Positions 1 to 64,000 of a DNA stretch of 64,000 nt are shown here, in pieces. A program made the translations under genes and the position numbers. Below the pieces are notes generated by a model. It had not been told where the DNA came from, searched no databases, and worked only from the letters and a program-made list of their open reading frames with translations. The stretch is taken from assembly GCA_963971425.1 (NCBI GenBank), contig OZ020514.1, positions 19,255,406 to 19,319,405 of the forward strand. Direction: 5' to 3'. Positions within the stretch are counted from its first letter, which is position 1. Each line of letters begins with the position of its first letter. The stretch comes from Bryoerythrophyllum caledonicum. Taxonomy: Eukaryota > Streptophyta > Bryopsida > Pottiales > Pottiaceae.

Positions 1-535
1 GTCAGGAGGGCAAGTTATCTTTGTCTTTTGGTCTATTGATAGTCTTCGAAGAACCTTGTAACTGTAAGGATAAAATTGTGGCCTTGAGCACTTGTTTCGT
101 CCATAAACGAAGAGAAGTTTTGACCTTATGTCATCGGGGAGGAGCACTTGAAGAACCCTTTTCAGCCGTCCGGGGACCATGGACGACCATATACCAACAT
201 GGAAGGACCTCAATAGGATTTGGAAGAACTCTATGAGACCAAGTCGAACAATAATGTTGTTGTAATCGAAGCATCGGGAGGTGCAGTTATATAGTATTGC
301 TCAAAGCAAAGCAATCCGTTCACAGACAATACGATTACTTATTTTGAGTCGTCGCGGACTGGCTGCGAAACATAACAAAAGAGAAGAGCTGGAAGTTAGA
401 TCGACAAATATTCCTATCTAGGCATCAGAAAAAGAGAGGACATGAAGCATGTTACATGTGGTAGTTGTAAACCATTGACAAGGATATATTAAAGCCATAT
501 TAACAAATAAACAAATCACTGATAGTAGTGCTTAG
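1..535. other. No gene seen; one E1-type dyad
   Basis: I see no convincing coding sequence here. At 399-418 there is one dyad, GATCGACAAATATTCCTATC, of the same type that fills element E1 to the right. E1 therefore probably already includes this stretch, and its left end may lie outside the window. Confidence 0.5.
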
Positions 536-2263
536 TCAGTGAAATTTTCCATTTTTGGAATCCCATAGTTTAGAACACCCTAACACGATATTACGTGCGA
601 TGGTAGACTTCCTAAATCCAGTACTAGCCCCACATCTAGAAAGAGGATTCTCTCGAACAAAATCAGCAACAGGGAGCTTAGAGGCAATCATAATCTGCAG
701 CCACGGAAGCATGGTGTTCATGAGGAACCGGTCCGGCGATTCACCAGACCACTCCGAAGGATGAACAGCGTTGAACTGCCCGTTGAGGAGGTTCTTCTCT
801 GGGCTGTCATCAACAAGCAATGCCCGATCAAGGTCCACATGCTCAAGAACACCTCTAAGTTTTCTAAGATCTTTCATCATGTACTTCTTGTCTGTCTTGC
901 CCTTGCTTCCGGGAAAGGAAGAAAATGTCACATCGTTTTGTGACAAAACCGGCAGCTGCTCTGGTTTGAGAGAAGAACCAGACAGAACACAATCTAACAT
1001 GAATTCAATGTTTCTCGGAATGGCGCAACTCCATACTACAACATTAGCCTTACTCTACAACCAGTGCAAAAACGGAACACAGTCGGGTCTAAGGATACAA
1101 CCGCGACCGCTATCAGTTCTGTGGACCAGAAATCCATTCAAGTCCAGGACGACCGTGTACCTCGGATCCATTACCTTTGCAGAGTGAGGGGCAACAGTCA
1201 GAGCGGGTGGAGGTATTTCAGCTGCAGCGAACCAAAGAGTAAGCGTTAGTAGAGAGCGAAGGACATCAAAAGATCTTCCTATCTAGCAATATAGAGCACC
1301 AAAAGGAGGAGGTTCGGACATCGAAAGATCTTCCTATCAAGGTCTATAAAGCACCAAATGAAGGAGGCGAGGACATCAGAAGATCTTCCCATCTAGATAT
1401 ATAGAGCACCAAGAAGGCGATGACATCAAAAGATATTCCCATCTATCGAAACATCGCAAAAAGAGGAGAGTAGTGAAGGTAGAGCGGCCTCCAAGAGATG
1501 TACCTTCAGCAGAGGGTCGACCACCAGAATGGGCACCGCAGCGTGCAATCATCTCCCTGACAGTAGCTTCATCATGAAGCAACTCCGAGTCGACCCTGTA
1601 ATCCTGGCTAAACTTCAGTGAGTCTGAATCTGCATCATTGACCGCAGACTTCAATACGTTCGCAAGAGGATTGAAGGCCTGCAGAGATCCACTGGCCTCA
1701 TCGAATATCCTAGCCAACAATTCTTCCGCAATCTCCACGCCATCTCGGGAAGAAGTCTGAGCATGGAGAGTTGGAGAAGACGCGGAGCAATTAGTAGCAA
1801 GAAGTCTGGCAAGTGTATGTGCAGCCGAGTGTTGCTCACGATCCGAGATAGCCCCTAGTGCAGCGCTAGAACTAGGTTGAGATGGTGCATCTACCTCCAT
1901 TGGCATCGCGCCGAACATAGGACGCTGAACATCGTCCGATGGAACTTTCGGTGGAGATAAACGTACAATCGGACATGTCACTCTCGTCTTAGAGCCAGAT
2001 TTCCCCGGGGTATACTCCGTCGTGTATATAAATACTAGCTTCTTATATTTCGAAACAGTGGGTTTCGGCAACTGTGCAACAATTGCCTCGATGTCCTGTG
2101 GCAGCTTTTCAACAAGGGCCTCAACAGAGTTGTCCTCGATGCCTGCATCGGCCGTTCCACTCACACCTCCATGCTCGATGTCGGACAACGACGCCACTCC
2201 ATCCATCGCCTCGGTATGAGCAGCAAGACGTACCACCACGTCTTCACTAGTGCATGCACTCAC
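536..2263 (-). pseudogene. Spliced HAD/NIF (FCP1/SCP-like) phosphatase-family gene with one premature stop
   Basis: Exon 1 runs 2263-1504 and exon 2 runs 1221-536. The intron 1222-1503 begins GTACAT and ends GCTGCAG, and its one- plus two-base phase joins the reading frame exactly. The N-terminal part is Ser/Ala-rich and unrecognised apart from a KYKKLVFIY stretch. Exon 2 is a NLI-interacting-factor type HAD domain. It has VVLDLNGFLVHR (motif I), then LRPDCVPFLHWL, SKANVVVWS, KDLRKLRG, and LLVDDSPEKNLLN (the C-terminal DDSP signature of the family) with a following Trp. The catalytic DxD is DLN here, as in a group of plant HAD proteins, so activity is doubtful. A TAG at 1055-1057 interrupts motif II. 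The intron carries four tandem E1 dyads, tying the gene to the element. NIF phosphatases normally act on phosphoserine in RNA polymerase II tails or receptors; no such role is claimed here. Confidence 0.7.
1262..1450. repeat. Four tandem dyad units inside the HAD-gene intron
   Basis: Units start at 1262, 1317, 1372 and 1422 (period 50-55). Each begins GACATC and holds an imperfect dyad around AAAGATCTTCCTATC, followed by a conserved TATAGAGCACCAA tail. The whole array lies within the intron 1222-1503. Confidence 0.85.
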
Positions 2264-2653
2264 GTCCTAGATATTAGGCCACCGTCGAGCATTCCGAATG
2301 GAGGGATCCCCCTTCGCACATAACCCCGACGGCATAGATTTAGGACAGAGAATTAGAACATGATAGAATAAGGGTGCTCAAAATTTTCGAATAAAGAACG
2401 GGCAAAGCGTAAGACCAATGTGGATCGAAAGATCTTCCTATCCTCCAGTACTCACTGAGGAATGAAGGATCCTCCAATCCACAAAGACTAACGGAGGAAC
2501 TTCTAAAACAAAAAAATTTACAATAATATACAAAAAAAATTACAAAAGTAAACCAAAAAAATTCCCTATTAGATTACTGAGCATCTAAAAAATTGTTGTG
2601 AACCGTCAGAAGATAAATTGTTCTGGTGATTAAGTTTGGAGTTAGCTGCTGCA
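2264..2653. other. Intergenic spacer between two minus-strand E1 genes
   Basis: No coding sequence is evident. A single dyad, GATCGAAAGATCTTCCTATC, lies at 2423-2442, upstream of the HAD gene start. The remainder is A-rich. Confidence 0.5.
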
Positions 2654-3349
2654 TCATACTTGAGAACTGTGCAGAGAGGAGCCTTCTCCTATAAGAGCCT
2701 GAGACGGTAGAAACTCGTCATGTTGATGGGGTAGCGGCTCCTTCGAGACTTTCTTCTTTAAGATCTTACTCTTTGGAGGGTGCCGAACTTGGACCTCCTC
2801 CTCCTCGTCCTCCGGCTTGTCCTTTCGCTAGTCCTCCCGCTCATCTTCCTCCTCGTCCTCTGGCTCGTCCTCACGCTCGTCCTCCGGCTCGTCCTCCCCC
2901 TCGTCCTCCGTGCTTAATTCTTCATCAGATGGCTCTTGCCGACGTTTCATCCGCGTCTTCGGGTTGATGTCCTCCTCCTCATCTTCGTTCTCCTGCTCTT
3001 CCTCCTCGTCCTCATTTGCCTCCTCCCTATGCGTTTGCCTGGACGCCACAATCACCTCTTGCTCGTCGGCAGAGACCAAATTCTTACGATCGTGCCCTCT
3101 CTTGGAGACCCGCTCCTTCTTCCTGGGTTGTCTATCCCTGGGCTCTATCATCATGGGCTCCTTCATCCTGGGCTGCTTCTTCCTGGTTCGTTTCTTTTGT
3201 TCTGGAACTGTTACAGCAGCCACTTTTCGAGAGTCCCAGATACCTGTGGCCGTCCTTATGGCAGCTAGACGTTCGTCCTTCGAATAGACGACCTCGATGA
3301 CCTGCGCGCCCTTTGTCTGCAAGCAAAATCGAACGACACAAATGACAAC

Positions 3350-3439
3350 CTGGAATGCCAACAAGCACAATGCATCAACGAGAATCACACACATCATAGC
3401 ATACCCCGGGGAGATCAAAATATATTCCTATCCACTTAC
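3350..3439 (-). repeat. 90-bp intron built around one E1 dyad
   Basis: The second intron of the ParB-like gene contains the dyad GATCAAAATATATTCCTATC at 3413-3432, directly after its GTAAGT donor. The intron is only 90 bases, so the dyad occupies nearly a quarter of it. Confidence 0.75.
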
Positions 3440-4886
3440 CAAACCAAGCCAAGTTATTGCAGGGCCTCCGCCGATGTTCACAATGACATTTTTGGGCGCC
3501 GCAAGTGTCCTAATAATATCATCAACCGCGTCGATATTGAAATTCGCCCACCTGAGCTGATTCCACTACGTTGTCGCATTCTTGAAATCCGATGCGGATA
3601 CCCTAAACCTTGAATGGCATGTCATTCCCAAAGAATTGACGAAAGGATGCCGTAGGCTGGCAACCCTGTTCATTCCCATAGACAAAATTGAAGTAGAGAG
3701 GAAGTGTCAGTTCAGGAGTTGGAGGTCTCTTGAAGCCCTCAATACCCTCCGTGATATATAATGTCGATGAAAAATTCCATGGTTTGATCTGGTGAACCGT
3801 CGAACCCTTCTCCGCAATAGCATTCGCAACGTCCACCATACCATCCCGGTTGGTGATAAACACGCCAGGATTACAAGCCCTCCGAAATTGATGCTCATCA
3901 TTGTACTCCATGGCCTGCAAAGTTCTCACGACCCGCTCATAGATATCGTTGAAATCGGATTCACGGCCAGTATCTCGATCAACGAAGTAGGAAACAAACA
4001 CCACATTTGCATCCATCGCCAACCATCCCTTCTCCAATAATGTGGACAAGCGAGTAGACTTCTCAACATCTCCAGTAAGCCTGTCCATGGTATTGCACCT
4101 ATAAAAGGCGGAAAACGACTCAACGGCAGTTGACGGCTTGGGTAGACGCTCCTGCGATGAAATTTGCCTCTACTGATCGAAGAGCAACCTCAGAACGGCT
4201 GGAAAGTCTTCTGCCTTCGAGGATGGCGCCAAGTTATTCCCTCGCTTTGCAAAGAACTTATTGCCACCCTTATCCTTCATCAACCTGTCATACAAAGACT
4301 CAACGACAAACTCCGAGACCTTGAATTCATTGACCGCATCACCGTACTCCGTCTCTGTGTAAGACACATCCTTCTGAGTCTTTGACTTCAGCGGCTTTGA
4401 CTTAAAGTAGTGCATAAACTCATTTTTGATGAGTCTCTTCTTCTTCTCGATGCTGCACCAGTATTCAAGTCCCTTAAGAACAGGAGCCTTTTTCATGGAC
4501 TTGGTCGGCTTAATCGAGCACTTCTTCTCCATGACCAGCTTAGCAACTCTGTCAATATCGGTCTCCCACATAGCATACAACGGCTGAAGATCGGCCTTTC
4601 TCAAGGCCCTACTTTGGTACCGCCTTTTCTTTGCCCTCTCCCTCCTCACCACAGCGTCCGCATCATCGGCCTCGTCGGCAGAGTCGCCGTCCGCACCGCC
4701 AGGAAAAGTGCATTGCACCCCGTATGGATCAGGTAGTAGACCACTAATCCAGTTCTCCTGGATGCTAAGCCAGGTCTGATAAACCCGCTCATCAATGAAG
4801 AGAAGCGGCAGCTTTGGCTGACCAGTGGCATCATCTTCTGTGAAGTCATTCTTCGTGAAAACAGCGGGAACCTTATCTAGCCAAGC

Positions 4887-5439
4887 CTGCACGAAAAAAT
4901 CGATACAAAAAACATCATCAGAGACTCGGATCGAAGAAAAGATGAGGGTATGATAGGAAGATCTTCCCATCTAGTGAGACGCTGAAGATAGGAAGATCTT
5001 TCGATCTATAAGAATGACGCGAAGTCTAGAGGTAGAAAAGATAGGAAGATGTTTTGATCTAAAAGAATGATGCAAAGTCTAGAGGCAGAGAAGATAGGAA
5101 GATCTTTCGATCTACAAGAATGATGCGAAGTCTAGAGGCAGAGAAGATAAGAAGATCTTTCGATCTATAAGAATGACGCGAAGTCTAGAGGCAGCGAAGT
5201 TAGAGCATACGCTAATGCAACGGGGTCAAAAGGTGCATGGGAAAATCCTTAGAACGACAACATCCAACATTAACAACAGATGTCAAAGGACACTGCGGAA
5301 AGAAAGATATTTCGATCTCTGTGACCACTGCGGTGATTAGAGGACCCTAGGGATAGGAATATATTCCGATCAATTCCGTGGTAAACATCATAACAACGCG
5401 GACAAGAAAATGCAATTTAACAAATGGTTTCAGACTTAC
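4887..5439 (-). repeat. 553-bp intron with four 53-bp dyad repeats plus single dyads
   Basis: The first intron of the ParB-like gene (GTAAGT at 5439; GTGCAG ending at 4887) holds tandem units starting at 4987, 5040, 5093 and 5146, exactly 53 bases apart. Each has GATAGGAAGATCTTTCGATC or a close variant followed by AAGTCTAGAGGCAG. Single dyads lie at 4952-4971 and 5352-5371 (GATAGGAATATATTCCGATC). Confidence 0.85.
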
Positions 5440-6835
5440 ATTGAATTGAGGCGAGTGTGCCAAACCATTTGGAGACGGCTTTGGACACCCCGCCTGGGCC
5501 CAACTCTTCCGTGCAAGTCCCAGTTGAGTAAGATAGTTGATCTCCGCCCTAGCTCCGGCCAGATCTTGGTTAAGGATTCTTGAGTAATAGATTAACTTCC
5601 CAAAGTTGGCTGGATCTGCCCAAACGATGGTAATTATGAAGCTTTGTGCGTCGGCTAGTTCATCATCACTAAGAGACTTTTCGGCAATAAGGACTTTATG
5701 CGCAGCAATGCAGTGCTGCCCACCGATGATAACGTAGTACGTATCATTTGTAATGTCCCGTCTTGTCGGCTTTGTCATAAAATACTCGAATAAACTATCG
5801 ACGGGATCCACACCAAAGTCGTCAGCAGCAGGCTTGTTCTTAATCGGCATAACGTACAGATGCTGAAGCAAAGCTTGAAACGGCATCGCCCGCTTGTGGT
5901 CAACGATCTCGCCAACACGTTTCTACTTGAGCTTCCGATACGCCACCACCCCGGATGTGGCCCTATGCAGACGTTGAATTCCGACGACGAGGTCAATCTT
6001 CGCATCATCGAGTCTCTTTACCGGGCGCGTACCAAATACATGCAGACTCGAGAATTCTTTCTCGTACAACGCCCTCACTTTCTGCAGGTCCTGTGCCGAA
6101 TACTTCGAAATAGAACTACTCGAAAACATCACAGCCTGAGCCAATGAGAATTCTTCAATCTTGGGATCTGACTTCTTCCGTTGTTTCTTCGTGTCCCCAG
6201 CTCCTGAAGTCTCCCGAGCTGCTTGTGACGGCCTCTTCTTCTTGCTGGGAGGTGTAGAAGCATCCTGTTTGGCCAACTCGCTATTGGAGGCATCACGACA
6301 AGCTCGGAGCTCCGCCCAATTGTCAATAATTCGATCAACGTCAGGTCCCGTCCTAGCAATAGAAAAACCATGATCTCTGACCGAAGCACAAAGTCGGGGG
6401 ACCATATCCTTTGTTGATACAAATAGGCCGTAGATCCTCGAACACTTTGCACTTGCAACAAACTTCTTAATAACAAGAACAACACTGTTTTCAATTCCAA
6501 GCACGTCCACCACATCCAGCACCTCCACGTTGTGAATCGTGAGCGCTATCATTTCTTCACGTCCCTCGGCGACATCGGCTACAAACATAACTGGCGCAAT
6601 TTGGATTGTCCGCTTCGAATCATCCCGAATCCAAGCAAGACCCCATTCGGTGACATTACTTGCTATGAACAAGGCGCTCGGTTTAGGTTCTTCGAATGTG
6701 TGGCCAACGGCCTTGACACCACAGTTCACCACATCACGGAGGCAGTAGGGACGCCAGTCCTTGTTCGTCTCCAACCACGGAATCAAGTTTGCACTGCTCA
6801 TACAAACAGAATGGTCAGATCAAACGCCATGATGG

Positions 6836-7475
6836 GATAGGGATCTACCGATCAAAATTAAACCAGACGTCGCAAAGTATCCACGCGAAGGGATAGGAAG
6901 ATCTACCGATCCACAAACACACAAGTAACCCAAGCCCATCGCAATGTGGGATAGGAATATAATCCGATCTACGAACACCCTCTACATCCATCCCGATCCC
7001 ATGCCCAACAAGGAGAGATGGGAAGATATACCAATCCACAAACTCTCAAGCATCAGAAGCCCACCGCAGTGTGGGATAGGAATATATTCCGATCAACAAA
7101 CAGCCTCTGAACTAATACCGAAGTTATGACCCCACGAGGATAGATGGGAAGATCTACCGATCCATAAACACTCAAGCAACCCAAGCCCACCGCAGTGTGG
7201 GATAGGAATATATTCCGATCAACAAAGAGCCTCTGAACTAATACCGATCCTAAGACCCCACATGGATAGATGGGAAGATCTACCGATACACAAACACTCA
7301 AGCAACCCAAGCACACAATAGAGTGGGATAGGAATATATTCGGATCAACAAATAGCCTCTGAACCAACTCCGATCCTATGACCTAACAAGGATAGATGGG
7401 AAGATCTACCGATCCACAAACTCTTAAGCAACCCAAGCCCACCGCAGAGTAGGATAGGAATATATTCCTATCATC
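6836..7475. repeat. Higher-order dyad array upstream of the ParB-like gene
   Basis: Two dyad types alternate: GATAGGAATATATTCCGATC (starts 6950, 7075, 7201, 7327, 7453) and GATGGGAAGATCTACCGATC. They make a two-dyad unit repeated every 125-126 bases, with spacer words such as AAGCCCACCGCAGTGTGG. The array sits immediately 5' of the minus-strand ParB-like gene, in its leader or promoter region. The periodic opposite-strand frame through it is an artefact of the repeat. Confidence 0.9.
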
Positions 7476-9120
7476 TAAAACCCTAAATCTCAAGGAGATA
7501 TCGCTATATCCACTGATAAAGGAAGTGCTTTGGAAACCTTTCCCTCAATAAGGAGAGATACATTGAATTTTCTATCTACTGCACCTTGAATTGCAATGCA
7601 TAACATAACTAAGCGTAGTGAATATCAGATGATATTCATTGATCTAGGTTATCGTGTATCACAACAGAGATAATTCAGAGCATGGAATCTTACTTGACGG
7701 GATTTTCTGAGGTGGTTTCGGACATTGTGTTGCGTCCAAAACAGTGCGCAATCTGAAGATCACAGAAAATTAGTCGTTATTGATTAGTTACATGATTAAT
7801 ACGTAACCAGTATAATCAGATTGATATTCATTTGAGGAACTCTATTCCAAAGTGAAAAAAAAAATAACTGGAGAAAATCATAACCTAGGTTTAGAACGTT
7901 GTTTTGGTTCTAAAATCCTTCAAGCATGCAAGAAAAAGCTGAGGAATAAGAATGAGCGCTGAAATTACCTTTGTCTGAATGAATCAGCGCGTCGAGGCAC
8001 CCGCTGGTTAGCACTAGGGTTGCACCCGTTGGACGCATCCGTTAGCTGCAGTCGCTCGCTCGCTTCGTCTGTAAGCAGAGCGATGAAATGACCTTCGCTC
8101 GCTTGAACAATTTCTCGCTTGCTCGCTCTCTTAGAACCTTCAAACACCGGCGTTGCTCGTGCTCCTCCTAGAACGTCCAATGATGCTCTTGATCGCGCTC
8201 ACGAAATCGCCTTCGACCGAAACTAACACCTCGCACTCCTGTTACTGCTACTCACAAATACACCTCGCACTCCTGCTGCATCTACTCACAAATTGACCTC
8301 GCACTCAAACTCACGCTAGCGTACTACAATCCATACACAACACAGGAAAAAAAAGCATGAAAAATCAACACGCAGGAGGAGAGAGACGAAGACAGGAAGC
8401 TAAGAAAACAAGAAGCGTTTGAAAAGCAAGAATGGGAGGACTTGGAAGGGTTGGAGTTGGTGGTGGCGGGAGGGAGGTAATGGAAAATGTAATGATGATG
8501 GAACCAAGCCGTCGACCACGACGGCTGAGTTACCATTTGGCACTTCTAATGATGACTTTTTCATCATTTGTCTGAAGTGAACTTCTCTACAAGCCGTGAA
8601 GTTCTTTTCTTGATTTGACTTTTCATTACTTTCTTGTGTGATTTGAGTCTTCATTACTTTATTTTCATTTCTTTTCATTACTTTCTTTACGTGAACTTTT
8701 TTGAATTGTAAATTTAAATTGCAAATTTTATGTGTAGATTTGATTTCCAAATTTAATTTTACACATTTCATTTGCAAATTTTATTTTCACACATTTCATT
8801 TGCAAATATAATTTTACACATTTGATTTATGAACTTACTTTTCACAATTTAATTTCCAAAGTGGCGGCCGCGGTAATCTACATGTATTATGGTGTATTTG
8901 AACATGATAAAATTTAAACTTTGGAATAACTTTCAAATGAAAGATGTTGGTTGAAAATTAACAAATGGATGAAGCAAGTCTTGATAATTTGAATACAATG
9001 TCTAAATACATCAAAATCCAGAAGATTAATTGTAATTAAACAATCAAGGTATATACATCTCCATTTGTGGATTAAATTTTTTAAACATTGAATACAATAA
9101 AAAATACTAAACTTAAATCC
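7476..9120. other. AT-rich E1 centre, no gene seen
   Basis: No coding stretch is convincing. Around 8680-8850 a short diffuse repeat of TTTGCAAATTT/CACATTTCATTT words is visible, ending at a lone NotI-like GCGGCCGC at 8863-8870. The rest of the stretch shows no recognisable structure. Confidence 0.4.
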
Positions 9121-9290
9121 TGAACTTTAACCCTAACCCTATACCTAATGCTAACCCTAACCCTAATCCTAAACCCTAAACCCTGTCATAACCCTAATTC
9201 TAAACCCTAATCCTAAACCCTAAACCCTGTCATAACCCTAATCCTACATCCTACATCCTTAACCTTCAAACCCTATATCCCTAAATGAAA
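9121..9290. repeat. Interstitial telomere-like repeats (CCCTAA/CCCTAAA)
   Basis: Degenerate tandem CCCTAA, CCCTAAA and TCCTAA words fill this segment, with a larger duplication of CCTAAACCCTGTCATAACCC. It is plant-type telomeric sequence in an internal position. A similar patch is found at the matching place in E2 (39983-40100). Confidence 0.85.
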
Positions 9291-9379
9291 AATTGATTCT
9301 AGTTATTTCTATTCAATTTTTCATTCTATATCTTTAGTAGAGTGTTACCCGTGTCCTCCGGCTACAACATTTTTTTGTG

Positions 9380-9545
9380 TTCAATCCCCACCTCCCCGTC
9401 CCCTAGCCCTTTCCCTCCAATTCATTGTCCCCCCCGTCTTTGTCCTCCGTCCCCCGTCCTCCGTCTCCGTCCCCCGACCCCGTCCCCATCCCCATCCCCA
9501 AACCCTAATCCCCGCCCCGTCCTTTTATCCAAAACCCTAACTTTT
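9380..9545. repeat. C-rich CCCCGTCCC/TCCGTCCCC simple repeat
   Basis: Strand-asymmetric runs of CCCCGTCC, CCGTCC and CCCCATCC are followed again by AAACCCTAA words. I see no coding sense in the frame that crosses it. Confidence 0.7.
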
Positions 9546-9619
9546 AGCTGTCCATCCAAAAGCGTTATTCATCGACGCGTTCATCCATCCACATGTTTCT
9601 CATCCTATATTCTTTTATA

Positions 9620-10745
9620 GATATAGATTTATTTTTTCTATATAAATCATATGAAGATATAATCGTACAATAATATATATCGTATCGAAAAACAATTAGA
9701 TATAAATCATATGGAGATATAATTGTATGTAGAATATATATATATATAACATTTGTGTATGTAAAGTTGTAGGTTGGAAATATATGTATATATATATAAA
9801 ATGTATCCACATATAATTCTTGTATATTGTATATATGAATAAAATGTATGTATGTATAGTTGTATGTTGTATATATTATACATAGATATAAATCATATGG
9901 AGATATAATTGTACAATAATATATATCGTATGGAGAAACAATTAGATATAAATCGTATGAAGATATAATTGTATGTTGTATATATATATACATATAACAT
10001 ATGTGTATGTATAGTTGTATGTTGGATATATATAAATATATAAAATGTATCGGTATATAATTATTGTATGACATTGTATATATGTATAAAATGTATGTAT
10101 GTATAGTTGTATGTTGTAGATATAAATTTGTATGTTATATAGATATAAATCGTATGGAGATATAATTGGGTGTTGTATATATATATAACATCTGTGTATG
10201 TATAGTTGTAGGTTGGAAATATATGTATATATAAAATGTATCAATATATAATTGTATGTTGTATATGTATATACATATAACATCTGTGTATGTATAGTAA
10301 CATAATTATAGGTTGGATATATATAAATATATAAAATGTATATCGATATATAATTATTGCATCTTGTATATATGACTAAAATGTATGTATATATAATATA
10401 TGTGAATAAAATGTATGTATGTATAGTTGTATGTTGTATATATAGATATAAATTGTATGGAGATATAATTGTGTGTTGTATGTATATATATATAACATCT
10501 GTGTATGTATAGTTGTAGGTGGTATATTTATATAAATATATAAAATGTATCGATATATAATTCTTGTATATTGTATATATGTATAAAATGTATGTTTGTA
10601 TAGTTGTATGTTGTATATAAAGATATAAATCGTATGGAGATATAATTGTGTGTTGTATATATATATATATATATGTAAGATCTGTGTATGTATAGCTGTA
10701 TGTTGGATATGTATATAAATGTATAAAATGTAACGATATATAATT
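9620..10745. repeat. AT-rich satellite with TATGGAGATATAATTG units
   Basis: Long, irregular tandem units of roughly 190-300 bases share the words ATAAATCRTATGGAGATATAATTG, GTATGTATAGTTGTATGTTG and ATAAAATGTAT. Internal TA microsatellite runs vary in length. The minus-strand open frames through it are low-complexity Tyr/Ile repeats, not genes. Confidence 0.85.
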
Positions 10746-10749
10746 GTAT

Positions 10750-11590
10750 GTTTATGTATAATTCTAGTAATTTCTATTCAATCTTTCATTCTAATTCTTT
10801 ATTCCATTTTTTTATTCTAGTTTTTTTCATTCAATCTTTCATTTTATTTTATATTCTATTTTGTGATTCTAATTATCTCTATTCAATCTTTCATTCTATT
10901 TCTTTATTCTATTTTTTGATTCTCTTTTCTATTTTGTGATTCTAATTATTTCTATGCAATCTTTCATTCTATTTCTTTATTCTTTTTTTTATTCTAGTTA
11001 TTTTTATTCAAGCTTTCATTCTATTTCTTTATTCGATTTTTTGAGTCTCTATTCTATTTTGTGATTCTAATTATTTCTATTCGATCTTTCATTCTATTTC
11101 TTTATTCTATTTCTGATTCTCTTTTCTATTTTGTGATTCTAATTATTTCTATTCAATCTTTCATTCAATTTCTTTATTTATTTTTTTGATTCTAGTTTTT
11201 TCCATTCAATCTTTCATTCTATTTCTTTATTCTATTTTTTGATTCTCTATTCTATTTTGAGATTCTAATTATTTCTATGCAATCTTTCATTCTTTTTCTA
11301 TATTCTATTTTGTGATTCTAATTATCTCTATTCAATCTTTCATTCTATTTCTTTATTCTATTTTTTGATTCTCTATTCTATTTTGTGATTCTAATTATTT
11401 CTATGCAATCTTTCATTCTATTTCTCTATTCTATTTTGTGATTCTAATTATTTCTATGCAATCTTTCATTCTAGTTCTTTATTCTATTTTTTGATTCTCT
11501 TTCCTATTTTGTGATTCTAATTTTTTATATTCCATCCTTCATTAGACTAATTCTCTATTTTATTTGTATTCAATCTTTCACTAGACTAAT
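10750..11590. repeat. TTTCATTCTATTTCTTTATTCTATT satellite
   Basis: About ten head-to-tail units of roughly 75-110 bases are built from CAATCTTTCATTCTA, TTTCTTTATTCTATTTTTTG and TTTTGTGATTCTAATTATTTC. The array abuts the preceding satellite directly. Confidence 0.85.
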
Positions 11591-12650
11591 TCAAACCGTC
11601 GGATGTCAATCAGCACTTGTGGTGCACTGTGAGATGCACATGAGAACTACAGATCTTCATCATTAAATTCATACCACTTAATTGTCAAGAACTGTTACAC
11701 TCAAGATTCCATTTCATTTGCCAATCATTACAACAAACGCTACTCTCCATCTCCGCCAAAATGGTCAATCATTCTATGATGCCAAGAATTGGACGTACAA
11801 TTTCCCGCTCAAGTTTGAAAGGAGACGCTCCATCCCTGACTTGAAGCAATTTCAAGTCTTATTTTTCAGCACTACAGCAAGTGGTAGGCATCGTGTGTAG
11901 TAAGGCGCAATTAGGTTGACAGAACGTTAGAGCGAATGTTAGAGGGAGAACGTGAGGGACGTGGTCAGGGAGTTCGTATTCAAGGCAGCAAAGCTTGAGC
12001 ATGCGTTGTATCGAGTGTGGTGTTGGAGTATGAGCGCTTAAGCGTTAGTAGATGCTGGTGCCTTCAGCGCAAGCTTGGTCGTGGGTGTTCGTGCGTGGAG
12101 TTGGATTGTGTTCATTGATGCTATCGTCTCGAGCTCGATAGTGATCCATCTCTGCTAAGTTTCGCCTCAACAACGGTACCATCGCCTCCCTCTTTCAGCA
12201 TTTCTTCTGCGAGTGCGTTTGCTATCTCAAACATTAGGAAATTGCTATGACGCCGTTCATCCGATGTTATAAGGTTGATACTGTCTCCTGAACTTCAACG
12301 TTGATCACTTCCATACTATTCAATTCTATATAGGAGTAGAATTGAATTGTTGAATGCCTCGAATTCCGAGGCTCTCTCAATTTGTATGTGAATGTAATAA
12401 AGCTTGTGGTATGGATTCATACTTCGCACAATTCTATCGATTTTGCTCCAGTGACAATGTTGTCCTACAACATTGACTTCATTGACTAGGCACATGATTC
12501 CGTTCCAGTGTCGACTTATTTGTATATGGAATTAATCTTGTGGTATGGATTCATACATCGCACAATACTATTGGTTTCGTTCCAGTGTCAATGTTGTTTC
12601 CATTCTGATAGAGCACACTAACTCAAGGTATATTAATAACTACCAGACCC
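11591..12650. other. Unresolved stretch with a direct duplication
   Basis: No gene is evident. Segments near 12398-12470 and 12527-12598 repeat each other: both contain CTTGTGGTATGGATTCATAC, a CGCACAAT word and a TTCCAGTG/TCCAGTG...AATGTTGT ending. The period is about 129 bases. The stretch leads into the dyad array ahead of the transposase-like gene. Confidence 0.5.
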
Positions 12651-12666
12651 TCTCGTTGCTTTCGTT

Positions 12667-13190
12667 GATCGAAAGATCTATCGATCTTCTCATCAACAAC
12701 TTCTAGGAGAGGGGGACCTTGCAGATAGGAAGATCTTTCGATCCTCTAAATTTTTTTAATAGTCCAACGCTCCTAAATATTTGATAAGAGTAAGACGGTG
12801 TGGATGGGAAGATCTTTCGATCCATTTCATCGACCCTCTTGATCGAAAGATCTTTCGATCTCACTTGGTTCGTTTAAGGTTTTTTCGAGACCTCGTGTAT
12901 TGGAGTATCTTTCAAACTCCCTCGTAGATAATTTTGTTGTGTTTGAGACCTAAAGATCGGTAGATCTTTTGATCACTATCATGGTTAACTTCGATTTATG
13001 AGGGACCTTGGGGATTGGAAGATTATCGATCCGCTTAATGTTCCGGTAAGTCTCTAGGATGACCCTGTAGATAGGAAGATCTTTCGATCTGTCTTATGGT
13101 TTACTATGGCTATTGAGTAACCTTGTAGGCTGGATGATCTTTGAGTCCCTTGGAGGGACCCACTGGATAGGAAGGTATTTCGATCTTTCT
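12667..13190. repeat. E1 dyad cluster upstream of DUF7869-type gene copy 1
   Basis: Dyads occur at 12667-12686, 12724-12743, 12803-12822, 12841-12860 (the perfect GATCGAAAGATCTTTCGATC), 12955-12974 and 13070-13089, with weaker ones near 13014 and 13172. Spacing is irregular. The cluster occupies the presumed leader or first intron of the downstream gene, whose exon begins after GTTTGCGCAG at 13315. Confidence 0.85.
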
Positions 13191-13315
13191 CGTGGTCAAC
13201 TTGTCTCTCAGGGTGAGTGTGAATTTTGCCGGATATGTTGATCTGTCAATCTCTCTTCTGTGCCTAATGGTGTTCTTGTCCGGTTGTTGATGGACTGTTT
13301 TGATTGTTTGCGCAG

Positions 13316-14585
13316 GGCCATTATCGGACCAATTAGGATGTTTTCTTCTTCTGGCCGTGACAATGGCATGCGAGACCGTCGAGGTGAACTAGCGCCCGGA
13401 ATGTCTGTTCTGCTTTGCTATGCCGGCCATGGGGTTGTGGGACGCGCCACTGTTATTGAAGCAGCCCCCTCAGGGCGTTGGCTTGGCGTTGACATCAACG
13501 TTCACATGCCTCAGATGACTCTTCTCCGACCTGTGGAAATTTGTCCTGCGGCTGGAAGTCTTTTGATTCACCCTATTCAAGAGGGTGTTACTTTGTTGGC
13601 TGATTCAATCGGTAGAACTGTTTTTTGGGTGTCAGCATGCGTTGTCCTTCCAGATGAGCCAATATCGGTCGACCCAGAACTTGATGGCAGTTCCAAATCT
13701 GCGGACTCTCGTCCGTTCTTTCCGCAGGAGGAATTGGTGGGGATGGTGGTGATACGCAATAATTGTGATGGACTTCCGATTGCATCTGGTCGCATCAATT
13801 GCGCCCTGCCTGCTGAGCCTTTCCAGGACAGTTCATTGGGGGAGGGAAACATTGGCGTCAATGTCTTTGACGTATTCATCGGAGACCGTAACGACATCAT
13901 GAGCCATCAGAGGTGGCCCATTCTTGATTGTAGATTCAATGGGGGGCGTGGTCTGAGCGAGACAGTGGACCATTTCATCTGACTTCCTCCTCCTGTGAAC
14001 CCCAACGCCCACCTTGGTGATCGTCCGAAAGCAGCATACCGCTTTGTTCGTCGCAAACCGCGAATCGAGGAGAAATTCACCTCTTATGCAAAAAAGACTC
14101 TCTCCGAAGCAATTCAGGCGGTCAGTTCGTTGTTATGTTGTCCTGACGAATGCGTCAGATTATTCTGGCCCCAAGATACGCTCCTCATTCGGCAGAAGTT
14201 CTGGCTGAAAGATTTCGATGACCGACGGGATTATGGTAGAGCTGTGGGTGGGCAATTGCTTTACTTGGGAAATAATAGGAAAAGAAAGTATGTGACTCTG
14301 CTTGGACAAGATGTCTGCTCAACAACATGGTACCAGATCCATGGTATTCCAAAGTCAACGTTCCACACCTATATCGACCAGTACAAGGAGGGCATCATTT
14401 CATCAACGCACGGAAACAAAGTCGTCAAACATCCGCGCCTCGGAACCGTGCAAACCATGGATACGATTTCTGCTATCATAAGTGAGAACGCTGATCACAT
14501 GCCTCATCAAATGCGCACAACTGTACCAGGGCGGATGGACACATTGAAGTTTGTGCCCTCTGGGCATAGTTGGAAGAGGATCTAG
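13316..14585 (+). pseudogene. DUF7869-type transposase-like gene, copy 1, 5' part
   Basis: The exon starts after a GCGCAG acceptor; the first Met in frame is at 13338. The first 200 residues (LGVDINVHMPQMTLL; RTVFWVSACVVL) are unrecognised and have no counterpart in copies 2 and 3. From about 14080 the protein aligns with them: SLLCC, then DVCSTTWYQIHGIPKSTFHTY. That last stretch resembles a helix-turn-helix, matching GVSRATFYRY in copy 3. A TGA at 13980-13982 and a TAG at 14583-14585 break the frame without any shift. Homology resumes only at 16173, so the gene is split by about 1.6 kb of inserted or intronic sequence. The role proposed is DNA cleavage and joining for E1, inferred from the conserved Asp/His motifs of the 3' part and not demonstrated. 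Confidence 0.6.
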
Positions 14586-15150
14586 GCTGACACCACTGAG
14601 GTATTACTCGACACAGTTCACCTCAGTTTAGTCTTTGATTCATTCATGTGGATGCTTTAGAGGATAGGTAGATCTTCCTATCCTATTCATGAGTTATTGC
14701 TTGGATTTTCTTACTTGTAAATGGCATCGATTCCATCTCTTGGTAGATAGGAAGATCTTTCGATCCCTTCACTGCCCACAATGACACGTTTCCTGATTTC
14801 TGTTGTTTGGCTCTGTCTGTAGACAAATCTACAATATGGGTTGCCCATTGTTTCGCAGTCTGTTGTCATTACAAAATATTTGGACTCTCTGGAGGGCCTC
14901 TAAAAGGGGTGGGAGAGGGGTGCTAAAGTATTAAAATGACGTCCTTTTTATTACTACAAGCAAGACTAATAGGCTATGAGATTGCAAACTGTAATGATGG
15001 ACTTCCTACTGGCAGCCGCTCCCATTGGTTGAACATGAAAGCAATCATGCCCTCTCTATCATTTAATATGTTTGAAACTCTGACAAAGAATGTACTCTGG
15101 TACTTGCCTTGCCGAGCAATCAACTCATATTTTAATCTCACCATCTAGTC

Positions 15151-15306
15151 CTTCTGTGGACTAAGAGACAAACTATTTTTTGGCTATTGTAAAACTGACT
15201 CGTTTTGCTAGTGTTGATCAAGCTAAGCCTTCTATGGACTAAGAGACAAACTATTTTTTGGCTATTGTAAAACTGACTCGTTTTGCTAGTGTTGATCGAG
15301 CTAAGC
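15151..15306. repeat. Two-copy 78-bp direct repeat
   Basis: The unit beginning CTTCTRTGGACTAAGAGACA is present twice, at about 15151 and 15229. The copies are nearly identical through GTTTTGCTAGTGTTGATC, which indicates a recent local duplication. Confidence 0.9.
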
Positions 15307-15648
15307 CTATGTTCTCATTCATGGTTTTTAAGTGTTTTTTTAATTTTAAAATTTTAATTTAGATAAATAGAAAATAAAATGAGACAATATGCAATATACT
15401 GTAGTGAATCTGATCAAAGATTATCTTGCTACTAGTCTTAGGATGGGAGGAAAGTTCACTGCACAAGGGATGAAACTCTTGTCTCACAAATTCCATTGTG
15501 TGTTGTTTGTTTGTGTTAATTTCCAACAGAGTCTAATCTCTCTCAAAGCAGTGCTCTAATTACTTATGCGACAACCACTGAGGTGAAAATATGAAGTGCT
15601 AGCAAGCTTTTACGACACCAATGCCGCATGACTTACGCGATTTGATAG

Positions 15649-15877
15649 GACATCCCCCACGCTTGGACTTACCGGGTGGGGGATGAGGTGGTGGGGCCAA
15701 AACCTGGCCCCTATTTTGTTTTTGAATGGGGCCTAAATTTAGCCAAAGGAGGGCCTATAAAAAGCCATAAAAAGCCATAAAAAGCCTCTGACCCCCCAAA
15801 ATGGGAGGGCCAGAAAAATGAACCCATGCAATTTAGACGGGGGCCCACCTCGGATAAGTCCGAGCGTGGGGGATGTC
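15649..15877. mobile_element. 229-bp MITE-like element with 24-bp terminal inverted repeats
   Basis: The left end GACATCCCCCACGCTTGGAC continues for 24 bases. The reverse complement of the right end is GACATCCCCCACGCTCGGAC, continuing likewise, and 22 of 24 positions match. The interior is non-coding and includes AAAAAGCCAT tandem words. TGACTTACGCG lies before it (about 15629) and TGACTTACGTG after it (about 15890), but these do not abut the ends, so the target duplication is unresolved. The superfamily cannot be assigned. Confidence 0.75.
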
Positions 15878-16172
15878 TTGTCCGCGCCTGACTTACGTGT
15901 CTAGTTTTGACATACATTAAAAAATTGTTTCTCCCAACCAGAAGTGATGAGGATGACATTTGCAAGGGACAACGCCTCTGACAATGAGAACATATTTAAT
16001 TATATCTCGGAACCAACATGTTTTGGATTCTAGTGTGGTCCTTGCAGGGAGTTCACACAAGATGGAGACTGATTTGTAGGTACCTGACCTACGCTCACCC
16101 TACACCAAAAATTCAGTTACTTTGTCAAACCTTGAGGGCCTTCTTTTGGGTCCAAAAATCCTCTAATGGAGT

Positions 16173-17566
16173 AGAATCAAGAAAGAGTTCTTCAACAACG
16201 TTGCGGTTAAGCCTGTTGGGAGTTCCTTTGCCAAGTGCACCGTCTGCGACACTCTTCAACAGTTCATCAACAAATCGGTGAAGGGCTCTGCCGAGTATGT
16301 ATCCTTCGTGAAACAACAGAGTCAGCACTTGAATCTTCAAGCTTCATGTAGGCGTGTGTACCATAGTTGGAGAGAGGAGTCAAAGCGCAATAAGAAGGAG
16401 ATTCTTTGCATTATCCACAATAAAATGGATACAGCCAAGACTGCGATCCCGCGCATGCGTGTTTCCACCAAACTCACTTTACCTCTTGGTCAGCTCTCAA
16501 TGAACGTCATCGGTATGGTGTCGCATGGACATGGAGACGGTGCGTACGCCCACTATTCTACCGACTTGTGGCCAGGGGACTCAAATTACACAATCTCATC
16601 CCTTGCAAGATTGCTTCGTCGTCTTGAAGAACCTCCCATTCGCGTTACGGGTAAACATTTTCCTCACGAGCCGGCAAACTCGTTTTTTGAGGCTTTGCTG
16701 AAGAGGAGGTCTAGATGTATGAATCTTTTATCTACGGTGGTACCAAACCATTCAACTTCAGTCGTCTCACTTCCCAAAAATCTGTATTTGCAGCTGGACA
16801 ACTCCGCAAAGGACAATAAGAACCAGTTTCTCATGGCTTTCTTATCGATGTTGACTTATCGTAGGGTGTTCAAGGAAATCCAAGTTGGATTCTTATTAGT
16901 CGGCCTCACGCATGAGGATATCGATGCTTACTTCAGCCACTTATCCAAGGCCCTTAAGAATCAAAATACTTATGTGGTAGCGGATTTGATGAGGTTTTTT
17001 ATGGAATGGCAGGAGTTGGGCTTTATGCCCGAGTTTGTTTAGGAGGTTGCGGATTTCAAATCATTTGTTGAAGGCTTTCTATGTGACGGCCAAAATACAC
17101 TTACTGGTTCAGGAGGTATGCACCTCTTCAAATTCAACGTAGATGACGATGGCTGGCCCGTCATGGGCTACGAAGAGAACGCAGTTGATGCTCACTGGCT
17201 ACCCGGAAACAGCTGTGGTATGCGGCTTTGGAAGTCGGATGCCGACGGAAGTCCCAAGATACCTTCCGGCCTCCCAAAGCCAGTGCCTTTCAGGCGAGTG
17301 TGGGGAGACGAGGTTCCTTCTCCAACAAGCAATCAAGAAAAGGCAATTGAGAAGGCAAGAGAGAGGGTTTTCAAAGCAATTGATAAGAGGTCCTTCATTA
17401 AATCTGGAATTCAAGGTTATATAAAATTCTGGGAGAAGGGGATATAAAATGTGAGGGCTTTCGACGTGATTTTCCACTGTATATTGCATACTGGAATGCA
17501 ATTCTTGAGGAACTTGAGAAACCTTTTCCTTCCACACCCCCGACTTTGATAGAAGGATTTTGGCCA
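16173..17566 (+). pseudogene. DUF7869-type transposase-like gene, copy 1, 3' part
   Basis: Reading resumes with a zinc-knuckle-like KCTVCDTLQQF. It continues to IIHNKMDTAKT, GMVSHGHGDGAYAHY, YLQLDNSAKDNKNQF and LVGLTHEDIDAYFS. These correspond to HDKMDHSKT, QMDNATGDNKNRF and GHTHEDIDAMFGRW in copy 3. Two positions that are invariant in the other copies have changed here (HDK to HNK; GHTH to GLTH). A TAG at 17041 stands where copies 2 and 3 read Gln or Glu. After a stop at 17445-17447 the homology continues in another frame (EGFRRDFPLYIAYWN) to FWP at 17566, where it ends abruptly against hAT sequence. The conserved Asp, Asp and His-x-x-Asp suggest an RNase H-like DDE/D nuclease. The name DUF7869 is my recollection of the family carrying the GHTHxDID motif. 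Confidence 0.7.
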
Positions 17567-17574
17567 GGGTTGTC

Positions 17575-17645
17575 AGGACGCTCGACGTCCCTGACGTGCG
17601 GATGTCCAGACGGAGGACGTCCTCGGGCCTATCAGGACGTCCAGT
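17575..17645. repeat. GGACGTCC inverted-motif cluster at the left edge of the hAT
   Basis: GACGTCC, GGACGTCC and GAGGACGTCCTC occur several times in 70 bases, all palindromic around ACGT. The cluster lies between the truncated DUF7869 copy and the first recognisable hAT codons. Confidence 0.7.
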
Positions 17646-17650
17646 GACAT

Positions 17651-20187
17651 GAATTTTTCTACAAAGCAAACGCACCGTTTGCTTTAGCACAGAATGCTGC
17701 ATTCAAGGAAGTCGTGATGAAAATTGCCTCTTTCAAAAAACCATATGTCCCACCCTCTAACCATGACATTCGGACAAGGTTGTTGGGACAAGCAAAGGCC
17801 GATTTGGAAGCACAACTCAATAAAAGACTGTTCGAGAGTGTTCGGAAGTTTGGAGGAACTCTAGGCATAGATGGGTGGACATCTGTGACTAGTCGCCTTT
17901 TGTGCAATGCAATGCTCATATCTCCCGCTGGAGAGCTCTTCTTGGGAGCTGTAGATACTACGGGCAATGAAAAGAACGCTGCGTACCTGGCATCCATCAT
18001 GTTCAAGTTCATTGAACAAGTTGGCCCCCACAACATTGTTCAGGTGTGTACTGACAATGCTTCTGTCATGCTCAATGCCTCAGCATTGGTCGTCGAGAAA
18101 TATCCACACATATACATTCAAGGATGTGCCGCGCATGCCATGGACTTATTGTTGGAGGACTGGGGGAAGGCTAAATAAGTAAAAGAAACTCTCGAGAAGG
18201 CCAAGTTCTTGGTTAAGTTTGTCAAGAATCTAGAAATGCCCCTCACTGTGTTTCATAAACACGAGGCGAAGTTCAGCCTATAGCTCCCCGGGCAAACAAG
18301 ATTTGCATGTAATTTCATAATGATAGATGGCCTGCTGAAGGTCAAGGAATCATTGGAGCAAACCGTCGTTGATCCTGAATGGCAGGCATACGCCTCTAGA
18401 AAGTCACTCTCGGCTAGAGATAAAGTAGTCATCTCTCGAGCCATCAAAAGAGTGGTTCTAGATGAGCGTTTCTGGGAGCGGTGCACGAACTGCCAAGAGA
18501 TGGTAGCCCCTGTAGTGTATGCGCTTCGGGAATTCGATGCCAAGGAACCTTGCATGCCCAAGGTTTTGCACATCCTTCGCAACCTCGAGAAGCATGTCCT
18601 AGCCTTGCGTAATGAACCGTTCTCTTTCGATAGTGATTTAGCGTTCATTGCTGAGGACGAGTTCTACGCACGGAAACGGATGATGACCACGGATTTACAT
18701 TCTGCCGGAGCACTTCTCAATCCTTATTTATTTCATGACGAAGAGTTGGCCGATGATCCGGATGTCATCACCGCATGCAAACGAGTACTACAAAAGCTAT
18801 GTGATCCTAAGATTTATCCGGACCTGGTGAACGAGTTCCTCGCATTTCGAAACAAGGATGTACCATTCCATGACATGTTGGATTCTAAGGACCAAAAATG
18901 TTCTCCGTAAGCTTGGAAGGATTTTGAAGGTGCTTGTGGAAAGCTCCTTGCACCAATTGCAAAGAGAATACTAGCACAGAGAGTGTCATCTTCTTCTTGC
19001 GAACGCAATTGGAGTAGCTACTCTTTCGTCCATGACAAGAAACGAAATCGGTTATTGTCGGGAAGGGCTGATGACTTGGTCTTTGCGTATACGAACTCGA
19101 AGTTGCTTGGGAATGCAAAGTTGACGGATGAGAAGAGGTGGTACGCGGAGAACTTGGATTTAGAGGATCCACAACCACGTGAGTCGGATGACCCGGACTA
19201 CTCTGACGATTCAAGCACCGGTGCCCTTGCCAATTACGATGCAGAGCATCTAGACGATGACATCGACATCAGCCCTTCTCAACGTAAGTATCATACTCAC
19301 GACGCCCCATTCACCGAGTATGATTTTGTCGATGACGACGTTCATGTAGAGAAAGAAGATGACTTGTTGCCCATAGCGCGGTACTTGAATGGAGACGGCA
19401 TGGTCAATAGCAATAATATACTTCGTCGTGGACCGACTCCGCTTCCGGAAGACACGAAGGACAAGGGAGGAGAAGATTTATCATCCTCACGTGCAACGGC
19501 ACTACACGAGCAACAACACAAGGGCCCTCAGAGAAGACTGTTAAGGAAGGCGTCCACGGTCTCGCACTTGCGGAGAACCGCGAGCAAACAACGAAAGAGC
19601 CATTCCTAGACGACACGGTTGTTCTCGGGGAGAAAACTGTGGAGGGCGGTACTAACGGCGGTACACGGAGTCCCATTCACGTTACGGAGAAGAAGGCATC
19701 TTCCTCTAAGAATCAACCGTCCTTGCAAGGTCGTGCGTCGCGGTCTCTATTTGCAACCCCTCTTGCAACGGTCACTACAACCAATTTGAAATCCTCCCAC
19801 GGTTTGGTGTCCCTTTCAAAACATGTGCGATCCTGAACGCCGCAACGCCAATCCGATGGCCTACCTAGTGATGGCGATGTACCTCTGTCTAAGCTCTTCA
19901 TACATCACCCCGAGGTTCAGGGAGGTTTAGGGTTACAACCTAGGCGGCCTACAAATGACACGAAGAAACATAAAGCTCCGATGCATCCATTTCTTCGCAC
20001 CCGACCTCGTAATCCCATTGATGTCATTGGAACTTGCAAGAGATTTAAAACCATTAAAATATTGTTGATCAAACGGAGAATCAAACAAGAAGCCACCACG
20101 GATAATGAAGACGATCCTTCGGGATCTAGTGGAGCTGAAATCAAAGATGACAGCGATAACGAACTTCCTACCGACGTGAATGAGTAG
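17651..20187 (+). pseudogene. hAT transposase with DUF659 domain and hAT dimerisation domain
   Basis: The first recognisable residues are EFFYKANAPFA, the start of DUF659. FGGTLGIDGWTSVTSRLLC (first catalytic Asp region) and VCTDNASVMLNA (second Asp) follow, then GCAAHAMDLLLEDWG with the conserved Cys/His. The C-terminal dimerisation block is SSSSCERNWSSYSFVHDKKR (18980-19040), followed by an acidic, disordered tail. In-frame stops at 18176-18178, about 18281 and 18908-18910 leave the frame otherwise intact. A frameshift near 19600 carries the tail to a stop at 20187. No BED zinc finger is found upstream, so the N-terminus is missing or lay in a lost exon. hAT enzymes cut and paste with 8-bp duplications; this copy is inactive. 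Confidence 0.9.
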
Positions 20188-20602
20188 GAAAATTTGGCCC
20201 ATTTACGAAGTATGCGTTCACCGCACTTATTTTGTTTGTAAAGAGTATAGTTCGAGTTTAGGATACTTTATAGTCGTTCTACGTATGCATTAAAAGCTTC
20301 TATTGTCTGAAATGATTCTTGGATTTATTCCGAATATCAATAAAGTTTTTTCCATATATGCACAAGTTTTACATCCATCTCTTTTGCTATTCTATTGTCT
20401 TGTCTTTTGTGTATGGATTTAGTCATCCCATACGAAATGACTTAAACATGACATTCTTGTTGTATGCAGAATGTAATTCGAGTTTGCAAACTTTTATTCA
20501 TTTCACTGCTTCGCATCCACCTCATGCACCACAATATTTCTAACACCCACATGCAATTAAAGAATTAACGAGTTCACAAAATATCTTACAAATTGTAAAC
20601 CC
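20188..20602. other. Convergent intergenic spacer
   Basis: This lies between the 3' ends of the hAT and the family C gene. It is AT-rich, and I see no coding sequence or repeat. Confidence 0.4.
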
Positions 20603-21385
20603 TTATTTCAAAAAGTATGCCCTACCATGGTCTTCACCTCCTACAATCACAATATTCTGAATATCTGATTGTACGGGGTCTTCAACCGTCGTTGTCTCCA
20701 AATTCTCTTTGGGAATTGTGGTTGACAATATATTGTCGACCACAATATCCAAATGTTTGTCAGACTCCATCACAACGGCAACCTCCTCCACCGATGGTTG
20801 TATATTCGGCACGGTATCCACCACGGTCATCTGACGAGGCTTTTTCTTCAACTCCTCCAAAATAGCCTTGGTCAAAATTGATTCAGGATTGAATAAATCA
20901 GGAATATGCTTATGTTTTTGCCCAATCCTAAGCGGATATTGTTTTGTAGTCGGAAACGTACTCCAATCCACCTTTCGTTTCAATACGACCTCGGTGTATA
21001 CCATTGATAGAAGGCTATAATTGAAAAACCCTTTGCTTCTTGGGCGATTCCCAAACAAAGCCCGCCAAACCTCCTCCGTATGATAAATGAAGAGATCATC
21101 TTTGCACATCCATGGCTTGCAAGCAAAGTAAGTCGTATGACTTATATGGCAATCTCTTGGCCAAAGTTTATCGATGTGGTACATCTTCACATATTTCTTG
21201 CATGTCTTGGATACCCAGTAATCCTCCATTTCAGCCTCTCAACCTTCCTCCGCCTGAATGTCTTCATTGTCCAAAATCTCCCACCCTAAATCATGAGTAC
21301 CACCTTTCTGTTTGAACCGTTTCTTCGACTCTCCTGTTCCAATTTCACTCACATCTTCCACCACAATCCCCTTCTCCGTCGCCAT
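20603..21385 (-). pseudogene. Family C unknown protein, copy 1 (one in-frame stop)
   Basis: Start Met is at 21385 (MATEKGIVVEDV) and a single TGA lies at 21239-21241; otherwise the frame is open to 20603, about 260 codons. The conserved core is TCKKYVKMYHIDKLWPRD, then FACKPWMC and a YSLLSMVYTEVVLKRKVDW block. It matches copy 2 (CKRYVKMKHLMKLWPRA; YSNMAMVWAEIVLHKDVD) and the fragment near 48.4 kb. Cys, His and Trp spacing hints at metal binding, but I do not recognise the family. It is convergent with the hAT transposase and preceded by a GC-rich inverted-motif array, so it is probably an accessory gene of that element. Confidence 0.65.
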
Positions 21386-21596
21386 GATAACGCTTGCTTT
21401 TAAAAAAACAAGCGCGGACACTCTGGTATTAATTCATGAATGAATGGTTTGGAAAATTAAGAAACGGTTTATTCGGTCACAATAAAAGGACCCCCGTCTC
21501 CTCACCTAGTAAGAGCAGCAAGTACAGAAAACTATAACTGCAGCACATCCGACTCGGCATGAGAGGAGAGGAAGTGAGGAAAAATAAAGTGGCCAT

Positions 21597-21815
21597 CCGC
21601 ATGTATATGCGGACGGCTGCCTAACCTAACCGGGCGGCCGTCCGAACCGGCGGACAGCCAATCGGTCGGGCCCACTGGACCGGCGATCAGCTAATGGGCC
21701 GACCGGCCGTCAGCCGAGCCTGGCCGACCGCGCCGGCAGGCCGTCCGCCCGCCGGCCGTCCGCCACCTAGCCGTCTGCCATACGGCCGACCGCCGGGCTC
21801 GCGTCCGCCAGCCTC
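21597..21815. repeat. GC-rich CGGACGGC/GGCCGTCCG array
   Basis: Short inverted words (CGGCCGTCCG, CCGGCGGACAGCC, GGCCGACCGGCCGTC) recur on both strands, in sharp contrast to AT-rich surroundings. The array lies directly 5' of the family C gene, as do comparable arrays at 28036 and 48295. Confidence 0.85.
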
Positions 21816-21822
21816 GTGGGAC

Positions 21823-21965
21823 TGTTTTTTTTTCGTTCTTTTTTCCTTTTTTTTCATTTTTTTTCCTTTTATTTTCCTTTTTTTTTTTTTTTTTTCCTTT
21901 TTTTTTCTTTTTTTTTTCCTTTTTTTTTCCTTCTTTCTACCATTTTTTCTCCTTTATTTTTTCCT
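21823..21965. repeat. Polypyrimidine (T/C) tract
   Basis: A run of T interrupted only by CC, TTCC and a few A residues covers about 140 bases next to the GC-rich array. The Phe-rich frames across it are artefacts. Confidence 0.9.
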
Positions 21966-22124
21966 TCGTTAAAAGTAATGGAAGGTGTTAATGTCGAAGT
22001 ACCGTGACAGTTTTCCACCAAAAACTCTTCAAAAGTATTGGATTATAGTAAAATGAACAAAGAAGGAAAAAAAACTTCTATTTTTAGTTCTGACCATGGG
22101 ATTTCAATTAAGACTTAGTAAGTA

Positions 22125-23293
22125 CAGTCAAACCTCGATAAATGTTATCTCGATAAGTGTTAAAACTCTATATGTGTTATAAAGATTTCCGCTCCCTTAA
22201 AATTCAGACTACTAAGTGTTATGTGTTAAGTGTTACGCAATGTCGCGCTCCCAACTTTGTTGATTTTACCTTGATAAGTGATAAGTTTCCAAAAAAAAGC
22301 TTTTCGTAAGAGCCATTGCTTGGAAGGAGATAATTTTGAGTTAAAATAATAGTTTTTAGTTGCAAAGTGACTCTAAATGTCCATTCTAGAAACAAACTGA
22401 TAGGTACATGTATTTTCAAGTTCAATAGTTAATAGATCATATATTTTTAAGTTCATAAAGTAAAAGACAAGTGTACTGTTAAGTTTATAAACTGAAAAAT
22501 AAAAGGCAACTAGGCAAGGCGACAAAGACTATAAGAAGGGGCTGAAGGCTATAGAATTATTATTTGTGTTGTGAACTCATTCATAGACTATATGTTGTTA
22601 GAGTTTTCATTTGTATTGCAAATTCATCAATAGAAGATATATTGTTAACGTAAATTTCCTACAGTTTGCAATGGCAAAAGGTCATGAGTTCACGTTAGAG
22701 CAAAAACAAAAGATTATTGAATATTGTGAGACTGTGTTAGCTAGTGGTGGAAAGATTACCAATAGAGCATTAATTGCGTGGGCCAATGCACACTTTCAAG
22801 TAAACGCGTCTGAGATGAATATTGGAAGAATAGTAAAGCAAAAAGAACAAGGTAGTGAACACGAAGATAATGATCTTGATGAAGCTAATCCTCACGATAT
22901 AGTAGAAGAAGTTGTAGGCTTTAAAGATGTAGGTAGTGCTCTTCAAACTTTAAAGAAGTTTTTGGAGCAAAGACCTAATGACACCATGTTATCTATGAGG
23001 AATGTTGAAGCAGTAGAAAAGGAAGTAGAATCTTGGCGTGTAGCAGAAACTCCCCAAAGTACTATTAATTCATTCTTTCAACGGACTTAGATGAATAATG
23101 AATCAATATTTTGTAATTTCATCCATTTTTTCTATAAATGTTATGTATTTATCTTTTTAATTCTTCGAAGTGTTATTTTTTATAAGTGTTACAAATCATC
23201 GGCATCACCCTCTATAAGTGTTATGAAAAACTAGTGCCTAAGTGTTAACTAAAAGTATGCTCCCAACCCCTAACACTTATCGAGGTTTGACTG
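22125..23293 (+). mobile_element. Complete pogo/Tigger-like element with TA target duplication
   Basis: The left end is CAGTCAAACCTCGATAAATG and the reverse complement of the right end is CAGTCAAACCTCGATAAGTG. Each end is flanked by TA (22123-22124 and 23294-23295), the classic Tc1/mariner/pogo signature. Subterminal TAAGTGTTA words occur repeatedly on both sides. At 1169 bp it is internally deleted. Surrounding DNA is unrelated AT-rich sequence. Confidence 0.93.
22671..23090 (+). CDS. Pogo-derived mini-ORF joining the DNA-binding N-terminus to the C-terminal tail
   Basis: Translation from ATG at 22671 (just after a CCTACAG acceptor-like site) gives 139 residues without interruption. MAKGHEFTLEQKQKIIEYCE and the LIAWANAHFQVNASEMNIGR block form the CENP-B/psq-type helix-turn-helix found at the start of pogo transposases. 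The end, DTMLSMRNVEAVEKEV then TPQSTINSFFQRT, is the characteristic C-terminal tail. The second helix-turn-helix and the DDE nuclease are missing, so the product could bind the element ends but not cut. The open frame across the deletion junction is unusual in a region of stop-ridden genes and may reflect youth or retention. Confidence 0.8.
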   Translation: MAKGHEFTLEQKQKIIEYCETVLASGGKITNRALIAWANAHFQVNASEMNIGRIVKQKEQGSEHEDNDLDEANPHDIVEEVVGFKDVGSALQTLKKFLEQRPNDTMLSMRNVEAVEKEVESWRVAETPQSTINSFFQRT

Positions 23294-23295
23294 TA

Positions 23296-25770
23296 ATGTA
23301 CTCACAGAATTTCATAGTTAACTTCGTCTCTTACATAGAAAAAAGTATAAGAAAAAAATTTAGGGGCAACAATGATCAAGTCCTCCTTCGCACCATCTAG
23401 ACATTGCCTCTTCGGCAAAGGGGAAAGAAGTTTCGATTCAACTTTCAACGTTATGATTTTACAAATGAAAAACATCCAATAATTGAAATTTGAATCAGTT
23501 CTTCTAAACCGGATTGCATATTGAATTCCATACTATGCCCCATCCGCACTAATTGGGACCCCAACAACAATAATTAGGGTCCCCAACAAGAGCTAAACAG
23601 GCCCCAACAACAGTCGCTCGGGCCCCCAACAATAGCTGTTGGGGTCTCAACAAGAGCTGCTAGGGTCTGCCCGACTAATTTGAGCCCCCAAACGTAGCAC
23701 TTTTTGGAGTGGATGGAGGCCCAAATCATTTCCAAAGTACACAAGAATTGGCTCACTTATTATTTGGCTATGTTTGAAGATAATCTTACGATTACTTTTT
23801 GAATATTTTTCTCCCATTGAGCTTTATATGGAATTTATTTTTGAGGAATTTTTTACTGTATTTCAGCGTTTCGACCCCCCAAGGACATTTAGAGGGTAAT
23901 GTTAAATTGTATTGGGATTGAAAATATGTTTGAAAAAGTGAAACTAGATTCGAAATCGGAGATGGAAAAGAGAACCCTTAGGTTTAGGGTTAAGGGTTTA
24001 GTATATGTGAAGGGGCTAGTTTTTAAGTTATATGTAAGTAATATGCTACATTACACCAATTATTTACCATGTGAATGCCACGTGGAAATTGTTGAAATAT
24101 TTGGATTGAAACATTGATAATTTTGTAATATACTTGCTTTAAAAAATGGGTTCATTTCAACAATTTCTTACCTCTATAAATTGGTGTATATGGAATTAAC
24201 ATCAAGCTTCACAGAACAATATAAAATTATGAACTTTTGGATTGGATCAGGGTTTAGGGAAAGAAAAGTCAAAGTCTACAATACCAGTCAACGATGGAAG
24301 AAAATGAACAATTTTTTTTACTTTACACACTATAATCTATCAATCCATGCGGTGGATTGCAACCATAAGAGCATGGTGTGTCCATATAGAAGTCTACTTT
24401 AGGATCTTACGGTTTAAATTCTAAAGATCACTTGGAAAATGTGATTGCTATGCCTCTTTTTCGATGTGACTGTTTTGGACTAATTTTTTAGCTATATTGG
24501 CCATATTCCTTTAGAGTTTCAAACAAGGTAAAATATTTAGACCTTGCATATTACTTAAATATGATTCGAAGTGTTGTCAAAGTCACAGTGTCTCATGAAT
24601 ATGGATCAACATAGGGAAGAGAATAAGTTGTTGTTTGGATTGTAAACCCCATGATTTAACTATCCATGCGGTCGATAGGAACCAAATATATGAACTGCCC
24701 ATACTGTATTAGTTGCAAACTATCGCACGAATCAATAGATTATAGTGTCTATGTAATGTTTGAAGTACAGACGTTCCAAATCTTTTACCATTGTCTTAAA
24801 AGTTAGGCATCATGTTCATATCCAATACACCAATTTCTAGAGGTAAAAGAGGGGTGTAGCATCTTCGAGAAAATTCAACAACAAGTGGAGGTTCAAGAAT
24901 GGCTAATTCACGTTACAATCACTTGTGAACTAAATATCTTTTAGAATGCTTATCCATATTCCAATTGGTCAATTAAAGGGTGTACATCACATCTTTTAGG
25001 AGAACTAAAGAAGAAGTGAAAAAAAAATAAAAAATTGTAAGTTTTATTGAGGAAAAGAAGAAGTTTTGTTGCACATTGCACAAAAAATAGTGAAATTATT
25101 TTACTTCAAATAAAATGCGACTTTACAACGAAGACCATCATTTTTTTGGTAAACCTTTAAAGAAAAAGATATTTCAGATGAGTATGAAAATCCTCAATGA
25201 GTGAATGTCAATAGACAATTCTGTAAAAGGATTTTAGATGCCCGTGCTCCCCTTTTTTGACTATGGGTGGTACTAAATTTGAAACCACAAATCTACAAAA
25301 AAATTTAATTAATACATTCAAATAGCTCTTCCCAGGGACAAAGTAACATAAATTTTTTGAAAGTTGTTTCTTCACATTCGCAATATAGAGACCTGCCCAA
25401 AATTAAAAACTCGCCGCAAAGGAGATTTAGTCGTGTAGAGGCCAAAAATCCTCCCATACAAAGTTATGCCTATACCGTGGGCAATGTATCGTTGGCCCTT
25501 GGAACATTGTGCCCGTGGGCCATTCCAATTTCCTCCTGGTGAGTCAAACATAAAAAAAGGAAACGAGCATCTCTTACATGTTATGTAAAATATTTTAAGT
25601 GGAACCATTATGAAGAAACTATATAAATCTGTGCTTAAACGCGCACAATGGAATATCCTCGTGAATGCGCACAAAATCTTCCCAACATTCTTCCGACCAT
25701 TAATCCACGTGACTGGATCTCCAGATCTGGATTGCACGTGCAAAGTCAACCGTCCCAGAAAAGGAAGTGG
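23296..25770. other. Unannotated AT-rich stretch
   Basis: No convincing gene is present. At about 23560-23700 a short tandem pattern of CCCCAACAA and AGCTGTTGGGG words occurs. At 23985-24000 one TTTAGGGTTAAGGGTTTAG patch resembles telomeric repeat. The rest is unresolved. Confidence 0.4.
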
Positions 25771-25970
25771 NNNNNNNNNNNNNNNNNNNNNNNNNNNNNN
25801 NNNNNNNNNNNNNNNNNNNNNNNNNNNNNNNNNNNNNNNNNNNNNNNNNNNNNNNNNNNNNNNNNNNNNNNNNNNNNNNNNNNNNNNNNNNNNNNNNNNN
25901 NNNNNNNNNNNNNNNNNNNNNNNNNNNNNNNNNNNNNNNNNNNNNNNNNNNNNNNNNNNNNNNNNNNNNN
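25771..25970. other. Assembly gap (200 N)
   Basis: The run is exactly 200 N, so it is probably a conventional gap length rather than a measured one. Open frames spanning it have no meaning. Confidence 0.99.
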
Positions 25971-26299
25971 CCAAAAAAATACATGTTAATAAAGTTCAAA
26001 AAAATCCAAGTCCCACCACGATTCAGATTCAGCTAGATTTGGAGCTGGATCGACGACAACTGTAATCATAAATCGACGACAACTGTAATCATAAATCTGG
26101 AGAAGGAATCCAAGAAGTTTTATTTTTATCTTTGTTTTTATATAAATAAAAATGAAAGGGGAGAGGACAATCCAACAAAACAAAACAAAAACAAAACAAA
26201 AAATCATCAATAGAGGGAGGGGAAGAGAGGGACAATCAAAAAATTAGAAATCAAAAAATTAAAAATCTAGATTAAATCTACAATGGGGTAAGGGACAAC

Positions 26300-28008
26300 T
26301 CAACTAAAAAAGAAGGTTTGGAGGGGGGGAGGGGGACAATCAAGAATATTTTTTCCAACTATGATAAAAGGGGAGGGAGGGAGGGAGGGAAGGAGCAATT
26401 TTTTCCAACTATGATAAAAGGGGAGGGAGGGAGGGAGGGAGGGAAGGAGCAAGGGACTACTCATAAAAGCAAAGAAGGAATCAAGAAAAGAGTTCGTTTC
26501 ATATTTATTAAAAGTACACTTTTATTGAAATCAGGGATAATCCAAAAAAAACAAATAAAAAGTGAGAGGGAGAGGGAGATGGAGAGGGGAGTAAAATTAA
26601 AAAATTAAAAAAAATAAAGTGAGGAGGGAGAATAAGGAAGAGAGGGAGGGTAAGTGATTTATTTTTAGAGTATATTATTATTTTTAGACTACACTATTAT
26701 TAAAATCAGGGGCAATCTAAATTTAAGTAAATCAAAAATTAATATGAGATAGAGAGGGAGAAGGAGGGGAGAGTAAAATAAAAATAAAATAAAAACAAGT
26801 GAGGGAGAGAAAGGGAGAGTAAGGGAGAGGGAGAGTAAGAGTAAGAGTAATGAAGAGAGGGAGAGTAAGAGAGGGAGAGTGAGGGATTTATTTTAGAGTA
26901 GTTATATAATTTTAGAATGTTAATTATTGAGATCAGGGGCAATCTAAAATTTTTAAAATCAAAATTTAAAAAGGATGGAGAGGGAGAGTAAGGGAGAGGA
27001 GAGTAAGAGATTTATTTTTATAGTTAATTAATTTTAGAGTATGTAATTATTGAAATCAGGGGCAATCTAATTTTTTTTTTAAACAAAGTTAGAAAAGAGA
27101 TGGAGATGGAGAAGGAGGGAGAGTAAAATAAAAATAAAATAAAGACAAGTGAGAGGGAGGGTGAGGGATTTATTTTTTGAGTAGTTCGTATTTTTAGAAT
27201 GTGTAATTATTGAGATCAGGGGCAATCTATAAAAAATTAAAATTAAAAATAAAGAGATGAAGAGGGAGAGTAAGGAAGAGAGGGAGAGTAAGGAAGAGAG
27301 GGAGAGTAAGGGAGAGGGGAGAGTAAGGGAGAGAGGGAGAGTAAGGAAGAGAGGGAGAGTAAGGAAGAGAGGGAGAGTAAGTGAGGGAGAGTGAGGGATT
27401 TGTTTTTAGAGTAGTTAAATATTTTTAGAATGTGTAATTATTGAAATCAGGGAGCAATCTAAAAAAAATAAAAACAAAAACTAATAAAGAGATGAAGAGG
27501 GAGAGTAAGGGAGAGGGAGAGGGAGAGTAAGGGAGAGGGAGAGGGAGAGTAAGGGAGAGGGAGAGTAAGGGAGAGGGAGAGTAAGGAAGAGGGAGAGTAA
27601 GGAGAGGGAGGAGAGTGAGGGATTTATTTTAGAGTAGTTAAATATTTTTAGAATGTGTAATTATTGAAATCAGGGACAATCTAAAAAAAATAAAAATAAA
27701 AACTAATAAAGAGATGAAGAGGGAGAGTAAGGGAGAGGGGAGAGGGAGAGTAAGGGAGAGGGAGAGTAAGGAGAGGGAGAGTAAGGAAGAGGGAGAGTAA
27801 GGGAGAGAGGGAGAGTAAGAGAGGGAGAGTGAGGGATTTATTTTAGAGTAGTTAAATATTTTTAGAATGTGTAATTATTGAAATCAGGGACAATCTAAAA
27901 AAAAATAAAAATAAAAACTAATAAAGAGATGAAGAGGAGAGTAAGGGAGAGGGAGAGTAAGGGAGAGGGAGAGGGAGAGTAAGGAAGAGGGAGAGTAAGG
28001 GAGAGAGT
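26300..28008. repeat. Purine-rich GGGAGAGTAA satellite with conserved AT-rich unit
   Basis: About eight units of roughly 150-230 bases combine a variable (GGGAGAGTAA)n-type block with a constant block. The constant block contains GTGAGGGATTTATTTT, GTGTAATTATTGAAATCAGG and ACTAATAAAGAGATGAAGAG. The top strand is nearly pyrimidine-free over long runs. Block lengths vary between units, as expected of unequal exchange. Confidence 0.9.
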
Positions 28009-28035
28009 TTGGGGGGAGGGAGCCTAAGTGGGACC

Positions 28036-28315
28036 AAAGAGGGGAGGCCGACCGATCAAGGTCCGCCGCGGACGGCCTCGGCCGTCCGATCCAACAGCCG
28101 CGGGACGGGCTCTGCGGACGGCCACGGTTGTCCGATCGGTCAGCCGCGATCCATCGGACGGTCGCGACCCATCGGACGGCCGCCGACTGTCCGTGGCGGC
28201 ATCGTGGCCGTCCGATCGGGCGATACGCCCGAGGCTGTCCGCCATCGGACGTTTCGCCGACCGTCTGCCGAGGCCGTCGGCCACTTGCGGTCGGCATAAA
28301 AGGCGGACGGCCGAC
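28036..28315. repeat. GC-rich CGGACGGC/GGCCGTCCG array upstream of family C copy 2
   Basis: Many copies of CGGACGGCC, GGCCGTCCGATCGG and CATCGGACGG lie in both orientations, ending in GCATAAAAGGCGGACGGCC. Open frames on both strands are artefacts of the repeat. The position and motif match the arrays at 21597 and 48295. Confidence 0.85.
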
Positions 28316-28674
28316 CTTTCTCCCACACTCTAGTGGGCGAGCTGGTCGCTTTGGCATATTCTGCCAAATCGCTTGCGCCCCCTCGAGTGGCTCATTATTT
28401 CTTAGTTCATTTAACCCCTACATGACCAGAGTCTCCTTCGGGGGGATTCCTTGATTTTTTGGCAGGTTCCTAAAATTCAAAAACAAATCAATTTTCTCAT
28501 AAATTTTTATTCTAGATTGCGTTTGATAAGAGCTTCGTGGACATATTTTATTTTTATTTTTTTAATTTGTGGTTTGAAAGTTAGTATCACTTATAGTTTT
28601 TGAGGGAAATTGTCAAGGAACTTTAGGGGTTAATTCCCATTCATTCATTTAATTGTTTGTTCTAGTTAGGAAAG
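28316..28674. promoter_or_regulatory. Presumed 5' leader of family C copy 2
   Basis: This separates the GC array from the start codon. A GCATAAAAGG word at about 28296 could serve as a TATA-like element. No coding sequence is evident. The regulatory role is inferred only from position. Confidence 0.25.
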
Positions 28675-29907
28675 ATGCCAAGGTCCAACCGGCCCGTTGC
28701 TCCAAAGGGGAAAGCCCCCGAGATGGATTGGGACGCAACGGACAATCCAGATGTTGTTGCGGAGTACGGATGGCAGGATGAAGAAGAGAGGCTGTGGACT
28801 TGCACCATGTGCAAGAGGTACGTGAAGATGAAGCACCTCATGAAGTTGTGGCCCAGGGCACAAGCGAGGATATCGAGGCCGCGGCGCGAAGGTCTAGCGA
28901 GCAATTGTCTGAGCGACCATTTCCGCCATCAATATCATGAGGTCACTACTGCGGTGGGTGTGCGCAACTCGAGGCCGGAGATCATGTTGTATTCGAACAT
29001 GGCGATGGTTTGGGCGGAAATCGTTCTACACAAGGATGTGGACGAGCGCACCGTGGCGGGCCGCAATGTCAGCCTGATGGATCGAACTGCCCATTTTATA
29101 CCAACCACCTGGAATCAACCGAGTGATTGTTGGCCACGTTGGTCAAACCGAAGATCCAGGGACGATTCCGATGCCCACCAACAACAGCAGACACCTCCAG
29201 AAGAGTACGGGGGACATAACTACAACGACTACAAACGTGGCAATGATATGGGTTCCGCGCCTGTAACATTTGGTGGGGGGAGTGGCAGCCATTACTATGA
29301 AGGCGGCCAATGTGGTACAGGGTCCAACACCCCTCAGAGCTATACGCCAACGCATCCAAGGGATACGTACGAGTCTGGTCGAAATTCCCCCGGAAAAGAG
29401 GAAGAACATAACACCCCACATTCTGCACCCGTCTATTACGACGGATATGGCTGTTCTTACCATGGATATGGCCGTTCTTTGGATGGCGGCCAATGTGGTA
29501 TAGGGACCAACACCCCTCAGAGCTATACGTGAACGCATCCAAGGGATACGTACGAGTCTGGTCGTAATTCCCCCGGAAAAGAGGAAGAACACGACACTCC
29601 AAATCCAGGACCCGTCTATTACGACGGAGATGGCCGAGCTTACGATGGATATGGCCGGAGCCTAGATGGGAGAGACAATACACCTCCATCAACGTTTCCA
29701 CCTCGTCAGAACGAAGATGCCGAGTTTGAAAGACAAATGCATGAAGCCACAATACAAAGCCAGAACTAGTACATCCATGGGCTCGAAGATGAATCTCGCT
29801 ACATGAACAGGCAATACAATAACTTCTATGATGTTTATTCAAGCGGGCCGTACTCAAGTGGCGCTGGGCCAAGTCAAAGACGTGATACTGACTCAGATTC
29901 CGATTAA
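28675..29907 (+). pseudogene. Family C unknown protein, copy 2, with 61-residue repeats
   Basis: From ATG at 28675 one frame runs to TAA at 29905-29907 (410 codons) with a TGA at 29530-29532 and a TAG at 29767-29769. The N-terminal part has RLWTCTMCKRYVKMKHLMKL, with a CxxC, and YSNMAMVWAEIVLHKDVD, both shared with copy 1. The C-terminal half is Gly/Tyr/Gln/Asn-rich and disordered, with two 61-residue repeats (GGQCGTGSNTPQSYT...GYGRSLD) starting near 29302 and 29485. It ends in an acidic SDSD. The family is unrecognised. The upstream GC array and shared core make it a paralogue of the hAT-associated gene at 20603-21385, although no hAT coding sequence is seen beside this copy. Confidence 0.7.
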
Positions 29908-30849
29908 TCATACATGGTCTTTGTGTAATGTAATCCATGTGGATAATGGATTCATGCGAGAACAATGTTGACTATTTTGTAAATTTAGAAGGTCATTCTT
30001 TAAGATCTTCAAATTGATGTTTATTAAATATTTCTACGTTGCAGCCATGTCAATGTGGATGATGAGTGTACAATGCATGCTACGTGTTTCCAAATGAATT
30101 TTATTGATAATTTTTTAGTATAAGTGGATGTGTGGAATGAAATTTTTTTATACATTCCAACTTTTCACTCACCTCATAAACGTTAAAGAGTATTTTATAT
30201 CATTACATGTTAAACAAATTCCTTTTTACAACATGTACCCCTCAAGTTCCTTGAGTTTTTCTCACCCAGAAGTTAAAACAAGAAAAGAAACGCCGGTCCG
30301 CAAAGGGGCCGGCGTGAATAAAGAATCTGTTTGTTCCATCACTAAGACCATGCCCACCAGACACCGTGTCTGGGAGGGCTTGGTTTCTTTTCAATTTTGC
30401 GTTGGTGTAGTAGAATGCACATGGCCTGCTGAATCGCAACGGTGTTAATAATATTGAAAGTGTGTGAAATTGTTTCGATGGAGATTTTAAAGGTATCTCA
30501 AAAGGATATTTATAGATGGGATGAAGGTGGTGGCACGAGCATCGGCAGTGATTACAATAAGCGGGTCCATTTTCCATCCGAGGGCAACGATGTCATCAAT
30601 AAGGGGTTGCTCGGTTGGTATTCATTAATTTTTGTTTTCAATTGTTTCTGGGGAGAATCTATCATTACAATTTGTGAATTCGATGAATTGAATGGTATAC
30701 TCTTGGTTAATGTGGTCGGGTGCAGGGTCATTGTATGGAAGGCCCCAAATGCAAAGAATGCCGGCTTTGAGTCTAGTGTTACATAGGACTCGGGAGTAGC
30801 CAAGGGGGGACCGTATTTCCTTGTGGGTTGTAACTTGTTATTAAAGATG
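29908..30849. other. No gene recognised
   Basis: Short open frames occur on both strands, none with recognisable motifs. The sequence at 30240-30450 is locally more GC-balanced but carries no family signature. Confidence 0.35.
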
Positions 30850-31715
30850 CCGGCATTTTTGAGGATGAATCATCATGATTTTTTGTGGGAGGTAAATAGT
30901 TTTCGAATTTCCCATACTGTTTTGTTATGTCTTGTGACAATTAAGGAGTGTATGTGATGGTTTTGGCATTTTCAGTAGAACATGGAGTGATTTGTCGGGG
31001 TCTGAAAAAGTGCATATCGGGCATGTTACATATGGGAATTTTTCTATTCCAAATAAGAGTTGTTTTTGGATGTTTCCCAAATATCAACTATTACGGAATT
31101 TGATGACGCATGTTATTTGTGAGTTCGGGATGATGGGATTTTTTGAAGAATTCGTAGGGAGTTCATAGTCTATTTTGTTGTTGCCAACCCATTATTCTAT
31201 ATTAGGAAAGTTTTATTTGATTGTGTCAAGGTTGTTATAGAGGTCTTGTTTCTTGAGATATTTGTTCAGGAATAAAACCGGAACTTAACGGGGGTATCCT
31301 CTTTAGGAGGCCAATATTCTTTTTGGAAGTAGTATGGGGTAGCATGTGGATGTTCGTACAAGTCTTTGGCATTTTCATGCGTTTTTTTGCGGACCTCTTT
31401 TCCAAAATTATTTGCTTGTTCGTTTCCATCGATATTTGCTTGAGCAAAACTTTGTGAAGGATTGTTATATGTGTTCAATTTTGTAACATGTGGATCAACG
31501 ACATTAAAACAGTTTGGTCAAGATGGCTATTGTAGAGGATAGGGTTTGTTATTTTTTAATTTAGTATATACAGTGCATTGATACAGTCAGTGAATATGTG
31601 TGCGGGTTTGTTGTTGTATTGTGTTGTGATGATTTGTCATGTTTTGTGTATGGCCATAAGTTCTGCTCTAAGGATATTTTAGTGTGTGGAAATTACTCTA
31701 TAGAGTACACGAAAT
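30850..31715 (-). mobile_element. Decayed LINE 3' end with RNase H-like domain
   Basis: Read on the minus strand from about 31715, the order is AELMAIHKT, then IFTDCINALYIL (the D[S/C] RNase H strand), then MLQN. After a shift, IDGNEQANNFGKEVRKK follows, which fits the H-x-G-I-x-G-N-E-x-A-D motif of LINE RNase H domains with His and Asp lost. Beyond it the frame is littered with stops, as expected for the downstream zinc-knuckle region. The upstream reverse transcriptase is not found, consistent with 5' truncation. It has no visible relation to the neighbouring elements. Confidence 0.55.
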
Positions 31716-32369
31716 GGTATACCTAATACATTATACAATATCAATGAATACAACAAAATCTTCCTGTAAGCTTTTTTTGCTATTCATATTTGAATGCCTC
31801 TACAATTTAATGTATGCATGTTTGTATTAATGATTGCATATACTTCATTGCTTTAAATTGTTATGGTTCTAGATGTTTGAGTAAATATGTCGTAGCAATC
31901 TACCTACAGAGTTAGGCATTGAACATCCTTAAAATGCTTTATAAACACTCACAAGAATGTGGTTTTTGGAAAACCTTCTACACAATTTATTTTTTCTACT
32001 AAATCAAAACCCTACTCAGAGAGCCAATATCCACTATTAATATAACGTGGCCAAATTACAATTTCATCCACTGCGGATGAAAATAGTAAGAGGATGGAAA
32101 AGCAGTCCGTGGTTGAAAAAACAGTCTCTGGACGAAAAACAATCTCCAAAAGAAAAATCGTCTGCTAATGACTAATGCTAAGTGTTAAGAATTATCACGA
32201 ACACTATTAAGAAACACTTAATGTTTATAACCCGCTCCTTCTCTAGTCTTCCAATTGTTTAAAAGTAATTTTGAAATGAATGTTTTTCTTAATATTAAAT
32301 AATATAGAAAATTCATTAAAGTGGTTGTTATAATGCGTTGCAAAACAAGCGCGAACCATTACTAAATTT
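31716..32369. other. No gene seen
   Basis: AT-rich sequence lies between the LINE relic and element E2. A loose repeat of CAGTCYRTGG/GAAAAACAGTCTCTGG words occurs near 32100-32160. Confidence 0.4.
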
Positions 32370-34549
32370 CTATAGCTCCATTCGAGCCACCTCCTTCCTC
32401 TTCCTTCGATCCACCCAGTCCCGGGCGGTGTAGCAATCCTCCAGTTCAGAAGTCGGCTGCTTTATGACTCCCTTAGGTTAGGGCAATTTCCGAGATGGTA
32501 CTGATCGATTGAGAATGTGCTTGCACATTTTCGCGTGATCGACTTTGGTCATGTTGCCGAGAAACTTGAAAAACTCGCGCGTCAAGACCCCATCCTTCTC
32601 AGGCACCCAGGACTTGGCGTCCTTGAACTTCGCCATGGGCGTCGAAGTCAACTCAACGTTGATGGGCGTCGAAGTCAAATCAACGTTGATGAGGTCGTCG
32701 TGCGCCGCCGAAGAGATGACATCCGACCAGAGCTTGAAGGTCTCATCGGTCGAGCTGATGATCTTCACCTCATTCGTAATCGAGAGCTCTTTTGCCTTTC
32801 CGGCTTTCTTGAGCGCTGCCTAGCTCTTCGCAACGAATGGCGTTAAAAAATGGCTGCGGAAAACATAAATAAGGTCGATTAAGTTTTCAATTAAAGCAGA
32901 AATATAAACATATTTAGTAGGGTCCAACAACTGCAAGTTAGTCGAGTCGAGCTAACTTGCAACCTGAGAGTATTCAATGTAAGCAAATTCAATCAATATA
33001 CAACATAATACAGATAGTGAGCAAACATGCACTTTAGCTCAAGTCGAGCTAAAGTGCATGACATTGGTTTTGATATATCACCTCAAACCTCTCAAACAAT
33101 CTCCAATGTCGTTCTCCGTCCTGACTTGTGAGACCCGTGAATGCCTGCGGCGGAGAGCTTCGGCATTGATCTACCAGCTTGGATCCACAAAGCACGAGAG
33201 CCGAGGATATTGGTTGCCCACGTCGGCTTGAATTGGACCAAGTGATTCACGCGATTCTAATACGCGGATATCTTCCTCAGCTTCTCCGGATCCTGCGTCC
33301 AAACAATGTAACACTCCCATGTTCGGAAGTGCCTTCTCATCACCTCTGGGACGTTGCCGTTGATCATCTCCTTTGAGGCAGCAACGTTGTGCTGGCCGTT
33401 GATGATGTAGTAGTCGCAGTCACTGAGCTCCTCAACCGTCGTTGGCATAGCATCAAGCTTCGGCATGACGCAGAGAGTCTGCTTCTACGTCTTGTCTAGC
33501 ATTTGGAGGTAATAATGCTTCGACTCCTCCATACCTCGAGGTTTGAATGCACGGATCGTCCACTCCGGCCGTGCATTATGCAACCTCATCACGTCAAGCT
33601 TGATCTTCATCTCTATGTCTCCTTGGAAGAAGCAGCTCCGACACTCCGTCCAGAATTTTTGGTAAATCTGTTGGACGTTGTTGTAGTCGATTGTGTCTCC
33701 GAACCCGAGCGCTTGAGGGAGCTCGAAGAGTGCAGAGGCCATCGAATTGGCTAACTCCTCCTGTGATACGAGCTTCGTCTTCTTTCTCGAAGAGGTCTCC
33801 GGCTTTTTGGCAGCTGAACGCATCTTAACGGGAGAAGCGGACAACGTGTTGCGCAGGGTGCTTCGACTTGTTGTTACACTTGGTGTTCTAACCGGTACCG
33901 ACGCTTGACTCATATCCTGGCTACCGGTCACGGCCCCCGAAACCATTAAAATTTCTATCGAGCGTCTTGCCGCAATATTTTTTGCCTTATCTAGAGCGGC
34001 AAAGGTACTCATTCTTGATAGAATGAGGCGGAGTTTATTAGCTACAGCCTTTGCTTTCAACGGCTGACCGCTACAAGTCTCCCATTTCTTTGGAGAGATT
34101 TCATGGTCGACCCGAGCCACTACTTCATCAAATTTGGACCCCGTGCGTGATTCGACTAAATCATGGATACAAAAAGGAGATGAACTATTGTCCACTACAA
34201 TAGTAAACAAATACGGATCTATGGACTCAGTGGTTGTCTCACACGACAACTTAATGTGATCGTTATCTTCGTGGACTACATTAGTAATTTTTGTCTTGAA
34301 GTCGGTGTGCTGGGATACATCGATATCACCAGCGAAGGTCTAACCAAACACTAGATTATCCGTGTAGGTCACCCACAGAAGTGTCCATTTCAATGTCATT
34401 GAAGGGTCCTTCAGCTCCAAGCAATCCAAGTGGTTGCTGTCGTCTCCTTCGTCATCATCAATGTCGATGGGCTTTGGCTGGAAGAAAAGCTGCAGCTGAG
34501 TCACCATCCTGTCCCTCTTAGATTTGCACATACATGAGACAGAGCACAA
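32370..34549 (-). pseudogene. ParB/sulfiredoxin-like fold gene of E2, two exons
   Basis: Exon 1 runs from 34549 (or Met at 34507) to about 33082 and exon 2 from 32853 to 32370. The donor is GTGATA and the acceptor TTTTCCGCAG. The core is CDYYIINGQHNVAASKEM, aligning with YYVIIGGQHCIAAHKVL of E1. Before it, KIKLDVMRLHNARPEW matches the E1 region; after it, KISAY then NRVN and WIQAG match the E1 block ending SWAQAG. Stops in otherwise open frames lie at 34340, 33485, about 33255 and 32478. An upstream basic linker (MRSAAKKPETSSRKKTKL) resembles that in E1. Exon 2 is shorter than the E1 counterpart and lacks the methyltransferase-like segment. The intron holds two dyads. Confidence 0.6.
32854..33081 (-). 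repeat. Intron of the E2 ParB-like gene with two dyads
   Basis: Dyads lie at 32933-32960 (arms GCAAGTTAG and CTAACTTGC) and 33027-33059 (arms ATGCACTTTAG and CTAAAGTGCAT). Both keep the TCGAG/CTCGA core and remain perfectly paired in their outer arms although those arms differ. Confidence 0.75.
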
Positions 34550-34589
34550 ATATTAGATTGCTTAATCGATCATCCAATTAGGACGGCGA

Positions 34590-35425
34590 GGTTACACTTT
34601 AACTCGGCTCGAGCTAAAGTGTAACCAAATACAAGTATGTGAATAATACTCTGAAACAAAATTTAGTCAATTGGAATATTTTCTTAGACCCTTTCAATCA
34701 ATTCATGCCTACTTCTCATTCAACTCTCAGAACTGTGGAAAAACTTACGAACCAATCCAATCACTCACAAACCTCACTCTTCGAGGTTCTCAAGTGGTTG
34801 GAGCGGGACTGAAGCTCATGCACACTTGTGAAAGGTGAACGAGAAGTTGACATGAGTTGGGTCATCGATATTATCGGTAAACTATACTTTTGGAATGTTT
34901 TTAGGTCTGAAAGTAGTTGTCTTAGAGTTGAAATTTCGGTAATTTGTTTTACACTTTAGCTCGATTCGAGGTAAGTTTGTTGGCTTTGATGATTCTATAG
35001 CCAATCTTCATTGAGTAATTTAGGTTTAAGGGTTGTTACTATCATGAACTTAGCTTGATCCGGGCTTTAGCGCGACCATAGACGCATTTGGTTGGCCACA
35101 CTTTAACTCGAGTCGAGCTAAAGTGCAGACAAAGATGCACTGTTCCTATACATTCAGCTCTACTTGAGCTGAAGTGTATTGGAATAGTGCATCTTTGTCT
35201 GCACTTTAGCTCGACTCGAGCTAAAGTGTGGCCAATAAAGCGCGTTATTGGTCGCACTTTAGCTCGACTTGAGCTAAAGTGAGCCAACAGTGCACACTAA
35301 TGGTCCCACTGTAGCTCGACTCGAGCTAAAGTGCGACCAATAATGCGCTCTATTGGCCGCACTTTAGCTCGAGTCGAGCTAAAGTGGGGCCAACAGTGTG
35401 CTCTATTGGCCACACTTCACCTGAG
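34590..35425. repeat. E2 dyad array upstream of the ParB-like gene
   Basis: About nine dyads with arms CACTTTAGCTCGA and TCGAGCTAAAGTG lie at about 34592, 34950, 35098, 35150, 35200, 35252, 35311, 35358 and 35408. In the right part they are spaced about 50 bases and separated by words such as GGCCAATA and CCAACAGTG. One variant (near 35150) pairs TTCAGCTC with GAGCTGAA. Confidence 0.9.
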
Positions 35426-36615
35426 TGAATGTTGGTTTTATTTGCCTTCCGTCTTATGATATTTAAGGCGTAGGGTTAAGGGTTCCTACGTGACAATGTA
35501 TATTTTACCTTTCAGCCATTGATAATGAAATGTTATCTCAGTACTTCTCTGCTGGCACTAGACGTCCTGCAAGAACAATAATAAACCCACACACACAATC
35601 AATCAACTAATCACTCTATCCCAAAACCAAAAAACTACAACATGCAGACAGAAAATACAACCACACAGAAGCAAAGAAATGCAGAACCACTGAAAAACCT
35701 ATACATAAAGCAGTACATTGAACATTCAATACAGTGAACGTTTCAACACATTCAACATTCAACACATCGAACTCAGCGCATTCAACACAAACTAGCACAT
35801 TCAAAGCAGCACATTGAATCCAAATTTTTAGAAAAACCCGAATTGGTATCAACACTACGACAAAAATTAACACCAATTCCACAAAACAACAATACTAACA
35901 AAAACTATAAGATTGAGACACAACAAATGCCTGAAGAAAAGGAAAAAAAATCATACAATCATAGCAAACACCAAACACCAAACACCATAATCACAACAAA
36001 CAGAAAACCAGAAAACACGAAACAACAAACATAATTCATCAAACTAGAAAAATCATGAAACAATTGTAGAAGAACAAAATCTGTACACATACCTTTAAGT
36101 GTCGAAAGTCTTCTTCAGCTTTTTGTTCTTCCTCCTCTTCGAAATTCACGTGAATCCTTTACAACATCACGCGTTTCTATCTCTACGTGCTTCAAAACCT
36201 CACAGAATTCTAACTCTCACTTCCTACAAACCCTATCAGCAGAAAACCTAAGCCTACACGTTTTGGAGAACGTGCGCAAGAAACCCTAATAGAAACTCTT
36301 TCAACAGTGCCGCTACAATCACAAACTCAGGAGTATTCTACACGAACAAAGCACAACAAAAGCACGAGCGCAACACGAACCCGAGCGTATCACGAACACG
36401 AGCGTATCACAAACACAAGCGCAACACGAGTAGAGCGCAAGAAAAACACGAACACGAAGAGGATGAACACAGACACGAACACGAAGGACGAACACAGACA
36501 CAAAAACGAAGAGGAACACACACAGGAACACGAAAATGAGAGAAAAAATCAAGTCGCGGCCCGATTCCAAACCCTGGACATCTTCGGCTTCCAACCCTAA
36601 GCCGTGAGGTTGGCT
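35426..36615. other. AC-rich stretch, no gene recognised
   Basis: Tandem-like ACATTCAACACA words occur at 35715-35815 and AACACGAGCG/GAACACAGACACGAA words at 36330-36540. Frames across them are low-complexity. No coding sequence is supported. Confidence 0.5.
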
Positions 36616-36619
36616 CCTA

Positions 36620-36745
36620 TAGCCGCGGGGATACCCTCGAGATACCCTTGGGATACCCTCGGGATCACCATGATACCCTCGGGATCACCTTGATATCCTC
36701 GGGATGCTCTCCCATATATCGGTCTAATACCCTCGGGTATTATGG
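36620..36745. repeat. GATACCCTCGGG tandem repeat
   Basis: ATACCCTCGGGAT and near variants (CTTGGG, CTCGAG) recur about seven times. The last copy is the short dyad ATACCCTCGGGTAT. It resembles the element dyads in design but has a different sequence. Confidence 0.75.
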
Positions 36746-37460
36746 TAGATGCACCACCTTTTTCAGAGTTTTTTTAAAAAGATTACTTTTTGATTTTTTT
36801 GGAAAAATTACTTTTCGATTATAAAAAAAAAATCAGTTTGATTTTGTACCTTTTGCACATTTTCCATTTCATTTTTAACAAAAGTTAAAGCTTCTCTTAA
36901 TTTTAGTTTTATATGCGTTAACAATTTCTCTACTTGTAAGTTTCCAAGAGAATTTGTCTGAGCCTAAAACACTACAAATTTGTAAATTGTGAGGCAATGA
37001 TCGGTAGTCAAAGAAAATATAATATTTCCAATTTCAAACGTATGATCTCATTTAAGACTTATATATTCACATATTCTTTATAATACACAAACTTTGATTG
37101 CACGGACGTGAACAATTCATGTGTTTAGTGTTGAAAATAGGATTAAAGTGCTTGGTTTTCTTTCATGCTCTGAGTGGATTAGCTGGCTTTCACTTGACAC
37201 AATTTCAATTACAGCAATACACAAGGTGTAAATTCATTACCATCATTATATATAAGTTCCTCCTATACCAGTTATTAGGTGTTGCAGAGGGATGAAGCAC
37301 ATTTAAAATAGTTATAACGATACGATTTAGAATTCTATTACTTTGAATTCCAGTTTTCCTTTTTTGTGAGTTTGATATTTTTTACTATGTGAATCGAATA
37401 GACTATTAGTATGTTAAGACCACATCTTGTAGTAGTATAAAGATAAAATAAATGCCAGTG
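36746..37460. other. AT-rich, no gene seen
   Basis: No repeat or coding signal is recognised. Confidence 0.4.
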
Positions 37461-37462
37461 TA

Positions 37463-38780
37463 CACTTTAGCTCTATTGGAGCTAAAGTATGCATATTTTC
37501 TTTTTAGTTCCCTACATTTAGTGATGGTGCACACTTTAGCTCTAATAGAGCTAAAGTGTGAATTTTTTCTTTTTATTTCACTTCATGTGTAATCATATCT
37601 TAAGCCAATAACTAATGACTACGTAATGGATTTTTATAGAATATTTAATGTCTATTTGTATATTTGTAATTTTTATGAACAGTTAAATTAATATTTAACT
37701 AATAAAAGAATATTTAAATATTTTTTAATGAATCTTTAGAGTTTTAAAAGTATATTTTATGACAGTTTAATTAGTATTTGTATATTTGTATAGTTAAGGA
37801 TTATTTATAGAATATTTAATGTATTGTTAATGAATAGTTAATAAATTTCAAATGTCAAATCAATGTCTATTCGCATATTCAATGAGTATTTAATGAATAT
37901 TTACAGAATATGTAATGCACATTGAATGCATATGTGATGGATATCTAATGAGTTTTTTTTTTGTATTTCTATATTTTTTGTATGTTTAAGTTTTTCCCTT
38001 CTCCAATATTCCTTTCTTTTCTCACTTTCATTCCCAAAAGAATGTTCTTATTTTTCCAATCTTCTACTTGAAATTTCATTTTTCCTTCATATATATATTA
38101 TAATTTGTCCAATTTTTGAGATTTTCATTTTGCTTCATACCTACGTCCTATTATTCCCAAGTTCTTTCTTGCAAACTCTTGTTTTTCTACATGCACTCAA
38201 CCCTTCTTGACTTTAATGCTCAAGATGTAACCAAATCATTATTAAGGTTTCATACAGTAACTGTCCACAAGAAAAAAACTTTATGTTCCACTATTTACTA
38301 GGATTGACATTTAATGTAGTAGTTGACATTTAGTGTAATATTGTTTTGTCACCACACTTATTGTAAATTTTACAATTAGTGTAAGGTTTCCTATTTAGTG
38401 TCCACTACACTAGAAGCCATCTTCTCTGTACTGGAGCTACATAGTGCAATTTTGCTTTCTAATTTACTCCATTTAGTGATGGTGCACAATTTAGCTCTAG
38501 TACAGCTAAACTGTGCGTGTTTTCTTTTTAGTTCACTGCACCTAGTGATGAGGCACTGGAGCTAAAGTGTGTGCACACACTCCTTTTAGTTCATTGCACA
38601 TAGTGATGGGGCACACCTCTGCTATAAACCAAGCTGATGTATGTGCAATGTGTATTTCCATTCCTTCAAACAATCATTTTGAACTCCGTACTTCTCTGTA
38701 TGGTTAAGTATTTCACAAGGTGAAATAAAAATCTTTTGAATTTTAAAAGGATTTTCAAATTATGTAGTCCTAAACCTCCA
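37463..38780. repeat. E2 dyads in tandem TTTAGTGATGG units, left copy
   Basis: Dyads with arms CACTTTAGCTC and GAGCTAAAGTG (37463, 37531, about 38483, 38553) alternate with a TTTTTAGTTCACTGCACCTAGTGATG linker, followed by a TCACAAGGTGAAATAAAAATCTTTT tail near 38710. The same series recurs to the right of the DUF7869 gene at 44585-44890. Between about 37570 and 38400 the sequence is AT-rich with TTTAATGAATATTT words. Confidence 0.7.
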
Positions 38781-39982
38781 ATAGTAATATGAAAAAGCAA
38801 AAAAATATGACAATCTCCTAGTCTTCAGTGGATATGAAATCTAAGTATTTCTCGTACCATAAATCCATAATATTTGACAATGTGTGAAAACGTATGAATT
38901 GGGATATAATCTTATTTTTCACTAGAAAAATAAAATGTTTTTCCACAATATCAAACGTTCTAATATTACTTCTAAGTATTTAAAATATCACATTCCATAG
39001 TGTGTCATAGCAAAAGGTTTTTAAGTTGCTCGACGTGCCGGCAATCAAAAAGTTTCTCTTCTGGCTAGCATAACTTTTATTGAAGACGTTCAATGAAAAC
39101 ATAAATTACTTAGAAATATGCCCCATGACTTCTATCATCCTTCTACAAAATTTTGAGAATTTGAAATATAATTTGTGACCACTGGAACGTGCTCATAAAC
39201 TATTTATTCTTTTTTAAATGTATAAAATTTAAAATTACTTACATTATGATCATTAAATTATGCTCAATGCACTAAGTGAAACACTTTGTATTAGTTATAT
39301 TTAATATTTTGATTATCCTTTTTTTCTCATGAGGAGGTCATTCCATTTCTTGTTTAAATCTTTTAATATTGTTCCACTCTCTATGTTTTACAAATGGCAA
39401 AGTCTTTAATTTCACGTCAAAACATGAAATAAATTGTGTATGGTCAAGAATTCCTCCATCTTTCATGTTATGTTAGATTGTCACACCCTAAACTCATGAT
39501 AATACAATTTGAACTAAAGATTACAATATTTTAATCCAACTATTAGATTGCGCACATTTTCGGTCTTTGAGTACTTAGTGGATAGTAACCAATTTCAATT
39601 CCAAATCCAAACCATGGGGACACTTGGGATTCTTGCAAAAGAATGAACATTCTAAACTGATTACAAAATAGTAACATTATGCACTTTTTAAAAACCCCAA
39701 AGAAATGATGTCCAAAGCATTTTTGAATACATACTTTTTTGCTCAAAATACACGTGCACATACAATATGTTTTTTTGTTTTCTTAAATGCGACTCGTTCG
39801 TTAAGGTCTTTGCTTTCAACTTTATAGATAAGTCCTATTTGGATTGTAATACAAATTCTTTCTATTCATCTCAATATCTTCTCTACATTTCCCTATACCT
39901 TAGTTGAATTGTCAACATCCGGAATATTCAAAGTATTAGTAAATTGAAATGAAATATCATCACAAGGATAATACCTAAACCA
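38781..39982. other. AT-rich, no gene seen
   Basis: No supported coding sequence, RNA gene or repeat is visible. Confidence 0.4.
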
Positions 39983-40100
39983 AGGACCCTAATACCTAAA
40001 CGCTAAATTCCAAACCCTAAATCCTAAATTCAAAACCCTAAACCCTAAACCCTAAATCTAACCCTAACCCTACGCGTTACCCTAACCCTAAATCTCACAG
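39983..40100. repeat. Interstitial telomere-like repeats in E2
   Basis: CCCTAAA, CCCTAA and CCTAAAT words fill this patch, broken once by TACGCGTTACC. It lies between the ParB-like and DUF7869-type genes, the same relative place as 9121-9290 in E1. Confidence 0.85.
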
Positions 40101-40705
40101 TTATGTGTATATTACTCGCATGTGCGAGTATATTCGAGGTTTGTACTCTTCCTTATTTTAGTCGACCTGGAAATAATGGATTCAATTTCCCGCCGAGATT
40201 TAAAATTTGTACTTTTTATAGGGCTGTGGAAAAATTTCTTCCTGCCAATTCTGAAGTCGTAGCCTGGAATGGAAACGGTCGTGTTATCGTGAGTGACCTC
40301 GCCAAACCTCGACCAATTTTCTCATTTTTTCATTCTCAGTTTGGTTGATGTGCAAGGGTGGTGGGTGGGAGGCTTGGAGGTGGTACAATTGTGGGAGGTT
40401 GAAGAGTGCAACATCTATAGGTTGCGCACGGTTGAGCAGGGCGCTTGCGCGAGGCGGCTATGCCCCTATTGTCTACCTCATAAGGTACACAATGTATACT
40501 TCTTGCATTCTCCTTGCACTCTAGCATTTAGGATGTGACAATGATGCTTATTGCTCTACTTCCTCTAGCAACTGTGATTTTGAAGTGTCACTGCGACTAT
40601 TTCGATGACTAACGCAAAGATTTGGGCTCTAGTATACAGAAAGGTAGATCCATTGGCTGAAGTGTTTATCTGTATGAAGCCCGAAAATGATGCCGAGAAT
40701 CACGG
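40101..40705. other. No gene recognised
   Basis: Short frames only. A CGAGGCGG-containing GC-richer patch at 40350-40480 has no identifiable content. Confidence 0.4.
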
Positions 40706-40710
40706 AAGGA

Positions 40711-41345
40711 CATTTTAGCTCGAATCGAGCTAAGCTGTCATTCCTTAATACTAACGACAGTTTAGCTCGACTCGAGCTAAACTGTCAGACGATCTTGTTC
40801 ACGATAGTTTAGCTCAACTCGAGCTAAATTGTCAGACTAACTTAATAACGACAGTTTAGCTCGACTCGAGCCAAACTGCCAGACGAACTTGTTCACGACA
40901 GTTTAGCTCGACTCGAGCTAAACTGCCGTTGGAAATAAGGTAAGACAATTTAGCTCCACTCGAGGTAAACTGTCATACTATATTGTTAACGACAGTTTAG
41001 CTTGTCTCGAGCTAAACCGTCATACCTTATTTCCAACAACAATTTAGCTCGAGTCGAGCTAAATTGTCGTACCTTATTTACTACATCAGTTTACCTCGAG
41101 TCGAGCTAATTTGTCATACTGTCTGATAGTCAACATTTCAGGTCGGGTCAGGCTAAAATATCATTATCAAGGGTGTGATTATTCCATTTTTGCATTAACT
41201 TTGGTTCCATGAAATTACATTTTTGTCATATAATACCATATGTGTTTACCTCGAATCGAGCTAAATTTGCCTGTTCTACAATGTTAATTCAGTTAAATGC
41301 AAGTTATTTTCAAACGCTAGACCTTACCTCGATTCGAGCTAAATT
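40711..41345. repeat. E2 dyad array in the leader of DUF7869-type gene copy 2
   Basis: Roughly ten dyads with arms GACAGTTTAGCTCGA and TCGAGCTAAACTGTC start at about 40711, 40755, 40803, 40852, 40898, 40945, 40991, 41037 and 41089, with weaker ones at about 41250 and 41323. The spacing is 44-52 bases. The core equals that of the other E2 arrays, while the outer arms differ (ACAG...CTGT instead of CACT...AGTG). The array lies 5' of the start codon at 41444, which directly follows a TGTAG acceptor. Confidence 0.92.
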
Positions 41346-41443
41346 ACTCACTTCATATGCTTCTTCATTGATTATCATTCTACAAGTTATTCACCCATAC
41401 TTATTGAAAGGATTATCTAATACTTATCTTATTGGAATGTAGG

Positions 41444-44273
41444 ATGTCGTCTTCGGGGGACGACGATGTTCATGCTGATGCTCCCGTGAACCCAAACCTT
41501 CCTGAGTTTGATGTTATTCCTCACCGTCTCTGGGTCTGGATGATTGTTTCGCTTCCCAATGGTTTGGGTGTTCGCGTTGCGGAGGGTTGGTTCGCAATGT
41601 CCGGTCGAGTACAATTCTAGGTTCCTCTGGTCCTCTTGAGGATTCTATTGTTGTAGTACAGGTGTTCAGTACTTTTGTTCTGGACGAAGCTCCTGATGAA
41701 TGGAGGTACTCGTTTAAGTCTTGGCCAACTCAACAAGTCTTCTTAAACGGTTTGAGTCTCTTCCATCATTGCCTTAGGGATTTTTACAATGTCTCGGTGG
41801 TTGAGGGTAACAGACCTCTAGGTGGGAGCTCCCATTCGTACGACAATTCCTCAAGGAATATACGTCCAACAATGTCCAGGAATGTTGAATTCCTCATGAC
41901 CCCTCATTTGATTAACGCAGTTGCGAGCAATAGTTGTTGCAGTCAAAACTGTGTTCAACACTACGCTAGAGATAAAATAAAAGCCCTCCGGACGCGCTTG
42001 TACAATGAGACCATCGTGCAATTCAGAAATCATATCAAACTCGACGTTCACAGACAGTTTCATAGAAACGTTGCGGGTATAAGGTTGTGACCCTAGAGGG
42101 TGTGGACGTTTGTGCCTAGGCATGGATGATAATCATGGATGTAAGTTCGAGTACTTTCTATCGGAATGCAAAAGACGCTGCCGCTGGTCATGCGGCTCAA
42201 CACCATGGGAATATCGACTTGCGTAAGCGTAGAGGTCATACAGTTGTGGCTACTGCGGCTTTTGGAGCCATCTTCGATAGACATGCGAACCACATGCCTC
42301 ACAAGTCTCGTGTTCTCCCATCTGGGGAGAAGGTTGTGGCAAAGGTCCTACCTGCAAGTTTTAAGTGGAAGGATCAGATACCGCTTCTTGATGATCATCT
42401 CGCTGATTGTGGATTGCCGCCAATCTCAACCTCAAGCTTGAGTAAGATTCAGCGAGTGAGCTTCCCTGAGTACTATGCCAAGAAGGGTGGAGACAACTTT
42501 GCCCGTTGTTCTACTTGTGACAAATACCAGGATCAGAAGAAGCTTACTCAACCTAGAACACAAGCATGTCTGCTATGGCAAAAGAAGATGCAGGCTCACA
42601 TCGATTTCACTTTCGCACATCGGGACTTGTACTACCTGAACCGATTTCGATCACAGTCGTCGCCTCAAGAGGTTCTAACCATCATGCATGATAAGATGGA
42701 TCACTCAAAGACCGCCTCTCCGATTTTTTCACATAAAACAAAGCACTTAGATGGGCTTATGAAGTTGTCTCTTGCAGTCACAGGCATGCTTGCCCATGGA
42801 CATGTGGACCTGCGTTACGTCCATTACGGCCTTGATTTATACTCCCATGATGCCAATTACACGGTCCGGTCGTTCGCAAAACTATTGCGTGACCTGGAGG
42901 CGCTTCCGAAGTCATCGTCCTGGCAACTCTTTCCTGAATCTAGTTCTCATACATTGTATGCGGCGGTGTTACGGGGTGCGGAGATGTGTTTGGATCCATT
43001 AGGGCAGATTCCAGATATCCCAGTTCCAAGGAGGCCTTTGCCACCAATATTGAACGTGCAAATGGACAATGTTATTGGTGATAACAAAAATAGATTTGTT
43101 TTCTGTTTTTGGTCTTTCCTTGTTGCAAAACGCATCTTCCGCGAGGTATATGATAAATTCATGCTAGTTGGTCATACACATGATGATATAGATGCATTAT
43201 TTGGACGTTGGAGTATGGCATTGAGGAAGGAGAGTTTTCCAACCATTCCTTTGCTCATGAGGTCGTTCATGAAAAATGAGAGTGTTCCCACAATCGCGCA
43301 TCTCATCCAAGAGGTTCCTGACTTTAAGAAGTTCATTGGGGATATGATTGCGGACGGTGATGAAGCTTTGCAGGGTCATACGAAGGCTCATTAGTTCAAG
43401 TTTTATGTGGACTCAAGTGGTTTTCCGGTAATGAAGTATAAAATCCTTTGTCATGATGAGGATTGGCTTCCTAAGGGAGGAGAAGGTAGTGGCATCAAAT
43501 TGTGGAAGGAGGATTCTGAAGGAAGGTCTTTATGGCCTCGTGGAGAACCTGATGCATTGAAGCCTTCTACAATGCGGCATCTCCATGAGGTGGTGAAGGG
43601 ACTTTCAGGATTCATCAATCACTAGGAGCAATCATCGCGGGAGTTTGTTGAAGCCAGATCGCGTTTTGAGCCGTTATCGTACTATTGGCGCGATGTTAGA
43701 GATGCTCTGACTCTTCCAATGGATACACCGATATCATTGGAAGACCGCTTTTGGCCAACGACGCAAATTGCCCATGCCATTGAAGATGAGTTCTCAGCGG
43801 AGGGTGAGGTTCGCGAGGAGTACCGTGAAGATAAAATTTTTGTTGGCCAGAGACGCGATTGTCCACCTCCTTCTTTTAGAGTTAGTCGTGATATTTTTAC
43901 TGGCTATTTTGTTGCATTGCGGCCTTGTGATGGAGACGAGCGCCCATTTTGGATTGCTCAAGCAATTTCAGATCCTAATTCTAACCCGGATATGCCAAAC
44001 ACCGTGCCTATCCAATTCTACCGCCCTATATCGCGCGATCGGGATGTTCTGAAGTTCTGTTAAGATTGGAATACAAATTGCAACCTTCGTTGGACAATTG
44101 AAAAGGGGATAGCCATAACGTGGGAGAGTACCGATTCAATCTTGACAGCCTGGAAACCTAGGTCTTCAAAGAGGGATGGAGGTCATGTGCAAGACTCAAC
44201 TACAAAAATTCCGAAGGGACAAGTAGCGATTATCAAGGCCTCCTTGGAAGCACTTGCCAGGTCCGAATTGTAA
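41444..44273 (+). pseudogene. DUF7869-type transposase-like gene, copy 2
   Basis: ATG at 41444 follows GGAATGTAGG. Frameshifts near 41600 and 42065 and stops at about 42116 (TAG), 43392 (TAG), 43623 (TAG) and 44061 (TAA) interrupt a protein otherwise colinear with copy 3. In order it has a helix-turn-helix-like MDVSSSTFYRNAKDA, the knuckle RCSTCDKYQDQKK, MHDKMDHSKTASP, GMLAHGHVDLRYVHYGLD, VQMDNVIGDNKNRF, and LVGHTHDDIDALFGRW. The C-terminal block is FVGQRRDCPPPSFRV, ending near 44273. The stops at 43392 and 44061 stand where copy 3 has Gln, and that at 43623 where copies 1 and 3 have Trp. Putative catalytic residues are all kept. Neighbouring dyads on both sides suggest the protein or its partner acts there. 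Confidence 0.75.
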
Positions 44274-44584
44274 TAGACTTAGATAAATGGACTTTCCTTT
44301 TCCTAGATTTTGGATTTTGATGCGTAATACTTCATGTAGTATGGTTAGATCCATTGGTGCTGAGATTATAGATATTTGTATTTGATTACACTCTGTATGA
44401 CTATAATATGTGATGCCAATGATTGCTATGAAATATTCTCTCCATTGTTTTTGCGTATCGGTGATAATTTGCAGTATGTTTTATTTTCTTTTTAAAATAA
44501 CAATGTGGTAAATTGCTTCTAATCTTGAAACCAATAATACCAGTAATTGCCTTCATGGTGAATGATAGAAAGTAAATGTTGGGT

Positions 44585-44890
44585 CGTACTTTAGCTCTAG
44601 TGGAGCTAAAGTGTGAGCAAATCTTCTTATTTAGTTCAGTGTACTTAGTAATGGTGCGCACTTTAGGTCAAGTGGAGCTAAAGTGTGTGAAATTGCATTT
44701 TTGAGTTCATTGCACCTTTTAGTGATGGGGACACTTTAGTTCGAAGAGAGCTAGCGTGTGTGCAATTTTTTTTCCACTTCTGAGCACCATCATCTGAAAC
44801 TCGTTATATATATTTTTAGCCAATGTGTATTCGACAAGGTAAATTGAAATTCTTTTAAATAAAAAAAGGCTCATCAAAATGTGTTTAGCT
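44585..44890. repeat. E2 dyads in tandem TTTAGTRATGG units, right copy
   Basis: Dyads at about 44587, 44656 and 44735 are separated by the same TTTAGTTCAKTGYACYTAGTAATGG linker as at 37463-38600. They are followed by a related GACAAGGTAAATTGAAATTCTTTT tail. The orientation is direct relative to the left copy. Confidence 0.75.
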
Positions 44891-45199
44891 AATTCTCTTA
44901 CAAGTGGATATTTGTCCGTCATTTAGCTCACTTTTAGCTAAATTGGAGCATGGAGTTAATCCGGGTTAGTAGGATCGAGTGTGAATATTTAGCTATTCAT
45001 ATTCAATGAACACATGTGGTATAAAAAAAATGTCGACTAATGTGTTCTTCCTTTCAATATTATAGTTAGATTCGTAATGTAATGTTATCCGTAGTACTTA
45101 TTTTTCTAGGGGTTTTTGTAGTGAACATTACCTCCCAATTTAATGGAAACTCATATCCCTCCATATTGTAGAGTTTAGATGTGCACTTTAGCTCTTATG

Positions 45200-45720
45200 A
45201 TCTACATGTGTTAATTTGGGAGTCGCTAAATCTCCCAATATAACAAATATCGTGTTCTTTGTTTATTCAGCTTCGCTTGATCTGCTCACTAACTCCTCGT
45301 TTCCTCTAGACAGATCTACTATCAATTTTGGTGGCATTGCCTACCGTTTCAACTTTGTCTCCACTATGCAACTCAGATTGTGTAGATCACCACTTGTTTT
45401 TCTCTTTCTATTCTCTTGTGAGGATCTGATCTAATCTAACTAGTCTAAGCCGTTCACTCAGATACCATGTAGAAATACTGGATCTAAACTAACTAGCACA
45501 GCATCGCAAGTGGGCTCTATCGACAAGGTTGTAGTATGAGGATATATATACTTGAGTCTGTCGATACAGACAAAGTGGATGAAAGTCGGAGAGCGAGGAT
45601 GAGAAACAACCAAGATGGATGAATGACGAGGGTCGAGAGCAGTAACTTTCAACAAGAGAGAGAGAGAGAGAGAGCAGTTTTTTCATGTGTCACCCCATTA
45701 CTGGGCACGTTGTATACACG
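45200..45720 (-). mobile_element. Possible LTR-retroelement relic (primer-binding-site-like motif)
   Basis: CTCAGATACCA at 45457-45467 is, on the minus strand, TGGTATCTGAG, one base from the initiator-tRNA primer-binding core common in plant LTR elements. It directly adjoins TGTAGAAATAC, a plausible LTR edge. Downstream on the minus strand a short frame begins MPPKLIVDLSRG, and no polymerase domain is seen. A GA microsatellite lies at about 45657-45675. The LTR far end and the second LTR were not found. Confidence 0.3.
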
Positions 45721-48285
45721 TCTAAGCTATGTGTGACTCATCACAACAGTTTATTGCAACTTAGTGCATCACTGTAGATAGGTAGTCCAAATTGTTTTTA
45801 ATGTGATGCCAGAAGATATGAGGCTGGATTATTTAGACAAAATACTTTGAGAAATTCCCTACTCAATGGGCCTTTTGATGGAGTCGTTTCTCCTAAACTA
45901 GTTACGCATCAAAGCTTTCTGATTTTTTTAGAAAAACATCATAAACATATGGTGTTTGCACTAATGATGTATCAATGAACATCTAATGAAGAAAAAAGTT
46001 TCTATAATAGCAATGAGTGATTTAGAGTAGTAACCATACTAGTAGTTATGTCAACTACAATAAGTAGGCACTAGTAAACAAAAATACAAAGTTGAGGTGA
46101 AGTAGGTTTAATTAAACCCATATCTGACAATGCCACGCCTTACCTGCGCCCATAACAATCAACAGACAAGAAGTTTGTTAGAAGTTTAGGCAAGGTGTCT
46201 ACAGCAGGGCAAATGTTTGTTATCACTGTCACAAATATCAATTTAACGTTACATAACTTCACATTTCATCAACAAGTAGATTTAAACGTTCACCATAAGC
46301 CATATCAATAAACTTTCATAGCAGCATGTTTCTACTCAAATCTCCTTTTCGTCCAAAGAACCTGTTGTGTTGGATTGATGTCATCAACCTCGGTGATGGT
46401 CAGAGCCATGACGTGGATAAGAATACTGGTCACGGTGGTTTGTCAAATCAACGTATTGTCATTCCTTGCGTCAAAACAACGTGAGTGAGTCCATAAATCT
46501 TAGTTCAAACTTTCAGACAAATAAGGATGCTTGTTTCAGCCTTGGTCTTGTTGGATTATCATGAAACACATGACATAAGTTGGGTTTTACACAGCAGAAA
46601 AAGTCATCAAATTTTTTGCAAAATCTTTGGAGCAGAGGTGCTTGTACAAGCATCAATCCTTTTGACTTGTTTTGACACAACAACAGACGGAAACTAGTTT
46701 TTCACACCGTAAGTGAGTCTTCTAGTTTTCATGCAAATTTATAAAAAGAAACGTGGAGACTAGTGCTATTCACAGCTTCGACTCAGTGATTTCTACATGA
46801 GTAAGTCCTCAAGTTTCCGTGCGAAACTATTAAACACAGTGACCAGTCCTTAGTCACAGCTTCGATTCAACTTCAACTTAGTGGTTTCGACGTACAAGGA
46901 TATGTAGCAGGAGCAAGACCTTCACACTATCATGAGCAAGTGGGTTTGCCAACAAGTTCAAACGGCATTTATGAGTAAGAATGACCGACTCGAAACAATA
47001 TTGTCCATAATTGCATGTAATTCATCTTCATTTTAATTTTTTGTATAAACCCCTACGACTCTAAGGCATTTTTATTCAAAAAACACTTCCAAACTGCTTG
47101 TTCTAGTGCAATGAGTAAGAAAGGAAAGGAAAGATTTTACTTTCCAAACTTAATCATAGGATCTTAATTTAGACTTATTGAATAATGTCCTCACAAAATT
47201 CCTTAAACATAGTCCGCACTAATTGAAAGATTGTAGGCTTTGAAGTAAACAAAAGGGTTGGTTTTCTTTGTTGCATTTAGTGGATTAGCAGACTTTGACT
47301 TCATTTGGTGTTTTATTTTTCCACCACACAAGGTCTAAATTTATTACCATCATGTTAATTGCATTGTTATTTTTTTGTACACAAATTTCTAGAGGTATAA
47401 AAGGAGTGTGGCCTAACCTTATTCAAAGCAATTTTGCAAGGAATAGAGGTTAAAAAATTGCCATTTCACCAAAAAAAAAGTCAAACTCAATGTGCTTTAG
47501 AATGAAAATCGTGTTAGTTCATAAGAAGGTTTTCACCACATATTGTTGTAAAAACATAAGAAGTGAAAAAGATGTAGATCTCAATGTTTTATGTAGTGTA
47601 GATAAAGTTTTTTTCCTTCATTGCGCGAGATGTGTGAAGATGTTAGACTCTAGTTTAAATATTTCCTTTTCACCAAAGACAAGAATTTGTTTTGAACATC
47701 TTTAAGGATGAAAATATTCTATATGTGTATGAGAAATCCCGATGTCAAAATATAGTTTTAGCACCACCTCTTGCGCCACCAAAAGTCCCCATTTTCAACT
47801 TCAATGCTACCAACTTTCAAATCGAGAATCCAAGAATTTTAATAATAATACCTCCGCAAAGCTCTTATTAAAGACAATCTAATGTATTATTTTTAAAGGA
47901 ATTTTTTTTTCTCAATATGAGGTACCTAATAACTGTACCTCAAAATAAATAATGCTTCCTCCATGGTCGAATGGGCCCTTAGGATTAAGTTCCAAGCTTG
48001 AGACTGAGACGTGAGCAATATATATAAACATCGAGCTATAAAATCATTAAATAATTTCTGTTCAATAGTAAAATTTTCCATAATGCATAATAACTATTTG
48101 TATATTATTTAGATATCATACCAATAATCCGCGGTGCTTATAATTACTCCTATACATTTGAATAAATGTTGAATCTGAATTACAGTATATATAATTATTG
48201 GTGAAGTGAACAAGTGGTCGCACAAAAACAAAAGAAGAGTTGGTAGAATATATTTTCCTTAAAAATAAAAAATATGAAGGGAAAT
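45721..48285. other. AT-rich, no gene seen
   Basis: I see no supported coding sequence or repeat array. Short frames at 47490-47705 and elsewhere lack recognisable motifs. Confidence 0.4.
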
Positions 48286-48294
48286 TGGCCTTTT

Positions 48295-48425
48295 GTGAGG
48301 GCCTGCCCTCAGACCCGATTGTTGTTCGGCCGGGCCATCCGGCGGAGGCGCCGGTCGGCTGGGCCACTCGCCCGGGGCGGATCGACCGCCAATCACAAGC
48401 CGACCATAGCTTTTGCGTGCCGGCC
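48295..48425. repeat. GC-rich motif patch upstream of family C fragment
   Basis: CGGCCGGGCCATCCGGCGG, GCCGGTCGGCTGGGCC and GGGGCGGATCGACCG resemble the arrays at 21597 and 28036 but are more diverged. Confidence 0.6.
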
Positions 48426-48620
48426 TTGGATGTGCAAGAATAATCATTTCATTCATCGTGTCGAGGAAGTATAACGGGTTTTATTCCGGGATTGTCTAAG
48501 AAACAAGGGGTTTTTTAATTAGAGCCTAGTGTCAATGGTATATTTATAGTTGATATTGGAACAAAAGGTGGATTGGACCACGTTTTTAACAACTGCACAA
48601 TTTTCCATTCAAGATTGCGA
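48408..48620 (+). pseudogene. Family C fragment, copy 3
   Basis: Translation gives FACRPWMCKNNHFIHRVEEV then, across stops, RNKGFFN, SLVSMVYL and KVDWTTF. These align with FACKPWMCKDDLFIYHTEEV, RSKGFFN, SLLSMVYT and KVDWSTF of copy 1. The 5' part is missing and the frame is broken, so this is a relic. Confidence 0.75.
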
Positions 48621-49586
48621 GGACATAGAAGAATAATCCTGATTTATATAACCTAGAATCTGTTCTTACAAAGAAAATTTTGTAGCAACTGAAGTTAAAA
48701 CCTCATGGGGCCTAACTATTGGATATTATGCATAGAAGAGAGGACGTACCTCCCACGACACAAACGGGGCCGAGTAGTAGTCATAGTGCTAAGACGAGAT
48801 AATCGGCAATGCAAACCCCTACTTCTACTCACGATGGCATTTGATTGGAGAACAAAGTGGTCAACTTATCGTCAATAATTTCTCCATGAGCCTCCACGAA
48901 TGATAGTTTAGGAAAAAATCCTATGAAAGTAGATGTTCAAGATACTACATTGGGCTAAAGTATTTAAAAAGAAAGAAGTTGATGCCGAACAAATGAACAG
49001 GAAGTGAGCCCTATTATTTTATGAAATAATAGGGCTACAAGATGTTATGCCACGGGGGCATGAGTTCAATCGATGGAACCTCCCATTAGATCAACTTTCG
49101 AAGAAATTCCTCAATTATCGGGAATGGGGGAAACCACTTATTTGGAATAGTGAGTTCCCTTGTCACTAGTTGTTTGAAGAGTACGCGATGGAATGTGATC
49201 CATTCTTTTGGATGACACAAGACCTTGAAGTGGACAAAGGGCGCGAGAGATTGAAAATGGTGAACTACAAGAGTTGTTTTGCCGTAACTTTGGTGGGCAT
49301 TGGAGAACAGGAAAGGAATTCCGCCCACCTACAACGAGGAAACGGGGAGGATCAAGCAGCAATTTGTCATTGAGAAGGACCACATTTGTCGCCATAGTTG
49401 GGAGGTGATGGAGGCGAGGGGCCTTATCCTGGAGCTGCATGGACCGGACTCGTCCATCGTACCGGCTGGACAAACCGGCCCCAAGGAGATACTATGCATA
49501 CATTGCAACACGACGCACCAGAAGCACAGGTTCAACCTCCACCGCAACCATGCATTGTGCGAAGGGAAGGGGAAGGTGGGGTGAAA
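48621..49586 (+). other. Region before the Ulp1-like gene, with possible coding relics
   Basis: A perfect 13-bp stem with a 4-base loop (AGCCCTATTATTT at 49007-49019) is present. From about 49085 a plus-strand frame reads WNLPLDQLSKKFLN and ECDPFFWMTQDLEVDKG. At 49300-49584 another frame ends with ILCIHCNTTHQKHRFNLHRN, a Cys2-His2-like spacing. These may be a truncated exon of element D or of an older element. I do not recognise them. Confidence 0.35.
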
Positions 49587-52500
49587 ATGCCCTCGTATCC
49601 CAATTTGGGCGTCAGGGATGTGGCAAACTTTGTGGCACGACTTCGGGATTGCGGGTCGGTAGAAGAAGCCATTGAGGTTTTTGCCACCATAGAGTCGACA
49701 GCCATGAAGAGGAGGCCTCGGAAGGCTGCCGATAATGAAGAGGAATCAATCAATCGAGTCCCAATTAAGTGCGGCAAGAGGGTGGCACAGGCGGCACATG
49801 GGGGCCCTCCACAAAAGCGTACCGCTATGCCTTTTCGGAAAAGACCTCCGCTCCCGAAAGTAGAGTCCAGTGATGATACTTCTTTTACAGAGTCGGAAGA
49901 TCACAACACAAATCATGAGGTCGATAACGTAGGCACTCTGGTTGTTTACGCCAAGAAGGACGGTCTTCGGTCCGGAGATGATGCCTCCAGGAATTCCGGT
50001 GCCGAGAACCCGATATTCAGAATCCGGAAGGCCGCACTCACGCCGGCGCTCAAGAGCGATTCCTCCATCGTCCTCCGGAAGACCAAGCGTGCGAAGCAGG
50101 CTCTACCGAAGAAGAAGGTGGCAAAAGCTGAAGAGGCCACGAAGAAGGCAAGATTTGAAGAGTCCACAAACAAGACAAATGCTCTCAATCCCCCAGCACT
50201 GTCAAAAAGGCTTACGGGAATGTCTGTGGATGAGACCGCTATGGCGAGAAGGCCTCGAGCCCCGCCGATTTTAGAGCGGTTGAGAGAGACGAGTATTGCC
50301 AAGAGACCCTCCGACTCTGACATTGGCCCGCCGATAACCTCGCGCGAATGCCTCCCGACCTCGGCCCAGATGGAGTTTTGACAGCCGCTGACATTGACCA
50401 CGATGCTTTGGGTAGGCTCTGATGAAGGTGCGAATCCCAATAAGCGCCTCATTCTGCCGGCCAAAGGTAGCAGGGAGCAAGATTTGGAGTTGGAGAGGGC
50501 CAAAATGATACAACAGACGCAGGAGGACGGTGAGCGCCTTTTCCCGCTTTGGAGGGTGCTCTCCTTCGAAAGGAAGGTACCGATAACGCCGCTGTACCTA
50601 CTCCTCAAGCATGGTCTGCTCGATAGTATCATGATGGACAGTTTAAAGTCCGAAGATGAGCTGTTGAATTACGTCTTGTGTATGGTGGAGTCTAGAGGCC
50701 ACTTGGGCAAGTTCCACCAAGCTCTCGGTGCCTGCATTTCCGAAGGGGTCGGCTTTGCCGATAATGAGGTTTCGCTTCCACAGTTGACAACCTTTTGCAA
50801 TCTGGCAAAGAATTCCAATGGCGGTATTGCGCAAGAGGTTTGGAAAGAGGTAGTGATAGGAACGTGGGCATACATGACGCACGAGAAGGAGTGTGTCGAG
50901 TATGTAGCTAGGACAACAGTCGATGTGGAGAGCACAAAGTGGTTAAGGGAGAAGTTAGTGGAGGTCGAGATTCGGAAATTTGATGCCGAAAGGGCGGTGG
51001 AGAGAGAGGCTATTTGATGGGACTTCAACAACCTCATCGGGTATTGCGCGATGAACGAGATTCTTCGACCATTGCTGCATCCACTGCCATGGACGCACAA
51101 CATTGACGAGGCTCGAGAGGTCGTGCACCGTCTAGCGCGGATCAGAATCGAGAGTGTCTTGTGGTCGGCTCCAGCTATGCTGTTGAAGTGTTACTTCGTT
51201 AGCAATGGGCTCTCTCGGGTGTAGGTTTTTCCTTCTCGCCACAGACTTGTCCCTTATTGTCTCTTCTCGACCCTTATCGTCTCTTATCGTCTTTTATTGT
51301 CTCTTATCATCCCTTATCGGCTGACGTGACTCCGTTGTTTTTCAGGGGGCGGAATATGTGCAACCCTAGCGTAATCCCCGGGCCTACCAGCATTGCAATG
51401 TACGTGGACGATCCAGAGACAAATTGGGATGGGCCGTCTTAAATGTATGAAGTCCTGAGTCCCTTCCTCTTCGGAAGAGACGCATCCGAACAGTACCTCC
51501 TCATATTGCAGGCGTTCTCGCGGCTCCGCGACAATAAGTACGGCGGGCAAGATTAGGTGGTACGCTTCATCGCAAACATCCATGCTCGCATTGTTGTGGA
51601 CACCGCAAGGAGTCACCTAGAGGATTTTGTTTGACAGTGGTGTGCTGCCGATAAGGTTACCTACAAACACTGGGATACCCTGGACGAGAACTGCTTGGCG
51701 AGGGAGGATCTGGGCTTCATGTATGCCCGCTTCGTTCCACGTAAGATTTATCCGATAACCCTGTTATTCATCTAACTATTTTTTTCCTCATTCTTGGTAT
51801 CTCCGTTATTTCCTTGTGACTAAACGATAAGCCTTGTGCAGACACTGTAGATCCTACCGGAGCACGCGAAAGGGAACTTGTAGAGGCAGATTGTAAGAAC
51901 GCCGTGTCGCGTCTGGTGACAAGAGAGTGGGGTCAACGAGAAGGGCATCCAGTGACTTCTGTTGACGAAATTCCCAGGGAGACATCTATCCGAACAAGGG
52001 ACCTCGAGGGTGCAGATGCCCTTCTTCACATGGACGAGGGAACCTCAAATGAATTCCGCGTCCAGAATCGGTACTCGAGGAGTAACGACGACGAAGGATT
52101 CTTCGATAAGTCGCTGGATGAAGTTTTGGAGGAAGCACAAGAGGGGGCTTGCGATGAAATACCTCCAGGAGGTGTTCCCGACTTGTCCAAGGAAGAGCCC
52201 CCTACTGCAGCGATGAAGTCACCGGTGAGTCCCGCCGATAACCCACCTCACATGGAGTTTTCTTGGACACAAGCAATGAATGACCCTACCCTCGGCATTG
52301 TGGAGATTTCAGAGTCGCCAGTGGGGCTAACTCAATTCAACACCCCTTGTCTTCATGTTGTGTTTGGGGGTACGGGGGAGACAAAACATAGCATGAAATC
52401 CCAGCGTCTATCATTCCCTCTATCGAATAAGGTATTGAAAACCTGGACTCTAGTGACAGTCCGCCAATTGTTCCCGAGGAGCCTTGTGTAGCACCCTTGG

Positions 52501-54086
52501 AAACTCATCCAATCCCCGAGAATCCTCCCTCTTCGGAGTCCGATAACGCTTCTCCGCCAAAGCCCGATAACTCTACTCCTCCGCCAAAGCCCGATAACCA
52601 TGCTCCTCCGCTAGAGCCCGATAACCCTGCTCCTCCGCCAGAACCCGTTAAGTCTGCTCCTCCGCCAGAGCCCGATAGCCCTACTCCAAAGGAGATGGAC
52701 CCCGAGGAGATCAGACTGGCTTTGCGCTTTATCAAGGAAGCACATGAATCTTGCTTGACCAGTATTTGGGTTTATCCTGGTCTCAAAGAGCGTGTTCAGA
52801 ACGGAAGGGAAGGACAGAAGGCGGCGTATACGTGCATGTTGTCGGAGAATCGCAGAGTATGTACGTCAAATTGTGTGTCTTGGGAGAAAGAGCCCTCGCT
52901 CTGTTACGAAGCCGAGGAGCATGACGCATCCACGATAGAGAAGAACCACAATATTATTGTGGAGGTCCTAAAACTCAAGTGAGTGTCGTCATCTATGTTA
53001 TCTTGTTCTCCGACACCTGTTGTTTATCGGCACCTGTTGTCTAACATCCCCTTTCTTCTGAATTGCAGGCCTCGTTTTATTCACTCGAAGGACCTGACAG
53101 GAGGTATGAGGTTTTTCAGTCCAGACCTTCGGCAAGTTGTGGATGCCTCGCTTACACTAGTGGGCTGGCATTGCGTGCTAAAGGACAAGCGGGAAATGGA
53201 AGGGACATTTCTAGATTTCCTCCTTAGGCATGTCGTCTACCGTGCGAAGGAGCATGTTCAAATTTAGTATCATCACACGCACAATTGGTTATCGGCGACG
53301 TTGCAATGCTCTCTGGCGGACTTTGAGAAGGACTAGGATGACATTGAGAGCTTTCTCAGCCGCTCGTTTCGTACCACCAAGAAGTCGCCCAATACCCTTA
53401 TCGTCCCTTACCACAATAAGGGTCACTGGAGCGTTTTCGTCCTGGAGCAAAGGCGAACGTATCACCTGGACCCAGCGAAAGGTATGCACAAGGGTTGGAA
53501 AGTGGTCAACTTCCTCTTCCTTGTGCACATGGGATGGGCAAACGCGAAGGGCGTGAAGGTCGGATCTCGAAGTTGGCGAGAATAGCAGAGTCGAGAGCCG
53601 ATAAGGTTGCCTCTACCTAATTAGCGAGAAAGCTGGGAGTGTGGTTTCATGGCATGCTTGGGCTTCTGGCAGTACCTTATCGCACGTGGTGGGCGTAAAG
53701 AGGCGGAGGAGAAGACCGTGACAATGGAGAGACAATATTTGGACTGGGATGGGAAGAAGGCGTACCGATGGTTCATGCAAGCGCTGTACACAGAGATTGT
53801 CGCACCGCTTCCGTTCCATGATGCTCTCAATCTATGTGGACAGGATACGGTGGAGTTCGGAAGCGAAAGTCCGGACGTTGTTTTCGTGGAAGCCGGTACA
53901 GGGACGACGAAGAAGAAGGAAGTCCCAGTTCTCGGTATTTTGGAGACAGTGGGGAAACGTGAACTTCAGGGCTTCAACGTGCTCAAGGACCCACTAGTGA
54001 CTCGAGGGAGGCGGAAGAAGGCAACAGCGCAAGAAGGGGCGAAAAAACTGAAAAAACCGAAGGGCACCACCAAGACGAAGAAGTAG
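49587..54086 (+). pseudogene. Spliced Ulp1-like (C48) cysteine protease gene of element D
   Basis: ATG at 49587 (MPSYPNLGVRDVANFVARL) opens a Lys/Arg-rich N-terminal region. Introns with good borders are about 51224-51345, 51741-51841 (GTAAGA..TGTGCAG) and 52979-53068 (GTGAGT..ATTGCAG). A Pro-rich PPPKPDN repeat lies near 52545-52680. The C-terminal protease domain has all landmarks: NKGHW (His at 53424), HLDPAKG (Asp at 53469), and ESWECGFMA (Cys at 53640). In-frame stops at 50379, 51015, several in 51441-51635, 53265, 53334, 53583 and 53622, plus a frameshift near 52400, inactivate it. The TAG at 53622 replaces the Gln of the oxyanion hole. In other plant MULEs such genes accompany the transposase; they may remove SUMO-like modifiers. 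Confidence 0.8.
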
Positions 54087-54470
54087 GCGATAAGGGGGGG
54101 GCTGCTGTACACAGGTGATAGACTCCAAGAATTTGTACAGATTAATAGGATGTTGAGGTTGTACATTTCATTCATTGTAAATGACAATTTTTTTGATAAT
54201 ATACTCGAACGGAATTTGAGATCCACTTGAGGCCTGTGAGCGAAACTTAAAATCCAGTCTTTGTCGATTATATTGAAGGTTGAGTTTTAACTTCATAACT
54301 AAAGACTTAGCCGATATACATCTTCACTGGAAATATCAGGAGATGCATGGAACTTAATCTAAGAGCATCTTATCGGCAGTATTCCTTCAGGAGATTACTA
54401 ATGGTTATCGGCGCAATTAACCACCAAAAATCCTCTGTCCTTTATCCTCAACCACATCAAAACCGATAAC
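54087..54470. other. Spacer between convergent element D genes
   Basis: No gene is seen. TTATCGGC words occur at about 54369 and 54405, and CCGATAACC at about 54463. Confidence 0.5.
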
Positions 54471-55096
54471 CTAAGCCGTTTCTTGAGTTTGTCTTTCGCT
54501 GGCTGGAACGGACCTTATCCGAAAACCTCTGGAATCCAGGAAGTCATGCAATCTTTGGAGCCTCATTCCAAGACCGTCTTCATTTGTGAGGAGCGGTGCA
54601 GCTATCTCCTGGAGTGGATGAAGCATTCCGGCTTCGATTTCAGCCTCCAACCTTGAGAGGGTGGCGTCGGTGTTGCGCAAAGCTGCATCCAAGTGCCTTG
54701 CCAACAACGGTTGCCGATAAGCCTTGTTGAGTAGCTTCAAGACAAGCTGATGCATACGATCAAAGTCGCATACCCAAGTCTCGCCTAATTCTCAATGGTT
54801 GGAAGCCACTGGGATTACATCTCCGGTTTCGGTATCAGAGGGGACATCATTATCGAGGAAGCCCTCGGCATTTGGATGTCGACCATTGTCTTGGCGGAGG
54901 AGATTCGTCATTCCACCTTGGATTGTGCCACGAAGGGAGCCCAGATATCTAGCAATTTTTCCTCCGCTAGGTCAGGTCTTGTCATTTTCAGGACCTTAAC
55001 CTGGTGCTTACAGATGTTTCCTTTTTGGGAATGAACACATTGGCAGACGACCCATTCGGTGCATGGATTGTATACCGCATACAACGCCATATTCAT
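54471..55096 (-). pseudogene. MULE transposase, 3' part with SWIM zinc finger (separated by E3)
   Basis: From 55096, LYAVYNPCTEW is followed by VVCQCVHSQKGNICKHQVKV, a C-x-C-x7-C-x-H SWIM finger as found at the end of MULE transposases. After a frameshift near 54920, GDVIPVASNH and MHQLVLKLLNKAYRQ continue to a TAG at 54471. The catalytic part lies 5.6 kb away at 60687-63073 on the same strand. Confidence 0.85.
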
Positions 55097-55099
55097 TAA

Positions 55100-55960
55100 A
55101 ATAAGACATTTCAGAGTCTCAATTCAAAATAGTGTCTAATTATAGTCATTTTTTGTTTCATTAAATTGAGACTACTTATTAATTTGAGACTTTCTCTCGA
55201 TTGAAATTGCCAACTACTACATCCAAAAAAATTATCATAGCAAGAATAAAAACACTCCATAAAAATTTAAGCGGCAAAAACTTGAGCATCTCTAGCAAGG
55301 CTCAAAATTGGACTTAAATAAGACATATACTTTCATTTACATGCCACCCAAAATGCATGTCTTCTCAATTTGAAGGAAAATAAAATTTACGAATTTCAAG
55401 AGGTGGTACTTGTTTCAAATAACAAGGTCATTGAAATACCAATCACTAAAAAATTAGCACATATTGTAGAAATACATTCAATTATTTATTTTAATAGAAA
55501 GTATCAATGCATCAAGGATAAATGCACAATTAATCAAACACACAATGTTAACCACAATTTATCCATCAATAACTTTACAAACAAACGACAACGTTTAATG
55601 ATATTGAAGCAACAAAATACATCACTATATGAAATTACAAATTCTAATATAATTTTTGTCTAGAAATATGCTACGCAAACATTCAACGTCTCAATTCCAC
55701 GACAAACCCCCGTGTTGAGTACATACTTAGTACAATATCTAGTCTGAAACAACACAAGTTCAAATAAAGACATGCACCCCCACCTATTTCAAATGACTAG
55801 GATAACTCTTGTCATCAAAAACGAGAGAATCAGTTGAAATCTAATATTGAGCTAAAGATGCCTTGATTATTTCTACCTGTGATTTCAGAATTTTGAGCCT
55901 CGAAGAGCTAGTGTTCCCACGGAACCTAGGCTTCCAAGCTGTTACAATGCAATCTGTATA
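55100..55960. other. AT-rich 3' flank of DUF7869 copy 3
   Basis: GTCTCAATT and AATTGAGAC words are inverted relative to one another at 55117-55190. No coding sequence is supported. The frame at 55370-55663 is AT-rich and featureless. Confidence 0.4.
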
Positions 55961-55963
55961 TAT

Positions 55964-58653
55964 TCAGATTGGTTTAGATTCAGATTCTTCTACCCAATTG
56001 TTCCCATTACTAGAATCCCACCCTTGGTACGTTTCCAAGTCCACATGACGTTGAGATGCATGTTTGTAGTATTGCACTTTAATCTCATGAGAATGTTCAC
56101 GATCCGGATGTGGATTAGTCAATGCCAAGGCAACCCAAAATGGGCGCAAATTCCCATCAGCTGAACGCACCGCAAGTACATAGCCCTCATATACATCTCT
56201 ACCAACCCGGAACAATGGAGGCGGACAATGACGTCGTTGTCCAATGAATGGAGGGTCTTTAGCATACTCCTCCCTCAAAGTACCATCTATATCGTATTCA
56301 TCAACAATAGACGGAGCATATCTAGATAGTGGCCAAAATCCCTCTCGTAGGTAAGTCGATTCTTCCAATGGCACCTCAAGAGCAGCCTTTACACCTCTTT
56401 AATAGTACATGATATGCTCATTCTTCCTCCTGTATTCACCTGAGATATCCTCATTTGCCATAGATTCCCATAGACTTAGAAACCCAGAAATACCCTTCAT
56501 AACCTCATCATAATTCTCATGACGATGGGGCATGAGAGGAAGTGGCTGCCCATGAGGCAATATTGGTCTACCATCTGCCGTCATTTTCCACAACTGAATT
56601 CCTCCATTCTCCTCGGGCAACCAATCCCTGTCTGTACAAAGAATTTTGTACTGCATCTTTGGCAAACCATCAGAGTCCTTGTAAAACTTGAACTGTTGGC
56701 CCTTTGTATGACCCGCAAGGGCCTCATTGCCGATGCACAAATATCCATCAAGAAAGCCCTTGAAGTCAGGCACCTCTTCAATAAGATGTGGAATAACTGG
56801 CTTCTCTTCACCATCCATGAATAACTTCATCAAGAGTGGAATCCTTGGATAGCTATTTGACTTAAATTTGGTACTCCATCTCCCAAACATTGCATCAATA
56901 TCCTCGTGAGTATGACCAATAAGTAAGAAGTTCATGTGTACTTCTCGGAAAATATCCAAATGAACAAGTAGGGAGAAGAAAGCAAACACAAATCTATTCT
57001 TATTGTCTCCTGTGGCATTATCCAATTGCATTTGGAGAATTGGTGGTAATTGCCTTGCAAGAACAGGTTCAACCGATGGAGCCGCAAGGGATCCAAGGCA
57101 TAGATTGGCATCCGCAAGCACAACTGAGACAGAGGAGAAGCTCTCCCTCTTGCAAATAATTCACGAGAAGAATACACCGGTGGACTCTCTAAGTCCCGAA
57201 GTAACTTAACAATGGATCCAACAGTGTGATTCAAGTCGGTGGGGAAGATGTCAAGACTATAATGTGCATAACGGACATCTCCATGTCCATGAGCAGTCAT
57301 TCTAGTCACAACTACGGGGAGTTTCATGAAGGACTCCGTTGCCTTATTCTTGTGAGAAAAATGGGGAGATGTTGTTTTGCTGTGATCCATTTTATCATGG
57401 ATGATGCAAACGACGTCATCAGGCCTATCCTCCGAGTTCTTCCGGTTTCCAGAACATAAAATACGATGAGTCTGTTGGGAGGCCTGATGCAACTTTAATT
57501 TGGTATCCCACATATTGAATGCGGAGGACCCTCGCGTACTAGCCTTCTTCAATTGCTTCAATTGGTCGCATCTACCACAGCGAGAAAAGTTGTCACCCGG
57601 TTTCTTAGTGGAAAGTTGTTCAAATTTGGAGCTCCGAATTCGGCTAAGACCAGACAAAGATATTGGCTTGAGGCCAAATCTTGAATTCACTTCGTTTACT
57701 TTGGGCAACACTGCACTCCATTTAAAGGAGGAGGGAAGATGTTTCGAAACAACCCTCTCCCCAGTGCCAAGTGTAGTAGTCTTGTTAGGACTACTATCAA
57801 CAGCATCGTCAAGTAGGTCGTGCAATGTAGCAATTGCTTGGAGAGTATGGGTGCAAGGCTTCTTAGTCCCAGAATTGCCGCGTGCCATCGCTCGCACTTC
57901 ATCCTTTGCATCACTTTTGTATCGGTAGAATGTGGCTCGGCTGACCCCCATGATTGTACACCATGCATCTTGGCATACATCAATTCCATCGAGCGCCACC
58001 ACATGGTTGCCATCGGAGTCAATGTGCATTTGCCTATGCACATCAAGTAAAACATATTTCCGAAAGTATACACCTCCAATGTCATTGTGAACTTGCATTC
58101 GAAGTACAAAAATTAAACTGCGTGGAAAGCTTTGAGTACAATTTCTTGGACAACAAACAACGCTCGCAACAAGGTTGATTGATTGTGCAAAAAGGAGTAC
58201 TTCCTTCTTTGGTGGGGAAGGCAGCACTCGCCTTTGACAATTGCTCTTATACTGTCGAACACCAATTCTTGGACCCCAACGGAATACCTTTAGAGCGGCA
58301 TTATAAATGCAAGTTTGCTCTTGATCGTACAAACTCATATTACGAAGAAAGATCTGTCGAATTGGCCATGCTCGGAGAGCAAACATTCAATTCAAAGGAA
58401 TATCATCCTCATTTAACGATTCAGCAATCAGAACCGCAACATGATCATCTCCAAGTGGCCCACCTCCAGTTTCGGGAATTAAGTTGGAATCAACACTCTG
58501 ACATAGTCTGATTCCGACGTTATTCCCTAATGTATTTTGAAGGATAACGTGCTTCGAAAACCAGGCAGCGCGAGGAATACCCTCACAAGGAGCAACACCG
58601 GGAGGCAAGGTTGGTGGAACTCGATTTCTGACATCAAATGAGTCTTCTTCCAT
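55964..58653 (-). pseudogene. DUF7869-type transposase-like gene, copy 3 (most intact)
   Basis: The start at 58653 directly follows a TTTTGTAG acceptor. The frame is interrupted only by a TGA (58387), one frameshift near 57130 and a stop at 56399. Domains in order are: FALRAWPIRQIFLRNMSL (shared with copy 2); a Cys-rich VVCCPRNCTQ; the helix-turn-helix-like WCTIMGVSRATFYRYKSDA; the zinc knuckle RCGRCDQLKQLKK; IIHDKMDHSKTTSP; MTAHGHGDVRYAHYSLD; LQMDNATGDNKNRF; LIGHTHEDIDAMFGRWS; and the C-terminal FIGQRRHCPPPLFRVGRD block. The spaced Asp, Asp and His-x-x-Asp motifs are those I would test as an RNase H-like active site. The length is about 890 codons. Confidence 0.75.
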
Positions 58654-58795
58654 CTACAAAACATCACATCAAAGCGACATTAGTTCTAGAATGAAGATAA
58701 TTGAAATATGCAAACTAATAAGCCCCTTATATCCAAAGCAATATAAATTTGAACAAGAGCATTCGGGAACAAAGGCAATATAAAAAAACTTCACC
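58654..58795 (-). promoter_or_regulatory. Leader or first-intron end of DUF7869 copy 3
   Basis: The sequence between the dyad array and the ATG ends with a pyrimidine-rich GATGTTTTGTAG. In copies 1 and 2 too, an AG acceptor lies at or near the start of coding (20 bases or less). A spliced leader carrying the dyads is inferred. Confidence 0.4.
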
Positions 58796-59372
58796 GAGTA
58801 TCCTTGACTCAAGGATATGAATGAGAAAAATTATAAAAACACATGAAAATATATCCAAAACACTATCTTCAAGTCGAGGATACTAGTTGTATGAATCCAA
58901 CAGAGAGAGCGACATCTGTGGACGGTCCTGGGAAATATCATCAGACAACATAGTACTCGATAAGATACATTGAAGACAGTAAAATCAAGCAGGTTGATAA
59001 TAGACGATTATAGGTAAATTCTCGACTCGAGGATAAAAAGAGTGTAGGCGATCTTTCCATTCAAGTGATCAAGCACAATTGATTTTGATTCAGATTGGCA
59101 TTGATTTTTTCCATAAGTTGGGTTTATCCTCGGGTTGACGATAGACCGAGTAATTTTACCTTAGAATACTATATTCTAAATCTCATTCAAACAAAAAAAT
59201 TCAGTCCTTAGATGAGGATTTTTTTCATAGGATCCGTTGATCAACTTCTGAACTAGCAGGAGTCAGTGTTATCCTCGACCCAAGGATAAATATAATGAGG
59301 ATTTCATTCGTAGGATTCGTTAATCGACAACTAAACTGGTAAGAGTTGGTGTTATCCTCGACTCGAGGATAA
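58796..59372. repeat. E3 dyad array TATCCTCGACTCGAGGATA
   Basis: Dyads lie at about 58796, 58865, 59020, 59122, 59207, 59270 and 59352. The last is the clearest TATCCTCGACTCGAGGATA. The inner CTCGACTCGAG core equals that of E2, but the outer arms are TATC/GATA instead of TTTAG/CTAAA. Confidence 0.85.
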
Positions 59373-60292
59373 ATGCTTAGTTTTGAAGTAGTTCAGTGAT
59401 ATGCTACAGTGATCATGAATAGTGTTGGAGCATTCAGAGCACACTTTCTTCTAATTGCATGCAAATTCTACAGTGGATTAGAAGTACTACACCGAGTTCT
59501 ATGACTACGACGACGAAATAAATACTACACGAGGTGTGAACAAACTGCGGTGATGCGGACGGCCTATGGGCTTGGGTCAAGTAGCCCTCGATTGCTCAAG
59601 AACAGCCTCAGACAACAATCTCATGATGTAGAAGTACCTTTGAGAAGAAATCGAACACTCCACAAGGATGCGCCAAAAAAAAACCAATGTACTTCAGATA
59701 ACCTCAGACATAGTATTGACAACTACTGTGAATGTTCTCGAAAGAAGCAAGACACTGAGCGGAGTAGAGAGAGAGAAGAGAGGATCCAACAGGTGCAGAA
59801 GTAGGAAATGAACTTGTGAAAATGAGCATACGGTAGTCTTCTGCGAAGCGGAGCTCAAAAATCGGTGCTGGGCAGGAAAACTCCTTTCTCACGGCTCCAG
59901 GATTTGGAGGGCAGTAAATGGTTTCCACTGTCCAACTTTTTAGCTGCCGCTGTCCTATTTTTGGTTTGACATACGCACTAATTTCAGTACGCCACTAGCC
60001 CGGAATCCACGCATGCATTGAACAAGTCTTTTGGATAAGTAGTAGCACAGATTTATCACCTTTAACCTCAATAGGACCAACTGGCCCCCCGGGGCCAAAT
60101 TGGATTTCAAGCATGCATAGAATGCCATTCAAATCCATGACGAGATTTAGCCACTTTGCTAGTCCTACATATTTGTTGTGTTTGTCATCTCTTATGATGC
60201 CATAAACTTATCTTCGGGTCAAGCATAATTTCATTGCCTCGCATGTGTTCATGCCATTCTCTCATTCCTTGCTTTATTCCAATGTATTTCAG
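59373..60292. other. E3 interior, no firm gene
   Basis: The frame at 59550-59804 has no recognisable motif. The stretch ends in a pyrimidine-rich ATTCCAATGTATTTCAG acceptor for the next exon. Confidence 0.4.
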
Positions 60293-60640
60293 GTTTCAAA
60301 GTCTAGTGTTGATCCTACCGCATGCCTGAATATTGGTAGTATGCTGCCCTTCGATGTTAGCGTCATTCCGGAGTACTCTAGGTCTTATGGTGGTGACATC
60401 TCCCAGCCCCAACAATCAAAACCATATCTTATGTGCACTGCAACTGATGCTGCCTCTACTATCATGGACTTTTCCAAGCAGAAGGTCGATGATGGTGTTG
60501 TGGATAGCCTTCCCGAGCGGAGGGCTGGGATAGTGCCTGTTGCATCTCCTTCACCCCTCAAGCGGATGTTTGCTGCTGTTCAAGATAGAACCGACTGTAC
60601 TCCTCAACGAAAGCTGTACGGAGATGATGTACGGAGATAA
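60293..60640 (+). CDS. Probable terminal exon of the second E3 gene (unknown)
   Basis: After TGTATTTCAG the frame reads VSKSSVDPTACLNIGSMLPF and continues open to a double stop TAA TGA near 60640 (ending GDDVRR). It is transcribed away from the DUF7869 gene, as the ParB-like genes are in E1 and E2. No ParB-like motif is visible in this exon, and upstream exons were not found, so equivalence is only positional. Confidence 0.4.
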   Translation, partial: VSKSSVDPTACLNIGSMLPFDVSVIPEYSRSYGGDISQPQQSKPYLMCTATDAASTIMDFSKQKVDDGVVDSLPERRAGIVPVASPSPLKRMFAAVQDRTDCTPQRKLYGDDVRR

Positions 60641-60686
60641 TGAATATAGTGTTATACGTAAGGTGTCCCCTATTCGAGGATTTAAC

Positions 60687-63073
60687 TTATGCAGGACCTC
60701 CCGACCACTCGGGCAAGGTGACCACATTATCGGGAATTGTATTTGCTTGGTTGATTGTAGTGACCATGATCTGCCGCTGCCTCTTGTTCTTTATAAAACC
60801 GTTCAGCTTACACCAGTGACTATAATCATACTTCTCGTTGACATTTCCAGTGAGCTCATAAATAAGCCAGTCCATCCTTCGGCCGATAAGCTTCCTTTTG
60901 GATTGCCGGAGCACGGCTTTCATGTTAGAATGGTATGATTCGATAGCTGCAGTGGTGTCCTGGCCAACATGGAGGATTTTCCGGTCTCCTACAACCCACA
61001 TTTTGATTTACGGGAGCCATTCCTTGTCGAAGTACTTCCAGTATGCATCAGCGGCTGGCAAGAGAGCCTTGGCTTCGTCGTAGACGTGCTGCATCCACTC
61101 TACCAAATTCCACACCTTATCGCCGGGAGCTCTCGTCGAAGGGTCTTGGAAGTCACTAGGTGTCTCCGATATGTACATAAGTGAGCCCACAATTCGCAAG
61201 GCTCCGGCCCTCGTCTCCATGTCTTTCAACTTAGCACATGCATTCTTCTGCCACACTCAACAAACATGCGAGAGACATGGAAATAGATGTGAGTGCGGAC
61301 AAACCTCCCTGTGATAACCCGGCAAGCCGATAAGTACAACTCGCTGAAGGCCCGTCACCCGATAACGTAAGAATGCTAAGTCGCTTACCGAATAGAGTTG
61401 GTCTCATTGTCGGCGTCGTCAAGAACAAAGGCAGTGGGTCTCTAGTCCGGCCTTATCTGCACCAACTTCTGCTTTAGAGCGCGCATCCAAGACACAAGAT
61501 CTATTTGTTTGGATTTTGCAGTGATCACGAAAGCCACTGGAACTCCGTTTCTCTACTCGTCGAATACCATCATCGTGAAGAGTGGATACTGGACACACAA
61601 GCAAGAAATTAATCGGTAGGGGAGTGAGGGCTCCTAAATTCTAGACAGACCCTACATGGACCACGGTATAGGTATGAGTACCTTTTTGTTGTTCGTTGCG
61701 AATGTCCCGTCTATAGCAATAATGCTTTCTGAAATGGATGTTGACTATATTTCAGCATCATGTGCGTCTGAAATGGGGTTTGAATCCCAATTACAAAGGA
61801 TACGTTATCGACATTCGATACACCGTCAACCTTGCTGCCCGGGTCCTGGTAGTAAAAAACCGTACCTCGATTTTCTCTTACCCACATTCTCACACTCTCA
61901 ACGTTGTTGTGGTGTTTCTTGTATAGTTCCTGCGCACGGACTCCGCATATGTTGCGGATGTCCTCCATGCTAAGGAAATAATCCCGAAAAGGCGTAAGAG
62001 TACCCTCATCGCATGCCTTCATTACCAACTTCTGGTGCTTCTGTATTATAGCTGCCATCGGAACTTGCTCCTCAAAGTGTCTGAGAACCCAAAGCCTTAC
62101 TTCCTCCGACATGTACTTCCGAAAGCGGAGCTTTCTTCTTTGCACATTGTCCTTATCGTGGATGATGAGGCCCAGTGTGTCGACATGTTCCGAGCAAAAG
62201 TACCCTATCTCGGCGATATATGGGAGGAAATAGTACCTCTTTACGTAGAATCGACATTGGCAGCCCACCTTCATAGACCCCCCCCTCCTTCGCATTGGTG
62301 GCACGAGGGCCTTTCTGGCCAGAGCCGGAAGTAACTTGTTTCCCTTTGTGATTGTATTTCGATGGCGTTGGTGTCATTTCGAGCATGATTGCTTGGATCT
62401 TGTCCCTGTTGTCTTCGGGACCGTATTGAGAACGCCATGTGCAATTGGCTATTACCATTAGAGATACATGTTGTACTGAAGAGATATTATGGCACAGCCG
62501 ATAAACAGATCTACCGTGCATATCGTGATATCAGAGGTCAAGATTCACTTACCGCTGGTACTCGATGTGGCAGTTCCACCAGTAGTGCGTCTTCTCGCCA
62601 ACGTTTGTGGAGTTGTTTTTGTTGCGGACGAAGGTAGTCTCTACATCCTTTCGGCCAGACTGCTCACCCTCCACGAAATCCAAGACCTTATTCCAGGAAG
62701 TGTAGGCGATAAGCTTGGACTTCTTCCTCATCGATGATAGCGGATCCTCTACGAACCTCGTATCATTCTCGGCCTCCATGTTCCACCTAAGACATTTCCA
62801 TGTCAAAATTCCTAAAGCAAGGTTCTGTAATGAATCGCGCATCCGAAGAACCTTCTCACCATGTTTCTTCAGGTAGTCTGCATGCGGGCCTTCCCAGAAC
62901 GAGGCATCAAGGTCCTCCACCGCCTTTGGACGCACGCCAGCTAGTTGTTTTCTCCCTTGACGCCTCCATTTCCTCCGTGCTGCCCCGTTATCGGCAACGA
63001 TTGGTGGCGCCGTCTCGCCAGAATTCCCATTCGGCTTGTCCTGTATGGGGAGATTGAGATTGAGGAACTCCAT
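60687..63073 (-). pseudogene. MULE (Mutator-like) transposase, catalytic part
   Basis: Exon 1 (63073-62553, ending at GTAAGT) is basic and Trp-rich. A FAR1/WRKY-GCM1-like zinc finger follows: ANCTWRS, VGCQCRFYVKRYYF and SEHVDT...H. An extra G in a G-run near 62285 shifts the frame. The DDE domain reads SIIAIDGTFATNNKK (first Asp), MVFDE, GVPVAFVITAKSKQ, FVLDDADNE (second Asp), CVWQKNACAKL, and AAIESYHSNMKAVLR (catalytic Glu). An intron at 61589-61681 (GTACTC..GTCCAG) lies between TNNKK and YPLF. Other stops are sparse. The coding sequence ends at LPEWSGGPA near 60687, where E3 intervenes; the SWIM finger lies at 55096-54908. Confidence 0.9.
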
Positions 63074-64000
63074 TCACGCGTAGACAAGCACTCCCCTTCC
63101 GGCAAGGTACTACACGGCACAATAGATCGTGCCAAAGACGGCGCCAACCGCAAACGATGTGGATGACACTTTGCGCCGGCAGCCGCCAAGAAAGATTGGT
63201 GCCCCCTGGAGTACACGTATCAAGGCAAGAAGGGGCTTTCGGTGATCCGAAGAAGGCGGGGGATAGAGGGGCTTTCGGCGAGAATGCCGATAAGAGATAC
63301 GGGCAGCACGGAAAAAAATTGGGCTAAAGTGGACGTTACTGTGGGAAGAAGGGCGCATGGAGGCGAAAAGGCGCGCGGGGAGAAGGGCCGCTCTTCGCGG
63401 TGTTAGGCCTAAAACCGGGCCCTGACACCGCGAACCCGGATTGACTGTAGTAAGCGGGTAAGTAGAAGGTAATGAGAGGTGAAATATCTATGGATTACAA
63501 TATTGTGAGGACATTTTTGTAACGTGGCTATACATAATACGAGAAACAATATCATATTGGAGGAAATTGTAATGGATCAAGCAAATCAATATCAAGTATA
63601 TGCCAAGAAAGTACTTAGGAAAAATAATATTTTGGAGATAAAAACAAGAAATATTTTTATTCATAGCTTCTATATACTATAAATACACATAAAAATAAAT
63701 TATTCAGTTGAGAATTAACAATCTCAAACCATCTATAGTAAAATAGACAAGGCAATAAGCACTTAAAACTCTGAAATAGTGCATCTATGAACTAGCATCA
63801 ATCTAGGGCCATCCTCTTTTCCATGAAAAGAAGTGCGAGTGAAGCATACGATATACATGTGTATAGTTTAGCTACTCATTGATATCAGTAGGAAGTGTAA
63901 ATCACTATCTCCTTTGACCTCGGCCCCACAAGATCGAAAGGGGTCATCTTCATCATCTGCAATGTCTTCTTCTTTGATTCTCTGATTGTTCGACATATAC
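63074..64000. other. Right flank of element D, no gene seen
   Basis: The first part (to about 63440) is GC-rich and includes a GCCGATAAG word at 63287. It also has a hairpin with 14-bp arms (TTCGCGGTGTTAGG at 63394-63407; its partner at 63421-63434, one mismatch). Beyond 63440 the sequence turns AT-rich and featureless, so the element probably ends near here. Confidence 0.5.

Follow-up and report, generated by a model that had tools for sequence, protein, structure and literature searches.

Family-private palindromes in related large DNA transposons of a moss genome

E1, E2 and E3, three related composite elements in a 64,000-nucleotide stretch of the genome of the moss Bryoerythrophyllum caledonicum (hereafter the window), are families within one kind of large DNA transposon, and each carries a palindromic site (dyad) private to its family. 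This central claim of the initial annotation was confirmed and extends beyond the window. The anatomy of the elements, the family-private dyads, their mostly noncoding placement and a broad agreement in relatedness between protein and site in two genomes constitute the observed part of this study. By analogy with known systems we favour, with some reservation, the reading that a homodimeric DNA-binding regulator encoded by the element uses the dyads as operator-like sites, each family activating only itself.

Anatomy of the elements

Full copies are 19.0 kb (E2, 18,997 bp in copy a) and 19.5 kb (E3) long, with one full copy measured in each family. A terminal inverted repeat (TIR) is common to E2 and E3, reading AACACCATATTCGTTATA... 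in E2 and AACACCATATTCATTAAA... in E3, and three of the four copies with both ends read are flanked by a 4-bp target site duplication (TSD; CATC, AAGG or ATAC); for E2 copy a, likewise read at both ends, an exact TSD was not found. The elements encode a DUF7869 transposase-like protein, a conserved protein (GQH), two ORFs of unknown kind and a NIF/FCP1-like phosphatase, which would form a divergent gene set between the inverted repeats, with the NIF-like phosphatase, an acidic ORF, ORF X and GQH on one strand and DUF7869 on the other. As regards an RNase H-like DDE/D fold of the transposase, the columns D417, D542, D582 and D584 are nearly invariant in the DUF7869 proteins, and no PDB sequence match of note was obtained. 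The transposase-like gene belongs to PF25273; the transposase ORFs gave no other Pfam match apart from a sub-threshold HTH_7, and no MULE family was matched at E up to 0.05 when ten ORFs were searched against Pfam. An assignment to KDZ, Sola or another superfamily found no supporting Pfam match on these ORFs, and none is claimed. The viral contigs searched contained no relatives.

E1 was seen from 399 to 17447, and a second copy (copy i, G000:C1:18144500-18163300) is 89–95% identical to it over the main blocks. Position 399, taken at first as the start of E1, is merely that of the first E1 dyad; the ends of E1 were not found, nor were terminal repeats by inverted-repeat and TIR scans. A hAT-like gene adjoins E1 at 17648. 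On the minus strand, E1 contains pieces of the NIF/FCP1-like phosphatase gene (536–1282; PF03031, 5.2e-7 at 536–1054, and VVLDLNGFLV in an ORF at 1055–1282), acidic or low-complexity ORFs preserved in copy i (1376–3427), ORF X (3603–4970; a single 549-codon frame in copy i) and the GQH gene (5347–6819), which has one in-frame stop in the window copy. The DUF7869 gene lies on the plus strand (13242–17447; PF25273, 4.4e-37, and tblastn), in blocks at about 13242–14684 and 16116–17447. Motif scanning placed the E1 dyads between ORF X and the GQH gene (4952–5371), 5′ of the GQH gene, within a 126-bp tandem array (6892–7473), 5′ of the DUF7869 gene (12667–13185), and at the end of its first exon block and in the following gap (14661–14765).

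E2 occupies 32374–45256, ending with the right TIR at 45256; its left part is missing, as the alignment to copy a does not extend left of 32374. The GQH gene (33257–34552, minus strand) was recognized as an ORF and is an intact 502-codon frame in copy a, and the DUF7869 gene lies at 41414–44123 on the plus strand (PF25273, 7.3e-37, and tblastn). The motif scan located E2 dyads 5′ of the GQH gene (34590–35393, partly in a 53-bp tandem array), in the central spacer (37464–38510), 5′ of the DUF7869 gene (40709–41342, partly in a 47-bp tandem array) and between this gene and the right TIR (44588–44943).

E3 (55083–60653, TSD ATAC) is internally deleted and lacks the GQH gene of full E3 copies, because it aligns to E3 copy g only at 879–1220 and 15770–19188 of that copy. 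Its DUF7869 gene is on the minus strand (55967–58701; tblastn, ~50% identity), with dyads found by motif scan 5′ of it at 58798–59372. The "divergent exon" assigned to E3 at the place of the GQH gene is most likely, judged by motif, a minus-strand remnant of a NIF-phosphatase exon (59995–60207, within a 59995–60228 segment that includes an E3 dyad at 60208–60228); a fuller NIF-phosphatase gene is present in copy g (PF03031, 1.1e-7).

Private dyads and their placement

With up to three mismatches allowed, the window contains 13 matches to the E1 motif, 46 to the E2 motif (24 distinct sites, mostly read on both strands) and 11 to the E3 motif (six sites), with 0.01 in shuffled sequence for each. 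The E1 palindrome as first quoted is equalled by one site only, and the asymmetric form GATAGGAAGATCTTTCGATC is the commonest. Exact sites in the genome numbered 326 for E1, 4490 for E2, 385 for E3 and 541 for a GATC-centred class, and reversed-pattern controls gave none. Across 12 element sequences scanned with up to five mismatches, own-type sites amounted to 7–34 per sequence, the several sites of one element not being independent, and off-type sites to four in total: E2c and E2d have one apiece, and E3h, which was scanned together with flanking DNA, has the other two. As to dyads spread through the genome apart from element genes, four dyad loci were compared with element sequence; three proved to be clear fragments of elements (85–94% identity), and the fourth matched weakly (66% over 329 columns).

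The private dyads lie mostly in noncoding DNA 5′ of element genes. In E2, every one of the five genes is preceded by a dyad no more than about 450 bp from its frame, and none of the 34 dyads of E2a falls in coding sequence, though 40% of this copy is coding. Within approximate coding limits, 7 of 29 dyads in E1 copy i and 3 of 22 in E3 copy f are inside coding sequence, mostly at frame edges.

GQH proteins and their sites across families

The GQH gene of E1 and E2 had been labelled "ParB-like", presumably from its GQH motif, which to us recalls ParB. This label was not upheld: GQH matched no ParB family (Pfam ParBc) at E up to 5–10 in Pfam, PHROGs, NCBIfam or PDB sequences, a result compatible with a ParB fold, and ParB membership was not adopted. 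GQH proteins matched no Pfam family and no known DNA-binding family, and no ParA-like partner was found in the part of the ORFs scanned. The C-termini of the E1-clade and E3-clade GQH proteins are homologous (hhalign 97.3%, E 2.7e-11).

Further families with further dyads were recovered, namely E4, E5, E6 and E7, and E8 in a second genome. Dyad similarity broadly tracks GQH-protein similarity. E4, E5 and E6, with GQH proteins 43–49% identical to that of E1, have different dyads of the same design. From partial sequences, E1 and E6 differ at two half-site positions at 50% GQH identity and E4 and E5 at three positions at 61%, so that the ranking of GQH identity against dyad difference within the E1 clade is probably a loose one. 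Between families, the two half-sites show matching changes. For half (25/50) of the listed GATC-type sites, a listed GQH gene is no more than 12 kb away. The 13 of E1 type all neighbour E1 GQH genes (seven loci), and the 12 of E4 or E6 type, two of them E4/E5 ties, all neighbour non-E1 GQH genes (five loci). Among the matches listed, no GQH gene lay within 12–15 kb of 25/50 GATC-type, 15/50 E1 and 30/50 E3 sites.

Four E3 subfamilies, with GQH proteins 73–82% identical, have kept the E3 dyad, with little else alignable upstream. The second genome has three copies of the E3 dyad in 4.8 Mb, and all of them share a contig with one E3-type GQH gene (69% identical); an E2-type DUF7869 is accompanied by E2 dyads; and a GQH protein 54% identical to that of E2 goes with a dyad that is that of E2 changed by one base per half. 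One GQH match there (L066) had no dyad in the adjoining 789 bp.

The tie to this transposase type held in part. Six other DUF7869 5′ regions, from about four lineages (L041–L043 being alike), were read; a looser scan revealed a repeated site in one (E7, at L038), and the other five, from three lineages, had none in the 1.5 kb scanned. Within the stretch scanned, DUF7869 copies lacking a consistent dyad thus occur in lineages outside E1–E6, and E7 rules out that dyads are absent from all other DUF7869 lineages. Of the proposed co-evolving recognition, what stands is that private dyads occur genome-wide, lie in elements and agree broadly with GQH relatedness; the ParB-like identity is unsupported, and the pairing with the transposase type is drawn too broadly.

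Proposed mechanism and alternative explanations

We infer that the dyads are bound, which protein binds them and what the binding does. The binder would be an element-encoded homodimer, most likely the GQH protein, which would sit 5′ of element genes and near the ends and keep these genes expressed by transactivation, by anti-silencing or by both, in the manner of VANC in VANDAL. Coevolution of protein and site would leave each family activating only itself, and a changed site could spread through the element by tandem duplication. Because the genes within one element are all co-inherited, covariation cannot single out GQH; we regard GQH as the probable though far from certain binder, ORF X or an acidic ORF as a less likely candidate, DUF7869 as an unlikely one and a host factor as less likely still.

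It is unlikely, in our judgement, that the dyads are DUF7869 transposase binding sites for synapsis and excision, like the subterminal repeats of other transposons. Dyads do occur near the ends of E2a (640 and 18333–18663 of 18,997) and 5′ of the DUF7869 gene, and E7 was found via its DUF7869 gene, but they are concentrated where genes start in the interior, kilobases away from the ends; five of the six other DUF7869 5′ regions read lack one in the 1.5 kb scanned, and the TIRs are a different sequence that is similar in E2 and E3 despite their differing dyads. A host transcription factor, with different elements recruiting different host factors, is an improbable binder given that the same protein/site pairing recurs in the second genome and that relatedness among element proteins is mirrored by relatedness among sites, a pattern not expected of host factors.

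Partition, maintenance or replication-initiator sites of a once extrachromosomal element, in the manner of ParB/parS, would account for palindromes clustered beside a gene whose motif we take to recall ParB; the negative ParB searches, the lack of a ParA-like match among the ORFs scanned, the insertion with TIR and TSD and the thousands of sites in the assembly make this very improbable. We give marginally less credence still to the idea that tandem duplication and shared ancestry alone have spread the dyads and that no protein recognises them. Many sites are in tandem arrays and family copies are related by descent, but the dyads are nearly the sole alignable part between E3 subfamilies, recur in the second genome and change in matching fashion in both halves.

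An element-encoded regulator acting at operator-like dyads stays our preferred reading. More tentatively, and with a good deal of doubt, these elements could be an undescribed superfamily of ~19-kb multigene transposons with a self-diversified regulator–operator code, in which GQH would be a new eukaryotic DNA-binding type. It might read the family-private palindromes at all promoters of an element, insulate each family's expression from that of related families and act against silencing together with the NIF-like phosphatase.

Comparison with known systems

In the full-text literature, no paper was found on DUF7869, on ParB with moss genome and transposon, on bryophytes with a novel superfamily or on CTD phosphatase with gene capture, and nothing relevant on ParB in eukaryotic transposons; no title among the matches listed, those on superfamilies included, concerned this element. 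In bacterial ParB/parS, palindromic sites cluster near the gene of the site-binding protein, as the moss palindromes do near a gene whose product may bind them, but the moss element is a chromosomally inserted transposon with no ParB profile match and no ParA among the ORFs scanned. The VANDAL transposase VANA is MULE-type, whereas the moss transposase-like gene is PF25273. The TET/JBP transposons of fungi are described as DNA transposons with a captured epigenetic enzyme (PMC12730594); they are likewise multigene elements with a non-transposase gene plausibly directed against silencing, whereas the moss element carries a NIF/FCP1-like phosphatase (PF03031) and GQH with a DUF7869 transposase.

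The initial analogy with VANC proteins and the VANDAL elements of Arabidopsis holds for the layout of arrays in noncoding DNA. Both systems have family-specific short motifs, noncoding and in tandem repeats, and related proteins with different motifs, and protein/motif coevolution has been proposed for VANDAL (PMC5735166, PMC10398659). The VANC21 motif is the 9-base YAGTATTAY (PMC5735166), whereas the moss palindromes are about 19–27 bp; the moss elements further differ in their 4-bp TSD and in GQH proteins that match no Pfam family. Binding and loss of methylation are demonstrated for VANC in the same sources (PMC5735166, PMC10398659), whereas for moss GQH both would be predictions. If true, family-specific self-regulation of transposons would have been built a second time, independently. 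Eight naturally varied sites, with candidate partner proteins for seven, allow a direct test of how a mobile element can alter its DNA specificity and still function, and may offer orthogonal regulator–operator pairs in plants. By this comparison, regulation in the moss elements may be VANC-like in its working and built of unrelated parts.

Family-private dyads of the transposon families

Each of the three families of large DNA transposon in the window, E1, E2 and E3, carries its own palindrome (dyad), with GATAGGAAGATCTTTCGATC, CACTTTAGCTCGAnTCGAGCTAAAGTG and TTATCCTCGAnTCGAGGATAA, respectively, as typical sites. The dyads of the initial annotation are real, since a template-free palindrome search found the same families and the window counts were well over those of shuffled sequences (0.01 expected for each family). 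Across the 437.4 Mb (894 contigs) of the window genome, in which the window occupies C1:19255406–19319405, exact sites numbered 4490 for the E2 19-mer, 385 for the E3 21-mer and 326 for the degenerate E1 20-mer, and none of the reversed patterns occurred. The dyads also proved family-private, as initially claimed: twelve element sequences contained 7–34 own-type sites each (≤5 mismatches) and just 4 off-type sites in total, and copy i of E1 had 29 own-type sites and no E2 or E3 site. Among four dyad loci from the pattern searches, which served as a check on dyads outside elements, L002, L004 and L044 were element pieces (85–94% identity), but L006 matched E3 copy g weakly, over just 329 columns at 66%. 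On contig C1, 35 of the first 50 E1 sites lay within 12 kb of a listed gene for the E1-type GQH protein, a conserved element protein (random, 0.71), and 20 of 50 E3 sites lay within 15 kb of a listed E3-type GQH gene (150 of 1490 candidates listed; random, 0.8).

Element structure and dyad placement

Nine further copies or large parts were read in the window genome, eight of E2 (a–d) and E3 (e–h) and one of E1 (i); copy a of E2 is 18,997 bp long, and copy g of E3 has a length of 19,468 bp. The terminal sequence of E2 is AACACCATATTCGTTATAWTGGGAGATTT and that of E3 copy g is AACACCATATTCATTAAAATGAGACA, the latter carrying two changes at the opposite end. Four copies were read at both ends: E2 b, E3 g and the window's E3 are flanked by 4-bp duplications (CATC, AAGG and ATAC, respectively), and E2 a lacks an exact one. 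The genes of E2 a are, in order, a NIF phosphatase-like gene, an acidic coiled-coil ORF, the functionally unassigned ORF X, the 502-codon GQH gene and, after a spacer of roughly 7.5 kb, the transposase-like DUF7869 gene, which lies on the opposite strand from the others and is in two frames in this copy. The relatives of the E2 DUF7869 protein include Physcomitrium patens P0039 (55% identity). The NIF/FCP1-like gene (PF03031, 7.5e-18 in E2 a) is also found in E1 (536–1282 in the window; 5.2e-7) and in E3 (1.1e-7), and in full element copies. Active NIF phosphatases have a D-x-D motif; because D-L-N-G replaces it in E1, E2 and E3, phosphatase activity is doubtful.

E2 a contains 34 dyads. They occupy the 5′ side of every one of its five genes and the spacer, with others 640 bp in from the left end and 330–670 bp in from the right, and none falls in coding sequence, though 40% of the element is coding. 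Within approximate coding limits were 7 of 29 dyads in E1 copy i and 3 of 22 in E3 copy f, chiefly at frame edges, and E1 copy i has dyads at 13881 and 13964, between DUF7869 frames ending at 13850 and starting at 14041.

Immediately to the right of E1 is a hAT-type gene (17648–19609; PF04937 DUF659, 1.3e-32), which is possibly nested in the element. Between E1 and E2 are a short ORF (22602–23090), HTH-like by eye, and a large GGGAGAGTAAGG tandem array (26776–28005), and short AACCCTA telomere-like interstitial repeats occur at 9128–9274 and 39963–40095.

Dyads across related families

At least eight further E3-type groups were seen, and for four of them, whose GQH is 73–82% identical to that of E3 f, a stretch on the 5′ side of the GQH gene was sampled. 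All four had the E3 dyad, with 2–4 sites per 751 bp at ≤5 mismatches, and in pairwise blastn these stretches aligned at little but the dyads, irrespective of orientation, apart from a few short matches (longest 42 bp, L061 versus L062).

With the E1 GQH protein as query, 840 candidates were obtained, and the 104 scored comprised copies at 65–100% identity and a separate group at 43–49%. Repeated sites were present in the 1.2 kb upstream of all eight group members fetched (repeat counts cover five of the eight loci), and fell into three types: E4 (GATCGTAAGATCTTACGATC; at five loci, of which three are mutually 98% identical), E5 (GACCGGAGGATCCTCCGGTC; one locus) and the imperfect palindrome E6 (GATCGATGGATCCTCCGATC; two loci, 88% alike over 479 bp). 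E1, E4, E5 and E6 share a 20-bp design, GAYCGnnRGATCYnnCGRTC, with 541 genomic occurrences and none for the reversed control. Of 50 places listed for this pattern, 25 had a listed GQH gene within 12 kb and 25 had none; near GQH genes, all 13 E1-type sites paired with E1 GQH genes (7 loci) and all 12 others (7 E4-type, including two E5 ties, and 5 E6-type) with non-E1 GQH genes (5 loci), taken as one class.

C1 (65 of 437 Mb) holds 63 of 103 E1-clade GQH places (103 of 107 rows) and 70 of 150 E3-type places, but, among the 150 best DUF7869 places, only 8. The GQH excess could reflect a sex chromosome or a large region of heterochromatin.

The 5′ regions of six other DUF7869 genes, from about four lineages (L041–L043 proteins being closely alike), contained no strict-palindrome array. 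In L038, a looser scan found eleven near-palindromes around GGGAGGCATATGTCTCACCCC, most of them in a 61-bp array (E7); its 18-mer GAGGCATATGTCTCACCC has 24 genomic occurrences (control, 0), with four clusters 1.7–3.8 kb 5′ of listed PF25273 matches (measured by hand). The remaining five regions had no excess site in the 1.5 kb scanned (top repeat count 3, versus 2–3 in shuffles), which partly counts against a dyad in every DUF7869 lineage outside E1–E6. Three of the listed DUF7869 genes, on C6, C361 and C845, have an E3-type GQH gene 7.1–7.2 kb away.

Dyads in a second genome

Contig CADCWO010000071.1, filed under a cyanobacterial MAG and probably plant contamination, has an intact E2-type DUF7869 frame (963 codons, 78% identical) with E2-type dyads upstream, e.g., CAGTTTAGCTCGACTCGAGCTAAACTG. 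The E3 dyad (19-mer) occurs exactly three times in this 4.8-Mb assembly, all on contig C74: two lie 272 and 345 bp upstream of a GQH gene that shares 69% identity with that of E3, and the third in the last codons of its predicted frame. In the C-terminal part, the GQH gene of C269 shares 54% identity with that of E2 and 31% with that of E3; upstream are three sites, of which the only perfect palindrome is TTCAGCTCGACTCGAGCTGAA (E8), the E2 dyad with one change per half. Next to the C243 GQH match, the 789 bp searched contained no dyad. Several contigs of this MAG (CADCWO01, AVDCRST_MAG81; L001, L063–L067) contain moss-like transposon genes, and NCBI protein P0123 is also filed under a cyanobacterium.

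GQH proteins and their putative operators

Dyad similarity appears to follow GQH similarity as a trend, judged from identities of partial sequences of unequal length and from half-sites counted by eye for E2, E3 and E8; consensus halves were compared because the sites of E1 and E6 frequently lack symmetry. The dyad is the same at 69–82% GQH identity (E3 types, and E2 versus L001 by DUF7869), differs at 1–3 of 10 half-site positions at 50–61% and at three at 31–34% (E2 or E8 versus E3), and has a different centre below 30% (E1 clade versus E2, E3 and E8). For the families compared, the predicted agreement of dyad and protein trees is broad: dyad changes tend to increase as GQH identity falls. 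The order is not strict within the E1 clade, where E1–E6 differ by 2 changes at 50% and E4–E5 by 3 at 61%.

The C-termini of E1-clade and E3-clade GQH proteins are homologous (profile comparison 97.3%, E = 2.7e-11), with a common I-x-G-Q-H core. The initial label 'ParB-like' should be dropped, since searches of Pfam, PHROGs and NCBIfam identify no family for GQH. The best matches of the GQH profile among PDB sequences were weak: five PR10-type plant chains (E = 0.009–0.14), aligned across roughly 100 columns within the N-terminal half, to whose fold they perhaps offer a lead. Relatives in the protein collection outside numbered 2 for E1-type and 34 for E3-type GQH.

These results are best explained by a regulator that the elements encode and that has operators private to each family; the dyads would be bound, GQH would be the candidate binder, and binding may influence expression or silencing. 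Such a system would be like the Arabidopsis VANC proteins and the family-specific motifs of VANDAL elements in its working, as described in PMC5735166 and PMC10398659, but would be built from unrelated parts.
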